Translations under genes and position numbers: made by a program
Part shown: piece after piece, positions 1 to 64,000 of the stretch
Layout: each line of letters starts with the position of its first letter
Position numbering within the stretch: the first letter of the stretch is position 1
Notes under the pieces: model-generated
What the model was told of the DNA's origin: nothing
Database searches by the model: none
The model's input: only the letters and a program-made list of their open reading frames with translations
NCBI RefSeq assembly: GCF_002549775.1
Contig: NZ_NMTR01000014.1
Span: forward strand, 1-64,000
Source of the DNA: Faecalibacterium langellae
GTDB lineage: Bacteria > Bacillota > Clostridia > Oscillospirales > Ruminococcaceae
Reading direction: 5' to 3'
Length of the DNA: 64,000 nt

Positions 1-1
1 C

Positions 2-106
2 CAAGAGTACATTAAAAATCAACTGCAACAGGACCAGATTGCCGATCAGTTGAGCCTTAAGGAGTTCGTGGACCCGTTTACGGGTAGCAAGGAAACTAAG
101 GCGTAA
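2..106 (+). CDS. C-terminal end of a probable IS200/IS605-type transposase (partial)
   Basis: Only the last 34 codons are in the window; the TAA stop is at 104-106. The tail shows a YIKNQ helix, then DQLS, and ends with DPFTGS. This arrangement recalls the C-terminus of small HUH (Y1) transposases of the IS200/IS605 group, but no catalytic residue is visible, so the call is tentative. GC-rich hairpins just downstream (about 111-131 and 165-187) fit either terminators or the subterminal hairpin of such an element. Alternative: the end of an unrelated gene. Confidence 0.45.
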   Translation, partial: QEYIKNQLQQDQIADQLSLKEFVDPFTGSKETKA

Positions 107-110
107 ATAA

Positions 111-187
111 AAGGGCCCCTTAAGGGGCTTTGCTAGTATTATGCCCTTCTAGGGCTTACTCAAGCCACCGGCTCAGCCGGTGGTTTT
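111..187 (+). terminator. Two hairpins after the partial gene
   Basis: The first hairpin, at about 111-131, pairs GCCCC with GGGGC and is followed by TTT. The second, at 165-183, pairs CCACCGGC with GCCGGTGG around a TCA loop and is followed by four T. Either could terminate the upstream gene. The second could instead be the right-end hairpin of an IS200-like element. Confidence 0.55.
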
Positions 188-214
188 GACTGCGATAGAC
201 GATTGGGAATGCGC

Positions 215-500
215 TCCGCAGGAGAAGTTACTACCTGCCGTCAGCGTGCAGGGACGCTCCGCTGGGCCAGAGGCAGGAAGGGGTGTTCCGAGTCCCCCCT
301 CCCTACCTCTGGACTCCACCCACCCCGCAACGGGCCAAGGGCTACTCGCCCTTGACAATCCTGAAGAAGAAGTCGAAGCACAAAAAAGCTAGCGCTGCGC
401 CAGTCGGCGCTATCGCTTTAACGCTTTTTTCGCTTCTCCATTTAAAGCCCCTCAGTCGCTGCGCGACAGCTCCCCCGAGGGGGAGCGGGCACGCCCGCAA
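215..500 (+). repeat. Family A multi-hairpin repeat, copy 1
   Basis: This is the first of four copies (others near 36,555, 42,331 and 61,045). Its diagnostic part is a long hairpin, CAGAGGCAGGAAGGGG against CCCCTCCCTACCTCTG (about 269-321), followed by ACTCCACCCACCCCGCAACG, a smaller hairpin, an AGTCGAAGC stretch, and a CCCCTCAG(C/T)CGCTGCG end. This copy has diverged most. The stretch 195-214 also resembles the reversed end of a family B repeat. No credible protein is encoded. Confidence 0.8.
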
Positions 501-538
501 GCTTTGCGGTTTGACCAAAAACTTTCCCGCAGCGCCGC

Positions 539-703
539 GCTTTCGCAGAAAGCAGGCGCTGCAAATGCCGTTTTCCTTCACGACCCCATCCGTGAAAATG
601 GGGTTCAGAAACGCCCGCAGGCGTTTCTGAACCCCGAAATTTAAAATAATTTTTCCGCTGAAAATGGCTAGAGCGCAGCGGAAGCCATTCTAAATCGTTT
701 TAT
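539..703 (+). repeat. Family B covarying-hairpin repeat, copy 1
   Basis: It opens with a small hairpin GCTTTC-GCA-GAAAGC (539-553) and an ATGCCGTTTTCC block, then CGTGAAAA. The main hairpin follows, with 16 perfect base pairs (600-615 with 620-635) and a CGCA loop. An A/T-rich linker ending TTCCGCT, a second hairpin AATGGCT/AGCCATT, and the terminal AAATCGTTT complete it. The last bases overlap the stop codon of the uridine kinase gene on the other strand. Confidence 0.85.
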
Positions 704-1329
704 CCCCGGTTTGCCTTCTCGATCAGGGTGCGGATGTGGTGCGCCAGCATCTCCACGGCGGTGCTGTTCTCGCCGCCGTTGGGTACAATGATGTCTGCGT
801 TGCGCTTGCTGGGTTCCACAAAAGCCTCGTGCATGGGCTTGACGGTGGTCAGGTACTGATTGATGACGCTGTCCAGACTGCGGCCCCGCTCCTTCACATC
901 CCGCACCAGACGGCGCAGGATGCGCTCGTCGGCGTCGGTGTCCACATAGATCTTATAGTCGAACAGGGCGCACAGCTCCGGCTCCACAAAGGGCAGGATG
1001 CCTTCCACGATCAGCACCGGTGCGGGCTCGATGTGCTGTACCTTGTCGCTGCGGTTGTGGTTGGAGTAGTCGTACACCGGGCAGTCGATGGCGCGGCCTG
1101 CCTTCAGCTCCTGCAGATGGTAGATCAGCAAAGCGTTGTCAAAAGCATCCGGGTGGTCGTAGTTCAGCTTGCAGCGCTCCTCAAAGGGCAGCTCGTCGTG
1201 GCGCTTGTAATAGCTGTCGTGGGAGATCAGGCGCACTTCATCCTCGCCAAAACGCTCCTTCAGCCGCAGAGCAAGGGTGGTCTTGCCGCTGCCGGAGCCG
1301 CCTGCAATGCCAATGATCAGATTATTCAT
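700..1329 (-). CDS. udk: Uridine kinase
   Basis: A 209-residue cytoplasmic P-loop kinase that phosphorylates uridine (and usually cytidine) to the monophosphate in pyrimidine salvage. The Walker A motif GGSGSGKTT lies near residues 9-17, HDSYYK follows, and the NYDHPDAFD segment typical of uridine kinases is present. I place the start at 1329 (MNNLI), which has GGAGGG upstream with good spacing; an open frame extends to 1419 but lacks a ribosome site. The gene is transcribed away from cardiolipin synthase, and its stop overlaps the end of repeat B copy 1. Confidence 0.93.
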   Translation of the reverse strand: MNNLIIGIAGGSGSGKTTLALRLKERFGEDEVRLISHDSYYKRHDELPFEERCKLNYDHPDAFDNALLIYHLQELKAGRAIDCPVYDYSNHNRSDKVQHIEPAPVLIVEGILPFVEPELCALFDYKIYVDTDADERILRRLVRDVKERGRSLDSVINQYLTTVKPMHEAFVEPSKRNADIIVPNGGENSTAVEMLAHHIRTLIEKANRG

Positions 1330-1358
1330 AGGGGTCCCTCCTGCATCATCCTGCCGCT

Positions 1359-1392
1359 TTGGGTGGAAAAAAGGGCAGGAATGGATTATAAT
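1359..1392. promoter_or_regulatory. Possible promoters between udk and cls
   Basis: A near-palindromic TATTATAATA-like box at 1386-1394 could serve as the -10 element on either strand between these divergent genes. On the plus strand TGGAAA (1364-1369) lies 17 bases before TATAAT (1387-1392). The -35 match is weak, so this is only a suggestion. Confidence 0.35.
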
Positions 1393-1513
1393 AGGTGCAA
1401 AGCTGCCTGTCCGGGACACAGCGCCGGGCGGGCTTGTTCCTGTACATCATAACACAAACCGACACATTTTTACAGCCCCAGGGCTGCAAATGTGCGAGAT
1501 AAGGGAAAATGCC

Positions 1514-3133
1514 ATGCAGAAAAAACAATTTCAGCAAAATATGAAGGACAAGGTCCGGGTGTTTGAGGATGGCGGCATCCGCCTGCTCAAACGGGGACAG
1601 AAGGGCGTGGTACACGCTATTTTCAGCCGTTTTGGTCTGGTGCTGGTTCTGCTGCTTTTACAGGCGTTCGCGCTGTTCAGCCTGCTGCAGTGGTTCGGTG
1701 GGCTGCTGCCGCATTATTTTGGCGGCACCCTGCTGGTAACAGCGGCAATGATGGTCTATCTGCTCAATCAGGACATGGATAACAGCGTGCGCATCACATG
1801 GCTGGTGGTCACAGCGCTGATGCCGGTGCTGGGCGTGCCGCTGTTCTGGTACACCAAAAGCGATGTGGGCCACAATGCCCTGAAGCACCGCCTGCTGGAT
1901 CTGGAGGGACAGACCGGCGCCCGGCTGCCGCAGAATGAGCAGACCGTGGAGCTTTTGCAGGAGCAGGCACCCGAAGCGGTGCCACTGGCACGGTATCTGC
2001 GGGGCAAGGGCGGCGGCTTTCCGGTCTATGCCGACACGGTGGCCACCTACTTCAACGGCGGCGAAGCTATGTTCGATGAAATGCTGCGCCAGCTGGAAAC
2101 GGCAAAAAAGTACATCTTTCTGGAATATTTCATCGTGGATGAAGGCCTGATGTGGGGCCGCATTCTGGAAGTGCTGGCCCGCAAGGCGGCGCAGGGGGTG
2201 GATGTGCGTGTGATGTATGACGGCACCTGCGAGTTTTCCACCCTGCCGCGGGATTACCCCAGCCGGCTGGAAGCGCTGGGCATCCAGTGCAAGGTGTTCT
2301 CGCCGGTCACGCCCTTCGTTTCCACTCACTACAACTACCGCGACCACCGCAAAATTCTGGTCATTGATGGCCAGGTGGGCTTTACCGGCGGCGTGAATCT
2401 GGCAGATGAGTACATCAACCACATAGAAAAGTATGGCCGCTGGAAGGACTCGGCCCTGATGCTGGAAGGCGAAGGCGTGCGCTCCATGACGGCACTGTTT
2501 TTGCAGATGTGGAGCATCCTGTGCCAGCCGGAGTTTGAGCAGTTCCTGTCCGATCCCATCCCGGCGGCAGCAAACGCCAAGGGCTTTGTGGTGCCCTACG
2601 GAGACTGCCCGCTGGACGGTGAGCGGGTGGGCGAAATGGTGTACATGGATATGCTCAACCGCGCCCGGAAGTATGTGCACATCATCTCGCCGTATCTGAT
2701 TTTAGACGGCGAGCTGGAAACGGCCCTGCGCTTTGCGGCAGAGCGCGGTGTGGATGTGCACCTGATCCTGCCCGGCAAGCCGGATAAGTGGTTCGTTTAT
2801 GCACTGGCCAAGACCCACTACAAGGCGCTGCTTTCTTCGGGTGTGAAGATCAGCGAGTGGCAGCCCGGCTTTACCCATGCGAAGATCGTGATCGCCGACG
2901 GAGTGGAAGCTGTGGCGGGCACCATCAATCTGGACTACCGCAGCCTGTACCATCACTTTGAAAACGCGGTCTGGATGCGCGGCACCGACTGCATTGCCAA
3001 CATGGAAGCGGATTTTCAGGATACACTCACCCGGTGCCGCAGGGTGGAGCAGACGAGAGAAAGTATCTGGCAGGGCAAAAAGCTGCTGCATCTGGCGGGC
3101 ATCCTGCTCAAGTTTATTGCGCCGCTGGTGTGA
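1514..3133 (+). CDS. cls: Cardiolipin synthase
   Basis: A 539-residue membrane enzyme that condenses two phosphatidylglycerol molecules into cardiolipin and glycerol. Three hydrophobic segments occupy roughly residues 35-120 (the PLDc_N region). Two phospholipase D active sites follow: HRKILVIDG with a downstream GG, and HAKIVIADG with AGTINLDYRS. Both HxKxxxxD motifs are intact. The start at 1514 follows AAGGG; the frame stays open further upstream but nothing there looks coding. PgsA, which makes the precursor lipid, is encoded at 44,526. Confidence 0.93.
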   Translation: MQKKQFQQNMKDKVRVFEDGGIRLLKRGQKGVVHAIFSRFGLVLVLLLLQAFALFSLLQWFGGLLPHYFGGTLLVTAAMMVYLLNQDMDNSVRITWLVVTALMPVLGVPLFWYTKSDVGHNALKHRLLDLEGQTGARLPQNEQTVELLQEQAPEAVPLARYLRGKGGGFPVYADTVATYFNGGEAMFDEMLRQLETAKKYIFLEYFIVDEGLMWGRILEVLARKAAQGVDVRVMYDGTCEFSTLPRDYPSRLEALGIQCKVFSPVTPFVSTHYNYRDHRKILVIDGQVGFTGGVNLADEYINHIEKYGRWKDSALMLEGEGVRSMTALFLQMWSILCQPEFEQFLSDPIPAAANAKGFVVPYGDCPLDGERVGEMVYMDMLNRARKYVHIISPYLILDGELETALRFAAERGVDVHLILPGKPDKWFVYALAKTHYKALLSSGVKISEWQPGFTHAKIVIADGVEAVAGTINLDYRSLYHHFENAVWMRGTDCIANMEADFQDTLTRCRRVEQTRESIWQGKKLLHLAGILLKFIAPLV

Positions 3134-3185
3134 AAGACTCCTTCTGTCATGGCTGCGTAAGCAGACGGGAGAAGCTCTGAATACA

Positions 3186-3220
3186 AAAAGGCCCGCTGCC
3201 TTTCGACAGCGGGCCTTTTG
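3186..3220 (+). terminator. Intrinsic terminator after cls
   Basis: AAAAGGCCCGCTG pairs with CAGCGGGCCTTTT around a short loop, ending in a T run. Confidence 0.85.
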
Positions 3221-3246
3221 TTACCGATTTAAATAAAAATCAGCGC

Positions 3247-3537
3247 TTAGTTCTGCTTCATGCGAGCGAAGCAGTCAGAGCAGTAGACCGGACGGTCCTC
3301 ACGGGGCTGGAAGGGAACCTTGCAAGCCTTGCCGCAAGCTGCGCAGACAGCATCGAACATCTGACGCTCACCGCCGTTGTTGCCGCCACGGACGCCGTTC
3401 TTGCGGGCGTCACGGCAGGGCTTGCAGCGCTGGGGCTGATTCTCGAAGCCGCGAGATGCGTAGAACTCCTGCTCACCAGCAGTCCAAACAAACTCCTTAC
3501 CGCAGTCCTTGCAAACTAAAGTCTTGTCTTCAAACAT
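3247..3537 (-). CDS. Zinc-ribbon domain protein
   Basis: A 96-residue protein with two pairs of zinc-ribbon halves: CKDCG and CKPC in the first half, CAAC and CSDC in the second, suggesting two bound zinc ions. It matches a family annotated only as probable zinc-ribbon / zinc-binding domain protein; its function is unknown. There is no signal peptide. GAGGAG lies just upstream of the ATG, and a consensus promoter sits about 140 bases upstream. Single-gene transcription unit. Confidence 0.85.
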   Translation of the reverse strand: MFEDKTLVCKDCGKEFVWTAGEQEFYASRGFENQPQRCKPCRDARKNGVRGGNNGGERQMFDAVCAACGKACKVPFQPREDRPVYCSDCFARMKQN

Positions 3538-3672
3538 AGTAGTATCTCCTCTTTGTTAGTTCTTGCCCACGGAAGGATTGTAACCATACCTTTGGTTTTG
3601 GGACCATCGCGCTGATCAGTAAGCTTACCAGGGGCTTGAATGAATGGATGCCCTCGGATTGAGGACTTTCCT

Positions 3673-3701
3673 ATTGTACCGTTAATTTTAAAATTTGTCA
3701 A
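3673..3701 (-). promoter_or_regulatory. Promoter of the zinc-ribbon gene
   Basis: On the minus strand TTGACA (3701-3696), 17 bases, TACAAT (3678-3673). Transcription would start near 3666, leaving a 5' leader of about 130 bases. The remaining gap up to the ackA terminator at 3792 holds nothing else I recognise. Confidence 0.8.
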
Positions 3702-3791
3702 CCAAAAAACAAACCGACGGCCTTTTATTTGTGGATATGACACAATAAGAGGGACTTTCTTTGGTCAGTTTCACCGCTGCAGAAAAAGAAA

Positions 3792-3827
3792 GAGGAGCTG
3801 CATTCCCGTTGGGGAATGCAGCTCCTC
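3792..3827 (-). terminator. Intrinsic terminator after ackA
   Basis: A perfect stem, GAGGAGCTGCATTCC with GGAATGCAGCTCCTC, followed on the minus strand by a T-rich stretch. Confidence 0.9.
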
Positions 3828-3842
3828 ACAAAAAACTTTTGC

Positions 3843-5039
3843 TTACTTCTCGATGACTTCCTTGGTGTCGCGGGCGATCATCAGCTCCTCGTCGGTAGCA
3901 ATGACCAGAGTGCGCACCTTTGCGCCCCAGGCAGTGATCTCGCACACATCGCCCACGGGGTGCTTGTTCTTCTCGGTGTCGATGCGGATGCCCAGCCAAT
4001 CCATGTGGTGGCAGACCTTTGCACGGGCAATGGCATCGTGCTCGCCGATGCCGCCGGTGAAGACGATGGCATCCACGCCGCCCATGGCAGCGATGTAAGC
4101 GCCAACGGTCTTCTTGATCTGGTAGTTCAGCATGTCGGAAGCCAGCTGTGCGCGCTTGTTGCCGGCGGCAGCTGCCTCCTCCACGTCACGCTTGTCGCTG
4201 GAAACACCGGAGATGCCCAGCAGGCCGGACTTCTTGTTCAGGATCTCGTCCAGCTCGTGGCCGGTGATGTTCAAGGTGTACTTCAGGTAGTTGACCACAG
4301 AGGGGTCCAGGTCGCCGCAGCGGGTGCCCATCATCAGGCCGGCCAGCGGGGTCATGCCCATGGAGGTATCAACGACCTTGCCCTGATCCACAGCGGCAAT
4401 GGAGGAACCGTTGCCCAGATGGCAGGTGATCAGCTTCAGGCGCTCAATGGGCTCTTCCAGATACTCGGCAGCCTTGTGGGCAACGTACTTGTGGCTGGTG
4501 CCGTGGAAGCCGTAGCGGCGCACGCCGTACTTCTCGTAGTACTCATACGGAATGGCGTACATATAAGCCTTCGGAGGCATGGTGCTGTGGAAAGCGGTGT
4601 CGAACACAGCCACCATGGGGATGTTGCCGAACACCTTGCGTGCGGCCTCGATGCCCAGAATGCCGGCGGGGTTGTGCAGGGGAGCCAGAGGGCTCAGCTC
4701 GCGGATGGTCTCGATGACCTCGTCGGTGATCAGGCAGCTTTCCTTGAACTTCTCGCCGCCGTGCACGACGCGGTGGCCGATGGCGTCGATCTCGCTCACA
4801 TCGTTGATGCACTTGCCTTCGCCGGTGGTCATCTTCTTCACGACCTCAGCAAATGCCTCGGTGTGGGTGGGGAAGATGGCCGGGGTGGTGGCCTTGTGGC
4901 CGTTGGCCTCGTGGGTGATCATGCTGCTCTCCATGCCGATGCGCTCGCACAGGCCCTTGCACAGCACCTTCTCGCCGTCCATATCGATCAGCTGATACTT
5001 CAGGGAAGAAGAACCGCAGTTAATAACCAGAACTTTCAT
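3843..5039 (-). CDS. ackA: Acetate kinase
   Basis: A 398-residue enzyme of the usual length that interconverts acetyl phosphate + ADP and acetate + ATP. The ASKHA-fold motifs are all present: VINCGSSSLKYQL at the N-terminus, HRVVHGGE, GFHGTSHKYV, CHLGNGSSI, GTRCGDLDP and FTGGIGEHD. AGGAGGCAACACAG precedes the ATG, and a good promoter lies 75-105 bases upstream. The gene is divergent from tmcAL, whose product consumes acetate. No phosphotransacetylase gene is nearby. Confidence 0.98.
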   Translation of the reverse strand: MKVLVINCGSSSLKYQLIDMDGEKVLCKGLCERIGMESSMITHEANGHKATTPAIFPTHTEAFAEVVKKMTTGEGKCINDVSEIDAIGHRVVHGGEKFKESCLITDEVIETIRELSPLAPLHNPAGILGIEAARKVFGNIPMVAVFDTAFHSTMPPKAYMYAIPYEYYEKYGVRRYGFHGTSHKYVAHKAAEYLEEPIERLKLITCHLGNGSSIAAVDQGKVVDTSMGMTPLAGLMMGTRCGDLDPSVVNYLKYTLNITGHELDEILNKKSGLLGISGVSSDKRDVEEAAAAGNKRAQLASDMLNYQIKKTVGAYIAAMGGVDAIVFTGGIGEHDAIARAKVCHHMDWLGIRIDTEKNKHPVGDVCEITAWGAKVRTLVIATDEELMIARDTKEVIEK

Positions 5040-5113
5040 CTGTGTTGCCTCCTGTATGTTTTTGGTCTGCCCCGTTTGAAAACGCGGACAGAATTTTACA
5101 GATTCCTGTGTTT

Positions 5114-5142
5114 ATTATATAATAGGGTGGACGGCTTTTCAA
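5114..5142 (-). promoter_or_regulatory. ackA promoter
   Basis: Minus-strand TTGAAA (5142-5137), 17-base spacer, TATAAT (5119-5114), about 75 bases before the ackA start codon. Confidence 0.8.
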
Positions 5143-5276
5143 GCCGCAACCCGGGCAAAGCGGTAAAACTTGTGTACAAGGTTTTTGTACATCCTGCCCA
5201 CAAATGCGCAAAACCCGGGCAGTTTTCTGTATATACGATATAATTTTAACAATCTTTTGGCAAAAGGAGCACTCTC

Positions 5277-6479
5277 ATGAAGTTTGCGGGCATCATCGCC
5301 GAATACGACCCCTTCCACAACGGCCACGCCTGGCAGCTGGCGCAGGCAAAGGCGCTGGGGGCAGAGCATGTGGCGGTGGCCATGAGTTGCGGGCTGACCC
5401 AGCGCGGGGCCTTGCCGCTGCTGCCGGATGCCGTGCGGGTGCAGGCGGCGCTGCAATGCGGGGCCGATTTTGTGTTCGCCCTGCCCGCACCCTTTGCCTG
5501 CGCAGGGGCCGAAGCTTTTGCCCGGGCGGGGGTACGCATCCTGGCCGCTGCCGGGTGCGACGCGCTGGTGTTCGGGGCCGAGACGCCGGACACAGACCTC
5601 TTGATGGAAGCCGCCCGGGTGCTGAACAGCGAAGCCTACCGCGCCGAGCTCAAGCACCAGCTTGCCGCTGGGGCCCGCAGCTTTGCGGCGGCCCGGCAGG
5701 CAGCGGTGGAAGCTCTCTGCCCGGGCACCGCGCTGGCCGCTTTGCTGGACAAGCCCAACAACAACCTTGCCGTGGAATACTGCAGGGCCATCCTTGAGCA
5801 GGGCACGAATATGACCCCGGTGCCGCTGCCGCGCGTGGGGGCGGGCCATGGCCAGGCCCTTGCCGAAAGCGGCCACGCCCAATTTGCCAGCGCCAGCGCT
5901 CTGCGCACTCTCTGGGCAGAGCAGGGGGCGGATGCTCTGGCTCCTTATGTGCCGGAAAAAGCGCTGGAATTGTATAAAAAGGCGGAAGTTGACGGAATGT
6001 ATACGGATTTTGCCGCCGCAGGCCGATGCCAGCTGGCCCTGCTGCGGGCCGCCTGCGCCCAGCCGAACCCCTTTGCGGCGGTGCGCGGTGTCTCCGAAGG
6101 GCTGGACCACCGGCTGGAAAACGCGGTGCGGCAGTACACCACCCTGCCCGCTCTGCTGGATGAACTGACCACCGTGCGCTATCCCCGGGCCCGGATGCGC
6201 CGCCTTGCCATGGATGCCGCGCTGGGCTATACCGCCGCCCTGCCCGCCCTGCCGCCTTACCTGCACCTGCTGGGTGCCCGGCGGGAGGCTCTGCCGCTGT
6301 TGAAGCACACAGCTTTGCCGCTCTCGCATTCGCTGGCAAGGCTGGAACAAGAAGGCCCGGAATGCGCCTGCATTGCAGCCGCGCAGGCAAAGGCCAGCGA
6401 CTTTGGTGCTCTGTGCCGCAAAGTGCCCGGGCCCATGGGCGGCGTGTATCGTCAAAAAATTATCTTTTTGACGAATTGA
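5277..6479 (+). CDS. tmcAL: tRNA(Met) cytidine acetate ligase (TmcAL / YlbM)
   Basis: A 400-residue nucleotidyltransferase-fold enzyme. The family uses ATP and acetate to acetylate C34 of elongator tRNA-Met. The N-terminal GIIAEYDPFHNGH carries the HxGH nucleotide-binding motif. The next conserved block, usually SGNFVQRGEPA, reads SCGLTQRGALP here, a noticeable change. A TATAAT box lies at 5239-5244, and AAAAGGAG precedes the ATG. Its place opposite ackA suggests shared acetate physiology. The function is assigned from the family. Confidence 0.85.
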   Translation: MKFAGIIAEYDPFHNGHAWQLAQAKALGAEHVAVAMSCGLTQRGALPLLPDAVRVQAALQCGADFVFALPAPFACAGAEAFARAGVRILAAAGCDALVFGAETPDTDLLMEAARVLNSEAYRAELKHQLAAGARSFAAARQAAVEALCPGTALAALLDKPNNNLAVEYCRAILEQGTNMTPVPLPRVGAGHGQALAESGHAQFASASALRTLWAEQGADALAPYVPEKALELYKKAEVDGMYTDFAAAGRCQLALLRAACAQPNPFAAVRGVSEGLDHRLENAVRQYTTLPALLDELTTVRYPRARMRRLAMDAALGYTAALPALPPYLHLLGARREALPLLKHTALPLSHSLARLEQEGPECACIAAAQAKASDFGALCRKVPGPMGGVYRQKIIFLTN

Positions 6480-6514
6480 CAAAAAATAATCGAAAAAATT
6501 TTATGCAGAACCCC

Positions 6515-6543
6515 TTGTATCTGGGCGGAATGTGGTGTATGAT
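6515..6543 (+). promoter_or_regulatory. Promoter of the GltD-like gene
   Basis: TTGTAT (6515-6520), 17 bases, TATGAT (6538-6543); start codon at 6615. Confidence 0.65.
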
Positions 6544-6614
6544 TAGAGCAATGCAATGTTGGATACAACAAACAAGAATGGAATCAGAGACCCGCACGCG
6601 ATAAGGAGGAAATC

Positions 6615-7931
6615 ATGGCACTTCACGTTCTGGACGAAGCCAACCGCTGCCTGGGCTGCAAAAAGCCCCTGTGCCAGCAGGGCTGCCCCATCCACACCAA
6701 TATCCCGGAGGTCATCCGTCTGCTGAAGGCAAACCAGATGGACGAAGCCGGTAAAATGCTGTTCGAGAATAACCCCATGACCACTGTCTGCGCGCTGGTG
6801 TGCAACCACGAGAACCAGTGTGAGGGTCACTGCGTGCGCAACCGGATGCCCAGCCACGACCCGGTGCACTTCTCCATCATCGAGGATTATATCTCTACCA
6901 CCTACGCCAACAAGATGACCGCAGGCCCTGCCCCGAAGAACGGCATGAAGGCGGCTGTGGTGGGCTCCGGCCCGGCGGGCCTGACCATTGCGGTGCTGCT
7001 GGCGCGCTGGGGCTACGATGTGACCATCTTCGACGCCCGGGATAAGATCGGCGGCGTCATGCGCTACGGCATCCCCAACTACCGCCTGCCGGACAGCGTG
7101 CTGGACGACTTCCAGTACCGCCACCTGGAACTGAAGGGCATCAAGGTGCGGCCCAACACCACCATCGGCAAGACCATCACCATCGACGACCTGTTCCGCG
7201 ACGGCTACAAGAGCGTGTTCATCGGTGCCGGCCTGTGGAAGGCCAACGCCATGCACATCAAGGGCGAGACCTTGGGCAACGTGGCCTTCGGCATCGACTA
7301 TCTGGCCAACTCCAAGGCCTTCCGTCTGGGCGACGACATCGCAGTCATCGGCGTGGGCAACTCTGCCATGGACTGCGCCCGCACCGCCATCCGCAACGGT
7401 GCCCGCCACGTCACCTGCTACGCCCGCCGCGACGAGAGCTGCATCAGCGCTTCCGAGTACGAGGTGAGCTATGCAAAGCTGGAGGGTGTGGGCTTCCGCT
7501 TCTGCAAGGCTCCCGTGGAGATCCGCGAGAACGGCCTCATCTGCCGCGACACCGTCAAGGGCGAGGACGGCAAGTTCACCCAGGTGGAGGGCAGCGAGAC
7601 CTTCTACCCTCACACCGGCGTCATCGTCTCGGTGAGCCAGGGCTCCGAGAGCAACCTCGTCAAGACCACCACCGGCATCGAGACCAACCAGAAGGGCCTG
7701 CTGACCGTCAGCGAGGACGGCAGCACCACCCGCGCGGGCGTGTTTGCGGGCGGCGATGCCGTCATGGGTGCCCGCACGGTGGTGGAAGCCGTGGCCGTGG
7801 CCAAGAAGGTGGCCGAGAGCATGGACGCCTACATGAAGGCTCTGCCTGCCGACGACACCACCGACCCCTATGCCGATATCCCGGTGTTCCAGACGCCCAC
7901 CTCGGACGTGCTGGCCCAGCAGGAATTGTAA
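6615..7931 (+). CDS. GltD-like NAD(P)H-dependent FAD oxidoreductase
   Basis: 438 residues, resembling the small subunit of glutamate synthase and related flavin oxidoreductases. The N-terminal cysteine-rich domain has CLGCKKPLCQQGCP and CALVCNHENQCEGHC, expected to hold two 4Fe-4S clusters. FAD- and NAD(P)-binding Rossmann motifs follow (VVGSGPAG, then VIGVGNSAMD), and the C-terminal FAD motif is GVFAGGDAV. No large subunit is adjacent, so it may feed electrons to an unlinked partner. AAGGAGG precedes the ATG. The partner and substrate are unknown. Confidence 0.8.
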   Translation: MALHVLDEANRCLGCKKPLCQQGCPIHTNIPEVIRLLKANQMDEAGKMLFENNPMTTVCALVCNHENQCEGHCVRNRMPSHDPVHFSIIEDYISTTYANKMTAGPAPKNGMKAAVVGSGPAGLTIAVLLARWGYDVTIFDARDKIGGVMRYGIPNYRLPDSVLDDFQYRHLELKGIKVRPNTTIGKTITIDDLFRDGYKSVFIGAGLWKANAMHIKGETLGNVAFGIDYLANSKAFRLGDDIAVIGVGNSAMDCARTAIRNGARHVTCYARRDESCISASEYEVSYAKLEGVGFRFCKAPVEIRENGLICRDTVKGEDGKFTQVEGSETFYPHTGVIVSVSQGSESNLVKTTTGIETNQKGLLTVSEDGSTTRAGVFAGGDAVMGARTVVEAVAVAKKVAESMDAYMKALPADDTTDPYADIPVFQTPTSDVLAQQEL

Positions 7932-7959
7932 ATTAACTGTATCTTTGCCGCTCTGTTTG

Positions 7960-7988
7960 TTGACGGGGCGGCATTTGATTTGTATACT
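7960..7988 (+). promoter_or_regulatory. Promoter of the DUF1538 gene
   Basis: TTGACG (7960-7965), exactly 17 bases, TATACT (7983-7988). The predicted transcript begins near 7995, only about nine bases before the ATG at 8004. Confidence 0.8.
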
Positions 7989-8003
7989 ATTTATATAGTT
8001 TGA

Positions 8004-9587
8004 ATGAAACTGTACGGAGCGGATACAAGAAGGGCGGTGGACGCTATCCTAAAAGCCTCTCTCCCCAAACTGCGGGAAAAATTGCTGGAAGCACTGCAGG
8101 CGGTGCTGCCCATTGCAGCCATCGTGCTGGTGCTCTGCTTTACCATCGCGCCGGTGTCGCCCAGCATCCTGCTGTGCTTTCTGCTGGGCGCAGCGATGAT
8201 CGTGGTGGGCATCATGTTCTTCACACTGGGCGCGGAGATGAGCATGACCCCCATGGGCGAGCGGGTCGGCGCGGTCATCACCAAAAGCCGCCGCCTGCCG
8301 GTGGTGCTGGGCATCGGCTTTCTGCTGGGGTTCCTCATCACCATTTCGGAGCCGGATTTACAGGTGCTGGCCAATCAGGTGCCCTCCATCCCGAACCGCA
8401 CCCTCATTTTGTCGGTGGCGGCGGGCGTGGGCCTGTTTCTGGTGTTCGCCTTCCTGCGCATGCTACTCGGCATTGCGCTGCCGAAGCTGCTGGTGCTGTT
8501 CTATGGTATCATCTTTGTGCTGGCGGCCTTTGTGCCCAAAGAGTTCCTCGCTGTGGCGTTTGACTCCGGCGGCGTGACCACCGGCCCCATGACGGTGCCC
8601 TTCATCATGGCGCTGGGCGTGGGCGTCTCGGCCATCCGCGGCGACCGCCACGCGGCCGACGACAGCTTTGGTCTGGTGGCCATGTGTTCCGTCGGGCCCA
8701 TTCTGGCGGTGCTCCTTCTGGGCATCGTGTTCCGCGCGTCGGACAGCACCTACATCCCGCCGGTCCTGCCGGAGGTGAGCGACTCGGTGGAGCTGTGGCA
8801 GCTGTTCCATGTCAGCCTGCCGACGTATCTGAAAGAGATCGCCGGTTCGCTGCTGCCCATCATCGTCATGTTCGGCGTATTTCAGGCTGCGGCCCTGCAT
8901 CTGGACAGGCGCACCCTCAGCCGCATCGCGGTGGGTCTGGCCTATACTTATGTGGGGTTGGTGCTGTTCCTCACCGGCGCAAACGTGGGCTTTATGCCGG
9001 CTGGTAATTATCTGGGGCAGGTGCTGGCCGGGCAGAGTTTCCGGTGGATCATCATCCCCATCGGGATGCTCATCGGCTACTTCATCGTCAAGGCCGAACC
9101 CGCCGTCTATGTGCTGAACAAGCAGGTGGAAGAAGTGACGGATGGTGCCATCTCGGCCAGGGCCATGGGTACGGCCCTCTCGGCAGGCGTGTCCATCTCG
9201 GTGGGCCTTGCCATGGTGCGGGTGCTCACCGGCATTTCCATCCTGTGGTTCCTCATTCCGGGCTATGCGGTGGCCATCGGCATCGCCTTCGTGGTGCCCA
9301 AGCTGTTCACCGCCATCGCCTTTGACGCGGGCGGCGTGGCCTCCGGCCCTATGACGGCTACCTTTCTGCTGCCGCTGGCGCAGGGCGCCTGCGCAGCGGT
9401 GGGCGGCAATATCGTCACCGACGCTTTCGGCGTGGTGGCCATGGTGGCCATGACGCCGCTCATCACGGTGCAGCTGATGGGCCTTGCCGCCCAGCTCAGG
9501 ACCCGCAAAGCCCGCCCGGCCCAGCCAGCCGCTGTGGGCGCGGCAGCCTTTGCCGACTGGCCGGATGACGCCATCATTGAACTGTAA
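8004..9587 (+). CDS. Duplicated DUF1538 multi-pass membrane protein (putative transporter)
   Basis: 527 residues with at least twelve hydrophobic segments arranged as two related halves. Each half carries a glycine-rich signature: AFDSGGVTTGPMTVPF near residue 190 and AFDAGGVASGPMTATF near residue 440, each followed by a DxFGxVAM stretch. The repeat pattern and membrane content suggest a transporter or channel; I know the family only as DUF1538. No clear ribosome site precedes the ATG at 8004, and the predicted leader is very short, so translation may be leaderless or start slightly downstream. The next gene, 12 bases on, encodes a double PII-like protein. Confidence 0.8.
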   Translation: MKLYGADTRRAVDAILKASLPKLREKLLEALQAVLPIAAIVLVLCFTIAPVSPSILLCFLLGAAMIVVGIMFFTLGAEMSMTPMGERVGAVITKSRRLPVVLGIGFLLGFLITISEPDLQVLANQVPSIPNRTLILSVAAGVGLFLVFAFLRMLLGIALPKLLVLFYGIIFVLAAFVPKEFLAVAFDSGGVTTGPMTVPFIMALGVGVSAIRGDRHAADDSFGLVAMCSVGPILAVLLLGIVFRASDSTYIPPVLPEVSDSVELWQLFHVSLPTYLKEIAGSLLPIIVMFGVFQAAALHLDRRTLSRIAVGLAYTYVGLVLFLTGANVGFMPAGNYLGQVLAGQSFRWIIIPIGMLIGYFIVKAEPAVYVLNKQVEEVTDGAISARAMGTALSAGVSISVGLAMVRVLTGISILWFLIPGYAVAIGIAFVVPKLFTAIAFDAGGVASGPMTATFLLPLAQGACAAVGGNIVTDAFGVVAMVAMTPLITVQLMGLAAQLRTRKARPAQPAAVGAAAFADWPDDAIIEL

Positions 9588-9599
9588 GGAGGGCGCGTT

Positions 9600-10301
9600 G
9601 TGAGCAGTTTGTTTTTCATGGTCACCATCACCGACCGCCGTTCCACCGACGCCTTTCTGCAGCTGTACGAGAGCCACGGTGTGGACGTCAGCCTGCGCAC
9701 GGTGGGCAGCGGCACGGCGGTGCAGGAGACCCTGTCCACCCTCGGATTGGAGCGCACCGAAAAGGCGGTGCTGATGGCTGTGGTCACCGAGGAGACCTGG
9801 CAGGCAGCCCGGCGGGACCTTCGCCGGAAGCTGCGCATCGACGTGCCGGGCACCGGCATCGCGTTCACCGTGCCGCTGAGCAGCATCGGCGGCAAGCGGG
9901 CACTGATGTTCCTCACCGAACACCAGACCCTAAACTGGAAGGAGGAGAGCACCTTGAAGGATACCCGTTACGAGCTGCTGCTGGTCATTGCGAATCAGGG
10001 CTACACCGGCACCATCATGGACGCCGCCCGGGCGGCCGGGGCCGGTGGCGGCACGGTGCTCCACGCCAAAGGCACCGGCATGGAGGGCGCGGCAAAGTTT
10101 CTGGGCGTGGAGCTGGTGAACGAAAAGGAGCTGGTGCTCATCGTGGCCCGCACACCGGAGAAGAACCGCATCATGAAAGCCATCATGGACGGGGCCGACA
10201 AAAAGGCGGGGGCCATCGTGTTCTCACTGCCGGTGACGGATACCGCCGGTCTGCGGCTGCTGGAAGACGAAGAACCGGTGGCCGAGACTTCAGCACAGTA
10301 A
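9600..10301 (+). CDS. Fused double PII-like signalling protein
   Basis: A 233-residue soluble protein, GTG start, preceded by AAGGAGGG. It reads as two GlnB/PII-like domains in tandem: residues about 1-105 and 115-220. The second half ends with VARTPEKNRIMKAIMDG and IVFSLPV, like the PII segment before the C-loop. The T-loop is short and lacks the usual modified tyrosine. PII proteins commonly bind and gate a membrane partner encoded beside them; here that would be the DUF1538 protein. Ligand unknown. Confidence 0.78.
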   Translation: MSSLFFMVTITDRRSTDAFLQLYESHGVDVSLRTVGSGTAVQETLSTLGLERTEKAVLMAVVTEETWQAARRDLRRKLRIDVPGTGIAFTVPLSSIGGKRALMFLTEHQTLNWKEESTLKDTRYELLLVIANQGYTGTIMDAARAAGAGGGTVLHAKGTGMEGAAKFLGVELVNEKELVLIVARTPEKNRIMKAIMDGADKKAGAIVFSLPVTDTAGLRLLEDEEPVAETSAQ

Positions 10302-10354
10302 ACAACAGAATGTAAAATTGCGCAAAAATATTCCGCGTTTGCAGGGCGAAGGTC

Positions 10355-10383
10355 TTGATAAACGCGGATTTTTTCGCTATCAT
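10355..10383 (+). promoter_or_regulatory. Promoter of the YitT-family gene
   Basis: TTGATA (10355-10360), 17 bases, TATCAT (10378-10383). Confidence 0.65.
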
Positions 10384-10416
10384 AGAAGAAAGAAATTCAG
10401 GAATGGGAGAGAAAAG

Positions 10417-11292
10417 ATGATAAACCTTTCATACAAGCAGCAGATCGCGTTCAATTCGCTGTCCATCATTCTGGGCAACGCGCTCTATGCGCTGACGGTG
10501 GTGCTGTTCCTTGTGCCTTCGGGGCTGATCACCGGCGGTGCCACCGGTATTGCACTGGCCGTGAACAAGGCCGTGGGCCTGCCGGTGTCCGGTGTGCTGT
10601 TCGTGATCAACATCACCATGCTGGTGCTGGGCTGGATCGTGCTGGGCCGCCGCTTTGCGGTCACCACCGTTGCCAGCACCATTCTGAGCCCCATGTTCCT
10701 GGCCCTGTGGGAGCGGGTGTTTGCGGGCTTTGTGCTGACGGATGATCTGGTGCTCAACACCATCTTCGCGGGCTTTGGTGTGGGCATCTCGCTGGGCATC
10801 ACCATCCGTGCAGGCGCTTCTACCGGCGGCATGGATATCCCGCCGCTGGTGCTGAACAAATATTTCCACATTCCGGTGTCGGCCAGTATGCTGGTGTTCG
10901 ACCTGCTCATCCTCTGCCTGCAGGCGGCCTTCAGCCCGCTGCAGCAGTGCCTGTACGGCATCGTGCTGGTCATCGTGTATACCATCGTACTGGATAAGGT
11001 GCTCATCTTCGGCACCACCCGTACCGAGGTGAAGATCATCAGCAAATACTCCGACGAAATTCGCGAGGCCATCCTCTCCCAGCTGGACCGCGGCGTGACC
11101 GTGCTGCACGGCGAGGGAGGCTTCCGCCATGACCCGGAGCAGGTGCTGCTGAGCATCATCTCCAACCGCCAGCTGCCCAAGCTGGAAAAGCTGGCCCACG
11201 CCATCGACCCGGCCTGCTTCATGATCGTGAGCCATGTCACCGAGGTGAGCGGCCGCGGGTTCTCGCTGGAAAAGGATTATCAGAATCCCTGA
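10417..11292 (+). CDS. YitT family membrane protein (DUF161 / DUF2179)
   Basis: 291 residues: about five to six transmembrane segments in the first 190 residues, including GGATGIALAVNKA and RAGASTGGMDIPP, which are typical of YitT-like proteins. A soluble C-terminal DUF2179 domain follows (residues about 205-285, with GVTVLHGEGGF). The family is widespread in Firmicutes and its substrate is not established. I use the ATG at 10417, preceded by GGGAGA; the open frame begins earlier, at 10318, upstream of the likely -10 box. Confidence 0.88.
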   Translation: MINLSYKQQIAFNSLSIILGNALYALTVVLFLVPSGLITGGATGIALAVNKAVGLPVSGVLFVINITMLVLGWIVLGRRFAVTTVASTILSPMFLALWERVFAGFVLTDDLVLNTIFAGFGVGISLGITIRAGASTGGMDIPPLVLNKYFHIPVSASMLVFDLLILCLQAAFSPLQQCLYGIVLVIVYTIVLDKVLIFGTTRTEVKIISKYSDEIREAILSQLDRGVTVLHGEGGFRHDPEQVLLSIISNRQLPKLEKLAHAIDPACFMIVSHVTEVSGRGFSLEKDYQNP

Positions 11293-11308
11293 AAATCCCG
11301 GCAGATAC

Positions 11309-11338
11309 TTGCAAAGCAGTGCCCAGTTGGGGTATATT
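11309..11338 (+). promoter_or_regulatory. Promoter of the DUF1858-trmK-nif3 operon
   Basis: TTGCAA (11309-11314), 18 bases, TATATT (11333-11338). Confidence 0.6.
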
Positions 11339-11392
11339 ATAGAGGAACGGTAGGTTTTGCCGTGAACGTCCCATACAGAAAGGAAACACATC

Positions 11393-11647
11393 ATGTTTGA
11401 TATTTTCAATATGCTCAAGAAGGAAGACCACAAGGAAGCAAAGCAGGTGACCCGCGATACCATCATCGGCGATATCCTGGACATGGACCAGACCACTGCG
11501 CCCTACTTCATGGAGATCGGCATGCACTGCCTGGGCTGCCCGGCATCCCGCGGTGAGAGCATCGAGAAAGCCTGCGCTGTGCACGGCGTGGACTGCGATG
11601 AACTGATCGAGAAGCTGAACGAGCACCTGGCTGCAAAGAAGGTATAA
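11393..11647 (+). CDS. DUF1858 domain protein
   Basis: 84 residues. After a lysine-rich start, VTRDTIIGDILDMD leads into MHCLGCPASRGESIEKACAVHG, the CxxC-containing signature of DUF1858, a small domain also found in ScdA-like and disulfide-oxidoreductase-like proteins. Function unknown; redox or metal binding through the two cysteines is plausible. AAAGGAAAC lies upstream of the ATG. The next start codon (GTG, trmK) follows the stop without a gap, so the two are probably co-translated. Confidence 0.85.
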   Translation: MFDIFNMLKKEDHKEAKQVTRDTIIGDILDMDQTTAPYFMEIGMHCLGCPASRGESIEKACAVHGVDCDELIEKLNEHLAAKKV

Positions 11648-12313
11648 GTGCTGCCCACATTGGATGCGCGTCTCGCGGCTGCCGCAGCGCTGGTGCGCCC
11701 CGGGGAACCGGTGGCGGATATCGGCTGCGATCACGGCAAGCTGACGGCAGTGCTGGCGGCTTCGGGCAAATACCCGAAGGTGATCGGTGCCGACCTGCGA
11801 CCCGGCCCGCTGGCCAAAGCAAAGCAGACGCTGGAACATGCAGGCTGTGAAGACCGCGCTGAGCTTCGGCTCGGCGACGGTCTTTCTGTGCTTACAGAGA
11901 ACGAAGTGGGCAGCATCGTGCTGGCGGGTGTCTCGGCCCAGACCACCTGGGAGATCTTGGAGAAGGCCCCGTGGGTGTTCCGCAAAGGCGGCCCGCGCAT
12001 CATCATGATCCCGGCCACCCGCCACGACGCGCTGCGCCGCTGGCTGTGGGAGCACGGCTTTGCCTTTATCGCCGACCGCCCGGTGCAGGCGGCGGGCCGC
12101 TGGTACGCCGTGATGGCTGCAGAATATACCGGTGAGACCCATGAACCGACCTTCGCCGAATGCCTGTTCGGTGGGACAGGGGAATGGCCTGAGGGCGCAG
12201 GCTATGCAGAATGGCAGAAGGCAAAGCTGCCCCGGATGCGTCTCGGTGTGCCGGACGGCAGTGCGCTGGCACAGGAGATCGACGCGATTTTGAAAGAGGG
12301 AACAGAGCAATGA
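11648..12313 (+). CDS. trmK: Probable tRNA (adenine22-N1)-methyltransferase
   Basis: 221 residues, class I SAM-dependent methyltransferase fold. The SAM motif is VADIGCDHGKL; in the TrmK family this is usually (D)IGTDHAYL. The next motif, normally GMGG, reads LAGVSAQTTWEIL, so the enzyme is a divergent member. The GTG start abuts the preceding stop, and the stop overlaps the ATG of the Nif3-like gene (ATGA). The trmK-nif3 pair is conserved in Firmicutes and supports the assignment. Activity is inferred from family and context. Confidence 0.8.
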   Translation: MLPTLDARLAAAAALVRPGEPVADIGCDHGKLTAVLAASGKYPKVIGADLRPGPLAKAKQTLEHAGCEDRAELRLGDGLSVLTENEVGSIVLAGVSAQTTWEILEKAPWVFRKGGPRIIMIPATRHDALRRWLWEHGFAFIADRPVQAAGRWYAVMAAEYTGETHEPTFAECLFGGTGEWPEGAGYAEWQKAKLPRMRLGVPDGSALAQEIDAILKEGTEQ

Positions 12314-13086
12314 CAACGGTACAGCAGGTATACGAAGCCATGCAGCACATTGCGCCGCTGGAGCTGGCAGAACACTGGGATAATCCCGGGCTGCTGGTGG
12401 ACTGCGGCGGGCCGGTGCACCGCGTGCTGGTGGCGCTGGACATCACCCCGGAAGTGGTGGCCGAAGCCGCGTCCAGGCAGTGCGAGGTCATTGTGTCCCA
12501 CCACCCGGTCATCTTTGACCCGCTCAAAAAGATCGGCCCGCAGGATGTGGCGTTCCAGCTGGTGCAGGCGGGCATTTCGGCCGTTTGTATGCATACCAAT
12601 CTGGATGCCGCTGAGGGCGGCGTGAACGAAGTGCTGGCAGGCATCTTCGGCATGAAGGATATGGAAGTATTCGCCGAGGGCTGCGGCCGGGTGGGCGAGA
12701 TCGAACCCATCTCGGTGCCGGAACTGGCCCGCGAGGCCCAGAAAGAGCTTGCCGCGCGCTGCAACGCGCCGGAGAACGGCCCGGCGGTGCAGGTGAAGTT
12801 TGCGGATGCCGGTAAGCCGGTCAAGCGGCTGGCCGTCATCAGCGGTGCGGGCGGCAGTCTGTTCGCAGACGCCATCGCCATGGGGGCCGACTGCCTGCTG
12901 ACCGGCGAAGCCAACCACCACCACGCCATCGACGCGAAGCGCATGGGCCTTTCGCTCATTGCGGCGGGCCACTACGCGACTGAGTTCCCGGTGGCTGCCG
13001 CCGTGGCCGTAAAGCTCCGCGCCGCCCTGCCGGAGCTGGATGTGCTGGTGAGCACCGAGAACCGGGACCCTTATACTTATTTATAA
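12310..13086 (+). CDS. Nif3-like dinuclear metal centre protein
   Basis: 258 residues. Nif3/DUF34 metal-binding features are visible: ELAEHWDNPGLLVD near the start, IVSHHPVIF with the paired histidines, CMHTNLDAAEGGVNEVL, and GEANHHHAI with GHYATEFP near the C-terminus. Members bind two metal ions; the biochemical role is debated (a GTP cyclohydrolase-like role has been proposed). It lacks the large PII-like insert seen in Bacillus YqfO. Translation is coupled to trmK by a 4-base overlap. Confidence 0.92.
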   Translation: MTTVQQVYEAMQHIAPLELAEHWDNPGLLVDCGGPVHRVLVALDITPEVVAEAASRQCEVIVSHHPVIFDPLKKIGPQDVAFQLVQAGISAVCMHTNLDAAEGGVNEVLAGIFGMKDMEVFAEGCGRVGEIEPISVPELAREAQKELAARCNAPENGPAVQVKFADAGKPVKRLAVISGAGGSLFADAIAMGADCLLTGEANHHHAIDAKRMGLSLIAAGHYATEFPVAAAVAVKLRAALPELDVLVSTENRDPYTYL

Positions 13087-13089
13087 AGG

Positions 13090-13228
13090 AAGATGCCGTC
13101 TTTCACTGCGGCCCCTCCCGTGAAAAGGCGTTTGTCGCGGCCCGCAGGCCGCGACAAACGCGAAATAAAAAATAATTATTCCGCTAATTATGGCCAAAGC
13201 GAACGCGGCGGCCATTCAAAATCGTTAA
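13090..13228 (+). repeat. Family B covarying-hairpin repeat, copy 2
   Basis: Main hairpin: 15 perfect pairs, GCGTTTGTCGCGGCC (13138-13152) with GGCCGCGACAAACGC (13157-13171), CGCA loop. The linker AAAAATAATTATTCCGCT follows, then the second hairpin ATGGCC/GGCCAT and the end AAATCGTT. It fills the gap between the nif3-like gene and rqcH and ends directly before the rqcH ribosome site. Confidence 0.88.
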
Positions 13229-13243
13229 ACGAGGTAAACCACT

Positions 13244-14998
13244 ATGGCATTGGATGCCGCGACACTGGAACTGACGGCCCGGGAACTGAAAACCGTTCTG
13301 GCCGACGCCAAGATCGCAAAACTGTTTGAACCGACCCGCGATGAGCTGGTCATTACCCTGCGCACCCGCACGGACACCTACGCGCTGCTGCTGTCGGCCC
13401 GCAGCGGTTCCGCCCGGGTCTGCCTGACCGAAGAGACCTTTGAAAACCCGGAGACGCCGCCCTCCTTCTGTATGCTGATGCGCAAGCATCTCACCGGCGG
13501 CAAGCTGCTGGACGTGCGCATGGAGCCGGGGGACCGTATCGTGTACTTCGACTTCCAGTGCACCAACGAGATGGGCGACCTTGTGCGCAACACCCTGTGC
13601 GCCGAACTGATGGGCCGCTACTCCAATCTGGTTCTGGTGCAGAATGGCAAAATTATCGACGCCCTCAAGCGGGTGGATTTTGAGGACAGCGACATCCGGC
13701 AGCTGCTGCCGGGCCTGCCTTATACCACGCCGCCGAAACCTGCCCGGCCGGACTTCCTGCAGGTGAGCAGCGCGTCCATTGTGGCGGCGGCCTGCCAGCG
13801 CGACCTGCCGGTGGCCGATGCCCTCAATAAGACCGTGGCCGGTGTGGGCCCGGTGGTCTGCCGGGAAGCGGCATGGCGTGCCTTCGACGGCGAACACCTG
13901 ATCGCCAACGAGCTGACCGAGGAGCAGAAGCGCCGCCTGATGGCTTCCATCGACGAGCTGAAGGAAGAACACGACAACGGTGGCTGCCCCTGCAGCGTCA
14001 CCGACCCGGAAGGCAAGCCCATCGAGTACACCTTCTTCCGCCCGCAGCAGTACGGCGAAAAGTATCTTATTAAGGAATGGCCGTCCTTCAACGCCATGCT
14101 GGAAGGCTACTACGCCGAGAAGGACCGCGCCGAGCGCCTGCGCACCAAGAGCAAGGAACTGCACAAGGCCGTGCACAACATGTACGAGCGCGCGGTGCGC
14201 AAGCAGGCAGCCCGAAAAGAAGAACTGGCCGCCAGCGGCAAGAGCGAAAAGCTGCGTCTGTACGGCGAGCTGCTCTCGGCCAACCTCTATCTGGCTGAAA
14301 AAGGCATGAAAAGCATCACGGTCCAGAACTGGTATGACGACGGCAAAGAGGTGACCATCCCGCTGGACCTGCGGTTCACCCCCAGCCAGAACGCCCAGAG
14401 CTTCTTCAAAAACTACAAGAAGAAGCAGACCGCCGCCCGGATGCTGGTGGACCTGCTGGCCGAAGGCGAAAAAGAGATCGCCTATCTGGAAACGGTGCTC
14501 TACGAGGTGGAGACGGCCTCCGGCGAAGCTGCCCTGAATGAGATCCGGATGGAGTTGAAAAATCAGGGCTATCTGAAGTATTACAAGCAGCGGGATAAAA
14601 AGCAGAAGCCCGCAGATTTCCTGCGGTTTGTGTCCAGCGATGGCTTTGAGATTCTGGTGGGCCGCAACAACGCCCAGAACGACAAGCTCACCCTGCACAC
14701 CGCCCGTGGCAAGGACTTGTGGTTCCATGTGCAGAAGGCACCCGGCAGCCACGTCGTGGTCATGAGCCGGGGCGAGGATATCCCGGACACCACGAAGCAG
14801 GAAGCCGCCGAGCTGGCAGTCATCCATTCCAGTGCCTACAAGGCAGGTGCCGGTGCCAAAGTCGCGGTGGACACCACTGAGGTGAAGAACATCTGGAAGG
14901 CCAACGGTGCAAAGCCCGGCATGGTGCTGTACGAGGTGTACACCACGGTGTATGTTACGCCCCGGGACGGGCTGGCGGAACAGCTGAAGAAAAAATGA
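13244..14998 (+). CDS. rqcH: RqcH (Rqc2 / NEMF homologue, NFACT family)
   Basis: 584 residues, typical for the bacterial NFACT (formerly fibronectin-binding) proteins. RqcH binds stalled 50S subunits carrying peptidyl-tRNA and adds C-terminal alanine tails for degradation. Seen here: the N-terminal NFACT-N domain (residues 5-200), a central coiled-coil rich in K/E/R (about 280-440), and the C-terminal NFACT-R domain with GRNNAQNDKLTL and DLWFHVQKAPGSHVV. GAGGT precedes the ATG. The gene is bracketed by inverted copies of repeat B. Confidence 0.93.
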   Translation: MALDAATLELTARELKTVLADAKIAKLFEPTRDELVITLRTRTDTYALLLSARSGSARVCLTEETFENPETPPSFCMLMRKHLTGGKLLDVRMEPGDRIVYFDFQCTNEMGDLVRNTLCAELMGRYSNLVLVQNGKIIDALKRVDFEDSDIRQLLPGLPYTTPPKPARPDFLQVSSASIVAAACQRDLPVADALNKTVAGVGPVVCREAAWRAFDGEHLIANELTEEQKRRLMASIDELKEEHDNGGCPCSVTDPEGKPIEYTFFRPQQYGEKYLIKEWPSFNAMLEGYYAEKDRAERLRTKSKELHKAVHNMYERAVRKQAARKEELAASGKSEKLRLYGELLSANLYLAEKGMKSITVQNWYDDGKEVTIPLDLRFTPSQNAQSFFKNYKKKQTAARMLVDLLAEGEKEIAYLETVLYEVETASGEAALNEIRMELKNQGYLKYYKQRDKKQKPADFLRFVSSDGFEILVGRNNAQNDKLTLHTARGKDLWFHVQKAPGSHVVVMSRGEDIPDTTKQEAAELAVIHSSAYKAGAGAKVAVDTTEVKNIWKANGAKPGMVLYEVYTTVYVTPRDGLAEQLKKK

Positions 14999-15175
14999 CG
15001 ATTTGAAATGGCCGACGCGTTCGCTTTGGCCATATACAGCGGAATAATTATTTTTGATATTTGCAAAGCGGCAAAGCCTGCGGGCCTTGCCGCTTTGCGT
15101 TTTCACGGGAAGGGTCGTATCGGAAAACGGCATCTGATCTGCGCTGGCTCCCTGCGGGAGCGATCGCGCGGCAGC
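14999..15175 (-). repeat. Family B covarying-hairpin repeat, copy 3 (reverse orientation)
   Basis: Reverse of the other copies. Main hairpin: 15063-15078 with 15083-15098, 16 pairs including one G-T, loop TGCG (CGCA on the minus strand). The AAATCGT end starts immediately after the rqcH stop codon. At its far end it also carries the small GCTCCC-GCA-GGGAGC hairpin (about 15,150-15,165). Confidence 0.87.
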
Positions 15176-15223
15176 GTTGAGAGAACACGTTCCGTTAAAG
15201 CAATAGAATGCGGCAGATATTTC

Positions 15224-15304
15224 TGTAGGAAACGGATTTATCCGTTCCGCAGGCAGACAGCATCTGCCGGGCGGCAGGCGGAACGCATGAATGCGTTCCC
15301 TACA
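15224..15304 (+). mobile_element. Small inverted-repeat (MITE-like) element
   Basis: 81 bases with near-identical inverted ends: TGTAGGAAACG at the left and CGTTCCCTACA at the right. Each end also folds into its own hairpin (AACGGATTTATCCGTT and GAACGCATGAATGCGTTC). No coding capacity; the size and symmetry suggest a non-autonomous transposable element. Confidence 0.65.
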
Positions 15305-15497
15305 CCGAAACGGCGGGCTTCCCTTTATATATAGGTATAATCCACAAGAAAACGGCCCATACTATCCCAGCAAACGCGGGGCGGGGAGTTTTCCACCCGC
15401 AAAATGGATGCGGATTGTGCATCTTGCACAGAAAATGCGCTCTTTGACAAAACAGAGAAAATAAAAAAGAAAATTCGTTCTTTTTTCTGAAAAACAC

Positions 15498-15526
15498 TTG
15501 CCAAATGCACGAAGATGTGATAGAAT
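15498..15526 (+). promoter_or_regulatory. S10 operon promoter
   Basis: TTGCCA (15498-15503), 17 bases, TAGAAT (15521-15526). Transcription would start near 15533, giving a leader of about 350 bases before rpsJ. The stretch 15,305-15,497 upstream is A/T-rich and holds nothing else I recognise. Confidence 0.75.
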
Positions 15527-15532
15527 ATCTCT

Positions 15533-15885
15533 CGGCTGCAAAAGGCTTGTGCGATACAAGTCGTGCAGGCCAGCGATATGCGTAGATGCGGGAGGTTGTC
15601 ATCCGGCGATAGCTGCGATGGGTTATTTCCGCGGAGTATGTCCGATCTTAGAACCGGGCGAAAGAATTACTGACAGCGATGGAATACGTTCCCTCGGCAG
15701 AGAAGTTACTCCTCTGCGAAACGGGCGGAACCAATGTTCGGATTTGATTTGCTAATAGATTTCCGGGAGAACTGCCAAGCGGTTCACCGGTTTTTATAGT
15801 GCCAAATCGAGGAACACCCGGAACTGTGTAGAGCAATTTATCGGCTCGCCTAGGGCAAAATCAATTTTTTCAGGAGGCGTAAGCA
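15533..15885 (+). promoter_or_regulatory. Long structured leader of the S10 operon with a possible attenuator
   Basis: About 350 untranslated bases. Hairpins include GCAGAG/CTCTGC (about 15,696-15,717) and, at 15763-15790, CCGG and GAAC pairing with GTTC and CCGG, followed by five T, which has the form of an intrinsic terminator inside the leader. Ribosomal protein operons often have such leaders for autoregulation; the ligand here is unknown. Confidence 0.55.
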
Positions 15886-16197
15886 ATGGCAGTCAAAGAG
15901 AAAATCAGAATCCGTCTGCAGAGCTATGATGCTCAGCTGATCGATGCCGCAGCAGAGAAGATCGTGGAGACCGCAAAGCACACCGGTGCACGCGTGTCCG
16001 GCCCCATCCCCCTGCCCACCGATCGTGAGATCGTTACCGTTCTGCGCGCTACCCACAAGTACAAGGATAGCCGCGAGCAGTTCGAGAGCCGCACTCATAA
16101 GCGTCTGATCGACATTCTGAAGCCGTCCAACAAGACGGTCGAGGCTCTGATGAGCCTCCAGCTCCCCGCTGGCGTGGACATCGAGATCAAGCTGTAA
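15886..16197 (+). CDS. rpsJ: Ribosomal protein uS10
   Basis: 103 residues, standard length. First gene of the S10 operon; a 30S head protein that also serves as NusE in antitermination complexes. [14 protein letters not shown] and the [16 protein letters not shown] segment are typical. Strong AGGAGGCG site upstream. Confidence 0.98.
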
Positions 16198-16204
16198 AAG
16201 ACAC

Positions 16205-16270
16205 TCGATCAAATTCGATGCCCTCGTTTCCCGAGGGGTCATGTTGGCAGTGACGTGCGCTGCCAACCAA
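16205..16270 (+). promoter_or_regulatory. Double hairpin between rpsJ and rplC
   Basis: Two stems lie back to back in the gap: CCCTCG/CGAGGG (16221-16237) and GTTGGCAG/CTGCCAAC (16243-16267, eight perfect pairs). No T run follows, so they look like RNA processing or regulatory structures rather than terminators. Confidence 0.5.
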
Positions 16271-16294
16271 TAACCTTTACAGGAGGAAAAGAAA

Positions 16295-16927
16295 ATGGTT
16301 AAAGGCATTATCGGCAAGAAAGTCGGTATGACCCAGCTGTTCGATGAGAACGGCAAGGTTATCCCCGTCACCGTCATCGAGGCTGGTCCCTGCACCGTCG
16401 TGCAGAAGAAGACCGTCGAGAGCGATGGCTACCAGGCTGTTCAGCTGGGCTTCGGCGAGGTTTCCGCCAAGAAGGTCAACAAGGCAGCTGCAGGTCACTT
16501 CAAGAAGGCAAACGTTGCCCCCAAGAAGACCCTGCGCGAGTTCCGTCTGGAAGATGTTTCCGCAATGAACGTTGGCGACGTGCTGAAGGCTGATGTCTTC
16601 GCAGCCGGCGACAAGGTCGACGTTGTGGGCGTTTCCAAGGGCAAGGGCTACCAGGGCGTTATCAAGCGCTACGGTCAGCACCGTCTGCGTGAGAGCCACG
16701 GCACCGGCCCGGTGGCACGTCATGCAGGTTCTAACGGTTCTACTTCTACCCCTGCTCGCGTGTTCCCCGGCAAGCGCCTGCCCGGCCACATGGGCTTTGT
16801 GCGCGTCACCGTGCAGAACCTGACGGTTGTCAAGGTTGACACCGAGAACAATCTGATCGCTGTGAAGGGTGCGGTTCCCGGCTCCAAGGGCACCATCGTC
16901 ACTCTGGCCAACAGCGTGAAGGCGTAA
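16295..16927 (+). CDS. rplC: Ribosomal protein uL3
   Basis: 210 residues. An early-assembly 50S protein near the peptidyl transferase centre. [13 protein letters not shown] at the start and the RHAGSNGS / GKRLPGHMG region are characteristic, including the glutamine-methylation neighbourhood. AGGAGG precedes the ATG; a 97-base gap with two hairpins separates it from rpsJ. Confidence 0.98.
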
Positions 16928-16941
16928 GGAGGAAAGCGACA

Positions 16942-17565
16942 ATGGCAAAGTTTAACGTAGTCGATATGAACGGTCAGCATGTTAGCGAGATCGAGCTTTC
17001 CGACGCCGTGTTCGGTATCACCCCGAACGAGAAGGCTGTCCACATTGCTGTGGTGAACTTCCTGGCCAACCAGCGTCAGGGCACCCAGAACACCAAGATC
17101 CGCATGGAAGTTTCCGGCGGCGGCAAGAAGCCCTGGCGTCAGAAGGGCACCGGCCACGCTCGTCAGGGCTCCATCCGTGCACCGCAGTGGACTCACGGCG
17201 GCGTCGCTCTGGGCCCCAAGCCCCGCAGCTACAACTACCACATCAACAACAAGGTCAAGCGCCTGGCTCTGCTGAGCGTGCTGTCCGACAAGGCTGCCAA
17301 TGGCAACATGGTCGTTGTTGACAAGTTCGCCTGCGACGAGTACAAGACCAAGACTGTGGTTGCAATGCTGAACGCTGTTGGCGCCGGCAAGAAGAACCTG
17401 CTGGTCAATGAGACTGTCGATGCAAAGTTCGTCAAGAGCGCTGGCAACATCGCTGGCGTGAAGACCACCTTCGCAGGCAGCGTGAACACCTACGATGTGC
17501 TGAACGCCGACAAGCTGATCATCAGCGTCGACGCAGCTAAGAAGCTCGAGGAGGTGCTTGGCTAA
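16942..17565 (+). CDS. rplD: Ribosomal protein uL4
   Basis: 207 residues. A 50S exit-tunnel protein; in some bacteria it represses its own operon. The extended loop KKPWRQKGTGHARQGS that lines the tunnel is intact. The stop overlaps the rplW start (TAATG), so the two are translationally coupled. Confidence 0.98.
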   Translation: MAKFNVVDMNGQHVSEIELSDAVFGITPNEKAVHIAVVNFLANQRQGTQNTKIRMEVSGGGKKPWRQKGTGHARQGSIRAPQWTHGGVALGPKPRSYNYHINNKVKRLALLSVLSDKAANGNMVVVDKFACDEYKTKTVVAMLNAVGAGKKNLLVNETVDAKFVKSAGNIAGVKTTFAGSVNTYDVLNADKLIISVDAAKKLEEVLG

Positions 17566-17861
17566 TGAAAACCGCACATGATATCATCCTGAAGCCGGTC
17601 ATTACCGAGAACTCCATGGCTGGCATCGCTGATAAGAAGTACACCTTCAAGGTCGCTACCGATGCAACCAAGGTCGAGATCGCTCAGGCCGTTGAGGTCC
17701 TGTTCCCCGGCGCTAAGGTCGCTAAGGTCAACACCGTTTCCGTGCGCGGCCGTTTCCGCCGCCAGGGCATGCACGCTGGTTACACCGCTGCATCCAAGAA
17801 GGCAATCGTGACCCTGACCAAGGACTCCAAGGAGATCGAGTTCTTCAACAGCATGGTCTGA
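17565..17861 (+). CDS. rplW: Ribosomal protein uL23
   Basis: 98 residues. Sits at the tunnel exit and docks SRP and trigger factor. DIILKPVITENSMA and the KVAKVNTVSVRGRFRR segment are typical. Its start overlaps the rplD stop by one base. Confidence 0.97.
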   Translation: MKTAHDIILKPVITENSMAGIADKKYTFKVATDATKVEIAQAVEVLFPGAKVAKVNTVSVRGRFRRQGMHAGYTAASKKAIVTLTKDSKEIEFFNSMV

Positions 17862-17863
17862 TC

Positions 17864-17915
17864 GAACCCACCGAGGGTTCCTCTATGGGGATATGACCCC
17901 GATAATAATTCATAA
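17864..17915 (+). promoter_or_regulatory. Double hairpin between rplW and rplB
   Basis: GAACCC/GGGTTC and GGGG/CCCC stems lie in tandem in the 77-base gap, resembling the pair between rpsJ and rplC. No T run follows. Confidence 0.4.
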
Positions 17916-17938
17916 GATAAACAAAGGAGAATAGCACA

Positions 17939-18769
17939 ATGGCTATCAAGAAGTATGGCCCCACTACTCCGGGCCGCCGCGGCATGACCGTCACGGATTA
18001 CAGCGTCCTGTCCAAGGTCGCTCCTGAGCGCAGCCTGCTGGAGCCCATGAAGAAGCACAGCGGCCGCAACAACACCGGTCGTATCACCGTCCGCCACCAG
18101 GGCGGCGGCAACCGCACCAAGTATCGTGTCATCGACTTCAAGCGTCAGAAGACCGATATCCCCGCTACCGTCAAGACTCTCGAGTACGATCCGAACCGCA
18201 GCGCATTCATCGCTCTGGTCGAGTACACCGATGGCGTCAAGAGCTACATCATTGCTCCCGATGGCCTGAAGGTGGGCGATGTGGTCCTGAGCAGCAAGAC
18301 TGCCGACATCAAGCCCGGCAACTGCCTGCCCTTCGAGAACATCCCCGTCGGTACCATCATCCACAACATCGAGCTGTATCCCGGCCGCGGCGCCCAGCTG
18401 GTTCGTTCCGCTGGCAACATGGCTCAGCTGATGGCTAAGGAGAATGGCTACGCTCTGGTTCGTCTGCCCTCCGGTGAGATGCGCAACGTGCCCGTGAACT
18501 GCACCGCAGTCATCGGTCAGGTTTCCAACATCGACCACGAGAACGTCAACCTGGGCAAGGCTGGCCGCAAGCGCCACATGGGCGTGCGTCCCGGCAGCCG
18601 TGGTACCGTCATGAACCCCTGCGACCATCCCCACGGTGGTGGCGAGGGCCGCGCACCTGTTGGTCACTCCGGTCCTATGACTCCCTGGGGCAAGCCCGCT
18701 CTGGGTCTCAAGACTCGCAAGCATCATAAGCGCTCCGATAAGCTGATCGTGAAGCGTGCAGGTAAGTAA
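17939..18769 (+). CDS. rplB: Ribosomal protein uL2
   Basis: 276 residues. Needed for subunit association and the peptidyl transferase centre. [16 protein letters not shown] and the C-terminal [13 protein letters not shown] with its conserved histidine are present. AAAGGAG lies upstream. Confidence 0.98.
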
Positions 18770-18786
18770 GAGAGGAGTTTAAGACA

Positions 18787-19053
18787 ATGGGTAGAAGCAT
18801 TAAAAAAGGACCTTTCGTCCAGGCTGCTCTTATGAAGCACGTTGAAGCGATGAACGCTTCCGGCAAGAAGCAGGTCATCAAGACCTGGAGCCGCGCCTCC
18901 ACGATCTTCCCCGAATTCGTTGGTCACACCTTTGCCGTCCACGACGGCCGCAAGCATGTGCCTGTGTATGTGACTGAGGACATGGTTGGCCACAAGCTGG
19001 GTGAGTTCGTTCCCACCCGTACCTTCAAGGGCCACACTGGTAATTCTAAGTAA
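18787..19053 (+). CDS. rpsS: Ribosomal protein uS19
   Basis: 88 residues, near standard length. A 30S head protein forming a complex with uS13. RSIKKGPF at the start and the [11 protein letters not shown] and FKGHTG segments are typical. AGAGGAG upstream. Confidence 0.98.
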
Positions 19054-19071
19054 TAGAGGGAGGAACACAAC

Positions 19072-19407
19072 ATGGAAGCTCGGGCAATTCTTCGTTATGC
19101 CCGCATTAGTCCTCGCAAGGTGTCTATCGTTATGGACCTGATCCGTAACAAGCCCCTGGACGAAGCGCTGGCAATCCTGCAGTACACCCCGAAGGCAGCT
19201 TGTGAGCCCCTTCTGAAGCTGGTGAAGTCTGCAGCCGCTAATGCGGAAAACAACTTCAATATGGACAAGAACAACCTCTACGTCGCCGAGTGCTACGTCT
19301 GCCCCGGCCCGACGCTGAAGCGCATGATGCCTCGTGCACAGGGCCGCGGCTACCGCATCCTGAAGCGCACCAGCCACATGACCGTTGTTCTGAAAGAGAA
19401 AGAGTAA
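19072..19407 (+). CDS. rplV: Ribosomal protein uL22
   Basis: 111 residues. Its hairpin loop lines the exit tunnel and is a site of macrolide resistance changes. [17 protein letters not shown] and [11 protein letters not shown] are intact, with no insertion or deletion in the loop. Confidence 0.97.
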
Positions 19408-19419
19408 GGAGGGAAAACA

Positions 19420-20124
19420 ATGGGCCAGAAAGTAAATCCGCACGGCATTCGTGTCGGCGTTATTAAAGACTGGGACAGCCGCTGGTTTGCCTCCAAGAAG
19501 GATTTCAGCGATAACCTCGTCGAGGACCACAAGATCCGCACTGAGCTGAAGGCTCAGCTGAAGGACGCTGGTGTGCCCAAGATCGAGATCGAGCGTACTG
19601 TGGACCCGTCCACTTCCGCTCCTCGCGTGACTGTCAACATCTACTGCGCTAAGCCCGGCATGGTCATCGGCAAGGGCGGCGAGGAGCGTGTTGCTCTGCA
19701 GAACAAGCTGACCAAAGAGTATGGCAAGACTGTGATCGTCAACGTCATCGAGGTCAAGAGCGCTGCTACCAACGCTCAGCTGGTTGCTGAAGACATCGCT
19801 CGTCAGCTGGAGAACCGCGTGACCTTCCGCCGTGCCATGAAGCAGTGCATGCGCAATGCTATGAGCCCCCGCGATCGCGCAACCGTTCCCGCAAAGGGCA
19901 TCAAGGCAATGTGCTCCGGCCGTCTGGGCGGTGCTGATATCGCTCGTACCGAGAGCTATCACGAGGGCACCATCCCCCTGCAGACCCTGCGTGCTGACAT
20001 TGACTACGGCTTTGCAGAGGCTGCTACCACCTACGGCCGCATCGGCGTTAAGGTGTGGGTCTACAAGGGCGAAGTCCTCAAGAGCGCTAAGACCGCTCAG
20101 AAGAAGGAAGGAGGCAACAAGTAA
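19420..20124 (+). CDS. rpsC: Ribosomal protein uS3
   Basis: 234 residues. Lines the mRNA entry tunnel. The N-terminal [14 protein letters not shown] and the KH-domain GMVIGKGGE motif are present. The stop overlaps the rplP start (TAATG). Confidence 0.98.
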
Positions 20125-20564
20125 TGTTACTGCCTAAGCGTGTTAAGTACCGCCGCGTCCAGCGCGGCCGCATGACCGGCAAGGCTACCCGCGGCAACGT
20201 GGTGTGCCAGGGCCAGTACGGCCTTGTTGCTCTGGAGCCGGCATGGATCTCCTCTACTCAGATCGAGGCTGCCCGTGTTGCGATGACTCGTTACATCAAG
20301 CGCGGCGGCAAGGTCTGGATCAAGATCTTCCCCGATAAGCCCGTGACTGAAAAGCCCGCTGAGACCCGCATGGGTTCCGGTAAAGGCTCTCCCGAATACT
20401 GGGTCGCAGTCGTGAAGCCGGGCCGCGTTCTGTTCGAGCTGGCAGATGTCGATGAGGCAACTGCTCGTGAGGCACTGCGCCTGGCTATGCACAAGCTGCC
20501 CATCAAGTGCAAATTTGCAGTCCGTGAGGACTCCGTGAAGGAGGATGGCACCAATGAAGGCTAA
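20124..20564 (+). CDS. rplP: Ribosomal protein uL16
   Basis: 146 residues. Contacts tRNA near the A and P sites. [16 protein letters not shown] and [19 protein letters not shown] are characteristic. Its end overlaps the rpmC start by 11 bases. Confidence 0.98.
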
Positions 20565-20739
20565 TGAACTCCGCGAAATGCAGACCGCAGAGCTGACCAG
20601 CAAGCTGGCAGACCTGAAGGCCGAGCTGTTTAACCTGCGCTTCCAGCATGCCATCAACCAGCTGGAGAACCCCGGCCGCATCGAAGCAGTCAAGAAGGAC
20701 ATCGCCCGCGTGATGACCGTTCTGGCTGAGAAGCAGTAA
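20554..20739 (+). CDS. rpmC: Ribosomal protein uL29
   Basis: 61 residues, MKANELREM start. A frame-matched ATG three codons earlier (20545) sits directly on the GGAGG and would be too close, so 20554 is preferred. A helical hairpin protein near the tunnel exit. Confidence 0.96.
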
Positions 20740-20751
20740 GGAGGTTAAACG

Positions 20752-21009
20752 ATGGAAGAACGTAATCTGAGAAAGACCCGCGTCGGCGTCGTCGTGTCCG
20801 ACAAGATGGATAAGACCATCGTGGTTGCCGTTAAGGATAGCGTGCAGCACCCCCTGTACAAGAAGATCCTGAAGCGTACCGCCAAGTTCAAGGCTCGTGA
20901 TGAGAAGAACGAGTGCGGCATCGGTGACCGTGTTGAGATCATGGAGTGCCGCCCCCTGTCCAAGGATGTGCGCTGGCGCCTGGTCCGTATCGTTGAGAAG
21001 GCAAAGTAA
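20752..21009 (+). CDS. rpsQ: Ribosomal protein uS17
   Basis: 85 residues. A primary 16S rRNA-binding protein with an OB fold. [20 protein letters not shown] is the usual signature and [14 protein letters not shown] follows. AAGGAGG upstream. Confidence 0.97.
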
Positions 21010-21050
21010 TTTGCCCGCTGCTTTGAACAGTTTGAAAGGAGATATCTGAT

Positions 21051-21419
21051 ATGGTTCAGATGCAAACTTATCTCAAAGTTGCCGACAACACCGGTGCCAA
21101 GGAGCTGATGTGCTTCCGCGTGCTGGGCGGCACCCGCAAGAGATACGCAAACATTGGTGACGTCGTGGTCTGCTCTGTCAAGAAGGCAGCTCCCGGCGGC
21201 TCCGTTAAGAAGGGCGACGTCGTCAAGGCTGTCATCGTGCGCAGCAAGCATGGCGTCCGCCGCGACGACGGCTCCTACATCCGTTTCGATGAGAACGCCG
21301 CCGTTATCGTCATGGCCGACAAGAGCCCCAAGGGTACCCGTATCTTTGGACCCGTCGCTCGCGAGCTGCGCGATGCCGGCTACACCAAGATCCTGAGCCT
21401 GGCTCCGGAATCGCTGTAA
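21051..21419 (+). CDS. rplN: Ribosomal protein uL14
   Basis: 122 residues. Part of the subunit interface and the binding site for the silencing factor Rsf[21 protein letters not shown] and [13 protein letters not shown] are typical. Confidence 0.98.
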
Positions 21420-21432
21420 GGAGGTTTTAAAA

Positions 21433-21747
21433 ATGAATAATCTTCATGTTAAAACCGGCGACAACGTTATGATCATCAGCGGCAAGGACAAGGGCCACAC
21501 TGGTAAGGTCCTGCAGGTCAGCCCCTCTGAGAACAAGGTCATCGTTGAGGGCCAGAACATGGTTACCAAGCACGTCAAGCCTCGTCGTCAGGGCGAGCAG
21601 GGCGGCATCGTCAAGGCTGAGGGTGCTATGTACGCATCCAAGGTCATGCCCATCTGCCCCAAGTGCGGCAAGGCCGTGCGTGTGGGCCATGTCGAGAAGG
21701 ACGGCAAGATGGTTCGCGTCTGCAAGAAGTGCGGCGCTGAGCTGTAA
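21433..21747 (+). CDS. rplX: Ribosomal protein uL24, zinc-ribbon form
   Basis: 104 residues. The N-terminal KOW motif is GDNVMIISGKDKGHTGKVL. The C-terminus carries CPKCGKAVR and CKKCG, a four-cysteine ribbon found in the zinc-binding version of uL24. The protein starts assembly of the 50S particle. Confidence 0.97.
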   Translation: MNNLHVKTGDNVMIISGKDKGHTGKVLQVSPSENKVIVEGQNMVTKHVKPRRQGEQGGIVKAEGAMYASKVMPICPKCGKAVRVGHVEKDGKMVRVCKKCGAEL

Positions 21748-21764
21748 GAAAGGAGTAAGGAACA

Positions 21765-22310
21765 ATGGCTCGTTTGAAAGAACAGTATGTCAATGAAATT
21801 GCTCCTGCTCTGAACTCCAAGTTCGGTTACAAGAGCGTTATGCAGATCCCCAAGCTGGACAAGGTCGTCATCAACGTTGCCTGCGGCGAAGCCAAGGACA
21901 ACGAGAAGATCCTGGAAGCTGTCATGAAGGATCTGGGCCAGATCACTGGCCAGAAGGCAGTCGTCTGCCGTGCTAAAAAGAGCGTTGCTAACTTCAAGCT
22001 GCGCCAGGGCACTCCCATCGGCTGCAAGGTCACCCTGCGCGGTGAGCGTATGTATGAGTTCGTCGATCGCTTCTTCAACATCGCACTGCCCCGTGTCCGC
22101 GACTTCCGCGGCATCAACGGCAACGGTTTTGACGGCCGCGGCAACTTCGCATGCGGCATCAAGGAGCAGATCATCTTCCCCGAGATCGACTTCGAGAAGG
22201 TCGATGCAGTCCGCGGCATGGATGTCTGCTTTGTCACCACTGCCAAGACTGACGAGGAGGGCAAGGAGCTGCTGAAGGCTCTGGGCGCTCCGTTCGCAGA
22301 GAACAACTAA
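21765..22310 (+). CDS. rplE: Ribosomal protein uL5
   Basis: 181 residues. Binds 5S rRNA and contacts the P-site t[22 protein letters not shown] and [16 protein letters not shown] are characteristic. AAAGGAG upstream. Confidence 0.98.
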
Positions 22311-22327
22311 GGGAGGAGATTTCTACA

Positions 22328-22513
22328 ATGGCTAAACTGTCTATGAAGCTGAAGCAGTCTCGTCCTGCTAAGTTCTCTACCCGTGCATACACCCGCTGCC
22401 GCATCTGCGGCCGCCCCCACTCCGTGCTGCGCAAGTACGGCGTGTGCCGTGTGTGCTTCCGTGAGCTGGCCTACAAGGGCGAGATCCCGGGCGTGAAGAA
22501 GGCTTCCTGGTAA
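22328..22513 (+). CDS. rpsN: Ribosomal protein uS14, type Z (zinc)
   Basis: 61 residues, the short zinc-binding form. [20 protein letters not shown] supplies the two CxxC pairs. KFSTRAYTR precedes and [17 protein letters not shown] ends it, as in other Firmicutes. Confidence 0.98.
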
Positions 22514-22539
22514 TCAAACCGGAGGGCCGGATAATTTGT

Positions 22540-22585
22540 CGGATATCCGCCCCGGGGCAACGGTGTTTCGGGGCGGTATCATTAT
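22540..22585 (+). promoter_or_regulatory. Long hairpin between rpsN and rpsH
   Basis: GATA(T)CCGCCCCG (about 22,543-22,555) pairs with CGGGGCGGTATC (about 22,570-22,581) with one bulged base. It lies in the 110-base gap before rpsH and is followed by ATTATAAAAC rather than a T run. Confidence 0.45.
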
Positions 22586-22623
22586 AAAACAAACGAGAGC
22601 TAATCTAAGGAGGTTAGTGGCAA

Positions 22624-23022
22624 ATGCAGATTACTGATCCTATCGCGGACCTGCTGACTCGCATCCGCAACGCTAGCACTGCCAAACACCCTTCTGTGGA
22701 GATCCCCGCTTCCAACATGAAGAAGGCTATCTGCCAGATTCTGGTTGACGAGGGCTACATCAAGGGCATGCAGGTCAAGAACGACACCGTTCAGGGCACC
22801 ATCGTTGTCACCCTGAAGTACCAGGCAAACGGCGAGCCCGTTATCGCTGGTCTGCGCCGCGTGTCCAAGCCCGGCCTGCGCATCTACACCAACTGCGAAG
22901 ATATGCCCAAGGTCATGAAGGGCCTGGGCACCGCAATCATTTCCACCTCTAAGGGCATCATGACTGATAAGGCTGCACGTGCTGCACACGTCGGCGGCGA
23001 AGTCCTGGCCTACGTGTGGTAA
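22624..23022 (+). CDS. rpsH: Ribosomal protein uS8
   Basis: 132 residues. A primary 16S-binding protein that autoregulates the spc operon in E. coli. [14 protein letters not shown] at the start and [16 protein letters not shown] near the end are signature segments. AAGGAGG is upstream, after a long hairpin. Confidence 0.98.
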
Positions 23023-23039
23023 GAAAGGGGTAAAAGACA

Positions 23040-23591
23040 ATGTCGAGAATTGGAAGAAAACCCATCGTCATTCCTGCCGGCGTCACTGTCACTGTCGATG
23101 AGGCAGCACACACCGTCGCCGTCAAGGGCCCCAAGGGCAGCCTGAATTCCAACTATCATCCCCTGATGACCGTCAAGGTCGAGGGCAATGAAGTTCTGGT
23201 TTCCCGCCCCAATGACGAACCCCAGGCCCGCAGCCTGCACGGCCTGACCCGTACCAACATCGCCAACATGGTGAACGGTGTTGTGAACGGCTACGAGAAG
23301 AAGCTGGAGATCGTGGGCGTCGGCCTGCGCTGCCAGAAGCAGGGCTCCAACCTGGTCATGAACCTGGGCTTCTCTCATCAGGTGAACATCCCTGATACTG
23401 AGGACTGCACCATCGTGTGGCAGGATCCCAACCACTTCACCGTTACCGGTATTGACAAGCAGAAGGTCGGCCAGTATGCTGCTGAGATCCGCGCCAAGAA
23501 GCCGCCTGAGCCGTACAAGGGCAAGGGCATCCGCTACGAGGGCGAGGTTGTCAAGCACAAAGAAGGCAAGGCCGGCAAGGGCAAGAAATAA
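23040..23591 (+). CDS. rplF: Ribosomal protein uL6
   Basis: 183 residues. A 50S protein near the GTPase-associated centre. SRIGRKPIVIPAGV opens it, and the C-terminal PEPYKGKGIRYEGE motif is intact. Confidence 0.98.
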   Translation: MSRIGRKPIVIPAGVTVTVDEAAHTVAVKGPKGSLNSNYHPLMTVKVEGNEVLVSRPNDEPQARSLHGLTRTNIANMVNGVVNGYEKKLEIVGVGLRCQKQGSNLVMNLGFSHQVNIPDTEDCTIVWQDPNHFTVTGIDKQKVGQYAAEIRAKKPPEPYKGKGIRYEGEVVKHKEGKAGKGKK

Positions 23592-23609
23592 GGTAAGGAG
23601 TGAAAGACA

Positions 23610-23969
23610 ATGGTTAAGCAGATCGACAAGAACGAAGCTCGTCTTCGTCGTCATCGCCGCGTTCGCAACAAGATCAGCGGCACCGCAGCACGTCCTCGCC
23701 TGGATGTTTTCCGCTCCGCCAAGCACATTTACGCTCAGATCATCGATGATGAGCAGGGCGTGACCCTGGTGTCGGCGTCCACTATGGACAAGGACTTCAA
23801 CGGCAACGGCGGCAACGTCGAGGCCGCTGCTGAGATCGGCAAGAAGATCGCAGCAAAGGCTCTGGAAAAGGGCATCACCGAGGTCGTGTTCGACCGTGGT
23901 GGCTACGTTTATCATGGCCGTGTTAAGGCCCTGGCTGATGGCGCCCGTGAGGGCGGCCTGAAGCTGTAA
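23610..23969 (+). CDS. rplR: Ribosomal protein uL18
   Basis: 119 residues. A 5S rRNA-binding protein of the central protuberance. [19 protein letters not shown] and [21 protein letters not shown] are typical. Confidence 0.98.
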
Positions 23970-23988
23970 TGAGAGGAGGAAACACATT

Positions 23989-24489
23989 ATGGCTATGAGA
24001 AACCGTGAAGACGACGGCATGATCACCAAGGTTGTCTCCATCAACCGCGTTTCCAAGACTGTCAAGGGCGGCCGCATCATGAAGTTTGCCGCTCTGGTTG
24101 TCGTGGGCGACGGCAAGGGCACCATCGGTTACGGCATCGGCAAGTCCGGCGAAGTGCCTGAGGCAATCCGCAAGGGCGAGGCTGCTGCCAAGAAGAACAT
24201 GCACAAGGTTGCCCTGAAGGGCACCACCATCCCCCACGAGATCGTCGGCAAGTACGGCGCAGGCGCCGTTCTGCTCAAGCCGGCTGCACCTGGTACCGGT
24301 ATGATCGCCGGCGGCCCTGTGCGTGCCGTCATTGAGGCAGCTGGCATCAAGGACATCCGTGCGAAGTCTATGCGTTCCAACAACCCCATCAACGTTGTTT
24401 CTGCTACCTTCGCAGGTCTGTGCGGCCTGGTCAGCGCTGAGTCTGTCGCTGAGAAGCGCGGCAAGACCGTGAAAGAAATTCTGGGTTAA
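23989..24489 (+). CDS. rpsE: Ribosomal protein uS5
   Basis: 166 residues. Affects decoding fidelity at the mRNA entrance. [27 protein letters not shown] is the N-terminal double-stranded RNA-binding domain. Residues at the usual spectinomycin-resistance loop look like the common sensitive form. AGAGGAGG upstream. Confidence 0.97.
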
Positions 24490-24503
24490 GGAGGTAACTA
24501 ACC

Positions 24504-24689
24504 ATGGCAGATAAGATGCTCAAGATCGAGCTGAAGAAAAGCCTGATTGGCCGCGGCGCTAAGCAGATCGCTACCGCTGAGGCTCTGGGCCTGAAGAAGC
24601 CGGGCGACGTTACCGTTCAGCCTGACAATGCCGCTACGCAGGGCAAGATCGCTAAGATCGGCTTCATGCTGAGCGTCACCGAAGCCTAA
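24504..24689 (+). CDS. rpmD: Ribosomal protein uL30
   Basis: 61 residues. LKIELKKSLIGRGAKQIATAEALGL is the standard start of this small 50S protein. AAGGAGG upstream; 14 bases after rpsE. Confidence 0.97.
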   Translation: MADKMLKIELKKSLIGRGAKQIATAEALGLKKPGDVTVQPDNAATQGKIAKIGFMLSVTEA

Positions 24690-24709
24690 TAGCAGGGGGT
24701 ATACGCATA

Positions 24710-25150
24710 ATGAAACTTCATGAATTGCACGCGATTCCCGGCGCAAACAAGGCTGTGACCCGCAAGGGCCGCGGCATTGGCTCCGGCAATGGCAAGACTG
24801 CCGGCTTCGGCAGCAAGGGCCAGAAGGCCCGTTCCGGCGTGAAGCACGCTGGTTTCGAGGGCGGCCAGATGCCTCTGGCACGCCGCCTGCCCAAGGTTGG
24901 CTTTAACAACATCTTTGCTACCCAGTACGCCATCGTCAACGTGGCTGATCTGGAAGCTGCTTTCAACGCCGGCGATGTCGTCGATACCGAGGCTCTGAAG
25001 GCAAAGGGTCTGGTCAAGAAGACCCTGGACGGCGTTAAGGTTCTGGGCAACGGCGAGCTGACCAAGGCTCTGACCGTGAAGGCCGCAGCCTATTCCGCTT
25101 CTGCCAAAGAGAAAATCGAGAAGGCAGGCGGAAAGGCTGAGGTGATGTAA
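24710..25150 (+). CDS. rplO: Ribosomal protein uL15
   Basis: 146 residues. A late-assembly 50S protein. GRGIGSGNGKTAGFGSKGQKAR and GFEGGQMPLARRLPK are characteristic. The secY start codon follows the stop after one base. Confidence 0.98.
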   Translation: MKLHELHAIPGANKAVTRKGRGIGSGNGKTAGFGSKGQKARSGVKHAGFEGGQMPLARRLPKVGFNNIFATQYAIVNVADLEAAFNAGDVVDTEALKAKGLVKKTLDGVKVLGNGELTKALTVKAAAYSASAKEKIEKAGGKAEVM

Positions 25151-25151
25151 G

Positions 25152-26447
25152 GTGTTCCAGACATTCCGTAACGCATGGAAGATCCCCGAGCTTAAAAATC
25201 GTCTCCTGTTCACGCTGGCGATCCTCGTGGTGTACCGTCTGGGCTGTGCCATCCCCGTTCCGTTCGTTTCCGGCTCTGCGCTGACGCAGATGTTCGCAAA
25301 CGGCGACATGCTCTCCTATCTGAACATGATGAGCGGCGGTGCACTGGCTCGTTGCACGCTCTTCGCGTTAGGTGTGACACCCTATATCAACGCCTCCATT
25401 ATTGTGCAGCTGCTCACCGTGGCAATTCCTTCGCTGGAAAATCTGGCCAAGGAAGCCGACGGCCAGCAGAAACTGCAGCAGATCAACCGGTATGCCGGTG
25501 GTGTGATCGCTCTGATCATGAGCATCGGCTACTACTTCGTGATCCGCAATATGGGCGCATTGAAGTACTATAACGGCGCAGAGGGCATCTTCTCCGCCGT
25601 GGTCATCATCGCAACCTTCGTGGCCGGCGCACAGCTGATCACCTGGTGCGGTGAGCAGATCGATGACAAGGGCATCGGCAACGGTGTCTCGCTTCTGATC
25701 TTTGCCTCCATCGTTTCCAACTGGTCTTCGCTGTACACCTCTGTCACGGGTCTGCTGACCCAGGCAGCGTCCGGCAAGCCCCAGTACTATGTGTTCCTGC
25801 CGCTGCTGATCGTGCTGGCACTGGTCGCCGTGGTCTTCGTGGTCATCATGACCAACGCAGAGCGCCGCATCACCATCCAGTATGCAAAGCGCGTGGTGGG
25901 CCGCAAGCAGATGGGCGGTCAGAACAGCTACCTGCCTCTGAAGCTGAACATGAGCGGCGTCATGCCCATCATCTTCGCTTCGGCTCTGGTGTCCATCCCG
26001 GGCACCATCGGCAGCTTCCTGCAGATCGATCAGACTGCGCACCCTGTGTGGTACGCATTCTTCCACACCTTCAACTACACTTCGTGGCTGTATGTGGTGA
26101 TCTACCTGCTGCTGATCCTGGCATTCAACTACTTCTATGTGGCCATCCAGTACAACCCCGTTGAGATCGCCAACAATCTGCGCCGCAACAACGGCTCGAT
26201 CCCCGGCTTCCGTCCCGGCAAGCCGACCAGCGATTTCATCACCCGCACCCTGAACAAGATCACCCTCATCGGCGCGATCTTCCTGGCTGTGGTGGCTGTG
26301 CTGCCGATCATTCTGGGCAACCTGACCGGAATGCGTATCCAGCTGGGCGGTACCAGCCTGCTGATCGTGGTTGGTGTGGCACTTGATACCACCCGCAGCC
26401 TCGACAGCTTCATGACGATGCGCAACCACAAGGGCTTCCTTGGTTGA
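25152..26447 (+). CDS. secY: Protein translocase subunit SecY
   Basis: 431 residues with ten transmembrane segments; the channel of the Sec translocon. GTG start one base after rplO, so translation is probably coupled. VYRLGCAIPVPFV, the pore-region GVTPYINASIIVQLL, and the cytoplasmic loop with ERRITIQYAKRVVG are standard. An intrinsic terminator follows, partly separating it from adk. Confidence 0.98.
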   Translation: MFQTFRNAWKIPELKNRLLFTLAILVVYRLGCAIPVPFVSGSALTQMFANGDMLSYLNMMSGGALARCTLFALGVTPYINASIIVQLLTVAIPSLENLAKEADGQQKLQQINRYAGGVIALIMSIGYYFVIRNMGALKYYNGAEGIFSAVVIIATFVAGAQLITWCGEQIDDKGIGNGVSLLIFASIVSNWSSLYTSVTGLLTQAASGKPQYYVFLPLLIVLALVAVVFVVIMTNAERRITIQYAKRVVGRKQMGGQNSYLPLKLNMSGVMPIIFASALVSIPGTIGSFLQIDQTAHPVWYAFFHTFNYTSWLYVVIYLLLILAFNYFYVAIQYNPVEIANNLRRNNGSIPGFRPGKPTSDFITRTLNKITLIGAIFLAVVAVLPIILGNLTGMRIQLGGTSLLIVVGVALDTTRSLDSFMTMRNHKGFLG

Positions 26448-26469
26448 TCCACAATAATTAAGATGTGAG

Positions 26470-26515
26470 AAAGCACTGGAAAGGAGAGTACGCTCGAACT
26501 TTTCAGTGCTTTTTT
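26470..26515 (+). terminator. Terminator or attenuator between secY and adk
   Basis: AAAGCACTGGAAAG (26470-26483) pairs with CTTTTCAGTGCTTT (26499-26512), 14 pairs including one G-T, followed by a T run. It should stop part of the transcription from the S10/spc operon before adk. Confidence 0.85.
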
Positions 26516-26562
26516 GCTTTTTCGGAGTTTTCATCCACTAACATAAGAAAAGGAGAAATCCT

Positions 26563-27195
26563 ATGAATCTGATTCTGTTGGGCGCCCCCGGCGCCGGTAA
26601 GGGCACGCAGGCCGAGATCATCTGCGCAAAGCTGAACATCCCCTCCATCAGCACCGGCAACATCCTGCGCGCTGCTGTCAAGGAAGGCACCGAGATGGGC
26701 CTGAAGGCTAAGAGCTTCATGGACGCCGGTGCTCTGGTGCCCGATGAGGTCATCATCGGCATCCTGAAGGATCGTCTGGCACAGCCTGACTGCGCCAACG
26801 GCTTCATCCTGGACGGCGTGCCCCGCACCATCGCTCAGGCCGAGGCCATTGAGACCATGGGCATCCGCATCGACAAGGTGCTGGAGCTGCAGGTCGAGGA
26901 CAGCGTCATCGTTGACCGCATGAGCGGCCGCCGCGTCTGCGAGAAGTGCGGTGCCAGCTACCACATCGTCAACAAGAAGACCAAGGTCGAGGGCGTGTGC
27001 GACCTGTGCGGCGGCAAGACCGTCATCCGCAAGGATGACCAGCCCGCTACCGTGCTGGATCGCCTGAAGGCTTACCATGAGCAGACCGAGCCGCTGGTGG
27101 AGTTCTACCGTACCCGCGGCAAGCTGGCAGAGATCAAGTTCTGCCCCTCTATCGAGGAGACCACGGCTGAAGTCATGAAGGCTTTGGAGGCATAA
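26563..27195 (+). CDS. adk: Adenylate kinase
   Basis: 210 residues, long form with a zinc-type lid: CEKCG and CDLCG in the LID domain. P-loop GAPGAGKGTQ; FILDGVPRT where most enzymes have DGFPRT. Converts AMP + ATP to two ADP. AAAGGAG upstream, just after the terminator. Confidence 0.97.
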   Translation: MNLILLGAPGAGKGTQAEIICAKLNIPSISTGNILRAAVKEGTEMGLKAKSFMDAGALVPDEVIIGILKDRLAQPDCANGFILDGVPRTIAQAEAIETMGIRIDKVLELQVEDSVIVDRMSGRRVCEKCGASYHIVNKKTKVEGVCDLCGGKTVIRKDDQPATVLDRLKAYHEQTEPLVEFYRTRGKLAEIKFCPSIEETTAEVMKALEA

Positions 27196-27197
27196 TT

Positions 27198-27989
27198 GTG
27201 ATTCAGATCAAAAATGCGAAAGAGCTGGACGGTATGCGCAAGGCAAATGCCCTGAGCGCAGCTGCCCTGAAATACGGCGGTGAACATATCGAAGCAGGTA
27301 TGACCACCTGGGAGCTGGACAAGCTGATCTACGACTTCATCGTGAAGCACGGCGGCATCCCCAATTTCAAGGGTCTGTATGGTTTCCCGGGCACGGCCTG
27401 CATCAGCCTGAACGATACCATTATCCATGGCATCCCTTCGCATGACATCGTCATCCGTCCCGGTGATATCGTGAGCATCGACACCGGTGCCAAGATCGAC
27501 GGCTTCAACGGCGACAACGCCTGCACCTATGCGGTGGGCAAGATCGACCTGGAGGCTCAGCGTCTGCTGGACGTGACCAAGGCTGCTCTGTACAAGGGCA
27601 TCGAGGCTGCCAAGGCAGGCAACCGCATCGGTGATATCGGCTATGCCGTGCAGAGCTACTGCGAGGATGCCGGTTTCTCGGTGGTGCGCGAGTTCGTGGG
27701 TCACGGCACCGGCAAGGAGCTGCACGAAGATCCGGAAGTGCCCAACTACGGCCATCAGGGCCGCGGCCCGCGCCTCGTGCCCGGCATGACCATCGCCATC
27801 GAGCCGATGATCTGCCAGTACGACTGCAAGATCTTCCAGTCCAAGGATGGCTGGACCGTCAAGACCAAGGACGGCGGCCTGGCTGCTCACTTCGAGCACT
27901 CCAACGCGATCCTGAAGGATCACACCGAGATCATGACCCGCTTCTGGGATGACCCGGACTTTGACCCGGAGAAGTTCAGCCTGAAGTAA
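27198..27989 (+). CDS. map: Methionine aminopeptidase, type I
   Basis: 263 residues. Removes the N-terminal methionine from new proteins. Metal ligands are visible: DTGAKIDGFNGDNA (two aspartates), GHGTGKELHEDP (histidine), and two glutamates in AIEPM and near AHFEHSNAI. GTG start two bases after adk. A terminator follows. Confidence 0.97.
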   Translation: MIQIKNAKELDGMRKANALSAAALKYGGEHIEAGMTTWELDKLIYDFIVKHGGIPNFKGLYGFPGTACISLNDTIIHGIPSHDIVIRPGDIVSIDTGAKIDGFNGDNACTYAVGKIDLEAQRLLDVTKAALYKGIEAAKAGNRIGDIGYAVQSYCEDAGFSVVREFVGHGTGKELHEDPEVPNYGHQGRGPRLVPGMTIAIEPMICQYDCKIFQSKDGWTVKTKDGGLAAHFEHSNAILKDHTEIMTRFWDDPDFDPEKFSLK

Positions 27990-28013
27990 GCGGGACCCCC
28001 GCATAACGGCAAG

Positions 28014-28059
28014 CGCCGCCTGTGAAAGAGCAGAAATGCTCTGCCGCAGGCGGCGTTTT
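28014..28059 (+). terminator. Branched terminator after map
   Basis: The outer stem CGCCGCCTG / CAGGCGGCG encloses an AGAGCA-GAAA-TGCTCT hairpin and is followed by TTTT. It ends the adk-map unit before infA. The stretch 28,060-28,206 holds nothing else I recognise. Confidence 0.8.
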
Positions 28060-28206
28060 GGCAGGGGATGACCTGCGATTTGTGCAATTGCGACAACTTT
28101 TGGTGAAAAAGTTTCATCTTCCCGGTGGAGAAAACCGAAGGCGGGGGCAGGGAAGAACCGATTTTGAATTTTGAGAAATTTTTATCGGAAATACGGAAAA
28201 AACCTC

Positions 28207-28235
28207 TTGCAAATTGACAACAAAAGGTGTATAAT
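28207..28235 (+). promoter_or_regulatory. infA promoter
   Basis: TTGCAA (28207-28212), 17 bases, TATAAT (28230-28235). Transcription would start at about 28,242, so infA, rpmJ, rpsM, rpsK, rpsD, rpoA and rplQ can be expressed separately from the upstream operon. Confidence 0.85.
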
Positions 28236-28241
28236 CTATAA

Positions 28242-28508
28242 ATGGCTGTGGAAGCCAGATACTTCCTCGACGGACAGGGATTCTCTGCCCGTTTTGCGGA
28301 TTTCGTGCCGCAGAAGATGAAGTATGTGGCGATCATCGCCGCCTGTCCGTCTGTGGACCGGCACCCAAGGCAAAGAACACTGAAGCGGCAAGCTGTGGCC
28401 AAACGGGCGCAGGCACGCGAAAACCGCAGTGCTTTCAGGGTTCGACGGCAAGGGCACCGGCCCAGGTTCAACGACAAACTGAGCAGATCCAATGAGGAGG
28501 CAAATAGC
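28242..28508 (+). ncRNA. Structured infA leader RNA (candidate cis-regulatory element)
   Basis: 267 bases between the predicted start site and infA. A 5' hairpin TGGCT/AGCCA (28243-28257); a perfect 10-pair long-range stem GACGGACAGG (28269-28278) with CCTGTCCGTC (28342-28351) that encloses two hairpins (28293-28314, seven pairs; 28328-28340, five pairs); and a further hairpin at 28413-28432. The frame from ATG 28242 is open into infA but looks non-coding. In other Firmicutes a KOW-domain protein gene often lies here; no clear one is seen. Confidence 0.6.
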
Positions 28509-28760
28509 TTGTCTAAGGAAGACGTTATCGAGATCGAAGGCATTGTGCGTGAAGCCATGCCCAACGCCATCTTTAAGGTGGAAATGTTGAGCGAGGATAA
28601 GAACACCGGGAAGCTCACTCCCAGCGGCCATATCCTCTTAGCGCACATCTCCGGCAAGCTGCGGACCAATTTCATCCGTATCCTGCCCGGGGACAAGGTT
28701 ACCGTGGAAATGTCGCCCTATGATCTTTCTAAGGGCCGCATCACCTGGCGCTCCAAATAA
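28509..28760 (+). CDS. infA: Translation initiation factor IF-1 with an insertion, TTG start
   Basis: 83 residues against the usual 72. [19 protein letters not shown] and the end, [20 protein letters not shown], are standard OB-fold IF-1. About 11 extra residues (within [14 protein letters not shown], residues 27-40) enlarge one loop. The start codon is TTG at 28509, preceded by GGAGG with an 8-base spacer; no ATG fits. IF-1 binds the ribosomal A site during initiation. Confidence 0.93.
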
Positions 28761-28795
28761 GCACCAGGGTATCAACCAAAAGGAGGTTCAACATC

Positions 28796-28909
28796 ATGAA
28801 GGTCAAGCCTTCCGTGAAACCCATCTGCGAAAAGTGCAAGGTCATCCGCCGCAAAGGCCGCGTGATGGTCATCTGCCAGAACCCCAAGCATAAGCAGCGC
28901 CAGGGCTAA
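28796..28909 (+). CDS. rpmJ: Ribosomal protein bL36
   Basis: 37 residues, [14 protein letters not shown] start. Zinc ligands CEKC, a third cysteine and the final histidine (CQNPKH) are all present, so this is the zinc-binding form. AAAAGGAGG precedes the ATG. Confidence 0.97.
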
Positions 28910-28917
28910 TTCGGGCG

Positions 28918-28965
28918 CCTGGGGGTCAAGTGCGTAGAGTCCCGGCGCAGACCCCGACACTGACA
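28918..28965 (+). promoter_or_regulatory. Hairpin between rpmJ and rpsM
   Basis: GGGGTC and GACCCC pair around a 24-base loop in the 82-base gap. Possible RNA regulatory or processing structure. Confidence 0.35.
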
Positions 28966-28991
28966 TGGGATGATTTTTGGAGGAAACTACT

Positions 28992-29363
28992 ATGGCACGT
29001 ATTGCCGGCGTTGACCTGCCCCGCGAGAAGCGCGTTCAGGTGGGTCTCACCTACGTTTATGGTATCGGCCAGACCACTGCTAACAAGATCCTGGAAGCAA
29101 CTGGCATCAACCCCGATACCCGCGTCAAGGACCTGACTCTGGAAGAAGAAGCCAAGATCCGTGACTACATCGATCAGGCAAACATCATCGTTGAAGGCGA
29201 CCTGCGCCGCAACGTTGCTCTGGACATCAAGCGCCTGGTTGAGATCCAGTCCTTCCGTGGCACCCGCCATCGCAAGAATCTGCCCTGCCGCGGCCAGCGC
29301 ACCAAGACCAATGCACGTACCTGCAAGGGCCCGAAGCGCACTGTCGCTAACAAGAAGAAGTAA
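28992..29363 (+). CDS. rpsM: Ribosomal protein uS13
   Basis: 123 residues from ATG 28992 ([14 protein letters not shown]). The frame opens five codons earlier, but GGAGG at 28979-28983 fits 28992. A head protein contacting the P-site tRNA; the C-terminal basic tail [16 protein letters not shown] is intact. Confidence 0.98.
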
Positions 29364-29377
29364 GGAGGATTTGAGAA

Positions 29378-29788
29378 ATGGCAAGTGCAAATAATGCCAA
29401 GAAGGGCGCTAATGTCCGCATGAAGCGCAAAGAGCGCAAGAACATTGCTGCTGGTCAGGCTCATATCCAGTCTACCTTCAACAATACTGTTGTCACCATC
29501 ACCGACCTGCAGGGTAATGCAGTGTCCTGGTGCTCCTCCGGCTCCCTGAACTTCCGCGGCAGCCGCAAGAGCACCCCGTTCGCAGCTCAGTCCGCTGCTG
29601 AGACCGCAGCAAAGACCGCCATCGAGCATGGCATGAAGACTGTTGAAGTCTACGTCAAGGGCCCCGGCGCTGGCCGTGAGTCCGCTATCCGTGCGCTGCA
29701 GGCTACCGGCCTGGAAGTCACCCTGATCAAGGACGTGACTCCTATCCCCCACAACGGCTGCCGTCCCCCGAAGCGCCGTCGTGTCTGA
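29378..29788 (+). CDS. rpsK: Ribosomal protein uS11
   Basis: 136 residues. A 30S platform protein near the E site. [19 protein letters not shown] and [15 protein letters not shown] are typical; the NG within PHNGC is the usual isoaspartate site. AAGGAGG upstream. Confidence 0.98.
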
Positions 29789-29808
29789 TCGAAGGAGGAA
29801 ATTGAATT

Positions 29809-30411
29809 ATGGCAAAGAATACGCAGCCTATCGCAAAGCGTTGCAAGGCCCTGGGCATTTCTCCTGCGGTCATGGGCTATGCAAAGAAGAATACCACCCG
29901 CAACTCCAATGGCAACATGCGCAAGAAGCAGTCTGAGTACGCATCTCAGCTGAAGGAGAAGCAGAAGGTCAAGTTTATCTACGGCGTTTTGGAGAAGCAG
30001 TTCCACAACGCTTACCTGCGTGCAGAGGCTCGCCCCGGCAAGACCGGTGAGAACCTGCTGCAGATCATGGAGTGCCGTCTGGACAACGTCGTGTTCCGCC
30101 TGGGCTTTGCTCAGACCCGCCGCGACGCCCGCCAGCTGGTGTCTCACGCTCACTTCACCGTCAACGGCAAGAAGGTCAACATCCCCTCTTACCAGGTGAA
30201 GGCCGGTGACGTGATCGAAGTCCGCGAGTCCAGCCGTTCCTCTGCAAAGTTTGCAAAGCTGACCGGCCCCGAGGCTCCCGTTGTTGCTCTGCCCTCCTGG
30301 CTGAACCGTGAGACCGGTTCTCTGAAGGGTGTTGTCGCAAAGCTGCCCGAGCGCAGCGATATCGACTACGAAGTCGCAGAGCACCTCATCGTCGAGCTGT
30401 ACTCCAAGTAA
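29809..30411 (+). CDS. rpsD: Ribosomal protein uS4
   Basis: 200 residues. A primary 16S-binding protein and, in Bacillus, a repressor of its own gene. The S4 domain RRLDNVVFRLGFAQTRRDARQLVSHAHF-type segment is present (E-C-R-L-D-N at about residue 88). Unlike many Firmicutes, it lies inside the alpha operon rather than elsewhere. Confidence 0.97.
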   Translation: MAKNTQPIAKRCKALGISPAVMGYAKKNTTRNSNGNMRKKQSEYASQLKEKQKVKFIYGVLEKQFHNAYLRAEARPGKTGENLLQIMECRLDNVVFRLGFAQTRRDARQLVSHAHFTVNGKKVNIPSYQVKAGDVIEVRESSRSSAKFAKLTGPEAPVVALPSWLNRETGSLKGVVAKLPERSDIDYEVAEHLIVELYSK

Positions 30412-30485
30412 TCCATTAAGAAGGACTGGCCTTCCTATTGGATGGCAATCTTTCGCATTCTTTTCTTTGAAAGAATTTAATAATG

Positions 30486-30505
30486 GGCCGGTGGGAACAC
30501 CGGTT
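30486..30505 (+). promoter_or_regulatory. Hairpin before rpoA
   Basis: CCGGTG-GGAA-CACCGG, six perfect pairs with a GGAA tetraloop, 20 bases ahead of the rpoA start and adjacent to its ribosome site. It could modulate rpoA translation. Confidence 0.45.
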
Positions 30506-30524
30506 TGACAAGGAGGGCATAGAT

Positions 30525-31481
30525 ATGATGGAGATTGAACGTCCCAAAATCGAAACGGCAAGCCTGTCCCCGGACGGCCGCTACGGCAAATTCGTGGCAG
30601 AACCGCTGGAGCGTGGCTTTGGCATCACACTGGGCAATAGCCTGCGTCGTGTGCTTCTTTCCTCTCTGCCCGGTGTCGCCGTGACCAGCGTCAAGATTGA
30701 CGGCGTGGTTCACGAGTTCTCCACCATTGAGGGCGTCAAGGAAGACGTTACCGAAATTGTCCTGAACCTGAAGGGTATCGCTGCAAAGCTGTACACCGAT
30801 GGTCCGAAGACAGTGCGTGTTGAGGCAGTTGGCCCCTGTGAGGTCACCGCCGACAACATCAAGCAGGGCGACGACATCGAAATTCTGAACCCTGAGTGGC
30901 ACATCGCAACCCTGGGCGAGGGCGCCAAGCTCGTCATGGAGCTCACCTTCGACAAGGGCCGCGGCTATGTGCCCGCAGAGCGCAACAAACAGGCTATCAT
31001 CGAGAAGAACGATATCAACACCCTTCCCGTTGACAGCATTTACACCCCTGTGCTCAAGGTGAACTACAACGTCGAGAGCACCCGTGTTGGCCAGGCCATT
31101 GACTACGACAAGCTGACCATCGAGGTTTGGACCGATGGCACGATCAATGCGCAGGAAGCCGTTTCTCTGGCTGCCCGCGTGCTGACCGAGCACCTGAACC
31201 TGTTCGTCAACCTGTCCGACGAGGCCGCTGGCGCTGAGATCATGGTGGAGAAGACCAACGACGACAAGGAGAAGGCTCTGGAGATGACCATCGAGGAGCT
31301 GGATCTGAGCGTGCGTTCCTTCAACTGCCTGAAGCGTGCAGGTATCAACACGGTGGAAGATCTGGTCAGCAAGAGCGAGGACGAGATGATGAAGGTCCGC
31401 AACCTCGGTCGCAAGAGCCTGGAAGAAGTCATGGCAAAGCTGGACTCCCTGGGCTTCAAGCTGAACTCGGAAGACGAATAA
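30525..31481 (+). CDS. rpoA: RNA polymerase alpha subunit
   Basis: 318 residues from ATG 30525; AGGAGGG lies seven bases upstream, whereas the longer frame from 30483 would include a hairpin region. The N-terminal dimerisation domain has [20 protein letters not shown]; the C-terminal domain has [16 protein letters not shown] and [12 protein letters not shown], the DNA- and activator-binding surface. Confidence 0.98.
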
Positions 31482-31507
31482 CTAAAATAATTAAGGAGTG
31501 AAACGGG

Positions 31508-31849
31508 ATGCCCGGTACCAGAAAGCTCGGTAGAACCAGCGACAGCCGCAACGCTATGATGCGCGCTATGGTTACCTACCTGTTAGAGAATGGCAAGATT
31601 GAGACCACTGTCACTCGCGCTAAGGACGTTCGTTCCATGGCCGAGAAGATGATCACCCTTGGCAAGGCCAGCGACCTGCACACCAAGCGTCAGGTCTACG
31701 CCTACATCACCAAGGAAGATGTTGCAAAGAAGCTGTTTGACGAGATCAGCCCCAAGTACGCTGACCGCAACGGCGGCTACACCCGCATCATCAAGATCGG
31801 CGCTCGCCGCGGCGACGCAGCTGAGATGGCAGTTCTGGAGCTCGTCTGA
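31508..31849 (+). CDS. rplQ: Ribosomal protein bL17
   Basis: 113 residues. Last gene of the operon; lies near the tunnel exit. [21 protein letters not shown] is the signature start. AAGGAG upstream and a strong terminator downstream. The ecf transporter genes that often follow in Firmicutes are absent. Confidence 0.98.
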
Positions 31850-31877
31850 TCCTGCTCTGACTGTTTGATACAGTAAT

Positions 31878-31913
31878 AAAAGCCCTTTCCCAGCAATGGG
31901 AGAGGGCTTTTTT
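31878..31913 (+). terminator. Terminator of the ribosomal protein operon
   Basis: AAAAGCCCTTTCCCA pairs with TGGGAGAGGGCTTTT around a GCAA loop, followed by T. Confidence 0.92.
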
Positions 31914-32020
31914 GCGCTTTTCAGCCGTTTTTGGCATGTTCCCGGAAATTTGCTTTGCTTTTGACTCAGAAACCGACAAAACGCCCAAAAACTCGACCTT
32001 ATTTTCTGCTGTTTCGTCAC

Positions 32021-32048
32021 TTGACACGATAGGGGGGGGGGGTAGAAT
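32021..32048 (+). promoter_or_regulatory. Promoter with an 11-G tract in its spacer
   Basis: TTGACA (32021-32026), 16-base spacer consisting of CGATA and eleven G (32032-32042), then TAGAAT (32043-32048). A homopolymer between -35 and -10 changes spacer length when it slips, the arrangement of known phase-variable promoters. Confidence 0.75.
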
Positions 32049-32111
32049 GGAAAAAATGGGCACTTTTTCTCATGGTGCCCGGAAAAAAGGCGAAAACGGA
32101 GGACAAAAACA

Positions 32112-34166
32112 ATGCGAAAAAAGAGTTTGCGGTTCATCAGTGCGGCCCTTGCGGTGAGCATGATGGCTTCCACTCTGCCCGTGGGTGCATTCGCGCTGGA
32201 AGTGGGTGCGGGTGAAACCACTGCGGCGGTGAGTGAGCAGAAAGCGGCAACGCCTTGTCATCTGGATGGCGGCAAAACGATTGGTGAGACATTCGTTGAA
32301 ACATACGGCACAGTTTATACTCTGAGCGGTAACTATACACAGGGCATTACCATTGAAACGAAGCAGGATATCACCATCAATATTGATGGTGAGGTAACAA
32401 TTACAGGCGTTGCCAAATTTCTGGATGTCACAGGTACTGGTAAGGTGACCATCAACGGCACAAAAGATGGTGTGGACCAGAAAATCAAGATGACGACCGA
32501 TTGCAACGTGATGAACACTGGGGATACAGGAGTGGTGTATCTGGAGGCCGCAGGTGCAGACGTTACATGCAACGGTGGCGATTACTACAGCAAGGAAACG
32601 AGCGAAGTCAATTCAACATATTCCGTGTTTTGCGTAAAGGACGGTTCCTTAAAACTGAATGAAGTCACAGCAGAAGCTGGTGAGCGCACTCATGTAATTG
32701 ATTGTGGAGGAAATAGCTCGGCGAGCGTTGAGATTCATGGAGGGAATTTTAAAGCATCTGGAATTAATAGTGGAGGGATTGACTGCAGAGGCAAGGGAAG
32801 TGTGTCCATCTACAATGCAAAGGTGGAGAGTGGAAATTATGTGCTTGCAGTCGGCGGTTCGAGTGCAGAGTTAAAGATTTATAATAGTACCGTTGTGGGA
32901 GAGAATGAAAACTCTTGCGTTACGGTACAATCTGGCGGTTCTTTCTGGGCAGAAAACTGCGAGTTTACATCCGTTGGAAATCGAAACTACAACGGCGGGC
33001 TCCTTTATATGCTGAGCGGCAAAGCGACGATCAAGGACAGCAATTATGTCGCAGAACGGAACAGTGTAACTGGTATTCTTGCCCAATACTTGGCCTTTGC
33101 ATTCTTGAATGGCCCCCATAAGCTGACCGTTGAAAATACAAAAATCAAGGGCTGCAAAAAGGCGTTTGAGTTGGAATATGACCGGGAAGGCTCGGACATT
33201 GAACTGAAAAATGTGACCTTTGAGGACAACGAGACTGATATCTATCTGAAGAATGACAGCAGTACCCCCGCCAACGCACCGCAGGTGGAGCTGGACGAAG
33301 GCACGAAGGACACAGCCGGAGCCATTACAGTTGAAGTGGCGTATCCCGCCGATGACGTGCAGATCACCACAAAGACCACAGGCAAAGACTACCAGCAGAA
33401 CCTGAAGCTGACCGGTAAAAATGACGGCTGGCTGATTGGCTACGAGAAGGGTGCAGACGGTGAGTACCGCTACCTGACCCAGCGCAAGGGTGACAAGTAC
33501 TTCGGCCTTAACACCATCAACGCCACTGCCACGACCGGCGAAGGCGACAATGTGACCACACTGAAACCCTATGCGCAGCTCAAAGAGGGTACTCCGGTGA
33601 ATCTGACTGCCGATATCCTGGAGGGCAAAAAGTTTGCTCGCTGGAAGGTGGAAAAAGTAGCAGATGGTACACCAGTGACCGGCCTGCTGGATGCAGAAAC
33701 AGAGAATACGGAAAACACCAGCTTCTCTATGCCCGAGTATGATGTGATTATCACTGCCGAGTACGAAGACGAGAGCATCGTTGACCCCGGCACGGGTGAC
33801 ACCGACTACGGCGGCGATATCGCGGCCGGTGTGGTCATCGGCGGCATTGCGGCGGTTGGCGCTTATGAAGTGGGCACCGGCCTGTACCGCATCCTCGCCA
33901 TGGATGATGTGGCCATGCCCACGAACCGCATTGCCCTTGCAAAGCTGCTGTGGGAGCGCGCCGGGAAACCTGAGCCCGAAAGCACCGCGCTCTACAGCGA
34001 TATCAGCGCCGAGGATACCGACGCCCAGAAGGCCGCCCGCTGGGCCGTGGAGCAGGAACTGCTCAACGATGCAGAGGATGGCAAGTTCCACCCCGCTTTC
34101 CCCGTGAGCAAGCTGCGCGTCTGCCTGACCTGGGAGAACGCAAAACAGAAGGGCCTGTTTGATTAA
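32112..34166 (+). CDS. Secreted beta-helix surface protein with a C-terminal SLH-like domain
   Basis: 684 residues. Signal peptide 1-29 (KKSLRF, hydrophobic core, AFA cleavage site). Residues about 60-400 are short repeats of strand-turn pattern with many Asn, Gly and Ser, consistent with a right-handed beta-helix. Residues 480-560 resemble the Listeria-Bacteroides (InlB_B-like) repeat (LTADILEGKKFARWKV). A Gly/Ala-rich hydrophobic stretch follows (about 570-590), then one degenerate S-layer-homology-like domain to the end. GGAGG lies nine bases before the ATG. The middle of the gene is clearly more A/T-rich than its neighbours, suggesting acquisition. Adhesin or surface-layer role is inferred. 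Confidence 0.75.
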   Translation: MRKKSLRFISAALAVSMMASTLPVGAFALEVGAGETTAAVSEQKAATPCHLDGGKTIGETFVETYGTVYTLSGNYTQGITIETKQDITINIDGEVTITGVAKFLDVTGTGKVTINGTKDGVDQKIKMTTDCNVMNTGDTGVVYLEAAGADVTCNGGDYYSKETSEVNSTYSVFCVKDGSLKLNEVTAEAGERTHVIDCGGNSSASVEIHGGNFKASGINSGGIDCRGKGSVSIYNAKVESGNYVLAVGGSSAELKIYNSTVVGENENSCVTVQSGGSFWAENCEFTSVGNRNYNGGLLYMLSGKATIKDSNYVAERNSVTGILAQYLAFAFLNGPHKLTVENTKIKGCKKAFELEYDREGSDIELKNVTFEDNETDIYLKNDSSTPANAPQVELDEGTKDTAGAITVEVAYPADDVQITTKTTGKDYQQNLKLTGKNDGWLIGYEKGADGEYRYLTQRKGDKYFGLNTINATATTGEGDNVTTLKPYAQLKEGTPVNLTADILEGKKFARWKVEKVADGTPVTGLLDAETENTENTSFSMPEYDVIITAEYEDESIVDPGTGDTDYGGDIAAGVVIGGIAAVGAYEVGTGLYRILAMDDVAMPTNRIALAKLLWERAGKPEPESTALYSDISAEDTDAQKAARWAVEQELLNDAEDGKFHPAFPVSKLRVCLTWENAKQKGLFD

Positions 34167-34184
34167 ACCCAAAGCAAAGAGCTG

Positions 34185-34224
34185 AAAGTGCCGCCGCACG
34201 CGATACCGTGCGGCGGCACTTTTT
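34185..34224 (+). terminator. Terminator after the surface protein gene
   Basis: AAAGTGCCGCCGCACG pairs with CGTGCGGCGGCACTTT; a T run follows. Confidence 0.9.
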
Positions 34225-34249
34225 GGTGTGTGTTTCTCGTTTTCAGGTG

Positions 34250-34278
34250 TTGGCATTGCGCGGCCGCCGTGGTATACT
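34250..34278 (+). promoter_or_regulatory. Promoter of the lipoprotein / two-component genes
   Basis: TTGGCA (34250-34255), 17 bases, TATACT (34273-34278). Confidence 0.7.
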
Positions 34279-34336
34279 GACAATAGCGCAGTCTGGGCTT
34301 TGGCCCGGCAATTTTCTGCGAAGGGAGGGATCGCAG

Positions 34337-35647
34337 TTGAAAAACCTCATGTGCCGCTGGGCGGCACTGGCCTGTGTGCTGTTGTGCCTTGCGCTGGCCG
34401 GCTGCAGCGCGCTGCCCGGCGAACGCGCCCAGGTGGAAGAACTGCTCCGCGCGCCGAAGCTTTCCGGCGATTACGGCAACGTGCAGACGGCCCTGAACGA
34501 CTGGCTGGGGGAGAGCGCCCAGCTCAAATACCCCATGCAGGGGGAACTGCTCTCACCCTTCCTTTTGCAGGACCTGGACGGCGACGGCCAGATGGACGCC
34601 GCCGTACTCTACACCACGGCCCAGAGCACCAACGTGTGCATCGCCATCCTGCAAAAGACCGACGCGGACGGCTGGCAGGTGCGCCAGAACGTGGAGGGCC
34701 TTTCCGACACGGTGGAAAGCGTGGGCCTGGCCCAGCTGCAGCCCGGCGACGGCGCACAGCTGGTGGTGGGCTATCTGTCCGCCCAGGGCGACCACTATCT
34801 GGCCGTGTATTCCTACGCCCAGAACCAGCTCTCCACCATTCTGGAACAGCAGTATGAGCAGTATCTGGTGGAGGACATCACCGGCGGCGGCAATCAGGAC
34901 CTGATCCTCATGTCCACGCTGGAAGACGGCGGCGTGCAGATCGAACTGCTCACCGTGGACAAAGAGGGGTCCTTCCAGCAGGTGGCCGTCATGGGCCTTT
35001 CGGCCAACCGCTTCTCGGGCTGTGCCTCGGTGGCGGCGGGCATGGGCGCGGACGGCAGGCACTATCTGGTGCTGGACGGCTGGACCGGCATCTCCGGCAA
35101 CAACCTTGCCAGCGTGCTGCTGTATTTCGACGAGGAGACCCAGCAGATGGTGCCCGCCACCCAGATCAGCACCGAGCGGCTCTATAATGCGTCCCTGCGC
35201 AACGTGTCCACGCTGGTGAGCCAGGACCTGGACGACGACGGCATCGTGGAGATCCCCACCCAGCCGGACGAAGCGGGTCTGCTGAACATGAGCCAGAGCC
35301 GCCGCATGGACTTCATCGTCTGGATGGACTACACCAGCCCGGAGCCCAAAAAGAGCTTCGGCCTGCTGGACGAGGAGACCAACTGCTACATCGAGCTGCC
35401 CATGGAGTGGGAGGGCAACCTCAAGCTCACCGACAGCGAACAATACGACGGCGCGGTGGAGCTGCGCACCCTGGACGAAGACCAGCTGGTGATGACCGTG
35501 CGGCTGGCCCGCACCACCTCCAGCTCCAAGGGCTGGACAAGGCTGGGCATCGTGGCGTCCCGCCAGATGCAGGCAAAGCTTGCCCCGGATGTGGAGATCG
35601 CCGACAAGGATTACCGCCTTTCCAAGGCATTGCATCTGCTCAACTGA
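34337..35647 (+). CDS. Lipoprotein with FG-GAP-like acidic repeats, TTG start
   Basis: 436 residues if started at TTG 34337, which has GGGAGGG seven bases upstream; the longer open frame begins before the promoter. A basic start, hydrophobic core and LALAGCS lipobox mark an outer-surface lipoprotein. The mature protein has DLDGDGQMDAAVLY and DLDDDGIVEIP, calcium-binding-like repeats as in beta-propeller (FG-GAP/VCBS) proteins. It lies 19 bases ahead of a response regulator, suggesting a sensory or envelope role linked to that system. Family not recognised further. Confidence 0.75.
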   Translation: MKNLMCRWAALACVLLCLALAGCSALPGERAQVEELLRAPKLSGDYGNVQTALNDWLGESAQLKYPMQGELLSPFLLQDLDGDGQMDAAVLYTTAQSTNVCIAILQKTDADGWQVRQNVEGLSDTVESVGLAQLQPGDGAQLVVGYLSAQGDHYLAVYSYAQNQLSTILEQQYEQYLVEDITGGGNQDLILMSTLEDGGVQIELLTVDKEGSFQQVAVMGLSANRFSGCASVAAGMGADGRHYLVLDGWTGISGNNLASVLLYFDEETQQMVPATQISTERLYNASLRNVSTLVSQDLDDDGIVEIPTQPDEAGLLNMSQSRRMDFIVWMDYTSPEPKKSFGLLDEETNCYIELPMEWEGNLKLTDSEQYDGAVELRTLDEDQLVMTVRLARTTSSSKGWTRLGIVASRQMQAKLAPDVEIADKDYRLSKALHLLN

Positions 35648-35666
35648 TAGAACGGAGGAATGGTAC

Positions 35667-36377
35667 ATGGTACGAGTGCTTGTGGTGGAAGATGAAGCCA
35701 ATATCCGCGAGATGATCGCGCTGAACCTGCGTCTTGCAGGCATGGAAGCGGTGGAAGCGGAGAGCGCGGAAGCCGCGCTGCCGCTGCTGGAACAGAAGCC
35801 GGGCTGCGACGCCGCCATTCTAGACGTGATGCTGCCGGGCATGAACGGCTTCTCGCTGTGCGAGACCATCCGCCGCACCGACCAGAAGATCGGCATCATC
35901 ATCCTCAGCGCCAAAGGGCAGGAGCAGGATAAAATTCGCGGCCTGTCCATTGGTGCCGATGACTATATGACCAAGCCCTTCAGCGTCAGCGAGCTGCTGG
36001 CCCGCGTGGAGGCGCTCTGCCGCCGCGTCAGCCGCAGCACCGGCGGCGAGGAAAAGGGCGAAAAGGGCGGCAGCCTGGGCATGCTCACCAGCGGCGATTT
36101 CGTGCTGGACGAGAACCGCCGCGTGCTGCTGAAGGCAGGCCAGCCCATCGAACTGACCCAGGTGGAGTTCCAGATCATGGAGCTGTTCTTCCGCAACCCC
36201 GGCATCGCGCTGGTGCGCGAGAAGATTTTGAAGGGCGTGTGGGGCGAGAACTACTTCGGTGATGTGAAGATCGTGGATGTGAACATCCGCCGCCTGCGCA
36301 TGAAGGTGGAAGACGAGCCCAGCCACCCGGCCCATATCCTCACGGTGTGGGGCTACGGCTACCGCTGGGAGGAGTGA
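35667..36377 (+). CDS. OmpR/PhoB-family response regulator
   Basis: 236 residues. Receiver domain with the acidic pair ED near residue 9, phosphoacceptor D53 (ILDVMLPG), S81 and K103 (TKPF). A winged-helix DNA-binding domain spans residues about 135-232 (LTQVEFQIMELF, VDVNIRRLRMKVE, VWGYGYRW). Start at 35667 with GGAGG eight bases upstream. The kinase partner is probably the gene at 37106, separated by repeats. Confidence 0.93.
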   Translation: MVRVLVVEDEANIREMIALNLRLAGMEAVEAESAEAALPLLEQKPGCDAAILDVMLPGMNGFSLCETIRRTDQKIGIIILSAKGQEQDKIRGLSIGADDYMTKPFSVSELLARVEALCRRVSRSTGGEEKGEKGGSLGMLTSGDFVLDENRRVLLKAGQPIELTQVEFQIMELFFRNPGIALVREKILKGVWGENYFGDVKIVDVNIRRLRMKVEDEPSHPAHILTVWGYGYRWEE

Positions 36378-36397
36378 CCTCTGCCCCTGCTGCGGCG

Positions 36398-36545
36398 GCG
36401 GCTGCCGTTTGCCATCCAAGCCTCTTCCTGTGAAAAGGGGACAGCGGAGCGTCCGCAGGCGTTCCGCTGTCCCAAACTTAAAAATTATTTTTCCGCTATT
36501 GATGCGCAGAGCAGCGCGGCGCGCATTCCCAATCGTCCGTTCCCA
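36398..36545 (+). repeat. Family B covarying-hairpin repeat, copy 4
   Basis: Main hairpin 36438-36453 with 36458-36473, 16 pairs including two G-T, CGCA loop. The linker TAAAAATTATTTTTCCGCT is conserved. The second hairpin is ATGCGC/GCGCAT instead of ATGGCC/GGCCAT, and both arms have changed together. It begins about 20 bases after the response regulator stop. Confidence 0.87.
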
Positions 36546-36554
36546 GCCATTGCC

Positions 36555-36940
36555 GCGCAGCGGTGCTGCGGGGGAAGTTTCTGCCCACCGCAAGCGGGCT
36601 GGACGCTCCGCTGGGCCAGAGGCAGGGAGGGGTGTTCCGACTCCCCCCTCCCTACCTCTGGACTCCACCCACCCCGCAACGGGAAAGGGGCTGCTCGCCC
36701 CTTTCAGACCCCAAAGAGGAAGTCGAACCGGAAAAAATCTAGCCGCTTCGCTCAGACGGGTTGCGGTGCCCAGCGTCCACTTCGTGCCTTGAGCGGCACT
36801 CGTGTCCTGCTGACCGCTGCCCCAACAGCTCCTCCCTGTATCCGCCGCTGGCGGCGGTCGTCGCCGTTGCACTTTTTTCTCGCTTCTCCGATTTGAAGGC
36901 CCCTCAGCCGCTGCGGCGGCAGCTCCCCGCAGGGGAGCGG
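36555..36940 (+). repeat. Family A multi-hairpin repeat, copy 2
   Basis: Contains the diagnostic CAGAGG(C)AGGGAGGGG / CCCCTCCCT(A)CCTCTG hairpin (about 36,617-36,660), the GAAAGGGGC/GCCCCTTTC hairpin, and the CCCCTCAGCCGCTGCGGCGG end. About 120 extra bases (36,752-36,872) interrupt it relative to copies 3 and 4. No gene is supported here. Confidence 0.82.
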
Positions 36941-37090
36941 GGTGCCAGCAGATGCCGTTTACCGTTACGGCCCTTCCCGTGAAAAAGTAAATCAGAAAAG
37001 CCCGCAGGCTTTTCTGATTTACAAATATATAAAAATAATTTTTCCGCTGCTATTGTCAGAGCGAAGCGGAGACAATTCTAAATCGTTTGA
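36925..37090 (+). repeat. Family B covarying-hairpin repeat, copy 5
   Basis: Main hairpin GTAAATCAGAAAAGCC (36987-37002) with GGCTTTTCTGATTTAC (37007-37022), 16 perfect pairs, CGCA loop. Second hairpin ATTGTC/GACAAT, again changed on both arms. Its AAATCGTTT end runs directly into the ribosome site of the histidine kinase gene. Confidence 0.9.
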
Positions 37091-37105
37091 AAGGAGGAGA
37101 CCGCC

Positions 37106-38530
37106 ATGCGAAGCGGTATCACCCGCCGGTGGCTGCGGGGCAGCCTGCTCATCACAGTGCTGCTGGTGCTGCTGGCCGAAGCTATGTTCCTGTACAGCTA
37201 CACCCGCAGTTATTACAACAGCGTCCAGCAGACCATGTACCGGCGGTTCTCCTCGGTGTCCGGCCAGCTGAAAATGTACACCGGCGACACCGCCCAGAGC
37301 ACGGCGGCCACCCGCAGTGTGGCGCTGCGCCGCATGGTGGAGCAGTTTGCCGACAAGGACAAGTACGAGTTCATGCTGCTGGACAGCTACGGCGGAGTCA
37401 TTGCGTCTTCCAGCGGCACCAGTGCCGAGGGCATCGTCACAAACAACGACTTTGAGCTGGCGCAGGACGCTTCCGACGGTCTGGGCGTGGCGGTCTACCG
37501 CACCCAGTCCGGGGAGCTGGTCATGGCGGGGTGCTATCTGGTGCCCTATGCCGCCGAGGACGTGGCGGCCATGCGCCTGGTCACCAGCCTTGCGCTGATC
37601 GAAGCTCAGATCAAAAACGCCATCCTCGCCAGCCTGGTGATCGTGGCGGTCATTCTGGCGTTCACCGTGATGTCCGGCTTGTACTTCATCCGCAGCATCG
37701 TGGTGCCGCTGGGGCAGGTGGAGCGCACCGCCGCCGGCATCGCCCGGGGCGAACTGGACGTGCGATTGCCGGTGACCGGCGACGAGCACGACGAGGTGGA
37801 CCGCCTGCGCGGCACCATCAACCAGATGGCCGAAGGGCTGGAGGAGACCGAGAAGATGAAGAACGAGTTCATCAGTTCGGTCTCCCACGAGCTGCGCACG
37901 CCGCTGACCTCCATCCGGGGCTGGGTGGAGACCCTGCGCACTCTGGACGACCCCACCGACGAGAACTACCGCAAGGGGCTGGAGATCATCAACAACGAGA
38001 CCGGCCGCCTCTATAATATGGTGGAAGAACTGCTGGACTTCAGCCGCCTGCAGAACGGCCGCATCCGCATGGACTGCCGCCCGCTGGACCTTGTGGCCGA
38101 GCTGACCGACGCGGTGCTGTTCTGTGAAGCGCGCATCCAGCGCGAGGGCCTTGTGCTGAGCTACAGCGAACCGGAGGAGATGATCCCGGTCTACGCCGAC
38201 CCGGACCGCCTGCGGCAGGTGTTCATCAACATTCTGGACAACGCCATCAAGTATTCCGCACCCGGCGGCCGCATCACGGTCAAGCTGTGGGCAGGCGAGT
38301 ACAAAGCCTTTGTGGAAATTCTCGATCAGGGCCGCGGCATCCCGCCGGAGGACCTGGAGAACGTCAAGACCAAGTTCTACAAGGGCAGCAACTCGGTGCG
38401 CGGCAGCGGCATCGGCCTTGCGCTGGTGGATTCCATCATGACCGCGCTGGACGGCACCATGGACATCAAGAGCACGCTGGGCCGGGGCACGGTGGTCACC
38501 CTGGGTCTGCCGCTGTACCATAAGGCATAA
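37106..38530 (+). CDS. Membrane sensor histidine kinase
   Basis: 474 residues. First transmembrane segment about 12-34, an extracellular sensor region to about 170, second transmembrane segment about 172-196, then HAMP (to about 250). H-box SHELRTPLTS with H261; N-box DNAIKYSAP; G1 DQGRGIPP; G2 GSGIGLALVD. Pairs with the response regulator at 35667 and resembles PhoR/WalK-type kinases without a PAS domain. AAAGGAGG precedes the ATG. Confidence 0.93.
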   Translation: MRSGITRRWLRGSLLITVLLVLLAEAMFLYSYTRSYYNSVQQTMYRRFSSVSGQLKMYTGDTAQSTAATRSVALRRMVEQFADKDKYEFMLLDSYGGVIASSSGTSAEGIVTNNDFELAQDASDGLGVAVYRTQSGELVMAGCYLVPYAAEDVAAMRLVTSLALIEAQIKNAILASLVIVAVILAFTVMSGLYFIRSIVVPLGQVERTAAGIARGELDVRLPVTGDEHDEVDRLRGTINQMAEGLEETEKMKNEFISSVSHELRTPLTSIRGWVETLRTLDDPTDENYRKGLEIINNETGRLYNMVEELLDFSRLQNGRIRMDCRPLDLVAELTDAVLFCEARIQREGLVLSYSEPEEMIPVYADPDRLRQVFINILDNAIKYSAPGGRITVKLWAGEYKAFVEILDQGRGIPPEDLENVKTKFYKGSNSVRGSGIGLALVDSIMTALDGTMDIKSTLGRGTVVTLGLPLYHKA

Positions 38531-38593
38531 AAAGAAGTTTTTTCACAATTCTGTGTTAAAATAAAGGGAAAATAAATCCGATAGGAGAACCCA

Positions 38594-39541
38594 ATGAATC
38601 AACCCAACAAGGAACGTTTCAAGACCAGCGTCGGCGGGCAGGCGCTGATGGAAGGCGTCATGATGCGCGGCCCGGAGCGCATCTGCTGCGCGGTGCGCAA
38701 GCCCGACGGCACCATCGAGACCAAGATCGACCCCGTGAAGCACCACGGTGTGTGGACCAAAATTCCCCTTGTGCGCGGTGCCATTTCCATGATCGAGAGC
38801 CTCATCGTGGGCTACCGCTACATGATGTACTCGGCCCAGGTGAGCATGGGCGACGACTACGACCCCGCCGAGGAGGAGACTGCCTTTGAAAAATGGGTGG
38901 GCGAACACCTGGGCGAAAAGGCCGAGAATGCCCTGCTGGCCGTGGCGGCTGTGCTGGGCGGCTTGCTGGCGATCCTGCTGTTCACGGTGCTGCCCACCTT
39001 CCTCGTGGGCGGCGTGGACCACTTTGTGGCGCTGGGCCGCTGGGGCAAGGTGGTGCTGGAAGCACTGCTCAAAGTGGGCATCTTCCTGGCCTACATGGTG
39101 GGCATCTCTAACATGAAGGAGATCCACCGCGTGTTCGAGTACCACGGTGCCGAGCACAAGACCATTGCCTGCTACGAGGCGGGCGACGAGCTCACCGTGG
39201 AGAATGTGCGCAAGTACACCCGCTTCCACCCGCGCTGCGGCACCAGCTTTTTGATTTTGGTGGTCATCGTCAGTGTGTTCCTCTACAGCGTGCTGCCCTG
39301 GGGCAGCATCGGTCTGCGGGTGGTGTGCAAGCTGCTGCTGCTGCCGCTGGTCATGGGCATCAGCTATGAGCTGCTCAAGTGGTGCGGCCGGTCAGATAAC
39401 TGGGCCACCCGCATCATCCGGCAGCCCGGCATCTGGGTGCAGCACCTGACCGTGTTTGAGCCGGACGACAGCATGATCGAAGTGGCCATTGCCGCCGTGA
39501 CGCCCGTCCTGCCCGAGAACCCGGAGGATGGCAAATGGTAA
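38594..39541 (+). CDS. DUF1385 membrane protein (YqhQ-like)
   Basis: 315 residues. SVGGQALMEGVMMRGPE at the start and the HGAEHKTIACYEAG and RFHPRCGTSFL segments are hallmarks of DUF1385. About four to five transmembrane segments lie between residues 105 and 290. Conserved histidines and cysteines suggest metal binding, but no function is known to me. Overlaps prmC by seven bases, a pairing common in Firmicutes. Confidence 0.92.
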   Translation: MNQPNKERFKTSVGGQALMEGVMMRGPERICCAVRKPDGTIETKIDPVKHHGVWTKIPLVRGAISMIESLIVGYRYMMYSAQVSMGDDYDPAEEETAFEKWVGEHLGEKAENALLAVAAVLGGLLAILLFTVLPTFLVGGVDHFVALGRWGKVVLEALLKVGIFLAYMVGISNMKEIHRVFEYHGAEHKTIACYEAGDELTVENVRKYTRFHPRCGTSFLILVVIVSVFLYSVLPWGSIGLRVVCKLLLLPLVMGISYELLKWCGRSDNWATRIIRQPGIWVQHLTVFEPDDSMIEVAIAAVTPVLPENPEDGKW

Positions 39542-40515
39542 CAGCTGGTATGACCCCGCGCGAAGCCGTGCGGGAAGCAGAAAACCGCCTGACCGCTGCC
39601 GGCTGTCCGGACGCGGATTTTGATGCGCGGGAGTTGTTCCGGCTGGCATCCGGGCGGGACATGCGCATCTCGGACCGGCCCCTGACCGCAGAAGAAGCGG
39701 ACAGGCTGGAAGCCTTGTGCAGCCGCCGCGCGGCCCGGGAGCCGCTGCAATACCTGTGCGGCAGCTGGAGCTTTCTGGACTTTGAGCTGGCCGTGGGGCC
39801 CGGTGTGCTCTGCCCCCGGGCGGACACCGAGGTGGTGGCCGAAGCGGCCGCGCAGGCTGTGGCGGACATTGCCACGCCGAAGGTGCTGGACCTCTGCGCA
39901 GGGACCGGCTGCCTGGGGCTGGGCGTCAAGCGCTTTTGTCCTACTGCGCAGGTGGCCTGTGTAGAAAAAAGCCCGGAAGCCTTTGCGTATCTGGAAAAGA
40001 ACGCCCGCTGTGCACTGGCCGGGCAGGGCAGGCAGACCGAGAACCTGCTGGAGCCCACTGCTTTTGAGCAGGCGGACGCCCCGGCATTTGATTGGGGCCC
40101 TGCGCTGAACGCCCTCAAGGCAAAGCCCGCCTATGCCGTACAGCCGGTACAGGGGGATCTGTTCACCTATTGGGAAACCCTGCCGGAAGGGCAGCTGGAC
40201 CTGATCGTGTCCAACCCGCCGTACCTCACCGCTGCCGAGATGCAGCAATTGCAGCCGGAAGTGGCGCAAGAACCTGCCATGGCGCTGGAAGCAGGGGAGG
40301 ACGGCCTTGTGTTTTACCGCGCCCTTGCGCAGCATTACCGGCAGGCCCTGCGTCCCGGCGGCGCACTGGTGCTGGAGATCGGCTGGCAGCAGCGGCAGGC
40401 TGTGACCGACCTGCTGGCCGAAAACGGCTGGGCCGACATCGAATGCCGCAAAGACTACGGCGGCAACGACCGGTGCATCATCGCCCGGCGGCCGCAAATA
40501 AAATTGGAAAAATAA
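39535..40515 (+). CDS. prmC: Release factor glutamine methyltransferase
   Basis: 326 residues against about 280 in E. coli. Methylates the GGQ glutamine of RF1/RF2. N-terminal helical domain to about 85; SAM motif VLDLCAGTGCLGLG; catalytic NPPYLT. Roughly 35 extra residues (GQGRQTENLLEP through LNALKAKP, about 165-200) lie between the SAM motif and NPPY. No prfA follows here. Translation is probably coupled to the DUF1385 gene. Confidence 0.93.
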   Translation: MVTAGMTPREAVREAENRLTAAGCPDADFDARELFRLASGRDMRISDRPLTAEEADRLEALCSRRAAREPLQYLCGSWSFLDFELAVGPGVLCPRADTEVVAEAAAQAVADIATPKVLDLCAGTGCLGLGVKRFCPTAQVACVEKSPEAFAYLEKNARCALAGQGRQTENLLEPTAFEQADAPAFDWGPALNALKAKPAYAVQPVQGDLFTYWETLPEGQLDLIVSNPPYLTAAEMQQLQPEVAQEPAMALEAGEDGLVFYRALAQHYRQALRPGGALVLEIGWQQRQAVTDLLAENGWADIECRKDYGGNDRCIIARRPQIKLEK

Positions 40516-40527
40516 AACAACTTCCTG

Positions 40528-40555
40528 TTGTAATATTTTGATTTTGTGTTATACT
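40528..40555 (+). promoter_or_regulatory. recA promoter
   Basis: TTGTAA (40528-40533), 16 bases, TATACT (40550-40555). I see no Bacillus-type LexA box (CGAAC-N4-GTTCG) around it. Confidence 0.65.
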
Positions 40556-40617
40556 ATAGAAGAAAGTAAAACACAGCCCGTTTTCTGTGGGCAAAAAGCA
40601 TAAAGGAGCAGCACGCT

Positions 40618-41799
40618 ATGGCAAAAAATCAGAACACTGTCGCCCCGGCAACCAAAAAGACCGGCGCGGAAGCCAAGAAGGACGCTCTGGCCACCGCCCT
40701 GGCCCAGATCGAAAAGCAGTTCGGCAAGGGTGCCGTCATGAAGCTGGGCGACAACGCCGCCATGCAGGTGGATTCCATCTCCACCGGCAGCCTGGGCCTG
40801 GATATGGCGCTGGGCGTGGGCGGTGTGCCCCGTGGGCGCATCGTGGAGGTGTACGGCCCGGAGTCCAGCGGTAAGACCACGCTGGCGCTGCACGTTCTGG
40901 CCGAGGCCCAGAAGAAAGGCGGCGAAGTGGCCTTCATCGACGTGGAGCACGCGCTGGACCCCGTCTATGCCGAAGCACTGGGCGTGGACATCAATAACCT
41001 GTTGGTCAGCCAGCCGGACACCGGTGAGCAGGCCATGGAGATCTGCGAAGCACTGGTGCGCTCCGGTGCCATCGACGCCATCGTCGTGGACTCGGTGGCT
41101 GCCATGGTGCCCCGTGCCGAGATCGAGGGTGAGATGGGCGAGAGCCACGTGGGCCTGCAGGCCCGTCTGATGAGCCAGGCCATGCGCAAGCTGACTTCCG
41201 TCATCGGCAAGACCAACACGGTCTGCATCTTCATCAACCAGCTGCGCGAGAAGGTGGGCGTCGTCTACGGCAGCCCGGAGGTCACCACCGGCGGCCGCGC
41301 CCTGAAGTATTATTCCTCGGTGCGTATCGACATCCGCCGCGTGGAAGGCCTGAAGGATTCCTCCGGCCAGTTCATCGGCAACCACACCCGTGCCAAGATC
41401 GTCAAGAACAAGGTGGCCCCGCCGTTCCGTGAGGCCGAGTTCGACATCATGTTCGGCGAAGGCATCTCCAAGGTGGGCGAACTGCTGGACCTGGGCGTCA
41501 AGCTGGGCATCGTGCAGAAAAGCGGTGCGTGGTTCAACTATGGCGACATCCGCCTGGGCCAGGGCCGCGACAACTCCAAGCAGTTCCTGAAGGATAACCC
41601 CGAGATCGCCAACGACATCGAGGGCCAGATCCGCGCCAACGCCGACAAGCTGTATGCTTCCCGCCGCCCGGCAGGCAAGGCCGCTGCTGCGCCCGCCGAC
41701 GAAAAGGCCGAGGCACCCGCACAGGACGCCAAGGAGCCGGTGGTCAAGGCCCCTGCCCGCAGCAGCGAGAGCGAGCTGGACATCATGGTGGAGGACTAA
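40618..41799 (+). CDS. recA: Recombinase RecA
   Basis: 393 residues, longer than usual by an Ala/Glu/Lys-rich C-terminal tail. Walker [10 protein letters not shown]; Walker B in [24 protein letters not shown] and the DNA-binding loop region are intact. Carries out strand exchange and activates the SOS response. The recX start codon follows the stop directly. AAAGGAGC upstream. Confidence 0.99.
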
Positions 41800-42321
41800 A
41801 TGTCCTTTTACCGGAAAAATTACCGCCCGCGCCGGGACGGAGAGGAGCCGGAAAAGTGTGCCGACCCGGCCAAGGCCCGCGCCCGGGCGCTGGACGCCCT
41901 TGCGGCCCGGGAGATGACCAGCGGCCAGCTGTACGAGCGGCTGTGCGTCCGCTTCACCGAGCAGGCTGCCGCCGAAGCCGTGGCCGAAATGGTGGAGCTG
42001 GACTACGTCAACGATGACCGCTATGCCGAAGCCAAAGCCCACAGTCTGCTGGCGGCCCGCAAGAGCCGCCGCGCCGCCGCCCAGAACCTGCGCCAGAAGG
42101 GCCTGAACGCCCAGCAGATCGAGCAGGCGCTGGAAAGCGTCTACGCCCCGGACGAGGACGGCGAAAGCCCGGAGCTGGAGGCCGCCGCCGCGCTGGTGCG
42201 CAGCCGCTACAAAAACAAGCTGGCGGCAGGCCGCCGCGACCTTGTGGTGGCGGCACTGCAGCGGCGCGGGTTCGCGTATGCGGTGGTGAAGGAAGCGATC
42301 CGCAGGGCGGAGGAAGAATGA
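41800..42321 (+). CDS. recX: Regulatory protein RecX
   Basis: 173 residues of three-helix repeats; binds RecA filaments and modulates them. ALDALAAREMTSGQLYERL and YVNDDRYAEAKAHSLL are typical RecX segments. It starts at the base after the recA stop, with its GGAGG inside the recA end, so the two are coupled. Confidence 0.92.
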   Translation: MSFYRKNYRPRRDGEEPEKCADPAKARARALDALAAREMTSGQLYERLCVRFTEQAAAEAVAEMVELDYVNDDRYAEAKAHSLLAARKSRRAAAQNLRQKGLNAQQIEQALESVYAPDEDGESPELEAAAALVRSRYKNKLAAGRRDLVVAALQRRGFAYAVVKEAIRRAEEE

Positions 42322-42330
42322 CGTTCTGTT

Positions 42331-42414
42331 AGGGACGCTCCGCTGGGGACGCTCCGCTGGGGACGCTCCGCTGGGGACGCTCCGCTGGGGACGCTCCGCT
42401 GGGGACGCTCCGCT
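42331..42414 (+). repeat. Six tandem copies of a 14-base unit
   Basis: GGGGACGCTCCGCT repeated six times (first unit AGGGACGCTCCGCT). The unit is the 5' edge of repeat family A, present only once in the other copies, so the edge has expanded here. Confidence 0.95.
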
Positions 42415-42632
42415 GGGCCAGAGGTAGGGAGGGGTGTTTCGACTCCCCCCTCCCTGCCTCTGGACTCCACCCACCCCGCAACGAGAAAGTGGCTGCTCGC
42501 CCCTTTCAACCCCAAAGGAGAAGTCGAAGCGGAAAAATGCTAGCCGCTTCGCTAAACGCATTTTTCGCGCTTCTCCGATTTGAAGGCCCCTCAGCCGCTG
42601 CGGCGGCAGCTCCCCGCAGGGGAGCGGGGGCG
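42401..42632 (+). repeat. Family A multi-hairpin repeat, copy 3
   Basis: Diagnostic hairpin CAGAGGTAGGGAGGGG / CCCCTCCCTGCCTCTG (here C-A is restored to a full pair by T...G wobble at the centre), then ACTCCACCCACCCCGCAACG, a CGGAAAAATGCTAGC / GCTAAACGCATTTTTCG region and CCCCTCAGCCGCTGCGGCGG. Closest to copy 4. Confidence 0.85.
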
Positions 42633-42945
42633 CCCTCTCCGTCACCTTCGGTGACACCTTGTCCCCTTTTTGTCGCTGCGCGACATCTTCCCCCGACCGG
42701 GGGAAGTCTTTCAAAGGGAGAGGCAAGAAGCACTCCCATTACGCCCTTGGCACCCTTTCAAAAGAGTATCAAGAAACATTTCCTCCACGGTCTTGGCTCT
42801 CCCTTCGGGAGAGCTGGCAAACCCGAAGGGTTTGACTGAGAGGGCGAAAGCCCCCTTCGGGACAGACTCCCCCGGCCGGGGGAGGTGGCACGAAGGGCCA
42901 GAAGGGGAACAGCTGGCGTTGCAAAGCATCTGAGAGGGGGTGCGC
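42628..42945 (+). mobile_element. Cluster of CCCTCTCCGTC-type hairpin elements
   Basis: Two hairpin-rich modules in tandem: 42,632-42,725 (GCCCTCTCC ... GGGAGAGGC ends) and 42,790-42,935 (GCTCTCCC ... AGAGGG, with CCCCCGGCCGGGGG). Similar modules lie at 45,145 and 47,312. They look like non-autonomous inverted-repeat elements, partly degraded. No gene seen. Confidence 0.6.
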
Positions 42946-42974
42946 CCCGGAGTGCTGCCCGTTCTCTCCGCTGA

Positions 42975-43147
42975 CGCGATGCTCCCGCAGGGAGCCAGCG
43001 ACAGCAGATGCCGTTTACCGCTGCAGCCCCTTTCGTGAAAATGCGTTTGGAGTGCCCCGCAGGGCACGACAAACGCGAAATATAAAAAGAACAGTTCCGC
43101 TGAATATGGCCAGAGCGCAAGCGGAGGCCATTTTAAATAGTCAAAAG
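42975..43147 (+). repeat. Family B covarying-hairpin repeat, copy 6
   Basis: Small GCTCCC-GCA-GGGAGC hairpin (42981-42995), then the main hairpin 43043-43057 with 43062-43076: 15 positions with two central mismatches. The 3' arm GGGCACGACAAACGC would pair perfectly with a GCGTTTGTCG start like copy 2, while the 5' arm resembles copy 8. Second hairpin ATGGCC/GGCCAT. Lies just upstream of rimO. Confidence 0.85.
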
Positions 43148-43181
43148 CAACCCTCAAAAGAGAAAGAGAGTATTATCCCCT

Positions 43182-44507
43182 ATGAAAATTGCGTGTATTT
43201 CCCTCGGCTGCCCGAAGAATCAGGTCGATCTGGACGTGATGGTGCACATCCTGCTGTCCGCCGGTCACGAGACCGTGGCCGACCTGGCCGAAGCCGATGT
43301 CATCCTTGTCAACACCTGTGGCTTCATCGAGAGTGCCAAGACCGAGGCCATCGAGAACATCCTCGAAGCCTGCTCTTACAAGCAGCAGAACCCGGACCTG
43401 AAGGTCATCGTCACCGGCTGTCTGGCCGAGCGCTACCGCAGCCAGATCGAGGAGGAGATCCCCGAGGTGGACGCTGTGGTGGGCTGCGCCTCCAACAAGG
43501 CCATTGATACCATCGTGGCCCGCCTGTTCCACGGCGAGGACCATCTGGAAAGCTACGGCGCGAAGAAGGACTTCCCGCTGGGCGGCAAGCGCGTCATCGG
43601 CACGCCTGCCCACTATGCGTACTTAAAGATCGCCGAGGGCTGCAACAACCGCTGCCACTACTGCGCCATCCCCGCTATCCGCGGCCCGCTGCACAGCCGC
43701 GACATGGCCGACTGCGTGGCCGAGGCCCGCTGGCTGGCCGGTGAGGGCGTCAAGGAGCTCATCGTTGTGGCCCAGGACCCCACCGCCTACGGCGAGGACT
43801 GGGGCAAGCCCGGCAGCATCTGCGAGCTGCTGGACAAGCTGAACAAAATTCAGGGTCTGGAATGGATCCGCATCATGTACGCCTACCCTGAGCGCATCAC
43901 CGACGACTTTATCGCCGCCATGAAGCGCAACGACAAGGTGGTGCCCTATCTCGACCTGCCCATCCAGCACTGCAACGACACCATCCTCAAGAACATGAAC
44001 CGCCGCTCCAACCGCGCCGAGCTGCTGGACGTCATCGGCAAGCTGCGCTGCGAGATCCCGGGCATCACTCTGCGCACCACCCTGATCGCGGGCTTCCCCG
44101 GCGAGACCGAGGAGCAGTTCGAGGACCTGTGCAACTTCGTCAAGGAAGTGCAGTTCGACCGTCTGGGCTGCTTTGCTTATTCTGCTGAGGAGAACACCGT
44201 GGCTGCCAAGATGGACGGCCAGATCGAGCAGGAAGTCAAGGACAAGCGCGCCGAGCTCATCATGCAGATCCAGACCGGCATCATGGCCCAGAAGCAGGCC
44301 GACAAGGTGGGCCAGACCGTCCGCGTGCTCTGTGACGGCATCGACGAGGAGAGCGGCCTGTACCTGTGCCGCACCATGGGCGATGCGCCCGAGGTGGACG
44401 GCAACGTGTGTGTTTCCAGCGAGGAACCGCTGTACCCCGGCCAGTTCTACGATGTGCTGGTGGACGACAGCGACCTCTACGATCTGTATGGTACTGTCGC
44501 AAAATAA
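43182..44507 (+). CDS. rimO: Ribosomal protein S12 methylthiotransferase RimO
   Basis: 441 residues. A radical-SAM enzyme that adds a methylthio group to an aspartate of uS12. ISLGCPKNQVD marks RimO rather than MiaB; further cysteines for the auxiliary cluster follow (NTCGF, TGCLA). The radical-SAM motif is CNNRCHYC, and a TRAM domain ends the protein. Only a weak A/G-rich ribosome site precedes the ATG. Followed closely by pgsA. Confidence 0.95.
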   Translation: MKIACISLGCPKNQVDLDVMVHILLSAGHETVADLAEADVILVNTCGFIESAKTEAIENILEACSYKQQNPDLKVIVTGCLAERYRSQIEEEIPEVDAVVGCASNKAIDTIVARLFHGEDHLESYGAKKDFPLGGKRVIGTPAHYAYLKIAEGCNNRCHYCAIPAIRGPLHSRDMADCVAEARWLAGEGVKELIVVAQDPTAYGEDWGKPGSICELLDKLNKIQGLEWIRIMYAYPERITDDFIAAMKRNDKVVPYLDLPIQHCNDTILKNMNRRSNRAELLDVIGKLRCEIPGITLRTTLIAGFPGETEEQFEDLCNFVKEVQFDRLGCFAYSAEENTVAAKMDGQIEQEVKDKRAELIMQIQTGIMAQKQADKVGQTVRVLCDGIDEESGLYLCRTMGDAPEVDGNVCVSSEEPLYPGQFYDVLVDDSDLYDLYGTVAK

Positions 44508-44525
44508 CGAATTGGAGGAATCTGT

Positions 44526-45140
44526 ATGAATCTACCCAATAAACTCACCCTGACCCGCATCATTCTGGTGCCGGTGTTCATGATCTTCGTCTCCCTCACC
44601 ACGGTGAGCGGCAGCGCAGACGGCACCTTCCAGCCGGTGTATTACCTGATCGCGGGCATCATTTTTGCCATCGCCAGCTTCACCGATTTTCTGGACGGCC
44701 ATCTGGCCCGCAAGTGGCACATGGTGACCGACTTCGGCAAGTTTGCCGATCCGCTGGCCGACAAGCTGCTCACCACCGTTGCCTTCATCTACATGATGCG
44801 GGACGGCGTGTGCAGCCCGGTGGTGCTGTGCATCATCCTGGCCCGCGAGTTCGCAGTGTCCGGCCTGCGCATGATTGCCGCCGGTGCCAAGGACGGCAAG
44901 GTCATCGCTGCCAACATGTGGGGCAAGGTGAAGACCGTACTGCAGATGCTGAGCATCATCTTCTATTTCTTTGGTCTGTCCTTTGCCACCATGTCGGCCA
45001 CCGGCGTGGAGCAGGCCGCCCGGCAGATCATCGTGCTGAGCATTTCCATCGTGCTGTGCTGGCTGGTGGCTGCCGTCACCGCTATCTCCGGCATCAAGTA
45101 CCTGTGGGATAACCGCAGCTTCATCAACACCGCAAAGTAA
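44526..45140 (+). CDS. pgsA: CDP-diacylglycerol-glycerol-3-phosphate 3-phosphatidyltransferase
   Basis: 204 residues, about five transmembrane segments. Makes phosphatidylglycerol phosphate. The CDP-alcohol phosphotransferase motif DGHLARKWHMVTDFGKFADPLAD is present as DG-x2-AR-x8-G-x3-D-x3-D. LPNKLTLTRI at the start is typical. It lies 19 bases after rimO, and TTGGAGG precedes the ATG. Confidence 0.96.
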   Translation: MNLPNKLTLTRIILVPVFMIFVSLTTVSGSADGTFQPVYYLIAGIIFAIASFTDFLDGHLARKWHMVTDFGKFADPLADKLLTTVAFIYMMRDGVCSPVVLCIILAREFAVSGLRMIAAGAKDGKVIAANMWGKVKTVLQMLSIIFYFFGLSFATMSATGVEQAARQIIVLSISIVLCWLVAAVTAISGIKYLWDNRSFINTAK

Positions 45141-45144
45141 AAAG

Positions 45145-45285
45145 AACCCTCTCCGTCAGCGCTTGCGCGCTGCCACCTTTCCCGAGGGGCGAGGCTTCAG
45201 CACTGAGATGAAATTCTCGGTTTGGCGAAGGCCTCCCCCCTTTCGGAGAAGCTGGCAATGCCGAAAGGCATTGGCGGAGAGGGTT
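45145..45285 (+). mobile_element. Inverted-repeat (MITE-like) element after pgsA
   Basis: 141 bases bounded by AACCCTCTCCG and CGGAGAGGGTT, an exact 11-base inverted repeat, with internal hairpins. The final GGGTTTTG may also serve as a terminator. No coding capacity. Confidence 0.7.
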
Positions 45286-45304
45286 TTGTAATAGGAAAGA
45301 TATC

Positions 45305-45790
45305 ATGAAAAAATTCGCTGACACTGCCCGCCGCGTGCTCTCCATCGCTTTGAACCTGTTCATCGTGTGCGCAGAGCCCATTGCCCTGCCCATGAGCTGG
45401 GACTGGGGCAAAGAGCAGATGTTCCTCTTTTACATCGAGGACTCCAACATCTTTGCGGCCTGCGTCTGCGCGCTGGTGGCGGCGGCACAGCTGGTGTGTA
45501 TCTTTACGGGCAAAGAGCTGCCCCGCTGACTGCGCACCCTCAAGTACATTGCCGCCTGCTGCCTGACCATGACATTGCTCACGGTCATCTTCGTGTTGGG
45601 GCCCATGTATGAGGACGGCAACGGCTGGTACATCATGCTCTGCACCAGCTCCATGCTCTACCACCACCTGCTCAACCCGCTGGCGGCCATCCTGTCGTTC
45701 ACGGTGCTGTGGTGCATCGCTATCCTGGGGATGGATTATCTTTACGCCTGGCTGCTCTGGAAGGGGAACGGCGGGAAGAAGAAACAGTAA
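45305..45790 (+). pseudogene. Membrane protein gene interrupted by an in-frame TGA
   Basis: One reading frame of 161 codons is broken only by TGA at 45527-45529 (LPR-stop-LRTLKY). Both halves are clearly coding in the same frame: the first has FYIEDSNIFAACVCALV, the second TVIFVLGPM and LYHHLLNPLAAILSF, together a four-pass membrane protein of an uncharacterised family. The surrounding motif suggests a lost tryptophan (TGG to TGA). It could be a recent nonsense mutation, a sequence error, or two separate pieces; an ATG at 45569 could start the second half. Confidence 0.75.
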
Positions 45791-45799
45791 AGAAAAGCA

Positions 45800-45937
45800 G
45801 CATCCAAAGGTTCTGACCCCTGCTGTGAAAAATGAGAACCAGAAAATCCGCAGATTTTCTGGTTCTCAAAATTTATAAAAATATTTCCGCTAAAATAGCC
45901 AAAGCGTACGCGTCGGCTATTCTAAATTGTTTTTCAG
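45800..45937 (+). repeat. Family B covarying-hairpin repeat, copy 7
   Basis: Main hairpin GAGAACCAGAAAATC (45834-45848) with GATTTTCTGGTTCTC (45853-45867), 15 perfect pairs, CGCA loop. Second hairpin AATAGCC/GGCTATT. The end AAATTGTTTTT touches the stop codon of the minus-strand foldase gene. Confidence 0.88.
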
Positions 45938-47100
45938 GACACAGTAGCGTGGTCTTCCAGCCAGTCCAGCACGCAGGACTGCAGCGCGTTCAGGCGGGCG
46001 CGGTTCTGGCCGTAGGTGTCGGCGTACTCGGCGTCGGCAGCGTCGATCTGCTCCTGGGTGGGGGTGATGTTCTCGGCATCGGCCACGGCCTGGAAGATCA
46101 GGTCCTGCTTTGCCAGATGCTCAAAGTAGGAGTCCGAAGCGGCCAGCATGGCGTCGGCGTCGGTGTAGCCTTGGGTCTGGGCAAAGGCGTCGAGGTCCAT
46201 GCCGTAGCGGGAAGCATACTGGTTGTAGTAGCTCAGGAACATGCGGATGTAGTAGCTGGTCAGGACGGAAGGCAGGGCCTTGAACTCGGAGTTCTCCATC
46301 AGGTAGTCCACGATGGCGTTCTCGTAGTTGTCGGCATACAGCGCACTGCTAAAGTAGCTGTGCAGGTCGTCGGCGGTGTGCAGGCCGTCGGTGGTGCCAA
46401 AGTTGGAGTCCACCCATTCGTCGGTCAGCTCCGGGGTGACGCTCACGGACAGGGCGTTCAGGGTCACGCTGAACACGGCCTCTTTGCCGCTGAGGGTAAT
46501 GGTGTTGCCCTCGGCGTCGGTGGAGTCGCCGTAGCCATCCGGGAAGGTGACGGTCACATCAAAGGTGTCGCCCACGTTGTGGCCGATGATCTGGTCTTCA
46601 AAGCCGTCGATGAAGCTGCCGCTGCCCAGGGTCAGGTCATAGCCCTCGGCGGTGCCGCCGGTAAAGGCCACGCCGTCCACCGTGCCGGAGTAATCAATGT
46701 TGGCAATGTCGCCGCTCTGGGCGGCACGGCCGGTGACTTCCTGGGTGGTGGCGTAGCGGCTGAGCAGGGTGGAGATCTGGAACTGGATATCGTCCTCAGC
46801 GGGGGTCAGGTCGGCCTCGTTGATGGAAATGGCGTTGTAGTCGGCGGGCAGGGTGATGTAGTCTGCCGTGTTCTGGATGGCCGTCCAGCGGCCGTTCTCA
46901 TCCAGATCGTCGCTGTAGTTGAAGTTCTCGTAGTCAAAGTCGGCCACAGAGCCGAAGCGCGAGACTGCGGCTGCGGCCGAAGATGCGGCTTCCTCGGTGG
47001 TCTGCTTCTTTTTGCTCAGGGTAAAGCAGGCGAGAATAACGCACGCTGCCGCCGCAATGGCGCACAGGATGCAAAGGATCTTGCGAGTGGTGCTGTTCAA
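45934..47100 (-). CDS. Trigger-factor-like FKBP-type prolyl isomerase, membrane-anchored, TTG start
   Basis: 388 residues from TTG 47100, which has CAGGAGG eight bases upstream. An N-terminal hydrophobic segment ends in ILACF, so it is either a lipoprotein or a signal anchor; the protein acts outside the membrane. FKBP domain about 120-220 (ANIDYSGTVDGVAFTGGTA, GFEDQIIGHNVGDTFDVTVTFP). The C-terminal half is helical and resembles the trigger factor chaperone arms. Probable extracytoplasmic folding helper, comparable in role to PrsA. Substrates unknown. Confidence 0.85.
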   Translation of the reverse strand: MNSTTRKILCILCAIAAAACVILACFTLSKKKQTTEEAASSAAAAVSRFGSVADFDYENFNYSDDLDENGRWTAIQNTADYITLPADYNAISINEADLTPAEDDIQFQISTLLSRYATTQEVTGRAAQSGDIANIDYSGTVDGVAFTGGTAEGYDLTLGSGSFIDGFEDQIIGHNVGDTFDVTVTFPDGYGDSTDAEGNTITLSGKEAVFSVTLNALSVSVTPELTDEWVDSNFGTTDGLHTADDLHSYFSSALYADNYENAIVDYLMENSEFKALPSVLTSYYIRMFLSYYNQYASRYGMDLDAFAQTQGYTDADAMLAASDSYFEHLAKQDLIFQAVADAENITPTQEQIDAADAEYADTYGQNRARLNALQSCVLDWLEDHATVS

Positions 47101-47311
47101 ACGAATAACCTCCTGTTGCAGCGGCCCGCAAAGGGCCGGAAAAGCAAATGATACCGTTCCATTATAAACGCTCGAGCGGCAAAAAGAAAGCTCTTTGCAA
47201 AATTTCCACAAATCCTGCGGCGGCTTTGTATCACTTTTGCCCGGTTTTGTGCTGCAAAAGCGTCGAAACCGGTGGAAATGCCCCGGCGGTTCTGTTACAA
47301 TAAAACTATGT

Positions 47312-47515
47312 AAGCCTTCCCCTTTGGGGGAAGGGGGCATTGCGTCAGCAATGACGGATGAGGGGAAGTTATCTTCCGTATTCGCTCTTGGGGAACGAAA
47401 GCAATTGGGACATTCCCCTCATCCGCTTCACTTCGTTCAGCACCCGTCCCCCTCTTTGCCGCTTACGCGGCATCTCTCCCCAGCCGGGGAGAGTCTTTCC
47501 CGAGGGGGAAGGCTT
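47312..47515 (+). mobile_element. Inverted-repeat (MITE-like) element upstream of malic enzyme
   Basis: 204 bases with exact 11-base ends AAGCCTTCCCC and GGGGAAGGCTT and several internal hairpins (for example TCTCCCCAGCCGGGGAGA). It occupies most of the gap before the malic enzyme gene and ends 24 bases before its start codon, so it probably lies in the mRNA leader. Confidence 0.7.
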
Positions 47516-47539
47516 TTTGTGGAATTGGAGGACAACACA

Positions 47540-48712
47540 ATGGATTACAATAAAGCAGCCCTGGAAATGCACGAGACCCACAAGGGCAAGGTGGGCATCA
47601 CCAGCAAGGTGGAGGTCAAGACCCGCGACGACCTGTCCACCGCCTACACCCCCGGCGTGGCCGAGCCCTGCCGCAAGATCAAGGCGAACCCCGACGATGT
47701 GTATAAGTACACCTTCAAGGGCAACATGGTGGCCGTGGTCTCCAACGGCACCGCTGTGCTGGGCCTGGGCGATATCGGCCCGGAAGCCGGTCTGCCCGTG
47801 ATGGAAGGCAAGGCCGTGCTGTTCAAGGAGTTCGGCGGCGTGGACGCCTTCCCCATCTGCATCGACGCCCATGACGCAGCCAGCGTCATCGCGGCCTGCA
47901 AGGCCATCGCGCCCACCTTCGGCGGCATCAATCTGGAAGATATCAAGAGCCCGGAGTGCTTTGAGATCGAGGAGACGCTGGAGCGGGAACTGGACATCCC
48001 CGTGTTCCACGATGACCAGCATGGCACCGCCATCGTCGTCACCGCTGCCCTCATCAACGCCCTGCGCGTGGTGGGCAAGAAGATGGAGGATGTGCACATC
48101 GTGCTGAACGGCCCCGGTGCCGCCGGTACCGCCATCATCAAGATGCTCATGACCGCCGGTGCAAAGGATATCATTGCCGTGGACCAGTTCGGTACCCTGT
48201 ACAAGGGCTGCAACAGCGCCGAGGCCCATAAGAACTGGCTGGGCGAAGTGACCAACCCCCGCCAGATCAAGGGCGGCCTGAAGGAAGCCATCGAGGGCGC
48301 CGACGTGTTCATCGGCGTGTCCAAACCCGGCATCCTGACCACCGAGCTGTGCAAGACCATGAATAAGGACGCCATCGTCTTTGCCATGGCAAACCCCACC
48401 CCGGAGATCATGCCGGACGAAGCCAAGGCAGGCGGTGTGCGCGTGATGGCCACCGGCCGCAGCGACTTCCCGAATCAGGTCAACAACGTGCTATGCTTCC
48501 CGGGCCTGTTCAAGGGCGCATTGAGCGTCCGCGCCCGCGACATCAACGACCAGATGAAGCTGGCCGCCGCCTACGCCATCGCCGACCTCATCACCGACGA
48601 CGACCGCAGCGAGGAGAACATCATCCCCGGCGCCTTTGACCCCCGCGTGGCCGAAGCCGTGGCAAACGCCGTGGCAAAGGCTGCCCGCGAGACCGGCGTG
48701 GCCCGCCTGTAA
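47540..48712 (+). CDS. NAD(P)-dependent malic enzyme
   Basis: 390 residues, the short bacterial form without a phosphotransacetylase domain. Converts malate to pyruvate and CO2, or the reverse. YTPGVAEPC, VSNGTAVLGLGDIGP, FHDDQHGTA and the Rossmann GPGAAGTA are intact. The start at 47540 follows TTGGAGG; the frame opens far upstream through the repeat element but is non-coding there. Followed by both fumarase subunits, forming a pyruvate-malate-fumarate operon. Confidence 0.95.
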   Translation: MDYNKAALEMHETHKGKVGITSKVEVKTRDDLSTAYTPGVAEPCRKIKANPDDVYKYTFKGNMVAVVSNGTAVLGLGDIGPEAGLPVMEGKAVLFKEFGGVDAFPICIDAHDAASVIAACKAIAPTFGGINLEDIKSPECFEIEETLERELDIPVFHDDQHGTAIVVTAALINALRVVGKKMEDVHIVLNGPGAAGTAIIKMLMTAGAKDIIAVDQFGTLYKGCNSAEAHKNWLGEVTNPRQIKGGLKEAIEGADVFIGVSKPGILTTELCKTMNKDAIVFAMANPTPEIMPDEAKAGGVRVMATGRSDFPNQVNNVLCFPGLFKGALSVRARDINDQMKLAAAYAIADLITDDDRSEENIIPGAFDPRVAEAVANAVAKAARETGVARL

Positions 48713-48727
48713 GCGGAGGAAGCGCTT

Positions 48728-49567
48728 ATGAGAACCATTTCCGCACAGGAAATCACCAACACTGTGGCACGCCTTTGCATTGAGGCCAACACCCGCCTGC
48801 CGCAGGACGTGCAGAATGCGCTGGACAAGGCCCGGCAGGAAGAACCCTGGCCGCTGGCAAAGAATACCCTTGACCTGCTTTGGTCGAACCTCTCCGCCGC
48901 CAAAGAGCAAGACCTGCCCATCTGTCAGGATACCGGCATGGCCTGCGTGTTCGTGGAACTGGGCACCGATGTGCACATTGACGGCAGCTTTGAAGCCGCC
49001 ATCCACGAGGGCGTGCGCCGGGGCTACACCGATGGCTACCTGCGCAAGAGCATCGTGGCGGACCCGCTGCGCCGGGGCAACACCGGCGACAACACCCCGG
49101 CAGCCATCACGGTGCATCTGGTGGACGGCGACGCCTGCCGCATCACGGTGGCCCCGAAAGGCTTTGGCAGCGAGAACATGAGCCAAATCAAAATGCTCAA
49201 GCCCGCCGACGGCGTGGAGGGCTTTAAAAAGTTCGTGCTGGATGTCGTGAAGCAGGCCGGCTCCAACCCCTGCCCGCCCATCGTGCTGGGCATCGGCGTG
49301 GGCGGCAGCTTTGATAAGGTGGCGTATCTGGCCAAAAAAGCTCTGCTGCGCCCGCTGGACGTGCCGAACCCGGACCCGTATTATGCTGCCCTTGAGCAGG
49401 AGCTGCTCAGTGCCATCAATGAACTGGGCATCGGCCCGCAGGGCTTTGGCGGCAAGACCACCTGTCTGGGCCTTGCGATTGAGCAGATGCCCACCCATGT
49501 GGCGGGCCTGCCTGCGGCGGTGAATGTTTCCTGCCACGTCACCCGCCGCGCCAGCGCGGAACTGTAA
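48728..49567 (+). CDS. Fumarate hydratase class I, alpha subunit
   Basis: 279 residues. The iron-sulfur subunit of the oxygen-sensitive two-subunit fumarase. Candidate cluster cysteines lie in PICQDTGMA, SNPCPPIV and KTTCLGLAIEQ. GRGNTGDN-type substrate loop reads RRGNTGDNTPA. AGCGGAGG upstream; 15 bases after malic enzyme. Confidence 0.95.
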   Translation: MRTISAQEITNTVARLCIEANTRLPQDVQNALDKARQEEPWPLAKNTLDLLWSNLSAAKEQDLPICQDTGMACVFVELGTDVHIDGSFEAAIHEGVRRGYTDGYLRKSIVADPLRRGNTGDNTPAAITVHLVDGDACRITVAPKGFGSENMSQIKMLKPADGVEGFKKFVLDVVKQAGSNPCPPIVLGIGVGGSFDKVAYLAKKALLRPLDVPNPDPYYAALEQELLSAINELGIGPQGFGGKTTCLGLAIEQMPTHVAGLPAAVNVSCHVTRRASAEL

Positions 49568-49579
49568 GGAGGGGCAACA

Positions 49580-50134
49580 ATGGAATATAAATTGACAACG
49601 CCCTGCACGGCTGCGGACCTGGCCCCGCTCAAGGCGGGCGACACGGTGCTGCTGTCCGGTGTGGTGTACACTGCCCGCGACCAGGCCCACAAGCGGATGA
49701 TCGAAGCACTGGATAAAGGTGAAAAACTGCCCTTCGACCTGACCGGCAGCGCCATCTACTACGTCGGCCCTACGCCGGAGCGCCCGGGTGAGGTGATCGG
49801 CTCGGCGGGCCCCACCACCAGCGGCCGCATGGACGCCATGAGCCCCCGCCTTTTAGACCTGGGCAACAAGATCATGATCGGCAAGGGCAAGCGCGATGAC
49901 GCCGTGAAGGCGGCGGTCGTGCGCAACGGCGCGGTGTATCTGGCCGCGCTGGGCGGTGCCGGTGCCCTGATGGCCAAAAGCGTCGAGACGCTGGAAGTCA
50001 TCGCCTGGCCGGACCTCGGCTGCGAAGCCGTGCGCCGCCTGACTGTGCAGGACATGCCGCTCACGGTCATTCTGGACGCCCACGGCGGCGATCTGTACCA
50101 GTCCGGCCCGGCGGCGTATCTGGAAAGCAAATAA
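49580..50134 (+). CDS. Fumarate hydratase class I, beta subunit
   Basis: 184 residues. VLLSGVVYTARDQAHKRM, YVGPTPERPGEVIGSAGPTTSGRMD and the MIGKGKR segment are characteristic of the beta subunit. Twelve bases after the alpha subunit with AAGGAGG. Together they interconvert malate and fumarate. Confidence 0.96.
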   Translation: MEYKLTTPCTAADLAPLKAGDTVLLSGVVYTARDQAHKRMIEALDKGEKLPFDLTGSAIYYVGPTPERPGEVIGSAGPTTSGRMDAMSPRLLDLGNKIMIGKGKRDDAVKAAVVRNGAVYLAALGGAGALMAKSVETLEVIAWPDLGCEAVRRLTVQDMPLTVILDAHGGDLYQSGPAAYLESK

Positions 50135-50235
50135 TTTATGGCCTTTGCACAAAACGCAACCGGATAAAAACCGGCAAAACAGCAGATTTGTGCAGAAGAA
50201 AATTGGTTTGTTTTAACAAACTTCCTGCGAATTGC

Positions 50236-50264
50236 TTGCACAACGGCAAAAAGTGTGATATCCT
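50236..50264 (+). promoter_or_regulatory. Promoter of the DtxR-family gene
   Basis: TTGCAC (50236-50241), 17 bases, TATCCT (50259-50264). Confidence 0.65.
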
Positions 50265-50319
50265 GTATCATATGAAACCGTGGTGCTTTGCATCCCGGCA
50301 CAGACAGGAGGCAAAAACC

Positions 50320-50712
50320 ATGCAGATCCACCAATCCGCAGAAGATTATCTTGAAACGATCCTGATGCTGAGTCAGCGTATGGGCAAAGTGCGCTCCATC
50401 GACGTGGTCAATGAGCTGGGCTTTACCAAGGCCAGCGTCAGCATTGCCATGAAGAAGCTGCGCGAGAACGGCTATATCGCGGTGGACGGCGAGGGCAACC
50501 TGACCCTGCTGGACCCGGGCCGCGAGATCGCAGAGCGCATCTATGGCCGCCACCGCCTGCTGACCCACTTCTTCATGCAGCTGGGCGTGGACGAAAAGAC
50601 CGCCGCCGAGGACGCCTGCAAGGCAGAGCACATCCTCAGCGAGCAGACGCTGGAAAAGATCCGTGCCCGCGCCATTGAGACCGACGCCGAGCTGGCAAAG
50701 CCTGCCGAGTGA
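50320..50712 (+). CDS. DtxR/MntR-family metal-dependent regulator
   Basis: 130 residues. N-terminal winged helix (SAEDYLETILMLSQ, VVNELGFTKASVSIAMKKLRENGYI) and dimerisation domain with RHRLLTHFFMQLGVD and DACKAEH, which include typical metal ligands. No SH3 domain, so closer to MntR in size. Start at 50320 preceded by AGGAGG. A metal transporter gene would be the expected target, but none is adjacent. Confidence 0.88.
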   Translation: MQIHQSAEDYLETILMLSQRMGKVRSIDVVNELGFTKASVSIAMKKLRENGYIAVDGEGNLTLLDPGREIAERIYGRHRLLTHFFMQLGVDEKTAAEDACKAEHILSEQTLEKIRARAIETDAELAKPAE

Positions 50713-50745
50713 CCCGCTCATTTTCAAGATCACAAGATCAAAGAG

Positions 50746-50777
50746 GATCCCGCTTCTTTCGAGAGGCGGGATTTTTT
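50746..50777 (+). terminator. Terminator after the DtxR-family gene
   Basis: ATCCCGCTTC pairs with GAGGCGGGAT, followed by a run of T. Confidence 0.88.
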
Positions 50778-50804
50778 TGCGCCCAAATGAGCTGCAGATT
50801 GCTC

Positions 50805-50833
50805 TTGCATCCGGGGCGCGGGTGCGGTATGCT
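50805..50833 (+). promoter_or_regulatory. Promoter of the SNF2 helicase gene
   Basis: TTGCAT (50805-50810), 17 bases, TATGCT (50828-50833). Confidence 0.6.
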
Positions 50834-50878
50834 TATAAGATAAGAAGGTTTTCACAGCCAGACCGGGAGGGAACAGCC

Positions 50879-53800
50879 ATGGATGCAGACGAGATCCGCA
50901 CGCTTTTGGGCGAGAATATTTTTGAGCGGGCCAAAAAGTACCGCAAGCGCATCCAGCAAAGCACCTGCACCGTCAACGAGGACGGCGTGCGCCACCTTTC
51001 GGCCGTGGTGCAGGGCAAGGGCGGCAGCTATTACTACACACAGGCATGGCTGCGGGAGAACGGCAGCTTTGTCAGTGCGTCCTGCAACTGCCCTTACAAT
51101 GAAAACGGCGAGGGCACCTACTGCAAGCACATCGGTGCGCTGCTGCTGGAAGATGCCGAACAAAACGCCCCGGCTCCGGCTCCTGTGCAAAACAAGCCGG
51201 ACGCCATCCCGGGCGTTACCCGCGGCGCAGCGGGCCTGAATGCAGAGCCGTCCCGGAAGGACAGCTATGCCTCCGGGCTGGAAATGCTGTTCGGCCGCAA
51301 GTGGCACGGCGACGCACCCACCACCGACTACGAGGCCCGGCGGCTGCTGGATACCTATAAAGAAGCTGCCCTTGAGAACCTCGGTGTGGACGAGAACACC
51401 CAGCGCACCGGGTTTGCCCATCTGGAACCGGAACTGACCCTGGTGCCCGGTGCACAGCCCTGGCTGCGTCTGCGCATCTCAGACGGCGGGCGGCAGTATG
51501 TGGTCAAAAGCATCCCGGATCTTTTGGAAAATATCGAGCATGGCCGCAGCATCAGCTACGGCAAGGCGTTGGCCTTCGTGCACCGGTGGGACGCCTTTGA
51601 CGAGGAATCCCGCGCCCTTCTGCAGCTGCTGCGCCGTCTGGTGAGCGCCAGACAGAGCATGGACAAGGCCGCCGTGCGGGTGTACGGCGGGGCCGAGCAG
51701 GGCCCGGCGGGCGGCACGATCCTGACCGGCGAGATTTTTGATGCCCTTGTGCAACAGTACGAGCACACCGGCCTTCTGGGCGGGTACGAACTGCGGGAAG
51801 GCCTGCCCACCATCACCCTCACCGTGGAGCGCCGCCGCGGCGGCGTGCAGGTGGAGGGCAGCCCGGCGCTTGCCAGCGTGCAGGGCCTTGACTACGATTA
51901 CCTGTTCAGCGAGACGACCCTCTGGCGGATGCAGCGGCCCGGCTGCACCCGTCTGCTGCCTGCATTGCAGGCACTGGGCGGCAAAAGCCTGTTCTTCACC
52001 AGTGCTGACGCCACGGCCTTCTGCAGCTATGTGCTGCCGGAGCTGGGCAACAAGCTCAACATCGTGGACCCGGAACGCCTGCTGTTGAACCAGATCCCGC
52101 TGGAACCGGTGGTGCAGTTCTATCTGGACGCGCCGGACGCCTTCCGGGTGGAGGCCCACGCCGAATTTTTGTACGGCGAAGACCAGGTCACGCCCTTTGC
52201 CCCGGCCCCGGCAGGCCTTTTGCGGGACGTGCGTGCCGAGAGCCGCGCAAAACGGCTGCTGGCTTCTTATCTGCAGACCGGCGTCGGCGGCAATGAGGAT
52301 GTGTACGGCACCGCCGACGAGGACGATATCTACCGCCTGCTGGAAGAAGGCGTCCCGGCATTGCTGGCCGAGGGTGAAGTGTACCTGACCGATGCTTTTC
52401 GCAATCTGCAGGCCGCGCCGCCGCGCATCACGGTGGGCGTGTCGGTGCACGGCAGCGTGTTGGACCTGGAAGTGGACACCGGCGAGTTCCCGGTGAGTGA
52501 GCTGAAGGACCTGCTGCGCTCCCTGCACCAGAAAAAGCGCTACCACCGCCTGCGGGACGGCAGCCTTCTGCGGCTGGACGACAGTCTGGAAGGGCTGGAC
52601 GAGCTGAACGACACGCTGGAGCTTTCCGGTGCCAAGCTGAAAAACGGCCACGCCGAACTGCCGCTCTACCGGGCACCCAGCTTGGACTGGGCGCTTTCGG
52701 GCCAGAACGGCCTGCGCTTCAACCGCGACGATGCCTTCCGACGCATCAGCCGCAGCTTCCACGCCGTGAAGGACAGCGAGTACACCCCGCCGGAAAGCCT
52801 GCACAATGTCCTGCGCAAGTACCAGCGGGACGGCTACCGCTGGCTGCGCACGCTGGACGGCTACGGCATGGGCGGCATCCTTGCCGATGACATGGGCCTC
52901 GGCAAGACGGTGCAGGTGCTGAGCTACCTGCTGGCCATGAAGGAGAACGGGCAGCGCCTGCCCAGCCTCATCGTCTGCCCGGCGTCACTGGTGCTCAACT
53001 GGCAGGAGGAATGCCGCAAGTTCACCCCGCAGCTCACCTGCGTGGCCGTGGACGGTGACGCCGCCCACCGGGCAGAACTGGCAAAGCAGTGGGCGGATGC
53101 CGACCTTGTGGTGACCAGCTATGACCTGATGCGCCGGGACGAAGAACTTTACAGCGGGCAGGCGTTCTATGCCTGCATTCTGGACGAAGCCCAGGCCATC
53201 AAGAACCACACTACCCAGAAGTACAAGGCCGTCTGCGGGGTGAACAGCAAGGTGCGCTTTGCCCTCACCGGCACCCCGGTGGAGAACCGCTTGGGCGAAC
53301 TGTGGAGCATTTTCTCCTTCCTGATGCCGGGCTATCTGCCGCCCTACAAGACCTTCTGCGCCCGGTTCGAAAAGCCCATCGTGCAGGAGGACGACAAAGA
53401 CGCACTGCGCCGTTTGAACCAGCTCACCGGCCCGTTCATCCTGCGGCGCATGAAGTCGGAAGTTTTGAAAGAGCTGCCGCCCAAAACCGAGAATCTCCAC
53501 CGCATCGAGCTGGACGAGCAGCAGCGCAAGCTCTACCTTGCCGCTGTGGTGGACGCGCGGGAAAAGCTGCGCGCCGCCAAGCCTGAAGACAAGATGGCGG
53601 TGTTCGCTGTGCTCATGCGCCTGCGGGAGATCTGCTGCGACCCGCGCCTTGTGGCCGACAACTGGGAGGGCGGCAGCGCCAAGCTGGACGCCTGCATGGA
53701 GCTGGTGACGGCTGCCGTGGAGGGCGGCCACCGCATCCTGCTGTTCAGCCAGTTCACCTCCATGCTGGACCTGCTGGCAAAGCGGCTGGACGAAGCGGGC

Positions 53801-54190
53801 GTGAGCCACTTCACCCTGCAGGGCTCCACCCCAAAGCCGGTGCGTGCGGAGCTTGTGCGCCGGTTCAACGGCGGCGAAGCGGATGTGTTCCTCATCTCAC
53901 TGCGGGCCGGCGGCACCGGCCTGAACCTGACGGCGGCGGATATCGTCATCCACTACGACCCGTGGTGGAACGTGGCCGCGCAGAATCAGGCCACCGACCG
54001 CGCCTACCGCATCGGCCAGCGCAACCCGGTGCAGGTGTATAAGCTCATTGCGCAGGACACCATTGAAGAAAAGATCGTGGAGCTGCAGCAGGCAAAGCAG
54101 GACCTTGCTGAGACGGTCGCCGGCTCGGCGGATGGAGCTATCCTGTCCATGAAGCCGGAAGAACTGCTGCAGCTGCTGCAGGAAGAATAA
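50879..54190 (+). CDS. SWIM zinc-finger SNF2-family helicase
   Basis: 1103 residues. An N-terminal SWIM finger is visible near residues 68-85 (SCNCPYNENGEGTYCKH). A long SNF2-associated region follows to about 640. The SNF2 ATPase core includes ADDMGLGKTVQ (about 668), DEAQ (about 766), FALTGTPVENRLGELWSIFSF, and motif VI TDRAYRIGQ (about 1038). Such proteins move along double-stranded DNA; the cellular role in Firmicutes is unclear. I start at 50879 (GGGAGGG upstream) because the longer frame runs through the preceding terminator. The dipeptidase gene follows after 13 bases. Confidence 0.93.
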   Translation: MDADEIRTLLGENIFERAKKYRKRIQQSTCTVNEDGVRHLSAVVQGKGGSYYYTQAWLRENGSFVSASCNCPYNENGEGTYCKHIGALLLEDAEQNAPAPAPVQNKPDAIPGVTRGAAGLNAEPSRKDSYASGLEMLFGRKWHGDAPTTDYEARRLLDTYKEAALENLGVDENTQRTGFAHLEPELTLVPGAQPWLRLRISDGGRQYVVKSIPDLLENIEHGRSISYGKALAFVHRWDAFDEESRALLQLLRRLVSARQSMDKAAVRVYGGAEQGPAGGTILTGEIFDALVQQYEHTGLLGGYELREGLPTITLTVERRRGGVQVEGSPALASVQGLDYDYLFSETTLWRMQRPGCTRLLPALQALGGKSLFFTSADATAFCSYVLPELGNKLNIVDPERLLLNQIPLEPVVQFYLDAPDAFRVEAHAEFLYGEDQVTPFAPAPAGLLRDVRAESRAKRLLASYLQTGVGGNEDVYGTADEDDIYRLLEEGVPALLAEGEVYLTDAFRNLQAAPPRITVGVSVHGSVLDLEVDTGEFPVSELKDLLRSLHQKKRYHRLRDGSLLRLDDSLEGLDELNDTLELSGAKLKNGHAELPLYRAPSLDWALSGQNGLRFNRDDAFRRISRSFHAVKDSEYTPPESLHNVLRKYQRDGYRWLRTLDGYGMGGILADDMGLGKTVQVLSYLLAMKENGQRLPSLIVCPASLVLNWQEECRKFTPQLTCVAVDGDAAHRAELAKQWADADLVVTSYDLMRRDEELYSGQAFYACILDEAQAIKNHTTQKYKAVCGVNSKVRFALTGTPVENRLGELWSIFSFLMPGYLPPYKTFCARFEKPIVQEDDKDALRRLNQLTGPFILRRMKSEVLKELPPKTENLHRIELDEQQRKLYLAAVVDAREKLRAAKPEDKMAVFAVLMRLREICCDPRLVADNWEGGSAKLDACMELVTAAVEGGHRILLFSQFTSMLDLLAKRLDEAGVSHFTLQGSTPKPVRAELVRRFNGGEADVFLISLRAGGTGLNLTAADIVIHYDPWWNVAAQNQATDRAYRIGQRNPVQVYKLIAQDTIEEKIVELQQAKQDLAETVAGSADGAILSMKPEELLQLLQEE

Positions 54191-54203
54191 AGGGGAGAAA
54201 GCG

Positions 54204-55193
54204 ATGAAAGTCTGGGATCTGCACTGTGATACCCTCAGTGAGCTGCGCAAAGCCGAAAAGGCGGGCCAGCCTAAGAGCTTTGCCCATAACGATCTGCATA
54301 TTGACCTTGAAAAATTACAGCAAGGCGATTACATGCTGCAATGCTTTGCGGCGTTTGTGAATCTGGGAGACCAGACGCCCGGGGCCGACCCGCTGGTGAC
54401 AGCGCTGGAGGAGATCGACCAGTTCAAGCGCATCATGGCGGCGTACCCGGACAAGATCGCCCCGGTGTACACAGCCGCAGATATCCGCAAAAACGCCGAG
54501 GCCGGGAAGATCAGCGGCATGCTCACCATCGAAGAAGGTGCCTGCTGCAAGGGGAGCCTTGGCGTGCTGCGCCGCATGTACGAGCTGGGTGTGCGCATGA
54601 TGACCCTGACCTGGAACCACGAAAACGAGCTGGCCGCACCCCAGCTGAACCCCGGCGGCGTGCTGGTGCCCCAGACCGAAAAGGGCCTGACCGGGACCGG
54701 ATTTGAATTTCTGGCCGAGATGGAGCGGATGCACATGATCGTGGACGTGAGCCACCTTTCGGATAAGGGCTTCTGGGATATCGTGGAGCACGGCACCCGG
54801 CCCTTTGCGGCCAGCCACTCCAACTGCCGGGCGCTGGCACCCCACACCCGCAACCTGACCGATGAAATGATCCGTGCCCTTTCCGAAAAAGGCGGCATTG
54901 CGGGCCTGAACTACTACGCACCCTTCCTGGACGCCGACCCCACCCACCCGGAGAGCTGCCGCAGCACGGTGGAGCGCATCGCAAAGCATGCGGCCCACTA
55001 CAAGCAGGTGGGCGGTGCGCAGATGATCGCCCTTGGCAGCGACTTTGACGGCATCGACGGTGCCCATCAGCTGGAAAATGCAGCCTGCCTGCCCCTGCTG
55101 GCCGACGCTCTGCGCAAAGAGGGCTTCACCGAGGACGAGGTAGAAGGCGTCTATTCCCTTAACGCCCGGCGCTTTTTTGAACAGAATTTGTAA
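54204..55193 (+). CDS. Membrane dipeptidase family protein (peptidase M19)
   Basis: 329 residues. Zinc-dependent renal-dipeptidase fold: HCDTL near the N-terminus, TIEEGACC (metal-bridging glutamate), DVSHLSD and SHSNCRALAPHTRN (histidines), and GSDFDGID. No signal peptide, so probably cytoplasmic dipeptide hydrolysis. AAAGGGGAG upstream, in an operon with the helicase gene. Confidence 0.92.
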   Translation: MKVWDLHCDTLSELRKAEKAGQPKSFAHNDLHIDLEKLQQGDYMLQCFAAFVNLGDQTPGADPLVTALEEIDQFKRIMAAYPDKIAPVYTAADIRKNAEAGKISGMLTIEEGACCKGSLGVLRRMYELGVRMMTLTWNHENELAAPQLNPGGVLVPQTEKGLTGTGFEFLAEMERMHMIVDVSHLSDKGFWDIVEHGTRPFAASHSNCRALAPHTRNLTDEMIRALSEKGGIAGLNYYAPFLDADPTHPESCRSTVERIAKHAAHYKQVGGAQMIALGSDFDGIDGAHQLENAACLPLLADALRKEGFTEDEVEGVYSLNARRFFEQNL

Positions 55194-55215
55194 TAACAAC
55201 GGAGAATATGCCATT

Positions 55216-56064
55216 ATGGAGAATAACATGACGCTGGAAAAGCGCATCGAAGCGGAGCTGTACTGCTATCAGGGCAAGATGAGCGTGTTCGTGGACGACC
55301 TGCAGGGCCATACCGTTGAGGTGGGCGCGGACGAAGAATTTGAGACGGCATCCACCATCAAGGCCTTTCTTCTGGCGGCATTGTACCTGCAAGTGCAGCG
55401 GGGCAAAGCGGACCTCAGCGAAGAAATTGAATATGAGCAGAGCCAGTTCGTGGACGGCAGCGGCATGCTGCGGGCGCTGGGCGTGGGCGCAAAGCTCCGG
55501 GTAAAAGACACCGCCACCATGATGATCATCTGCTCCGATAACATTGCGACCAACATGCTCATCGACTACCTGGGGCTGGATGCCATCAACGCCTGCATCC
55601 GGGAGTTGGGCTTTGCCCACACCGTGCTGCACAACCCGCTCCACTTCGACCGCTACCGCAAACTGGGTACCACCACGCCGCGGGACTACGCCGCCCTGTT
55701 TGCCCGCATCGCAAAGGGCACGCTGGTCAGCGCGCAGGCCAGCGCCGAGATGCTGGCCATCCTGCGCCAGCAGCACTACAACACCATGCTGACCCACGAC
55801 TTCCCGCAGTATTATCTCGACTGCGAGGAGACCGGTGCGCCGGAGCTGATCTGGGTAGCCAGCAAGAGCGGCAGCATGAACGCCTGCCGCAACGACGGCG
55901 GCATTGTCCACACGCCCTACGGCGAGTACGTCATCGTGCTGATGAACAAGGAATTCCACGATATCATCGAGTACAACGAACACCCGGCCATGGTGTACGG
56001 CGCAAAAGTTTCGCGCATGATTTTGGATCAGGTGCTGGCGTGTGAGGGGAAATTGTGGCTGTAA
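55216..56064 (+). CDS. Class A beta-lactamase-fold serine hydrolase
   Basis: 282 residues. Catalytic motifs STIK (SxxK), SDN, and KSG are all present in the expected order. There is no signal peptide, so unlike true beta-lactamases it appears cytoplasmic; a role in peptide or cell-wall fragment metabolism together with the adjacent dipeptidase is plausible but unproven. ACGGAG lies upstream of ATG 55216. It closes the helicase-dipeptidase-hydrolase unit. Confidence 0.85.
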   Translation: MENNMTLEKRIEAELYCYQGKMSVFVDDLQGHTVEVGADEEFETASTIKAFLLAALYLQVQRGKADLSEEIEYEQSQFVDGSGMLRALGVGAKLRVKDTATMMIICSDNIATNMLIDYLGLDAINACIRELGFAHTVLHNPLHFDRYRKLGTTTPRDYAALFARIAKGTLVSAQASAEMLAILRQQHYNTMLTHDFPQYYLDCEETGAPELIWVASKSGSMNACRNDGGIVHTPYGEYVIVLMNKEFHDIIEYNEHPAMVYGAKVSRMILDQVLACEGKLWL

Positions 56065-56070
56065 AAAAAA

Positions 56071-56107
56071 AAAAAGGACTGCTGTACACTGTACAGCAGT
56101 CCTTTTT
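56071..56107. terminator. Bidirectional terminator
   Basis: AAAAAGGACTGCTGTAC pairs with GTACAGCAGTCCTTTTT around a 3-base loop; T runs follow on both strands. It separates the hydrolase and degV genes, which converge. Confidence 0.93.
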
Positions 56108-56109
56108 GC

Positions 56110-56964
56110 TTAAAGGTCCAATCCTTTGTCAAAAAACGCCAGACCAAACGCACCCGGGCCCGCATGGGTGCCGATGACGCAGCCGATCTGCTGCACCAGC
56201 GGGGCATCCATGTGCAGGTTGTCCCGGAAGTAGTTCTCGATGGGCTGCACCTCCCGCAGGCCAGTCGAATAACCGGCCACGGCTTCAAAGTCCGGGTGGA
56301 CGCCGCCCAGCTCGTCGATCTTTTTGAACAGGGCCACATAGGCGCCGGGCAGACCCCGGGCTTTGCCCGCCATGGCCACCTTGCCGTCCTTGATGGTGAT
56401 GAGCGGCTTGATGCCCAGCATGCCGCCGGCCACGGCCACGGCGGCGGGCAGGCGGCCGCCCTTGCGCAGATACTTCAGGTCGTCGATGGCAGCCACAAGG
56501 TGCAGGTGCTCTTTGGCGTGCTCCAGATCGGTGGCGATCTGCACCAGCGTCTTGCCGGCGTCCCGCAGATGCACGGCCAGACGCACCAGCAGCGCTTCGC
56601 CCAGGCAGACATTGGCGCTGTTCACGAACAGCACATTGTCCACATTGGCGAGGTCGGCGGCCAGCTTGGCGCACTGCCAGGTGCCGGACAGCTCATGGGA
56701 CAGGAAGATGCCAAGCACTTCGTCCCCGGCGGCTGCGGCTTCCAGATAGAACTTTTCGAACAGTTCCGGGCTGGGCTGGCTGGTGGTGGGCAGTTTGCGG
56801 CAGGAAGCCAGTTGTGCGTAGTATTCGCTGGGGGTCATGTCGATGCCGTCCCGCAGAACGGTGCCGTCCTCCAGCGTGACATTCAGCGGGATGACGGTCA
56901 CGCCCAGCTGTTCGGCCTCGGCGGGCAGGATGTCGGACGCAGAATCGGTGAGAATGCGGATCAT
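56110..56964 (-). CDS. DegV family fatty-acid-binding protein
   Basis: 284 residues. DegV/FakB proteins bind a fatty acid and present it to the kinase FakA. ILTDSASDI at the start, the SHELSGTW segment, and GGMLGIKPLITIKDGKV are typical. GGAGGTATTTT precedes ATG 56964. A promoter lies 65-95 bases upstream. No fakA is nearby. Confidence 0.92.
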   Translation of the reverse strand: MIRILTDSASDILPAEAEQLGVTVIPLNVTLEDGTVLRDGIDMTPSEYYAQLASCRKLPTTSQPSPELFEKFYLEAAAAGDEVLGIFLSHELSGTWQCAKLAADLANVDNVLFVNSANVCLGEALLVRLAVHLRDAGKTLVQIATDLEHAKEHLHLVAAIDDLKYLRKGGRLPAAVAVAGGMLGIKPLITIKDGKVAMAGKARGLPGAYVALFKKIDELGGVHPDFEAVAGYSTGLREVQPIENYFRDNLHMDAPLVQQIGCVIGTHAGPGAFGLAFFDKGLDL

Positions 56965-57030
56965 AAAATACCTCCGGTTTTCCGGTGAAACACATATTAA
57001 CCGACGATTTTCATCAAAACGTCGGAAAGC

Positions 57031-57060
57031 ATTATACCAGAACCAAGGGGGAAATGTCAA
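57031..57060 (-). promoter_or_regulatory. Promoter of the DegV gene
   Basis: Minus-strand TTGACA (57060-57055), 18 bases, TATAAT (57036-57031). The leader carries a CCGACG/CGTCGG hairpin at 57001-57025 or so. Confidence 0.8.
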
Positions 57061-57099
57061 TTGTTTGAGCCAAAATTGCTTCGTCCCAGCGCAGAATCC

Positions 57100-57129
57100 T
57101 TGCGCCCGGGCCGTCGGCTGTGGTAAGAT
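57100..57129 (+). promoter_or_regulatory. Promoter of the CPBP-tadA unit
   Basis: TTGCGC (57100-57105), 18 bases, TAAGAT (57124-57129). Confidence 0.5.
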
Positions 57130-57165
57130 AGAGAGCAGGACCATACATGGAAGGAGGGCGGGGCC

Positions 57166-57567
57166 ATGGAGCAGAACACAAAAACCACGAAGCGGAATGC
57201 CCTGCTGGCGGCCTTTGGCTGTGCGGTGGGGTATCTGCTGGGCGGCAAACTGCTGGCGCTGCTGCCCGTCCCGGCCCTGCTGCCGGAACGGCTCCTGTCG
57301 TTTTTGCACCACTGTGCCGCCGCGCCCATCGCGGAGGAACTGGTGTTCCGCGGGGCCATCCAGGGTCTGGCAAAGCCGCTGGGCCGCTGGCAGGCAGTGC
57401 TGCTGCAGGCCGTGCTGTTCGCTGTGCAGCACGGCACCCCGGCGGGCATGGCCTATGCGCTGGTGTGCGGCCTTGCGCTGGGCGCGCTGCGGGAACGCAC
57501 CGGCAAAGTATGGCCGGGGATGCTTTTGCATACATTGAATAATCTGCTGGTCTTTGCAGCAGGATAG
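57166..57567 (+). CDS. Small CPBP-family intramembrane protease
   Basis: 133 residues, about four transmembrane segments; shorter than most CPBP (Rce1/CAAX-protease-like) proteins. The catalytic glutamate motif is AEELVFRG, followed by FAVQH and a final HTLNN. Substrate unknown; in Gram-positive bacteria such proteins often process or protect against small peptides. GAAGGAGG upstream; 11 bases before tadA. Confidence 0.85.
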   Translation: MEQNTKTTKRNALLAAFGCAVGYLLGGKLLALLPVPALLPERLLSFLHHCAAAPIAEELVFRGAIQGLAKPLGRWQAVLLQAVLFAVQHGTPAGMAYALVCGLALGALRERTGKVWPGMLLHTLNNLLVFAAG

Positions 57568-57578
57568 AGAGGGAACCC

Positions 57579-58088
57579 ATGACCGATTTTGAACTGATGG
57601 GCCTTGCACTGGAGGAGGCCCGCAAGGCCGCCGCTCTGGGCGAGGTGCCGGTGGGGGCCGTGGTGGCCCGCAGGGGCGAAGTGGTGTCGGCCGCCCACAA
57701 CACCCGGGAGACCGAGAAAAACGCCCTGCACCATGCAGAGCTTCTGGCCATCGATGCGGCCTGCAAAAAGCTGGGTGGCTGGCGGCTGTGGGAGTGTGAG
57801 CTGTTCGTCACGCTGGAGCCCTGCCCCATGTGCGCCGGGGCCATCCTCAACAGCCGCATCCGGCGGGTGGTGTACGGCGCGGCGGACGCAAAGGCAGGCT
57901 GCTGCGGCAGCGTGACCGACCTGTTTGCCATGCCCTTCAACCACCACCCGAAAGTGGAAAAGGGCCTGCGCGCCGAGGAGGCCGGGGAGCTGCTGCAGGC
58001 GTTTTTCAGGGACCTGCGGGCCCGCCTTGCGGCCCGCCCGAAGTGGAAACCGCCTGTGCCGCCGGCCGAGAATGTGAAGAAACCGTAA
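57579..58088 (+). CDS. tadA: tRNA-specific adenosine deaminase
   Basis: 169 residues. Converts A34 to inosine in tRNA-Arg(ACG). Zinc ligands and catalytic glutamate in HAE (NALHHAELLAID) and PCPMCAGAIL are present, with GEVPVGAVV at the N-terminus. A proline-rich 20-residue tail is extra. A terminator follows. Confidence 0.95.
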   Translation: MTDFELMGLALEEARKAAALGEVPVGAVVARRGEVVSAAHNTRETEKNALHHAELLAIDAACKKLGGWRLWECELFVTLEPCPMCAGAILNSRIRRVVYGAADAKAGCCGSVTDLFAMPFNHHPKVEKGLRAEEAGELLQAFFRDLRARLAARPKWKPPVPPAENVKKP

Positions 58089-58091
58089 AAA

Positions 58092-58137
58092 AGTGGAAGC
58101 TGCGTGAAAAAGTGGGCAGCTTCCACTTTCTTTTTTC
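58092..58137 (+). terminator. Terminator after tadA
   Basis: AAAGTGGAAGCTGC pairs with GCAGCTTCCACTTT, followed by a T run. Confidence 0.88.
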
Positions 58138-58149
58138 GGCAAATTGTGC

Positions 58150-58324
58150 TATATTATTTAATGGTGTTTTGTCGAAACCCATCTTGAGCGCCCGCCCGCC
58201 GCGCCGAGCACCGGACTTTGACCGGAGAAGAAAAGGACGCAGGCGGCAGGCTGTGGGGGCGAAAAAGCACCTCCTGCCGGTGCACCGTGTGCACGGCAGA
58301 GAACACGACAGGAGGATACGACTC
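58150..58324 (+). promoter_or_regulatory. Leader of the SDR gene
   Basis: A TATATT box (58150-58155) with a poor -35 could start a leader of about 165 bases. The leader holds a hairpin CTGCC(G)GTGCAC-CGT-GTGCACGGCAG at about 58,274-58,299, just before the AGGAGG. I checked for an SRP RNA, which often lies near tadA, and saw none. Confidence 0.4.
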
Positions 58325-59284
58325 TTGTACGAAGACGAATTTGAACTGACCTTTGATCTGCAGAGCGAGGAACCGGCCGCGCAGGAACCAGTCGTGCCGC
58401 AGCCTGCACCGGCAAAACCGGCAGCTGCGGTGCCGCCCATTGCGGATGAGCCCACCCGGGTCATGGTGCTGGAAAAGCAGCCGGAGCCGAAGGCGGAACC
58501 GGCCCGGCCCGCCGCACTGCGGCCCGCCCAGAAGCTGCCGCAGGCCGAGCGCCCGGCGCAGGGCGGCCGGTGCGTGCTGATCTCCGGCGGTGACCGGGGC
58601 ATCGGCGCGGCGGCGGCCCGCCGGTTCTACCACGCAGGCTACCGGGTGGCGGTGCTGTACCACAGCAACGCCGACGCTGCCGCAGCGCTGGAAAAAGAGC
58701 TGCCGGGCGTTGTGGCCGTGCAGTGCGATGTGGCATCCCGCCCCAGTTGTGAGCTGGCCTTCCGCACCGTGGAGCAGGCTCTGGGCCGGGTGGATGTGCT
58801 GGTGAGCAATGCGGGCATTGCCCAGCAGAAGCTGTTCACCGATATCACCCCCGCCGAGTGGCAGCGGATGCTGGATGTGAACCTGTCCGGCGCGTTCCAC
58901 CTGTGCCAGCTGGTGCTGCCGGGCATGATCCGCCGCAAGGCGGGCCGCATCCTGACCGTGAGCAGCATGTGGGGCCAGACCGGCGGCAGCTGCGAGGTGC
59001 ACTATTCGGCGGCAAAGGCGGGCCTCATCGGCCTGACGAAGGCACTGGCAAAAGAAGAAGGCCCCAGCGGCATCACGGTGAACTGCGTGGCACCCGGGGT
59101 CATTGATACCGATATGATGGCAGCATTCACCGCCGAGGATAAGGCGGCGCTGGCCGAGGAGACCCCCGTGGGGCGTCTCGGCAGCGCGGACGAGGTGGCA
59201 CGGCTGCTGGTGTTCCTGGCAAGCGAGGACGCCGGTTACATCACCGGACAGGTGTTCGGTGTGAACGGGGGACTTGTGATCTGA
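58325..59284 (+). CDS. SDR oxidoreductase (FabG-like) with a disordered N-terminal extension, TTG start
   Basis: 319 residues from TTG 58325, ten bases after AGGAGG. Residues 1-80 are acidic then Pro/Ala/Glu-rich, with no predicted fold. The Rossmann domain starts near 83: [13 protein letters not shown] (VSNAGIA), catalytic Ser (VSSMWGQ) and YSAAK. This fits NAD(P)H-dependent 3-oxoacyl-ACP reductases or related dehydrogenases. No other fatty acid synthesis gene is adjacent, so the substrate is uncertain. The extension is unusual for the family. Confidence 0.85.
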
Positions 59285-59342
59285 TGCGCAGGAACGATTT
59301 ATTACAGGATTTCCATCCCCGGAGCAAGAAGGAGAGAGCAAA

Positions 59343-60722
<1,380 letters not shown>

Positions 60723-60747
60723 TGACGGCAGAGTTTTGAACAAGCAG

Positions 60748-60783
60748 ACCGCCCGGCTGTGGAAAACGGCCGGGCGGTTTTTG
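60748..60783 (+). terminator. Terminator after rpoD
   Basis: ACCGCCCGGC pairs with GCCGGGCGGT, followed by a T run. Confidence 0.92.
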
Positions 60784-60833
60784 CGTAAAAACCGACTTTT
60801 TGCGAAAGACGCAAACTATTTTGCAAAAAACAC

Positions 60834-60862
60834 TTGCAAAACAGCAAAAGTTGTGGTATTAT
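60834..60862 (+). promoter_or_regulatory. Promoter of tRNA-Thr copy 1
   Basis: TTGCAA (60834-60839), 17 bases, TATTAT (60857-60862), 18 bases ahead of the tRNA. Confidence 0.75.
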
Positions 60863-60879
60863 AATTGAGCTGTGATTGT

Positions 60880-60955
<76 letters not shown>

Positions 60956-60960
60956 GCTCA

Positions 60961-60997
60961 AACGCCTCGAAGCGGAAACGCTTCGGGGCGTTTTTCG
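60961..60997 (+). terminator. Terminator after tRNA-Thr copy 1
   Basis: AACGCCTCGAAGCG-GAAA-CGCTTCGGGGCGTT with a T run; one G-T pair in the stem. Confidence 0.88.
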
Positions 60998-61044
60998 TTG
61001 TGTAAAGTGCTTTGCGCGGGGAAAGTGAATGTCTTTTTGAAAGT

Positions 61045-61280
61045 GCGCCGGGACGCTCCGCTGGGCCAGAGGCAGGGAGGGGTGTTTCGACTCCCCCCTC
61101 CCTACCTCTGGACTCCACCCACCCCGCAACGAGAAAGGGGCTGCACGCCCCTTTCAGACCCCAAGGCAGAAGTCGAAGCGGAAAAATGCTAGCCGCTTCG
61201 CTAAAAGCATTTTTCGCGCTTCTCCGATTGATAGGCCCCTCAGCCGCTGCGGCGGCAGCTCCCCGCAGGGGAGCGGGGGT
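61045..61280 (+). repeat. Family A multi-hairpin repeat, copy 4
   Basis: Complete copy: GGGACGCTCCGCTGGG edge (single unit), CAGAGGCAGGGAGGGG / CCCCTCCCTACCTCTG hairpin, ACTCCACCCACCCCGCAACG, GAAAGGGGC / GCCCCTTTC, GAAAAATGCTAGC / GCTAAAAGCATTTTTC, and CCCCTCAGCCGCTGCGGCGG to AGGGGAGCGGG. Best reference copy for the family. Confidence 0.87.
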
Positions 61281-61302
61281 GAACCTGCTCCAAAACAAAA
61301 AA

Positions 61303-61340
61303 CGGCTGCTGTCTCTCAAAGTGAGAAAACAGCAGCCGGA
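61303..61340 (-). terminator. Terminator after the alcohol dehydrogenase
   Basis: CGGCTGCTGT...TCTCA pairs with TGAGA...ACAGCAGCCG; on the minus strand a T run follows. Confidence 0.85.
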
Positions 61341-61371
61341 ATGGGAGGCTTATACCGTTACGCCGTCAGGC

Positions 61372-62589
61372 TCAGAAGTCCACCTCGGTGTCGTAGTAGC
61401 AGCACTTCAGCAGCTTTTCCATTTCCTCCTGGCTGGGCTGGCGCGGGTTCGAGCCGGTGCAGGCATCGGCAATGGCGTTTTTGGCGATCTCGGGCAGACG
61501 CTCCAGGAACACTTCCTCCGGCACAAAGCCCTGCTCGGCGGGGTAGGAGTCCGGGCCGTAGTGCTGGATGCAGTGGGGGATGTTCAGCGCGTCGTTCATA
61601 CCGCGCAGGTACTCGATGAGCAGCTTCACCTTCTCGTCGTCGGTGGTGCCGCCCAGCTTCATCTCGTCGGCGATGACGCCGTAGCGCTTCTTGGCCTCGG
61701 GGTCCTTTGCGTTGAAGGCAATGACCTTGGGCAGATACATGGCGTTGGCTGCACCGTGGATGATGTGTGCGCCGTAGTCTGCAAAGGCCGCGCCGGTCTT
61801 GTGAGCCATGGAGTGCACGATGCCCAGCAGTGCGTTGGAGAAAGCCATACCGGCAAGGCACTGGGCGTTGTGCATGGAATCGCGCTTGGACATATCGCCG
61901 TTGTAGCTGTCCACCAGATCGCCCTGGATCATGCGGATGGCAAAGATGGCCAGCGGGTCGGTGTAGTCGCAGTGTGCAGTGGAAACGTAAGCCTCGATGG
62001 CGTGGGTCATGGCGTCCATGCCGGTGTGGGCCACCAGCTTCTTGGGCATGGTCTCGGCAAGGTCAGGATCAACGATAGCCACGTCCGGGGTGATCTCAAA
62101 GTCTGCAATGGGGTACTTGATGCCCTTCTGGTAGTCGGTGATGATGGAGAAGGCGGTCACCTCGGTAGCAGTGCCGGAGGTGGAGGAGATGGCACAGAAG
62201 TGTGCCTTGCGGCGCAGCGGCGGGATGCCGAACACCTTGCACATCTCCTCAAAGGTGATGTCCGGGTATTCGTACTTGATCCACATGGCCTTGGCCGCGT
62301 CGATGGGGGAGCCGCCGCCCATGGCGATGATCCAGTCCGGCTCAAACTTCAGCATGGCTTCGGCACCGCGCATGACCGTTTCCACGGAAGGATCGGGTTC
62401 AATGCCCTCGAACAGCTCCACTTCCATGCCGGCTTCCTTCAGGTAAGCCACGGCGCGGTCCAGAAAGCCGAACCGCTTCATGGAGCCGCCGCCGACGCAG
62501 ACGATGGCCTTTTTGCCGGTGAAGGACTTCAGCGCTTCCAGAGCGCCTTTGCCGTGGTACAGATCGCGGGGAAGGGTAAAACGAGCCAT
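61372..62589 (-). CDS. Iron-containing alcohol dehydrogenase
   Basis: 405 residues, group III alcohol dehydrogenase related to butanol/ethanol dehydrogenases. NAD(P) motif AMGGGSPIDAAK; metal ligands in HTGMDAMTHAIEAYVS and the HSMAHKTGAAFADYGAHIIHG segment. I start at ATG 62589, eight bases after GGAGGT; an ATG five codons earlier lacks a site. It probably reduces an aldehyde to regenerate NAD(P)+. It lies between two inverted tRNA-Thr genes. Confidence 0.93.
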   Translation of the reverse strand: MARFTLPRDLYHGKGALEALKSFTGKKAIVCVGGGSMKRFGFLDRAVAYLKEAGMEVELFEGIEPDPSVETVMRGAEAMLKFEPDWIIAMGGGSPIDAAKAMWIKYEYPDITFEEMCKVFGIPPLRRKAHFCAISSTSGTATEVTAFSIITDYQKGIKYPIADFEITPDVAIVDPDLAETMPKKLVAHTGMDAMTHAIEAYVSTAHCDYTDPLAIFAIRMIQGDLVDSYNGDMSKRDSMHNAQCLAGMAFSNALLGIVHSMAHKTGAAFADYGAHIIHGAANAMYLPKVIAFNAKDPEAKKRYGVIADEMKLGGTTDDEKVKLLIEYLRGMNDALNIPHCIQHYGPDSYPAEQGFVPEEVFLERLPEIAKNAIADACTGSNPRQPSQEEMEKLLKCCYYDTEVDF

Positions 62590-62658
62590 AGGGGTTACCT
62601 CCATTTGTTCAAACTACTCTCTGCTGCGGCCCGGGAAGCCGCCTTCTATACTATGACA

Positions 62659-62687
62659 ATTGTATAACAATCATGCAGCAACATCAA
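62659..62687 (-). promoter_or_regulatory. Promoter of the alcohol dehydrogenase
   Basis: Minus-strand TTGATG (62687-62682), 17 bases, TACAAT (62664-62659). I see nothing further between 62,690 and the tRNA terminator near 62,770. Confidence 0.7.
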
Positions 62688-62769
62688 TTGACGGTTCCGA
62701 AGGAAAGTTCCCCGCATTTTTGGGCAGAGTAGCCAAGCAGATGGATGCAACAAAGAAACGGCAAACAAA

Positions 62770-62806
62770 AAAACACCCCGAAGTCCTAAGACTTCGAGGC
62801 GCTTGC
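62770..62806 (-). terminator. Terminator after tRNA-Thr copy 2
   Basis: On the minus strand GCGCCTCGAAGTC pairs with GACTTCGGGGTGT, followed by a long T run. It resembles the terminator of copy 1. Confidence 0.85.
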
Positions 62807-62809
62807 CTG

Positions 62810-62885
<76 letters not shown>

Positions 62886-62888
62886 AAA

Positions 62889-62965
62889 TGGCGACCCGGA
62901 TCGGGCTCGAACCGACGACCCCCAGCGTGACAGGCTGGTGCTCTAACCAACTGAGCTACCGGGCC
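62889..62965 (-). tRNA. tRNA-Asp (GTC)
   Basis: 77 bases with encoded CCA. Acceptor GGCCCGG/CCGGGTC with one G-T pair; anticodon arm CCAGC-CTGTCAC-GCTGG gives GTC. Likely co-transcribed with the tRNA-Thr next to it. Confidence 0.97.
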
Positions 62966-63074
62966 ATGATCGCTCAAGTTTCGCGCGGCGCTTACCGCCG
63001 GAACGTGCCTTATTATATCGAAAAAAGTCTGTCTTGTCAAGCACAAATTTCAGAAAATCAGAAAATTGTGCAGC

Positions 63075-63140
63075 AGATGCAGCTCCCGGTCACGACCCCT
63101 CTGGTGAAAAGGCATTTGGAGCGGCCCGCAGGCACATACA
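63075..63140 (+). repeat. Family B repeat remnant, copy 8
   Basis: Keeps the 5' part: CAGATGCAGCTCCCGGTCACGACCCC-like block, TGGTGAAAA and GCATTTGGAGCGGCC-CGCA-GGC. The 3' arm no longer pairs, and the linker and second hairpin are lost where the tRNA-Trp terminator begins. Confidence 0.7.
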
Positions 63141-63146
63141 AAACAA

Positions 63147-63177
63147 AACGCACAAGTTCTGAAGAACCTGTGCGTTT
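63147..63177 (-). terminator. Terminator after tRNA-Trp
   Basis: AAACGCACA(A/G)GTTC pairs with GAAC(C/T)TGTGCGTTT around a TGAA loop; a T-rich stretch follows on the minus strand. Confidence 0.85.
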
Positions 63178-63178
63178 G

Positions 63179-63254
63179 TGGCAGGGGTAGTAAGTCTCGA
63201 ACTCACGGCACGCGGTTTTGGAGACCGCTGCTCTACCAACTGAGCTATACCCCT
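63179..63254 (-). tRNA. tRNA-Trp (CCA)
   Basis: 76 bases with encoded CCA. Acceptor AGGGGTA/TACCCCT; anticodon arm GCGGT-CTCCAAA-ACCGC gives CCA. Confidence 0.97.
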
Positions 63255-63315
63255 AAATTGTGACATTCGCTGAATGCTAGATTATTATAGCCGATGCAAA
63301 CGCGAATGTCAAGCA

Positions 63316-63783
63316 TTATTTTTCAGCTTTCGTGCTGCACCCGCAGCAGCCCTCTTTTTTCGCGGTGTCGGCGGCGGGCAGCTGGCTGGCCAGCTGTTCC
63401 AGCGTGACGCTGTCGATGTACTGGTTGATGACCTCGTCCAGCCCGGTCCAGAAGGGCAGGGTGAAGCACTGCTCGGACATGGGGCACTCGTTGGTCTCGC
63501 TGCCCAGGCAGGGGATGGGGGCCACGCTGCCCTCGATGGCGCGCAGGATCTCACCGGCGGTGTAGTCGGCGGGGGCTTTGGTCAGGCGGTAGCCGCCCTG
63601 ACTGCCGCGCTCGCTTTTCACAAGGCCCACGCGGGCCAGCGGGGTGACGATCTGCTCCAGATATTTCAGGCTCAGGTTCTGCCGCTCGCTGATCTCCTTG
63701 AGCGAGACGGTGGTGCCCGGGGCGTAGCGGGCCAGTTCGGCCATCAGGCGCAGGGCGTAGCGGCTTTTGGTGGAAAATTTCAT
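63316..63783 (-). CDS. Rrf2-family transcriptional regulator (IscR-like)
   Basis: 155 residues. Winged helix with FSTKSRYALRLMAELA, QNLSLKYLEQIVTPL and GSQGGYRL. Three cysteines in CLGSETNECPMSEQC suggest an iron-sulfur cluster as in IscR/RsrR/NsrR, and a Cys-rich tail GCCGCS ends the protein. CTTACTCCT-type site reads AAGGAGAG before the ATG. Divergent from a rhodanese-like gene, so it may sense iron-sulfur or sulfur status. Confidence 0.92.
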   Translation of the reverse strand: MKFSTKSRYALRLMAELARYAPGTTVSLKEISERQNLSLKYLEQIVTPLARVGLVKSERGSQGGYRLTKAPADYTAGEILRAIEGSVAPIPCLGSETNECPMSEQCFTLPFWTGLDEVINQYIDSVTLEQLASQLPAADTAKKEGCCGCSTKAEK

Positions 63784-63810
63784 GGTGATTCTCTCCTTAC
63801 TGCTCTTTAT

Positions 63811-63838
63811 AGTATAACACGCCGCACGGCTTTTGCAA
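63811..63838 (-). promoter_or_regulatory. Promoter of the Rrf2-family gene
   Basis: Minus-strand TTGCAA (63838-63833), 16 bases, TATACT (63816-63811). It lies back to back with the promoter of the next gene, so one bound regulator could control both. Confidence 0.7.
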
Positions 63839-63848
63839 AGGTATCCTC

Positions 63849-63877
63849 TTGTGCAAACAAAAAAGGTCTGTTATCAT
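63849..63877 (+). promoter_or_regulatory. Promoter of the rhodanese-like gene
   Basis: TTGTGC (63849-63854), 17 bases, TATCAT (63872-63877). Confidence 0.65.
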
Positions 63878-63912
63878 AAGATGGATAAGACGTTATCGCA
63901 AGGAGTGAGAGT

Positions 63913-64000
63913 ATGAGTGAGAAGATAACCCCCGCAGACGCCATCCGCCTGCTGGATGCGGGCAGGGCCGTGGCCGTGGATGTGCGGGAGCCGGACGAAT
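63913..64000 (+). CDS. Rhodanese-like domain protein (partial, N-terminus)
   Basis: 29 codons are in view, starting at ATG 63913 after AAGGAG. ITPADAIRLLDAGRAVAVDVREPDE matches the start of a rhodanese domain (the VDVREPDE stretch). The catalytic cysteine would lie beyond the window. Sulfur transfer is likely, possibly controlled by the divergent Rrf2 regulator. Confidence 0.8.
   Translation, partial: MSEKITPADAIRLLDAGRAVAVDVREPDE

Follow-up and report, generated by a model that had tools for sequence, protein, structure and literature searches.

The 64,000-nt window of Faecalibacterium langellae contains seven copies and one remnant of a structured repeat, in which a GTGAAAA lead-in is followed by hairpin H2 (15-16 bp, loop CGCA), an AT-rich linker, hairpin H3 and an AAATCGT end. 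All were found where the initial annotation had placed them. A search with a covariance model of the seven copies gave 123-155 bits for each of these and, for the remnant, 24.6 bits (E 2.9e-4). Copy 1 (562-702, + strand, R1 score 155.3 bits), with a 5' hairpin from about 539, has its 3' end on the stop codon of a uridine-kinase-like gene (PF00485, 700-1419, - strand). The NFACT-family gene at 13244-14998 (+ strand) is flanked by copy 2 upstream (13090-13229, + strand, 144.7 bits) and by copy 3 (14994-15136, - strand, 154.9 bits), the 3' end of which overlaps the stop codon of this gene. Copy 4 (36399-36540, + strand, 131.3 bits) follows a response-regulator gene and copy 5 (36949-37090, + strand, 150.4 bits) precedes the histidine kinase gene at 37106. 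In copy 5 a 5' hairpin at about 36920-36940 precedes the 16-bp H2 with its CGCA loop (36987-37022) and H3 (37052-37076, ATTGTC/GACAAT). Copy 6 (43005-43145, + strand, 137.5 bits), located upstream of rimO, is missing or different in sister genomes. Copy 7 (45795-45934, + strand, 123.5 bits; H2 at 45833-45868) runs with its 3' end up to the stop codon of a trigger-factor-like gene (45934-47340, - strand). The remnant (63074-63161, + strand) lies amid tRNA genes. It has retained the lead-in and the 5' arm, whereas its 3' arm is broken and linker and H3 are gone.

The lead-in and the loop had been described as conserved, and indeed GTGAAAA and CCGCAG are identical in 7/7 aligned copies; the base preceding GTGAAAA is C, but T in copies 4 and 7. 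The statement that the stems are perfectly or almost perfectly complementary held completely for H2 of copies 1-5 and 7 (15-16 bp), including the G-T pairs reported for copy 3 and for copy 4, which has two, while copy 6 carries two adjacent mismatches, G.A and A.G. Copies 1, 3, 5 and 6 also show small 5' hairpins, the stems of which differ. The stems had also been called unrelated, which is not wholly correct, as loose stem classes exist. One of them, class 2, is common to copy 2, in the perfectly paired form GTCG/CGAC, to the mismatched copy 6 and to the remnant, and CAGAAA is common to copies 1, 5 and 7. By eye, a possible pseudoknot CCGCT/AGCGG was noticed in the repeat.

Family size and stem pairing

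The genome of F. langellae holds at least 105 copies of the repeat (E <= 3e-7). Among 61 genomes searched in all, the carriers were Faecalibacterium only, i.e. 12 of the 31 genomes of the genus, eight of them with high copy numbers. Sites that differ in the presence of the element showed no clear target duplication or clean insertion, and one 'empty' site had retained an element end and looked like a deletion. With Rfam 15 no copy of the element matched at gathering score (five matches in the window, none of them the element), and a search of 36350-37150 at E <= 5 gave sub-threshold matches only. On these searches a known RNA family was rejected as the identity of the repeat. The family had not been recognised as a described one, and no description was found in the literature searched; a survey of human microbiomes yielded thousands of candidate structured RNAs, and its supplements could still contain the family (PMC8040213).

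The pairing of the stems is not a matter of chance. Outside one mismatch-bearing class, 124 copies were anchored by flank HMMs, themselves built from paired elements, and by one of seven listed loops, loopless copies being left out; 101 of these 124 had 15 perfect Watson-Crick pairs, i.e. the stems have not decayed without compensation. Arm identity between copies was 47% on average. In 77 stems of the F. langellae genome, chosen for having 13 or more of 15 positions paired, the Watson-Crick fraction was 0.975 compared to 0.468 with the 3' arms re-dealt, and for 66 of the 77 another stem was found within 3 of 16 positions. A genome-wide alignment of 126 distinct rows (A2) gave a covariation score of 0.672 versus 0.159 when shuffled and at most 0.124 with slid partners; the score benefits from the fitting of the rows to the model, and some rows are weak matches or, in a few cases, antisense shadows of palindromic stems. 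Two-sided change was seen in A2 for 15 of the 16 pairs of H2 and for 7 of the 7 of H3. H3 covaries, as noted earlier.

Class 2 comprised 49 stems, 36 with the two-base mismatch, eight perfect, one half-changed and four otherwise different. Five of the perfect copies agreed with the 3' arm and three with the 5' arm. A chimera between two perfect classes could itself account for the mismatch.

Placement at gene ends

For 26 of 69 copies in the F. langellae genome the end of the repeat was positioned -10 to +15 nt from a convergent stop codon, where 2.5% were expected. Based on crude ORF calls, convergent arrangements accounted for 67/145 as compared to 128/552 gaps. Neighbouring copies less than 300 nt apart were head-to-head in 13 of 13 cases among the 105 matches.

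At a convergent stop the complementary strand can, as predicted from its sequence, read as an intrinsic terminator. On the - strand H2 of copy 5 (36987-37022) is a terminator-like hairpin followed by TTTTTCAC. A terminator scan of the - strand was passed by two of the four copies in 35500-46500, namely 5 and 7, and these two were at the head of the list of terminator-like sites in this region, with H2 of copy 7 in first place.

Hairpin differences between sister species

Orthologous insertions were compared at 12 loci (A-J and sites 1-2) in 62 comparisons, which are not independent. Automatic orthologue grouping had lumped several loci together in a group of 19; the set was listed by hand, and the choice of loci is the analyst's. 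Stems differed at the same insertion, in some cases at 10-18 of 36 bases of H2. In 246 of 271 changed H2 pairs both arms had changed; a hand count of the 42 comparisons (out of 62) in which the flanks are 94-98% identical gave 118 of 131.

The two hairpins changed separately. H2 was constant (0/36) and H3 differed at 7-10 of 27-28 positions at loci B, C (G003-G006), D and E. Conversely, H3 was near-constant (0-1 of 27-28) and H2 differed at 10-17 of 36 positions at locus A, locus C (G003-G027) and site 2. Locus D was the only locus with change restricted to one hairpin, as 1/40 positions differed in the spacer, 0/36 in H2, 0/27 in the linker, 8/28 in H3 and 4/150 downstream. At site 2, H2 differed at 17/36 and H3 at 0/28 positions; here the 5' spacer was also different (13/41), as it was at loci A (21/40) and E (25/40). 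The downstream flank differed as well at B and C, and both hairpins differed at F and G. Because H2 and H3 change separately and most changes are two-armed, we conclude that the stems are renewed as units, apparently with both arms altered together. Of the two readings put forward in the initial annotation, selection on structure and replacement of stems as units, the second is borne out at the same insertion in sister genomes. As for selection on a folded strand, the types of mispair lean weakly that way in H2 and not in H3 (see below). Two renewed stems had no second exact copy in 31 genomes, and for one of the two the related stems differed at 2-3 positions. Thus a donor with later change, or another source, has to be assumed.

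If a + strand RNA (or a single DNA strand) were selected for its fold, the stems might drift pair by pair via G-U intermediates. Such stepwise compensation would fit the excess of G.T over A.C mispairs in H2 read on the + strand (21 vs 8, p 0.024; in the F. langellae genome 16 vs 4, p 0.012), which is the opposite of the prediction for a - strand terminator. The excess was obtained with loop anchoring, which was used instead of fixed 36-nt intervals (7 vs 5, 29 of 115 copies usable). Single compensated pairs in close orthologues, e.g. at loci D and H and for G023-G006 at locus G, point in the same direction. Yet the H3 mispairs had no G.T lean (6 vs 6 in the 113 of 136 parsed copies that were retained for having most pairs formed), and where loci A, C, F and G combine strongly differing stems with flanks 94-98% identical, the comparisons showed 5-11 two-armed pair changes and 0-2 single ones. 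This renders the stepwise route unlikely.

Alternatively, a nuclease, either of the HUH type (RAYT-like) or another one, may use the hairpins as single-strand DNA substrates, mobilise the element and also swap hairpins through cuts at their feet. Conserved loop and flanks with a free stem sequence, head-to-head pairs and palindromic units like REPs would suit such an enzyme. However, Y1_Tnp (PF01797) had no match in the genomes G006 and G030 (at least 52 copies each) and only a fragment in G000, yet was full-length in G012, where no repeat copy was found, and the element was beside one of 11 Y1 loci examined (16 Y1 matches in other genomes). On these grounds a RAYT/IS200 partner was rejected. 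The search for a mobilising enzyme, which covered the Y1 family, found none, and about 1.7 Mb contained no element with an internal gene, such as the autonomous parent expected for a MITE; a larger parent element with separated halves was looked for in about 1.7 Mb as well and not found. We consider the nuclease quite unlikely. Hypervariable yet perfectly paired stems would also result if whole hairpins were actively replaced by a dedicated process that is anchored on lead-in, loop and linker and perhaps driven by a nuclease or a reverse transcriptase; we regard this as decidedly improbable. Independent insertion of several stem subfamilies at the same preferred sites, which then were not truly orthologous, would agree with the preference of the 3' end for gene ends and with the differing 5' spacers at A, E and site 2, but is very improbable because at locus D and site 2 the species have one hairpin almost unchanged and the other one altered.

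Taken together we favor, with a probability of about 0.5 for the explanation as a whole, a non-coding, non-autonomous, interspersed and mobile-looking repeat of ~140 nt, longer with the optional 5' hairpin, that is terminator-like at convergent genes and has its stems swapped as units by template switching or ectopic conversion. Its spread would have taken place in a part of the genus Faecalibacterium, to some extent in the form of head-to-head inverted pairs, with the 3' end tending to abut a gene boundary. Beside a convergent gene the complementary strand would be the 3' UTR of that gene and offer an intrinsic terminator (H2 then U4-5). Replication through a hairpin would most likely switch template to another copy via the conserved lead-in, loop and linker and copy the whole foreign hairpin, a short-tract ectopic gene conversion, and smaller mismatches between the arms would be repaired with one arm as the template for the other (quasipalindrome template switching). 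Points that count against this explanation are the changes reaching beyond a single hairpin, the renewed stems with no exact donor in 31 genomes, the direction of the mispair lean in H2 and the two of four copies that fail the terminator scan.

The upkeep of perfect pairing in long stems during sequence change is an old question of RNA evolution. The family supplies about a hundred parallel copies in one genome and orthologous sites in sister species, and the flanks serve as an internal clock for sites with differing whole stems. Template switching and selection become separable through strain sequencing; strong covariation need not imply RNA function. If the placement at gene ends reflects termination, the repeat would be a portable terminator that shapes 3' ends in an important gut commensal.

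Relation to known systems

The bcr1 element of the Bacillus cereus group is a mobile-looking intergenic repeat of about 155 bp with a conserved fold. Its likeness to the Faecalibacterium repeat is one of general description, and its stems are not known to be exchanged as units.

In Streptococcus pneumoniae, SPRITE, with its 18-bp duplex, looks like a Rho-independent terminator and is found more often than expected between convergent genes, and BOX is modular (PMC3049150). SPRITE, BOX and RUP are small interspersed structured repeats like the one studied here, but differ in anatomy and host genus, and the available text of PMC3049150 describes neither copy-to-copy stem differences nor exchange at orthologous sites. 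The enrichment between convergent genes is shared with SPRITE. Because its 3' end often lies at convergent stops, where the complementary strand may be terminator-like, the Faecalibacterium repeat resembles a mobile terminator cassette, like SPRITE.

With REP/BIME/REPIN elements and their RAYTs, as portrayed in the available parts of PMC3116915, PMC2817692 and PMC3733652, the repeat shares palindromes, high copy number, inverted pairs and an extragenic placement, the latter judged on crude ORF calls. The title of PMC3733652 names GTAG and CGTC tags; the AAATCGT end followed by T or C can spell CGTC, and some copies end AATCGTC. In contrast, REP/REPIN units are 20-40 bp, whereas the Faecalibacterium repeat comprises two or three hairpins in about 140 nt and has a mismatched Y1 distribution.

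The available text of Monttinen and Loytynoja (PMC8794818) proposes that template switching creates and keeps perfect stems in RNA genes such as microRNA and rRNA. There, as may be the case here, both arms are changed in one copying event; unlike in those RNA genes, whole hairpins are apparently exchanged between dispersed bacterial repeats.

Anatomy, pairing and extent of the repeat

The roughly 140-nt element runs from a spacer ending GTGAAAA through H2, a hairpin with a 15-16-bp stem and the loop CGCA, and an AT-rich linker ending TTCCGCT to the smaller hairpin H3 and a terminal AAATCGT; many copies show a further 5' hairpin. In ~1.7 Mb drawn from the own and sister genomes, 158 elements were recognised by their pairing, with 127 distinct 16-nt arms; 92 of these elements, with 85 distinct arms, belong to the genome holding the window. 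Anchoring by flank HMMs plus a listed loop gave 147 copies; in 142 of them a stem could be recognised, with 9 or more of 15 positions paired, and in 5 it could not. After 18 copies of class 2, whose stems often carry GAG opposite CGA, were left out, 101 of 124 anchored copies had 15 perfect Watson-Crick pairs, and their 1860 pairs held 21 G.T, 8 A.C and 16 other mispairs. In 77 own stems selected for at least 13 of 15 positions paired, mean identity was 47% in the arms, 96% in the loop and 73% in the eight bases 5' of the stem. Their Watson-Crick fraction was 0.975 versus 0.468 with re-dealt arms; apical halves were recurrent (32 distinct) and basal halves numerous (62 distinct).

The covariance model R1, built on the seven window copies, yielded at least 113 matches in the 2.82-Mb own genome at E <= 0.1, at least 105 of these at E <= 3e-7; because 150 of 735 candidates were scored, the copy count is a lower bound. 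The repeat family of the initial annotation, with differing yet paired stems, is real and stronger than stated. Ten 20-kb stretches picked without listed matches gave a single match, with E 0.098, and nothing at E <= 0.01. At E <= 0.001 R1 matched 12 of 61 genomes, all of the same genus (12 of 31 Faecalibacterium, own included), and none of the 30 genomes of other genera. Eight genomes had at least 52 matches each; by NFACT protein, the seven genomes closest to the window were the seven other high-copy genomes. A deeper search of eight low or empty relatives (150 candidates scored per genome, E <= 0.01) found 4, 3, 2 and 1 matches in four of them. So far, the family is seen only in Faecalibacterium among the genomes examined.

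Some copies were modified. Matches of ~230 nt (L081:1801-2030, L056:4753-4984, L058:15375-15612) had H2 enlarged by a ~90-nt structured insert with hairpins of its own. At L055:1801-1961, L056:7116-7255, L064:7903-8040 and L065:1801-1944, H3 was interrupted near its loop by another repeat, of the form CGACGACCGCCGCC...CAGGGAGGAG or a near variant of it. Within many H3 loops lay small inner hairpins of the GNA or GNRA-like type (GCGAAGC, GTGAAAC, GCGCAAGC), and on visual inspection these too seem to covary; GCGAAGC forms a DNA hairpin of unusual stability.

Different stems at the same site

At the rimO site the element was present in the own genome, G003, G023, G006 and G027 and was not found in G010, G016, G005 and G007. 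G003, G006 and G027 carried three different H2 stems there, with H3 and 3' ends nearly alike. Segment counts (differences/aligned length) at locus D (G003-G027) were spacer 1/40, H2 0/36, linker 0/27, H3 8/28 and downstream flank 4/150, a change confined to one hairpin. Both hairpins had changed at both locus G comparisons and at locus F (G003-G023; spacer 6/40, H2 14/36, linker 6/27, H3 8/28, downstream 4/150). The spacer had also changed at locus E, at locus A (G003-G006; spacer 21/40, H2 10/36, linker 2/27, H3 1/28, downstream 5/151) and at site 2 (own-G029; spacer 13/41, H2 17/36, linker 5/26, H3 0/28, downstream 23/151). H2 was unchanged at loci B, E and J and in three of six comparisons at D.

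Over 62 comparisons at 12 loci, which were chosen by us and share genomes and so are not independent, 721 of 992 H2 pairs were the same, 246 showed a two-arm change and 25 a one-arm change, which bears out one of the two earlier proposals, that stems are replaced as units. In the 42 comparisons with a 94-98% identical downstream flank, tallied by hand from the same output, two-arm changes numbered 118 and one-arm changes 13.

Placement, terminator reading and possible mobility

All 13 pairs of neighbours less than 300 nt apart among the at least 105 own-genome matches were head-to-head. An end that could be used was available for 69 own copies; by simple longest-ORF calls, 26 of these ended -10 to +15 nt from a convergent stop codon, where random gap points predict 2.5%, and 12 ended -10 to +50 nt from a same-strand ORF start, where they predict 6.8%. 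In another placement count, ORFs called in this way were overlapped for more than 90 nt by 45 elements. Read in gene sense, an element at a convergent stop has the order stop codon, H3, AT-rich linker, H2, TTTT(T)CAC and, judged by its sequence, would resemble an intrinsic terminator. A terminator scan of 35500-46500 listed 16 sites with copies 7 and 5 at the top; copies 4 and 6 were absent from the list. The excess of G.T over A.C mispairs in H2 lies on the other strand, which counts against a terminator. The element appears to work like a modular, putative terminator-type interspersed repeat. An S10-Clostridia ribosomal leader (window:15575-15661, 39 bits) lies near copy 3, at a distance of a few hundred bases.

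Element presence varied between genomes with 95-99% identical flanks, head-to-head pairs among the cases, and no target duplication was seen at these sites. One 'empty' site still holds an element end, so deletion appears to account for part of this variation. A Y1 transposase as partner was rejected, as its distribution does not track the family. The only own Y1_Tnp match is an IS200-like remnant (L001, ~1380-1680; profile positions 88-121 of 121). In other genomes 11 Y1 loci were read, and only one of them, a full-length IS200-like gene in G023 (L122, ~1474-2236), directly adjoins an element.

Origin of new stems

A new stem would be imported when a tract spanning the hairpin is copied from another template; arm-to-arm copying alone cannot bring in a new stem, so the whole-hairpin tract would have to come from elsewhere. 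The recurrence of some stems at several loci, one of the two locus F stems among them, fits such copying; stem GCAATGCCGGAGCGTC is present in seven copies. The odd stems of G027 (locus C) and G006 (locus A), each occurring once in 31 genomes, are a misfit to it. Related stems that differ from the G027 one by 2-3 mismatches are present elsewhere in six of eight genomes, G027 included.

Small stem patches look arm-templated. Of 49 copies with the pattern TTTG...CCGCAG...CAAA, some possibly orthologues, 36 had GAG opposite CGA, 5 TCG/CGA, 3 GAG/CTC, one was half-changed and 4 were otherwise different. When 8 genomes were searched with eight combinations permitted at this patch, the 79 copies recovered had only GAG or TCG on the 5' arm.

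Template switching has been described as an origin of perfect stems (PMC8794818), and we infer that it applies to the stems of this Faecalibacterium element. What is new here is the two-arm, unit-wise renewal of stems at orthologous sites.
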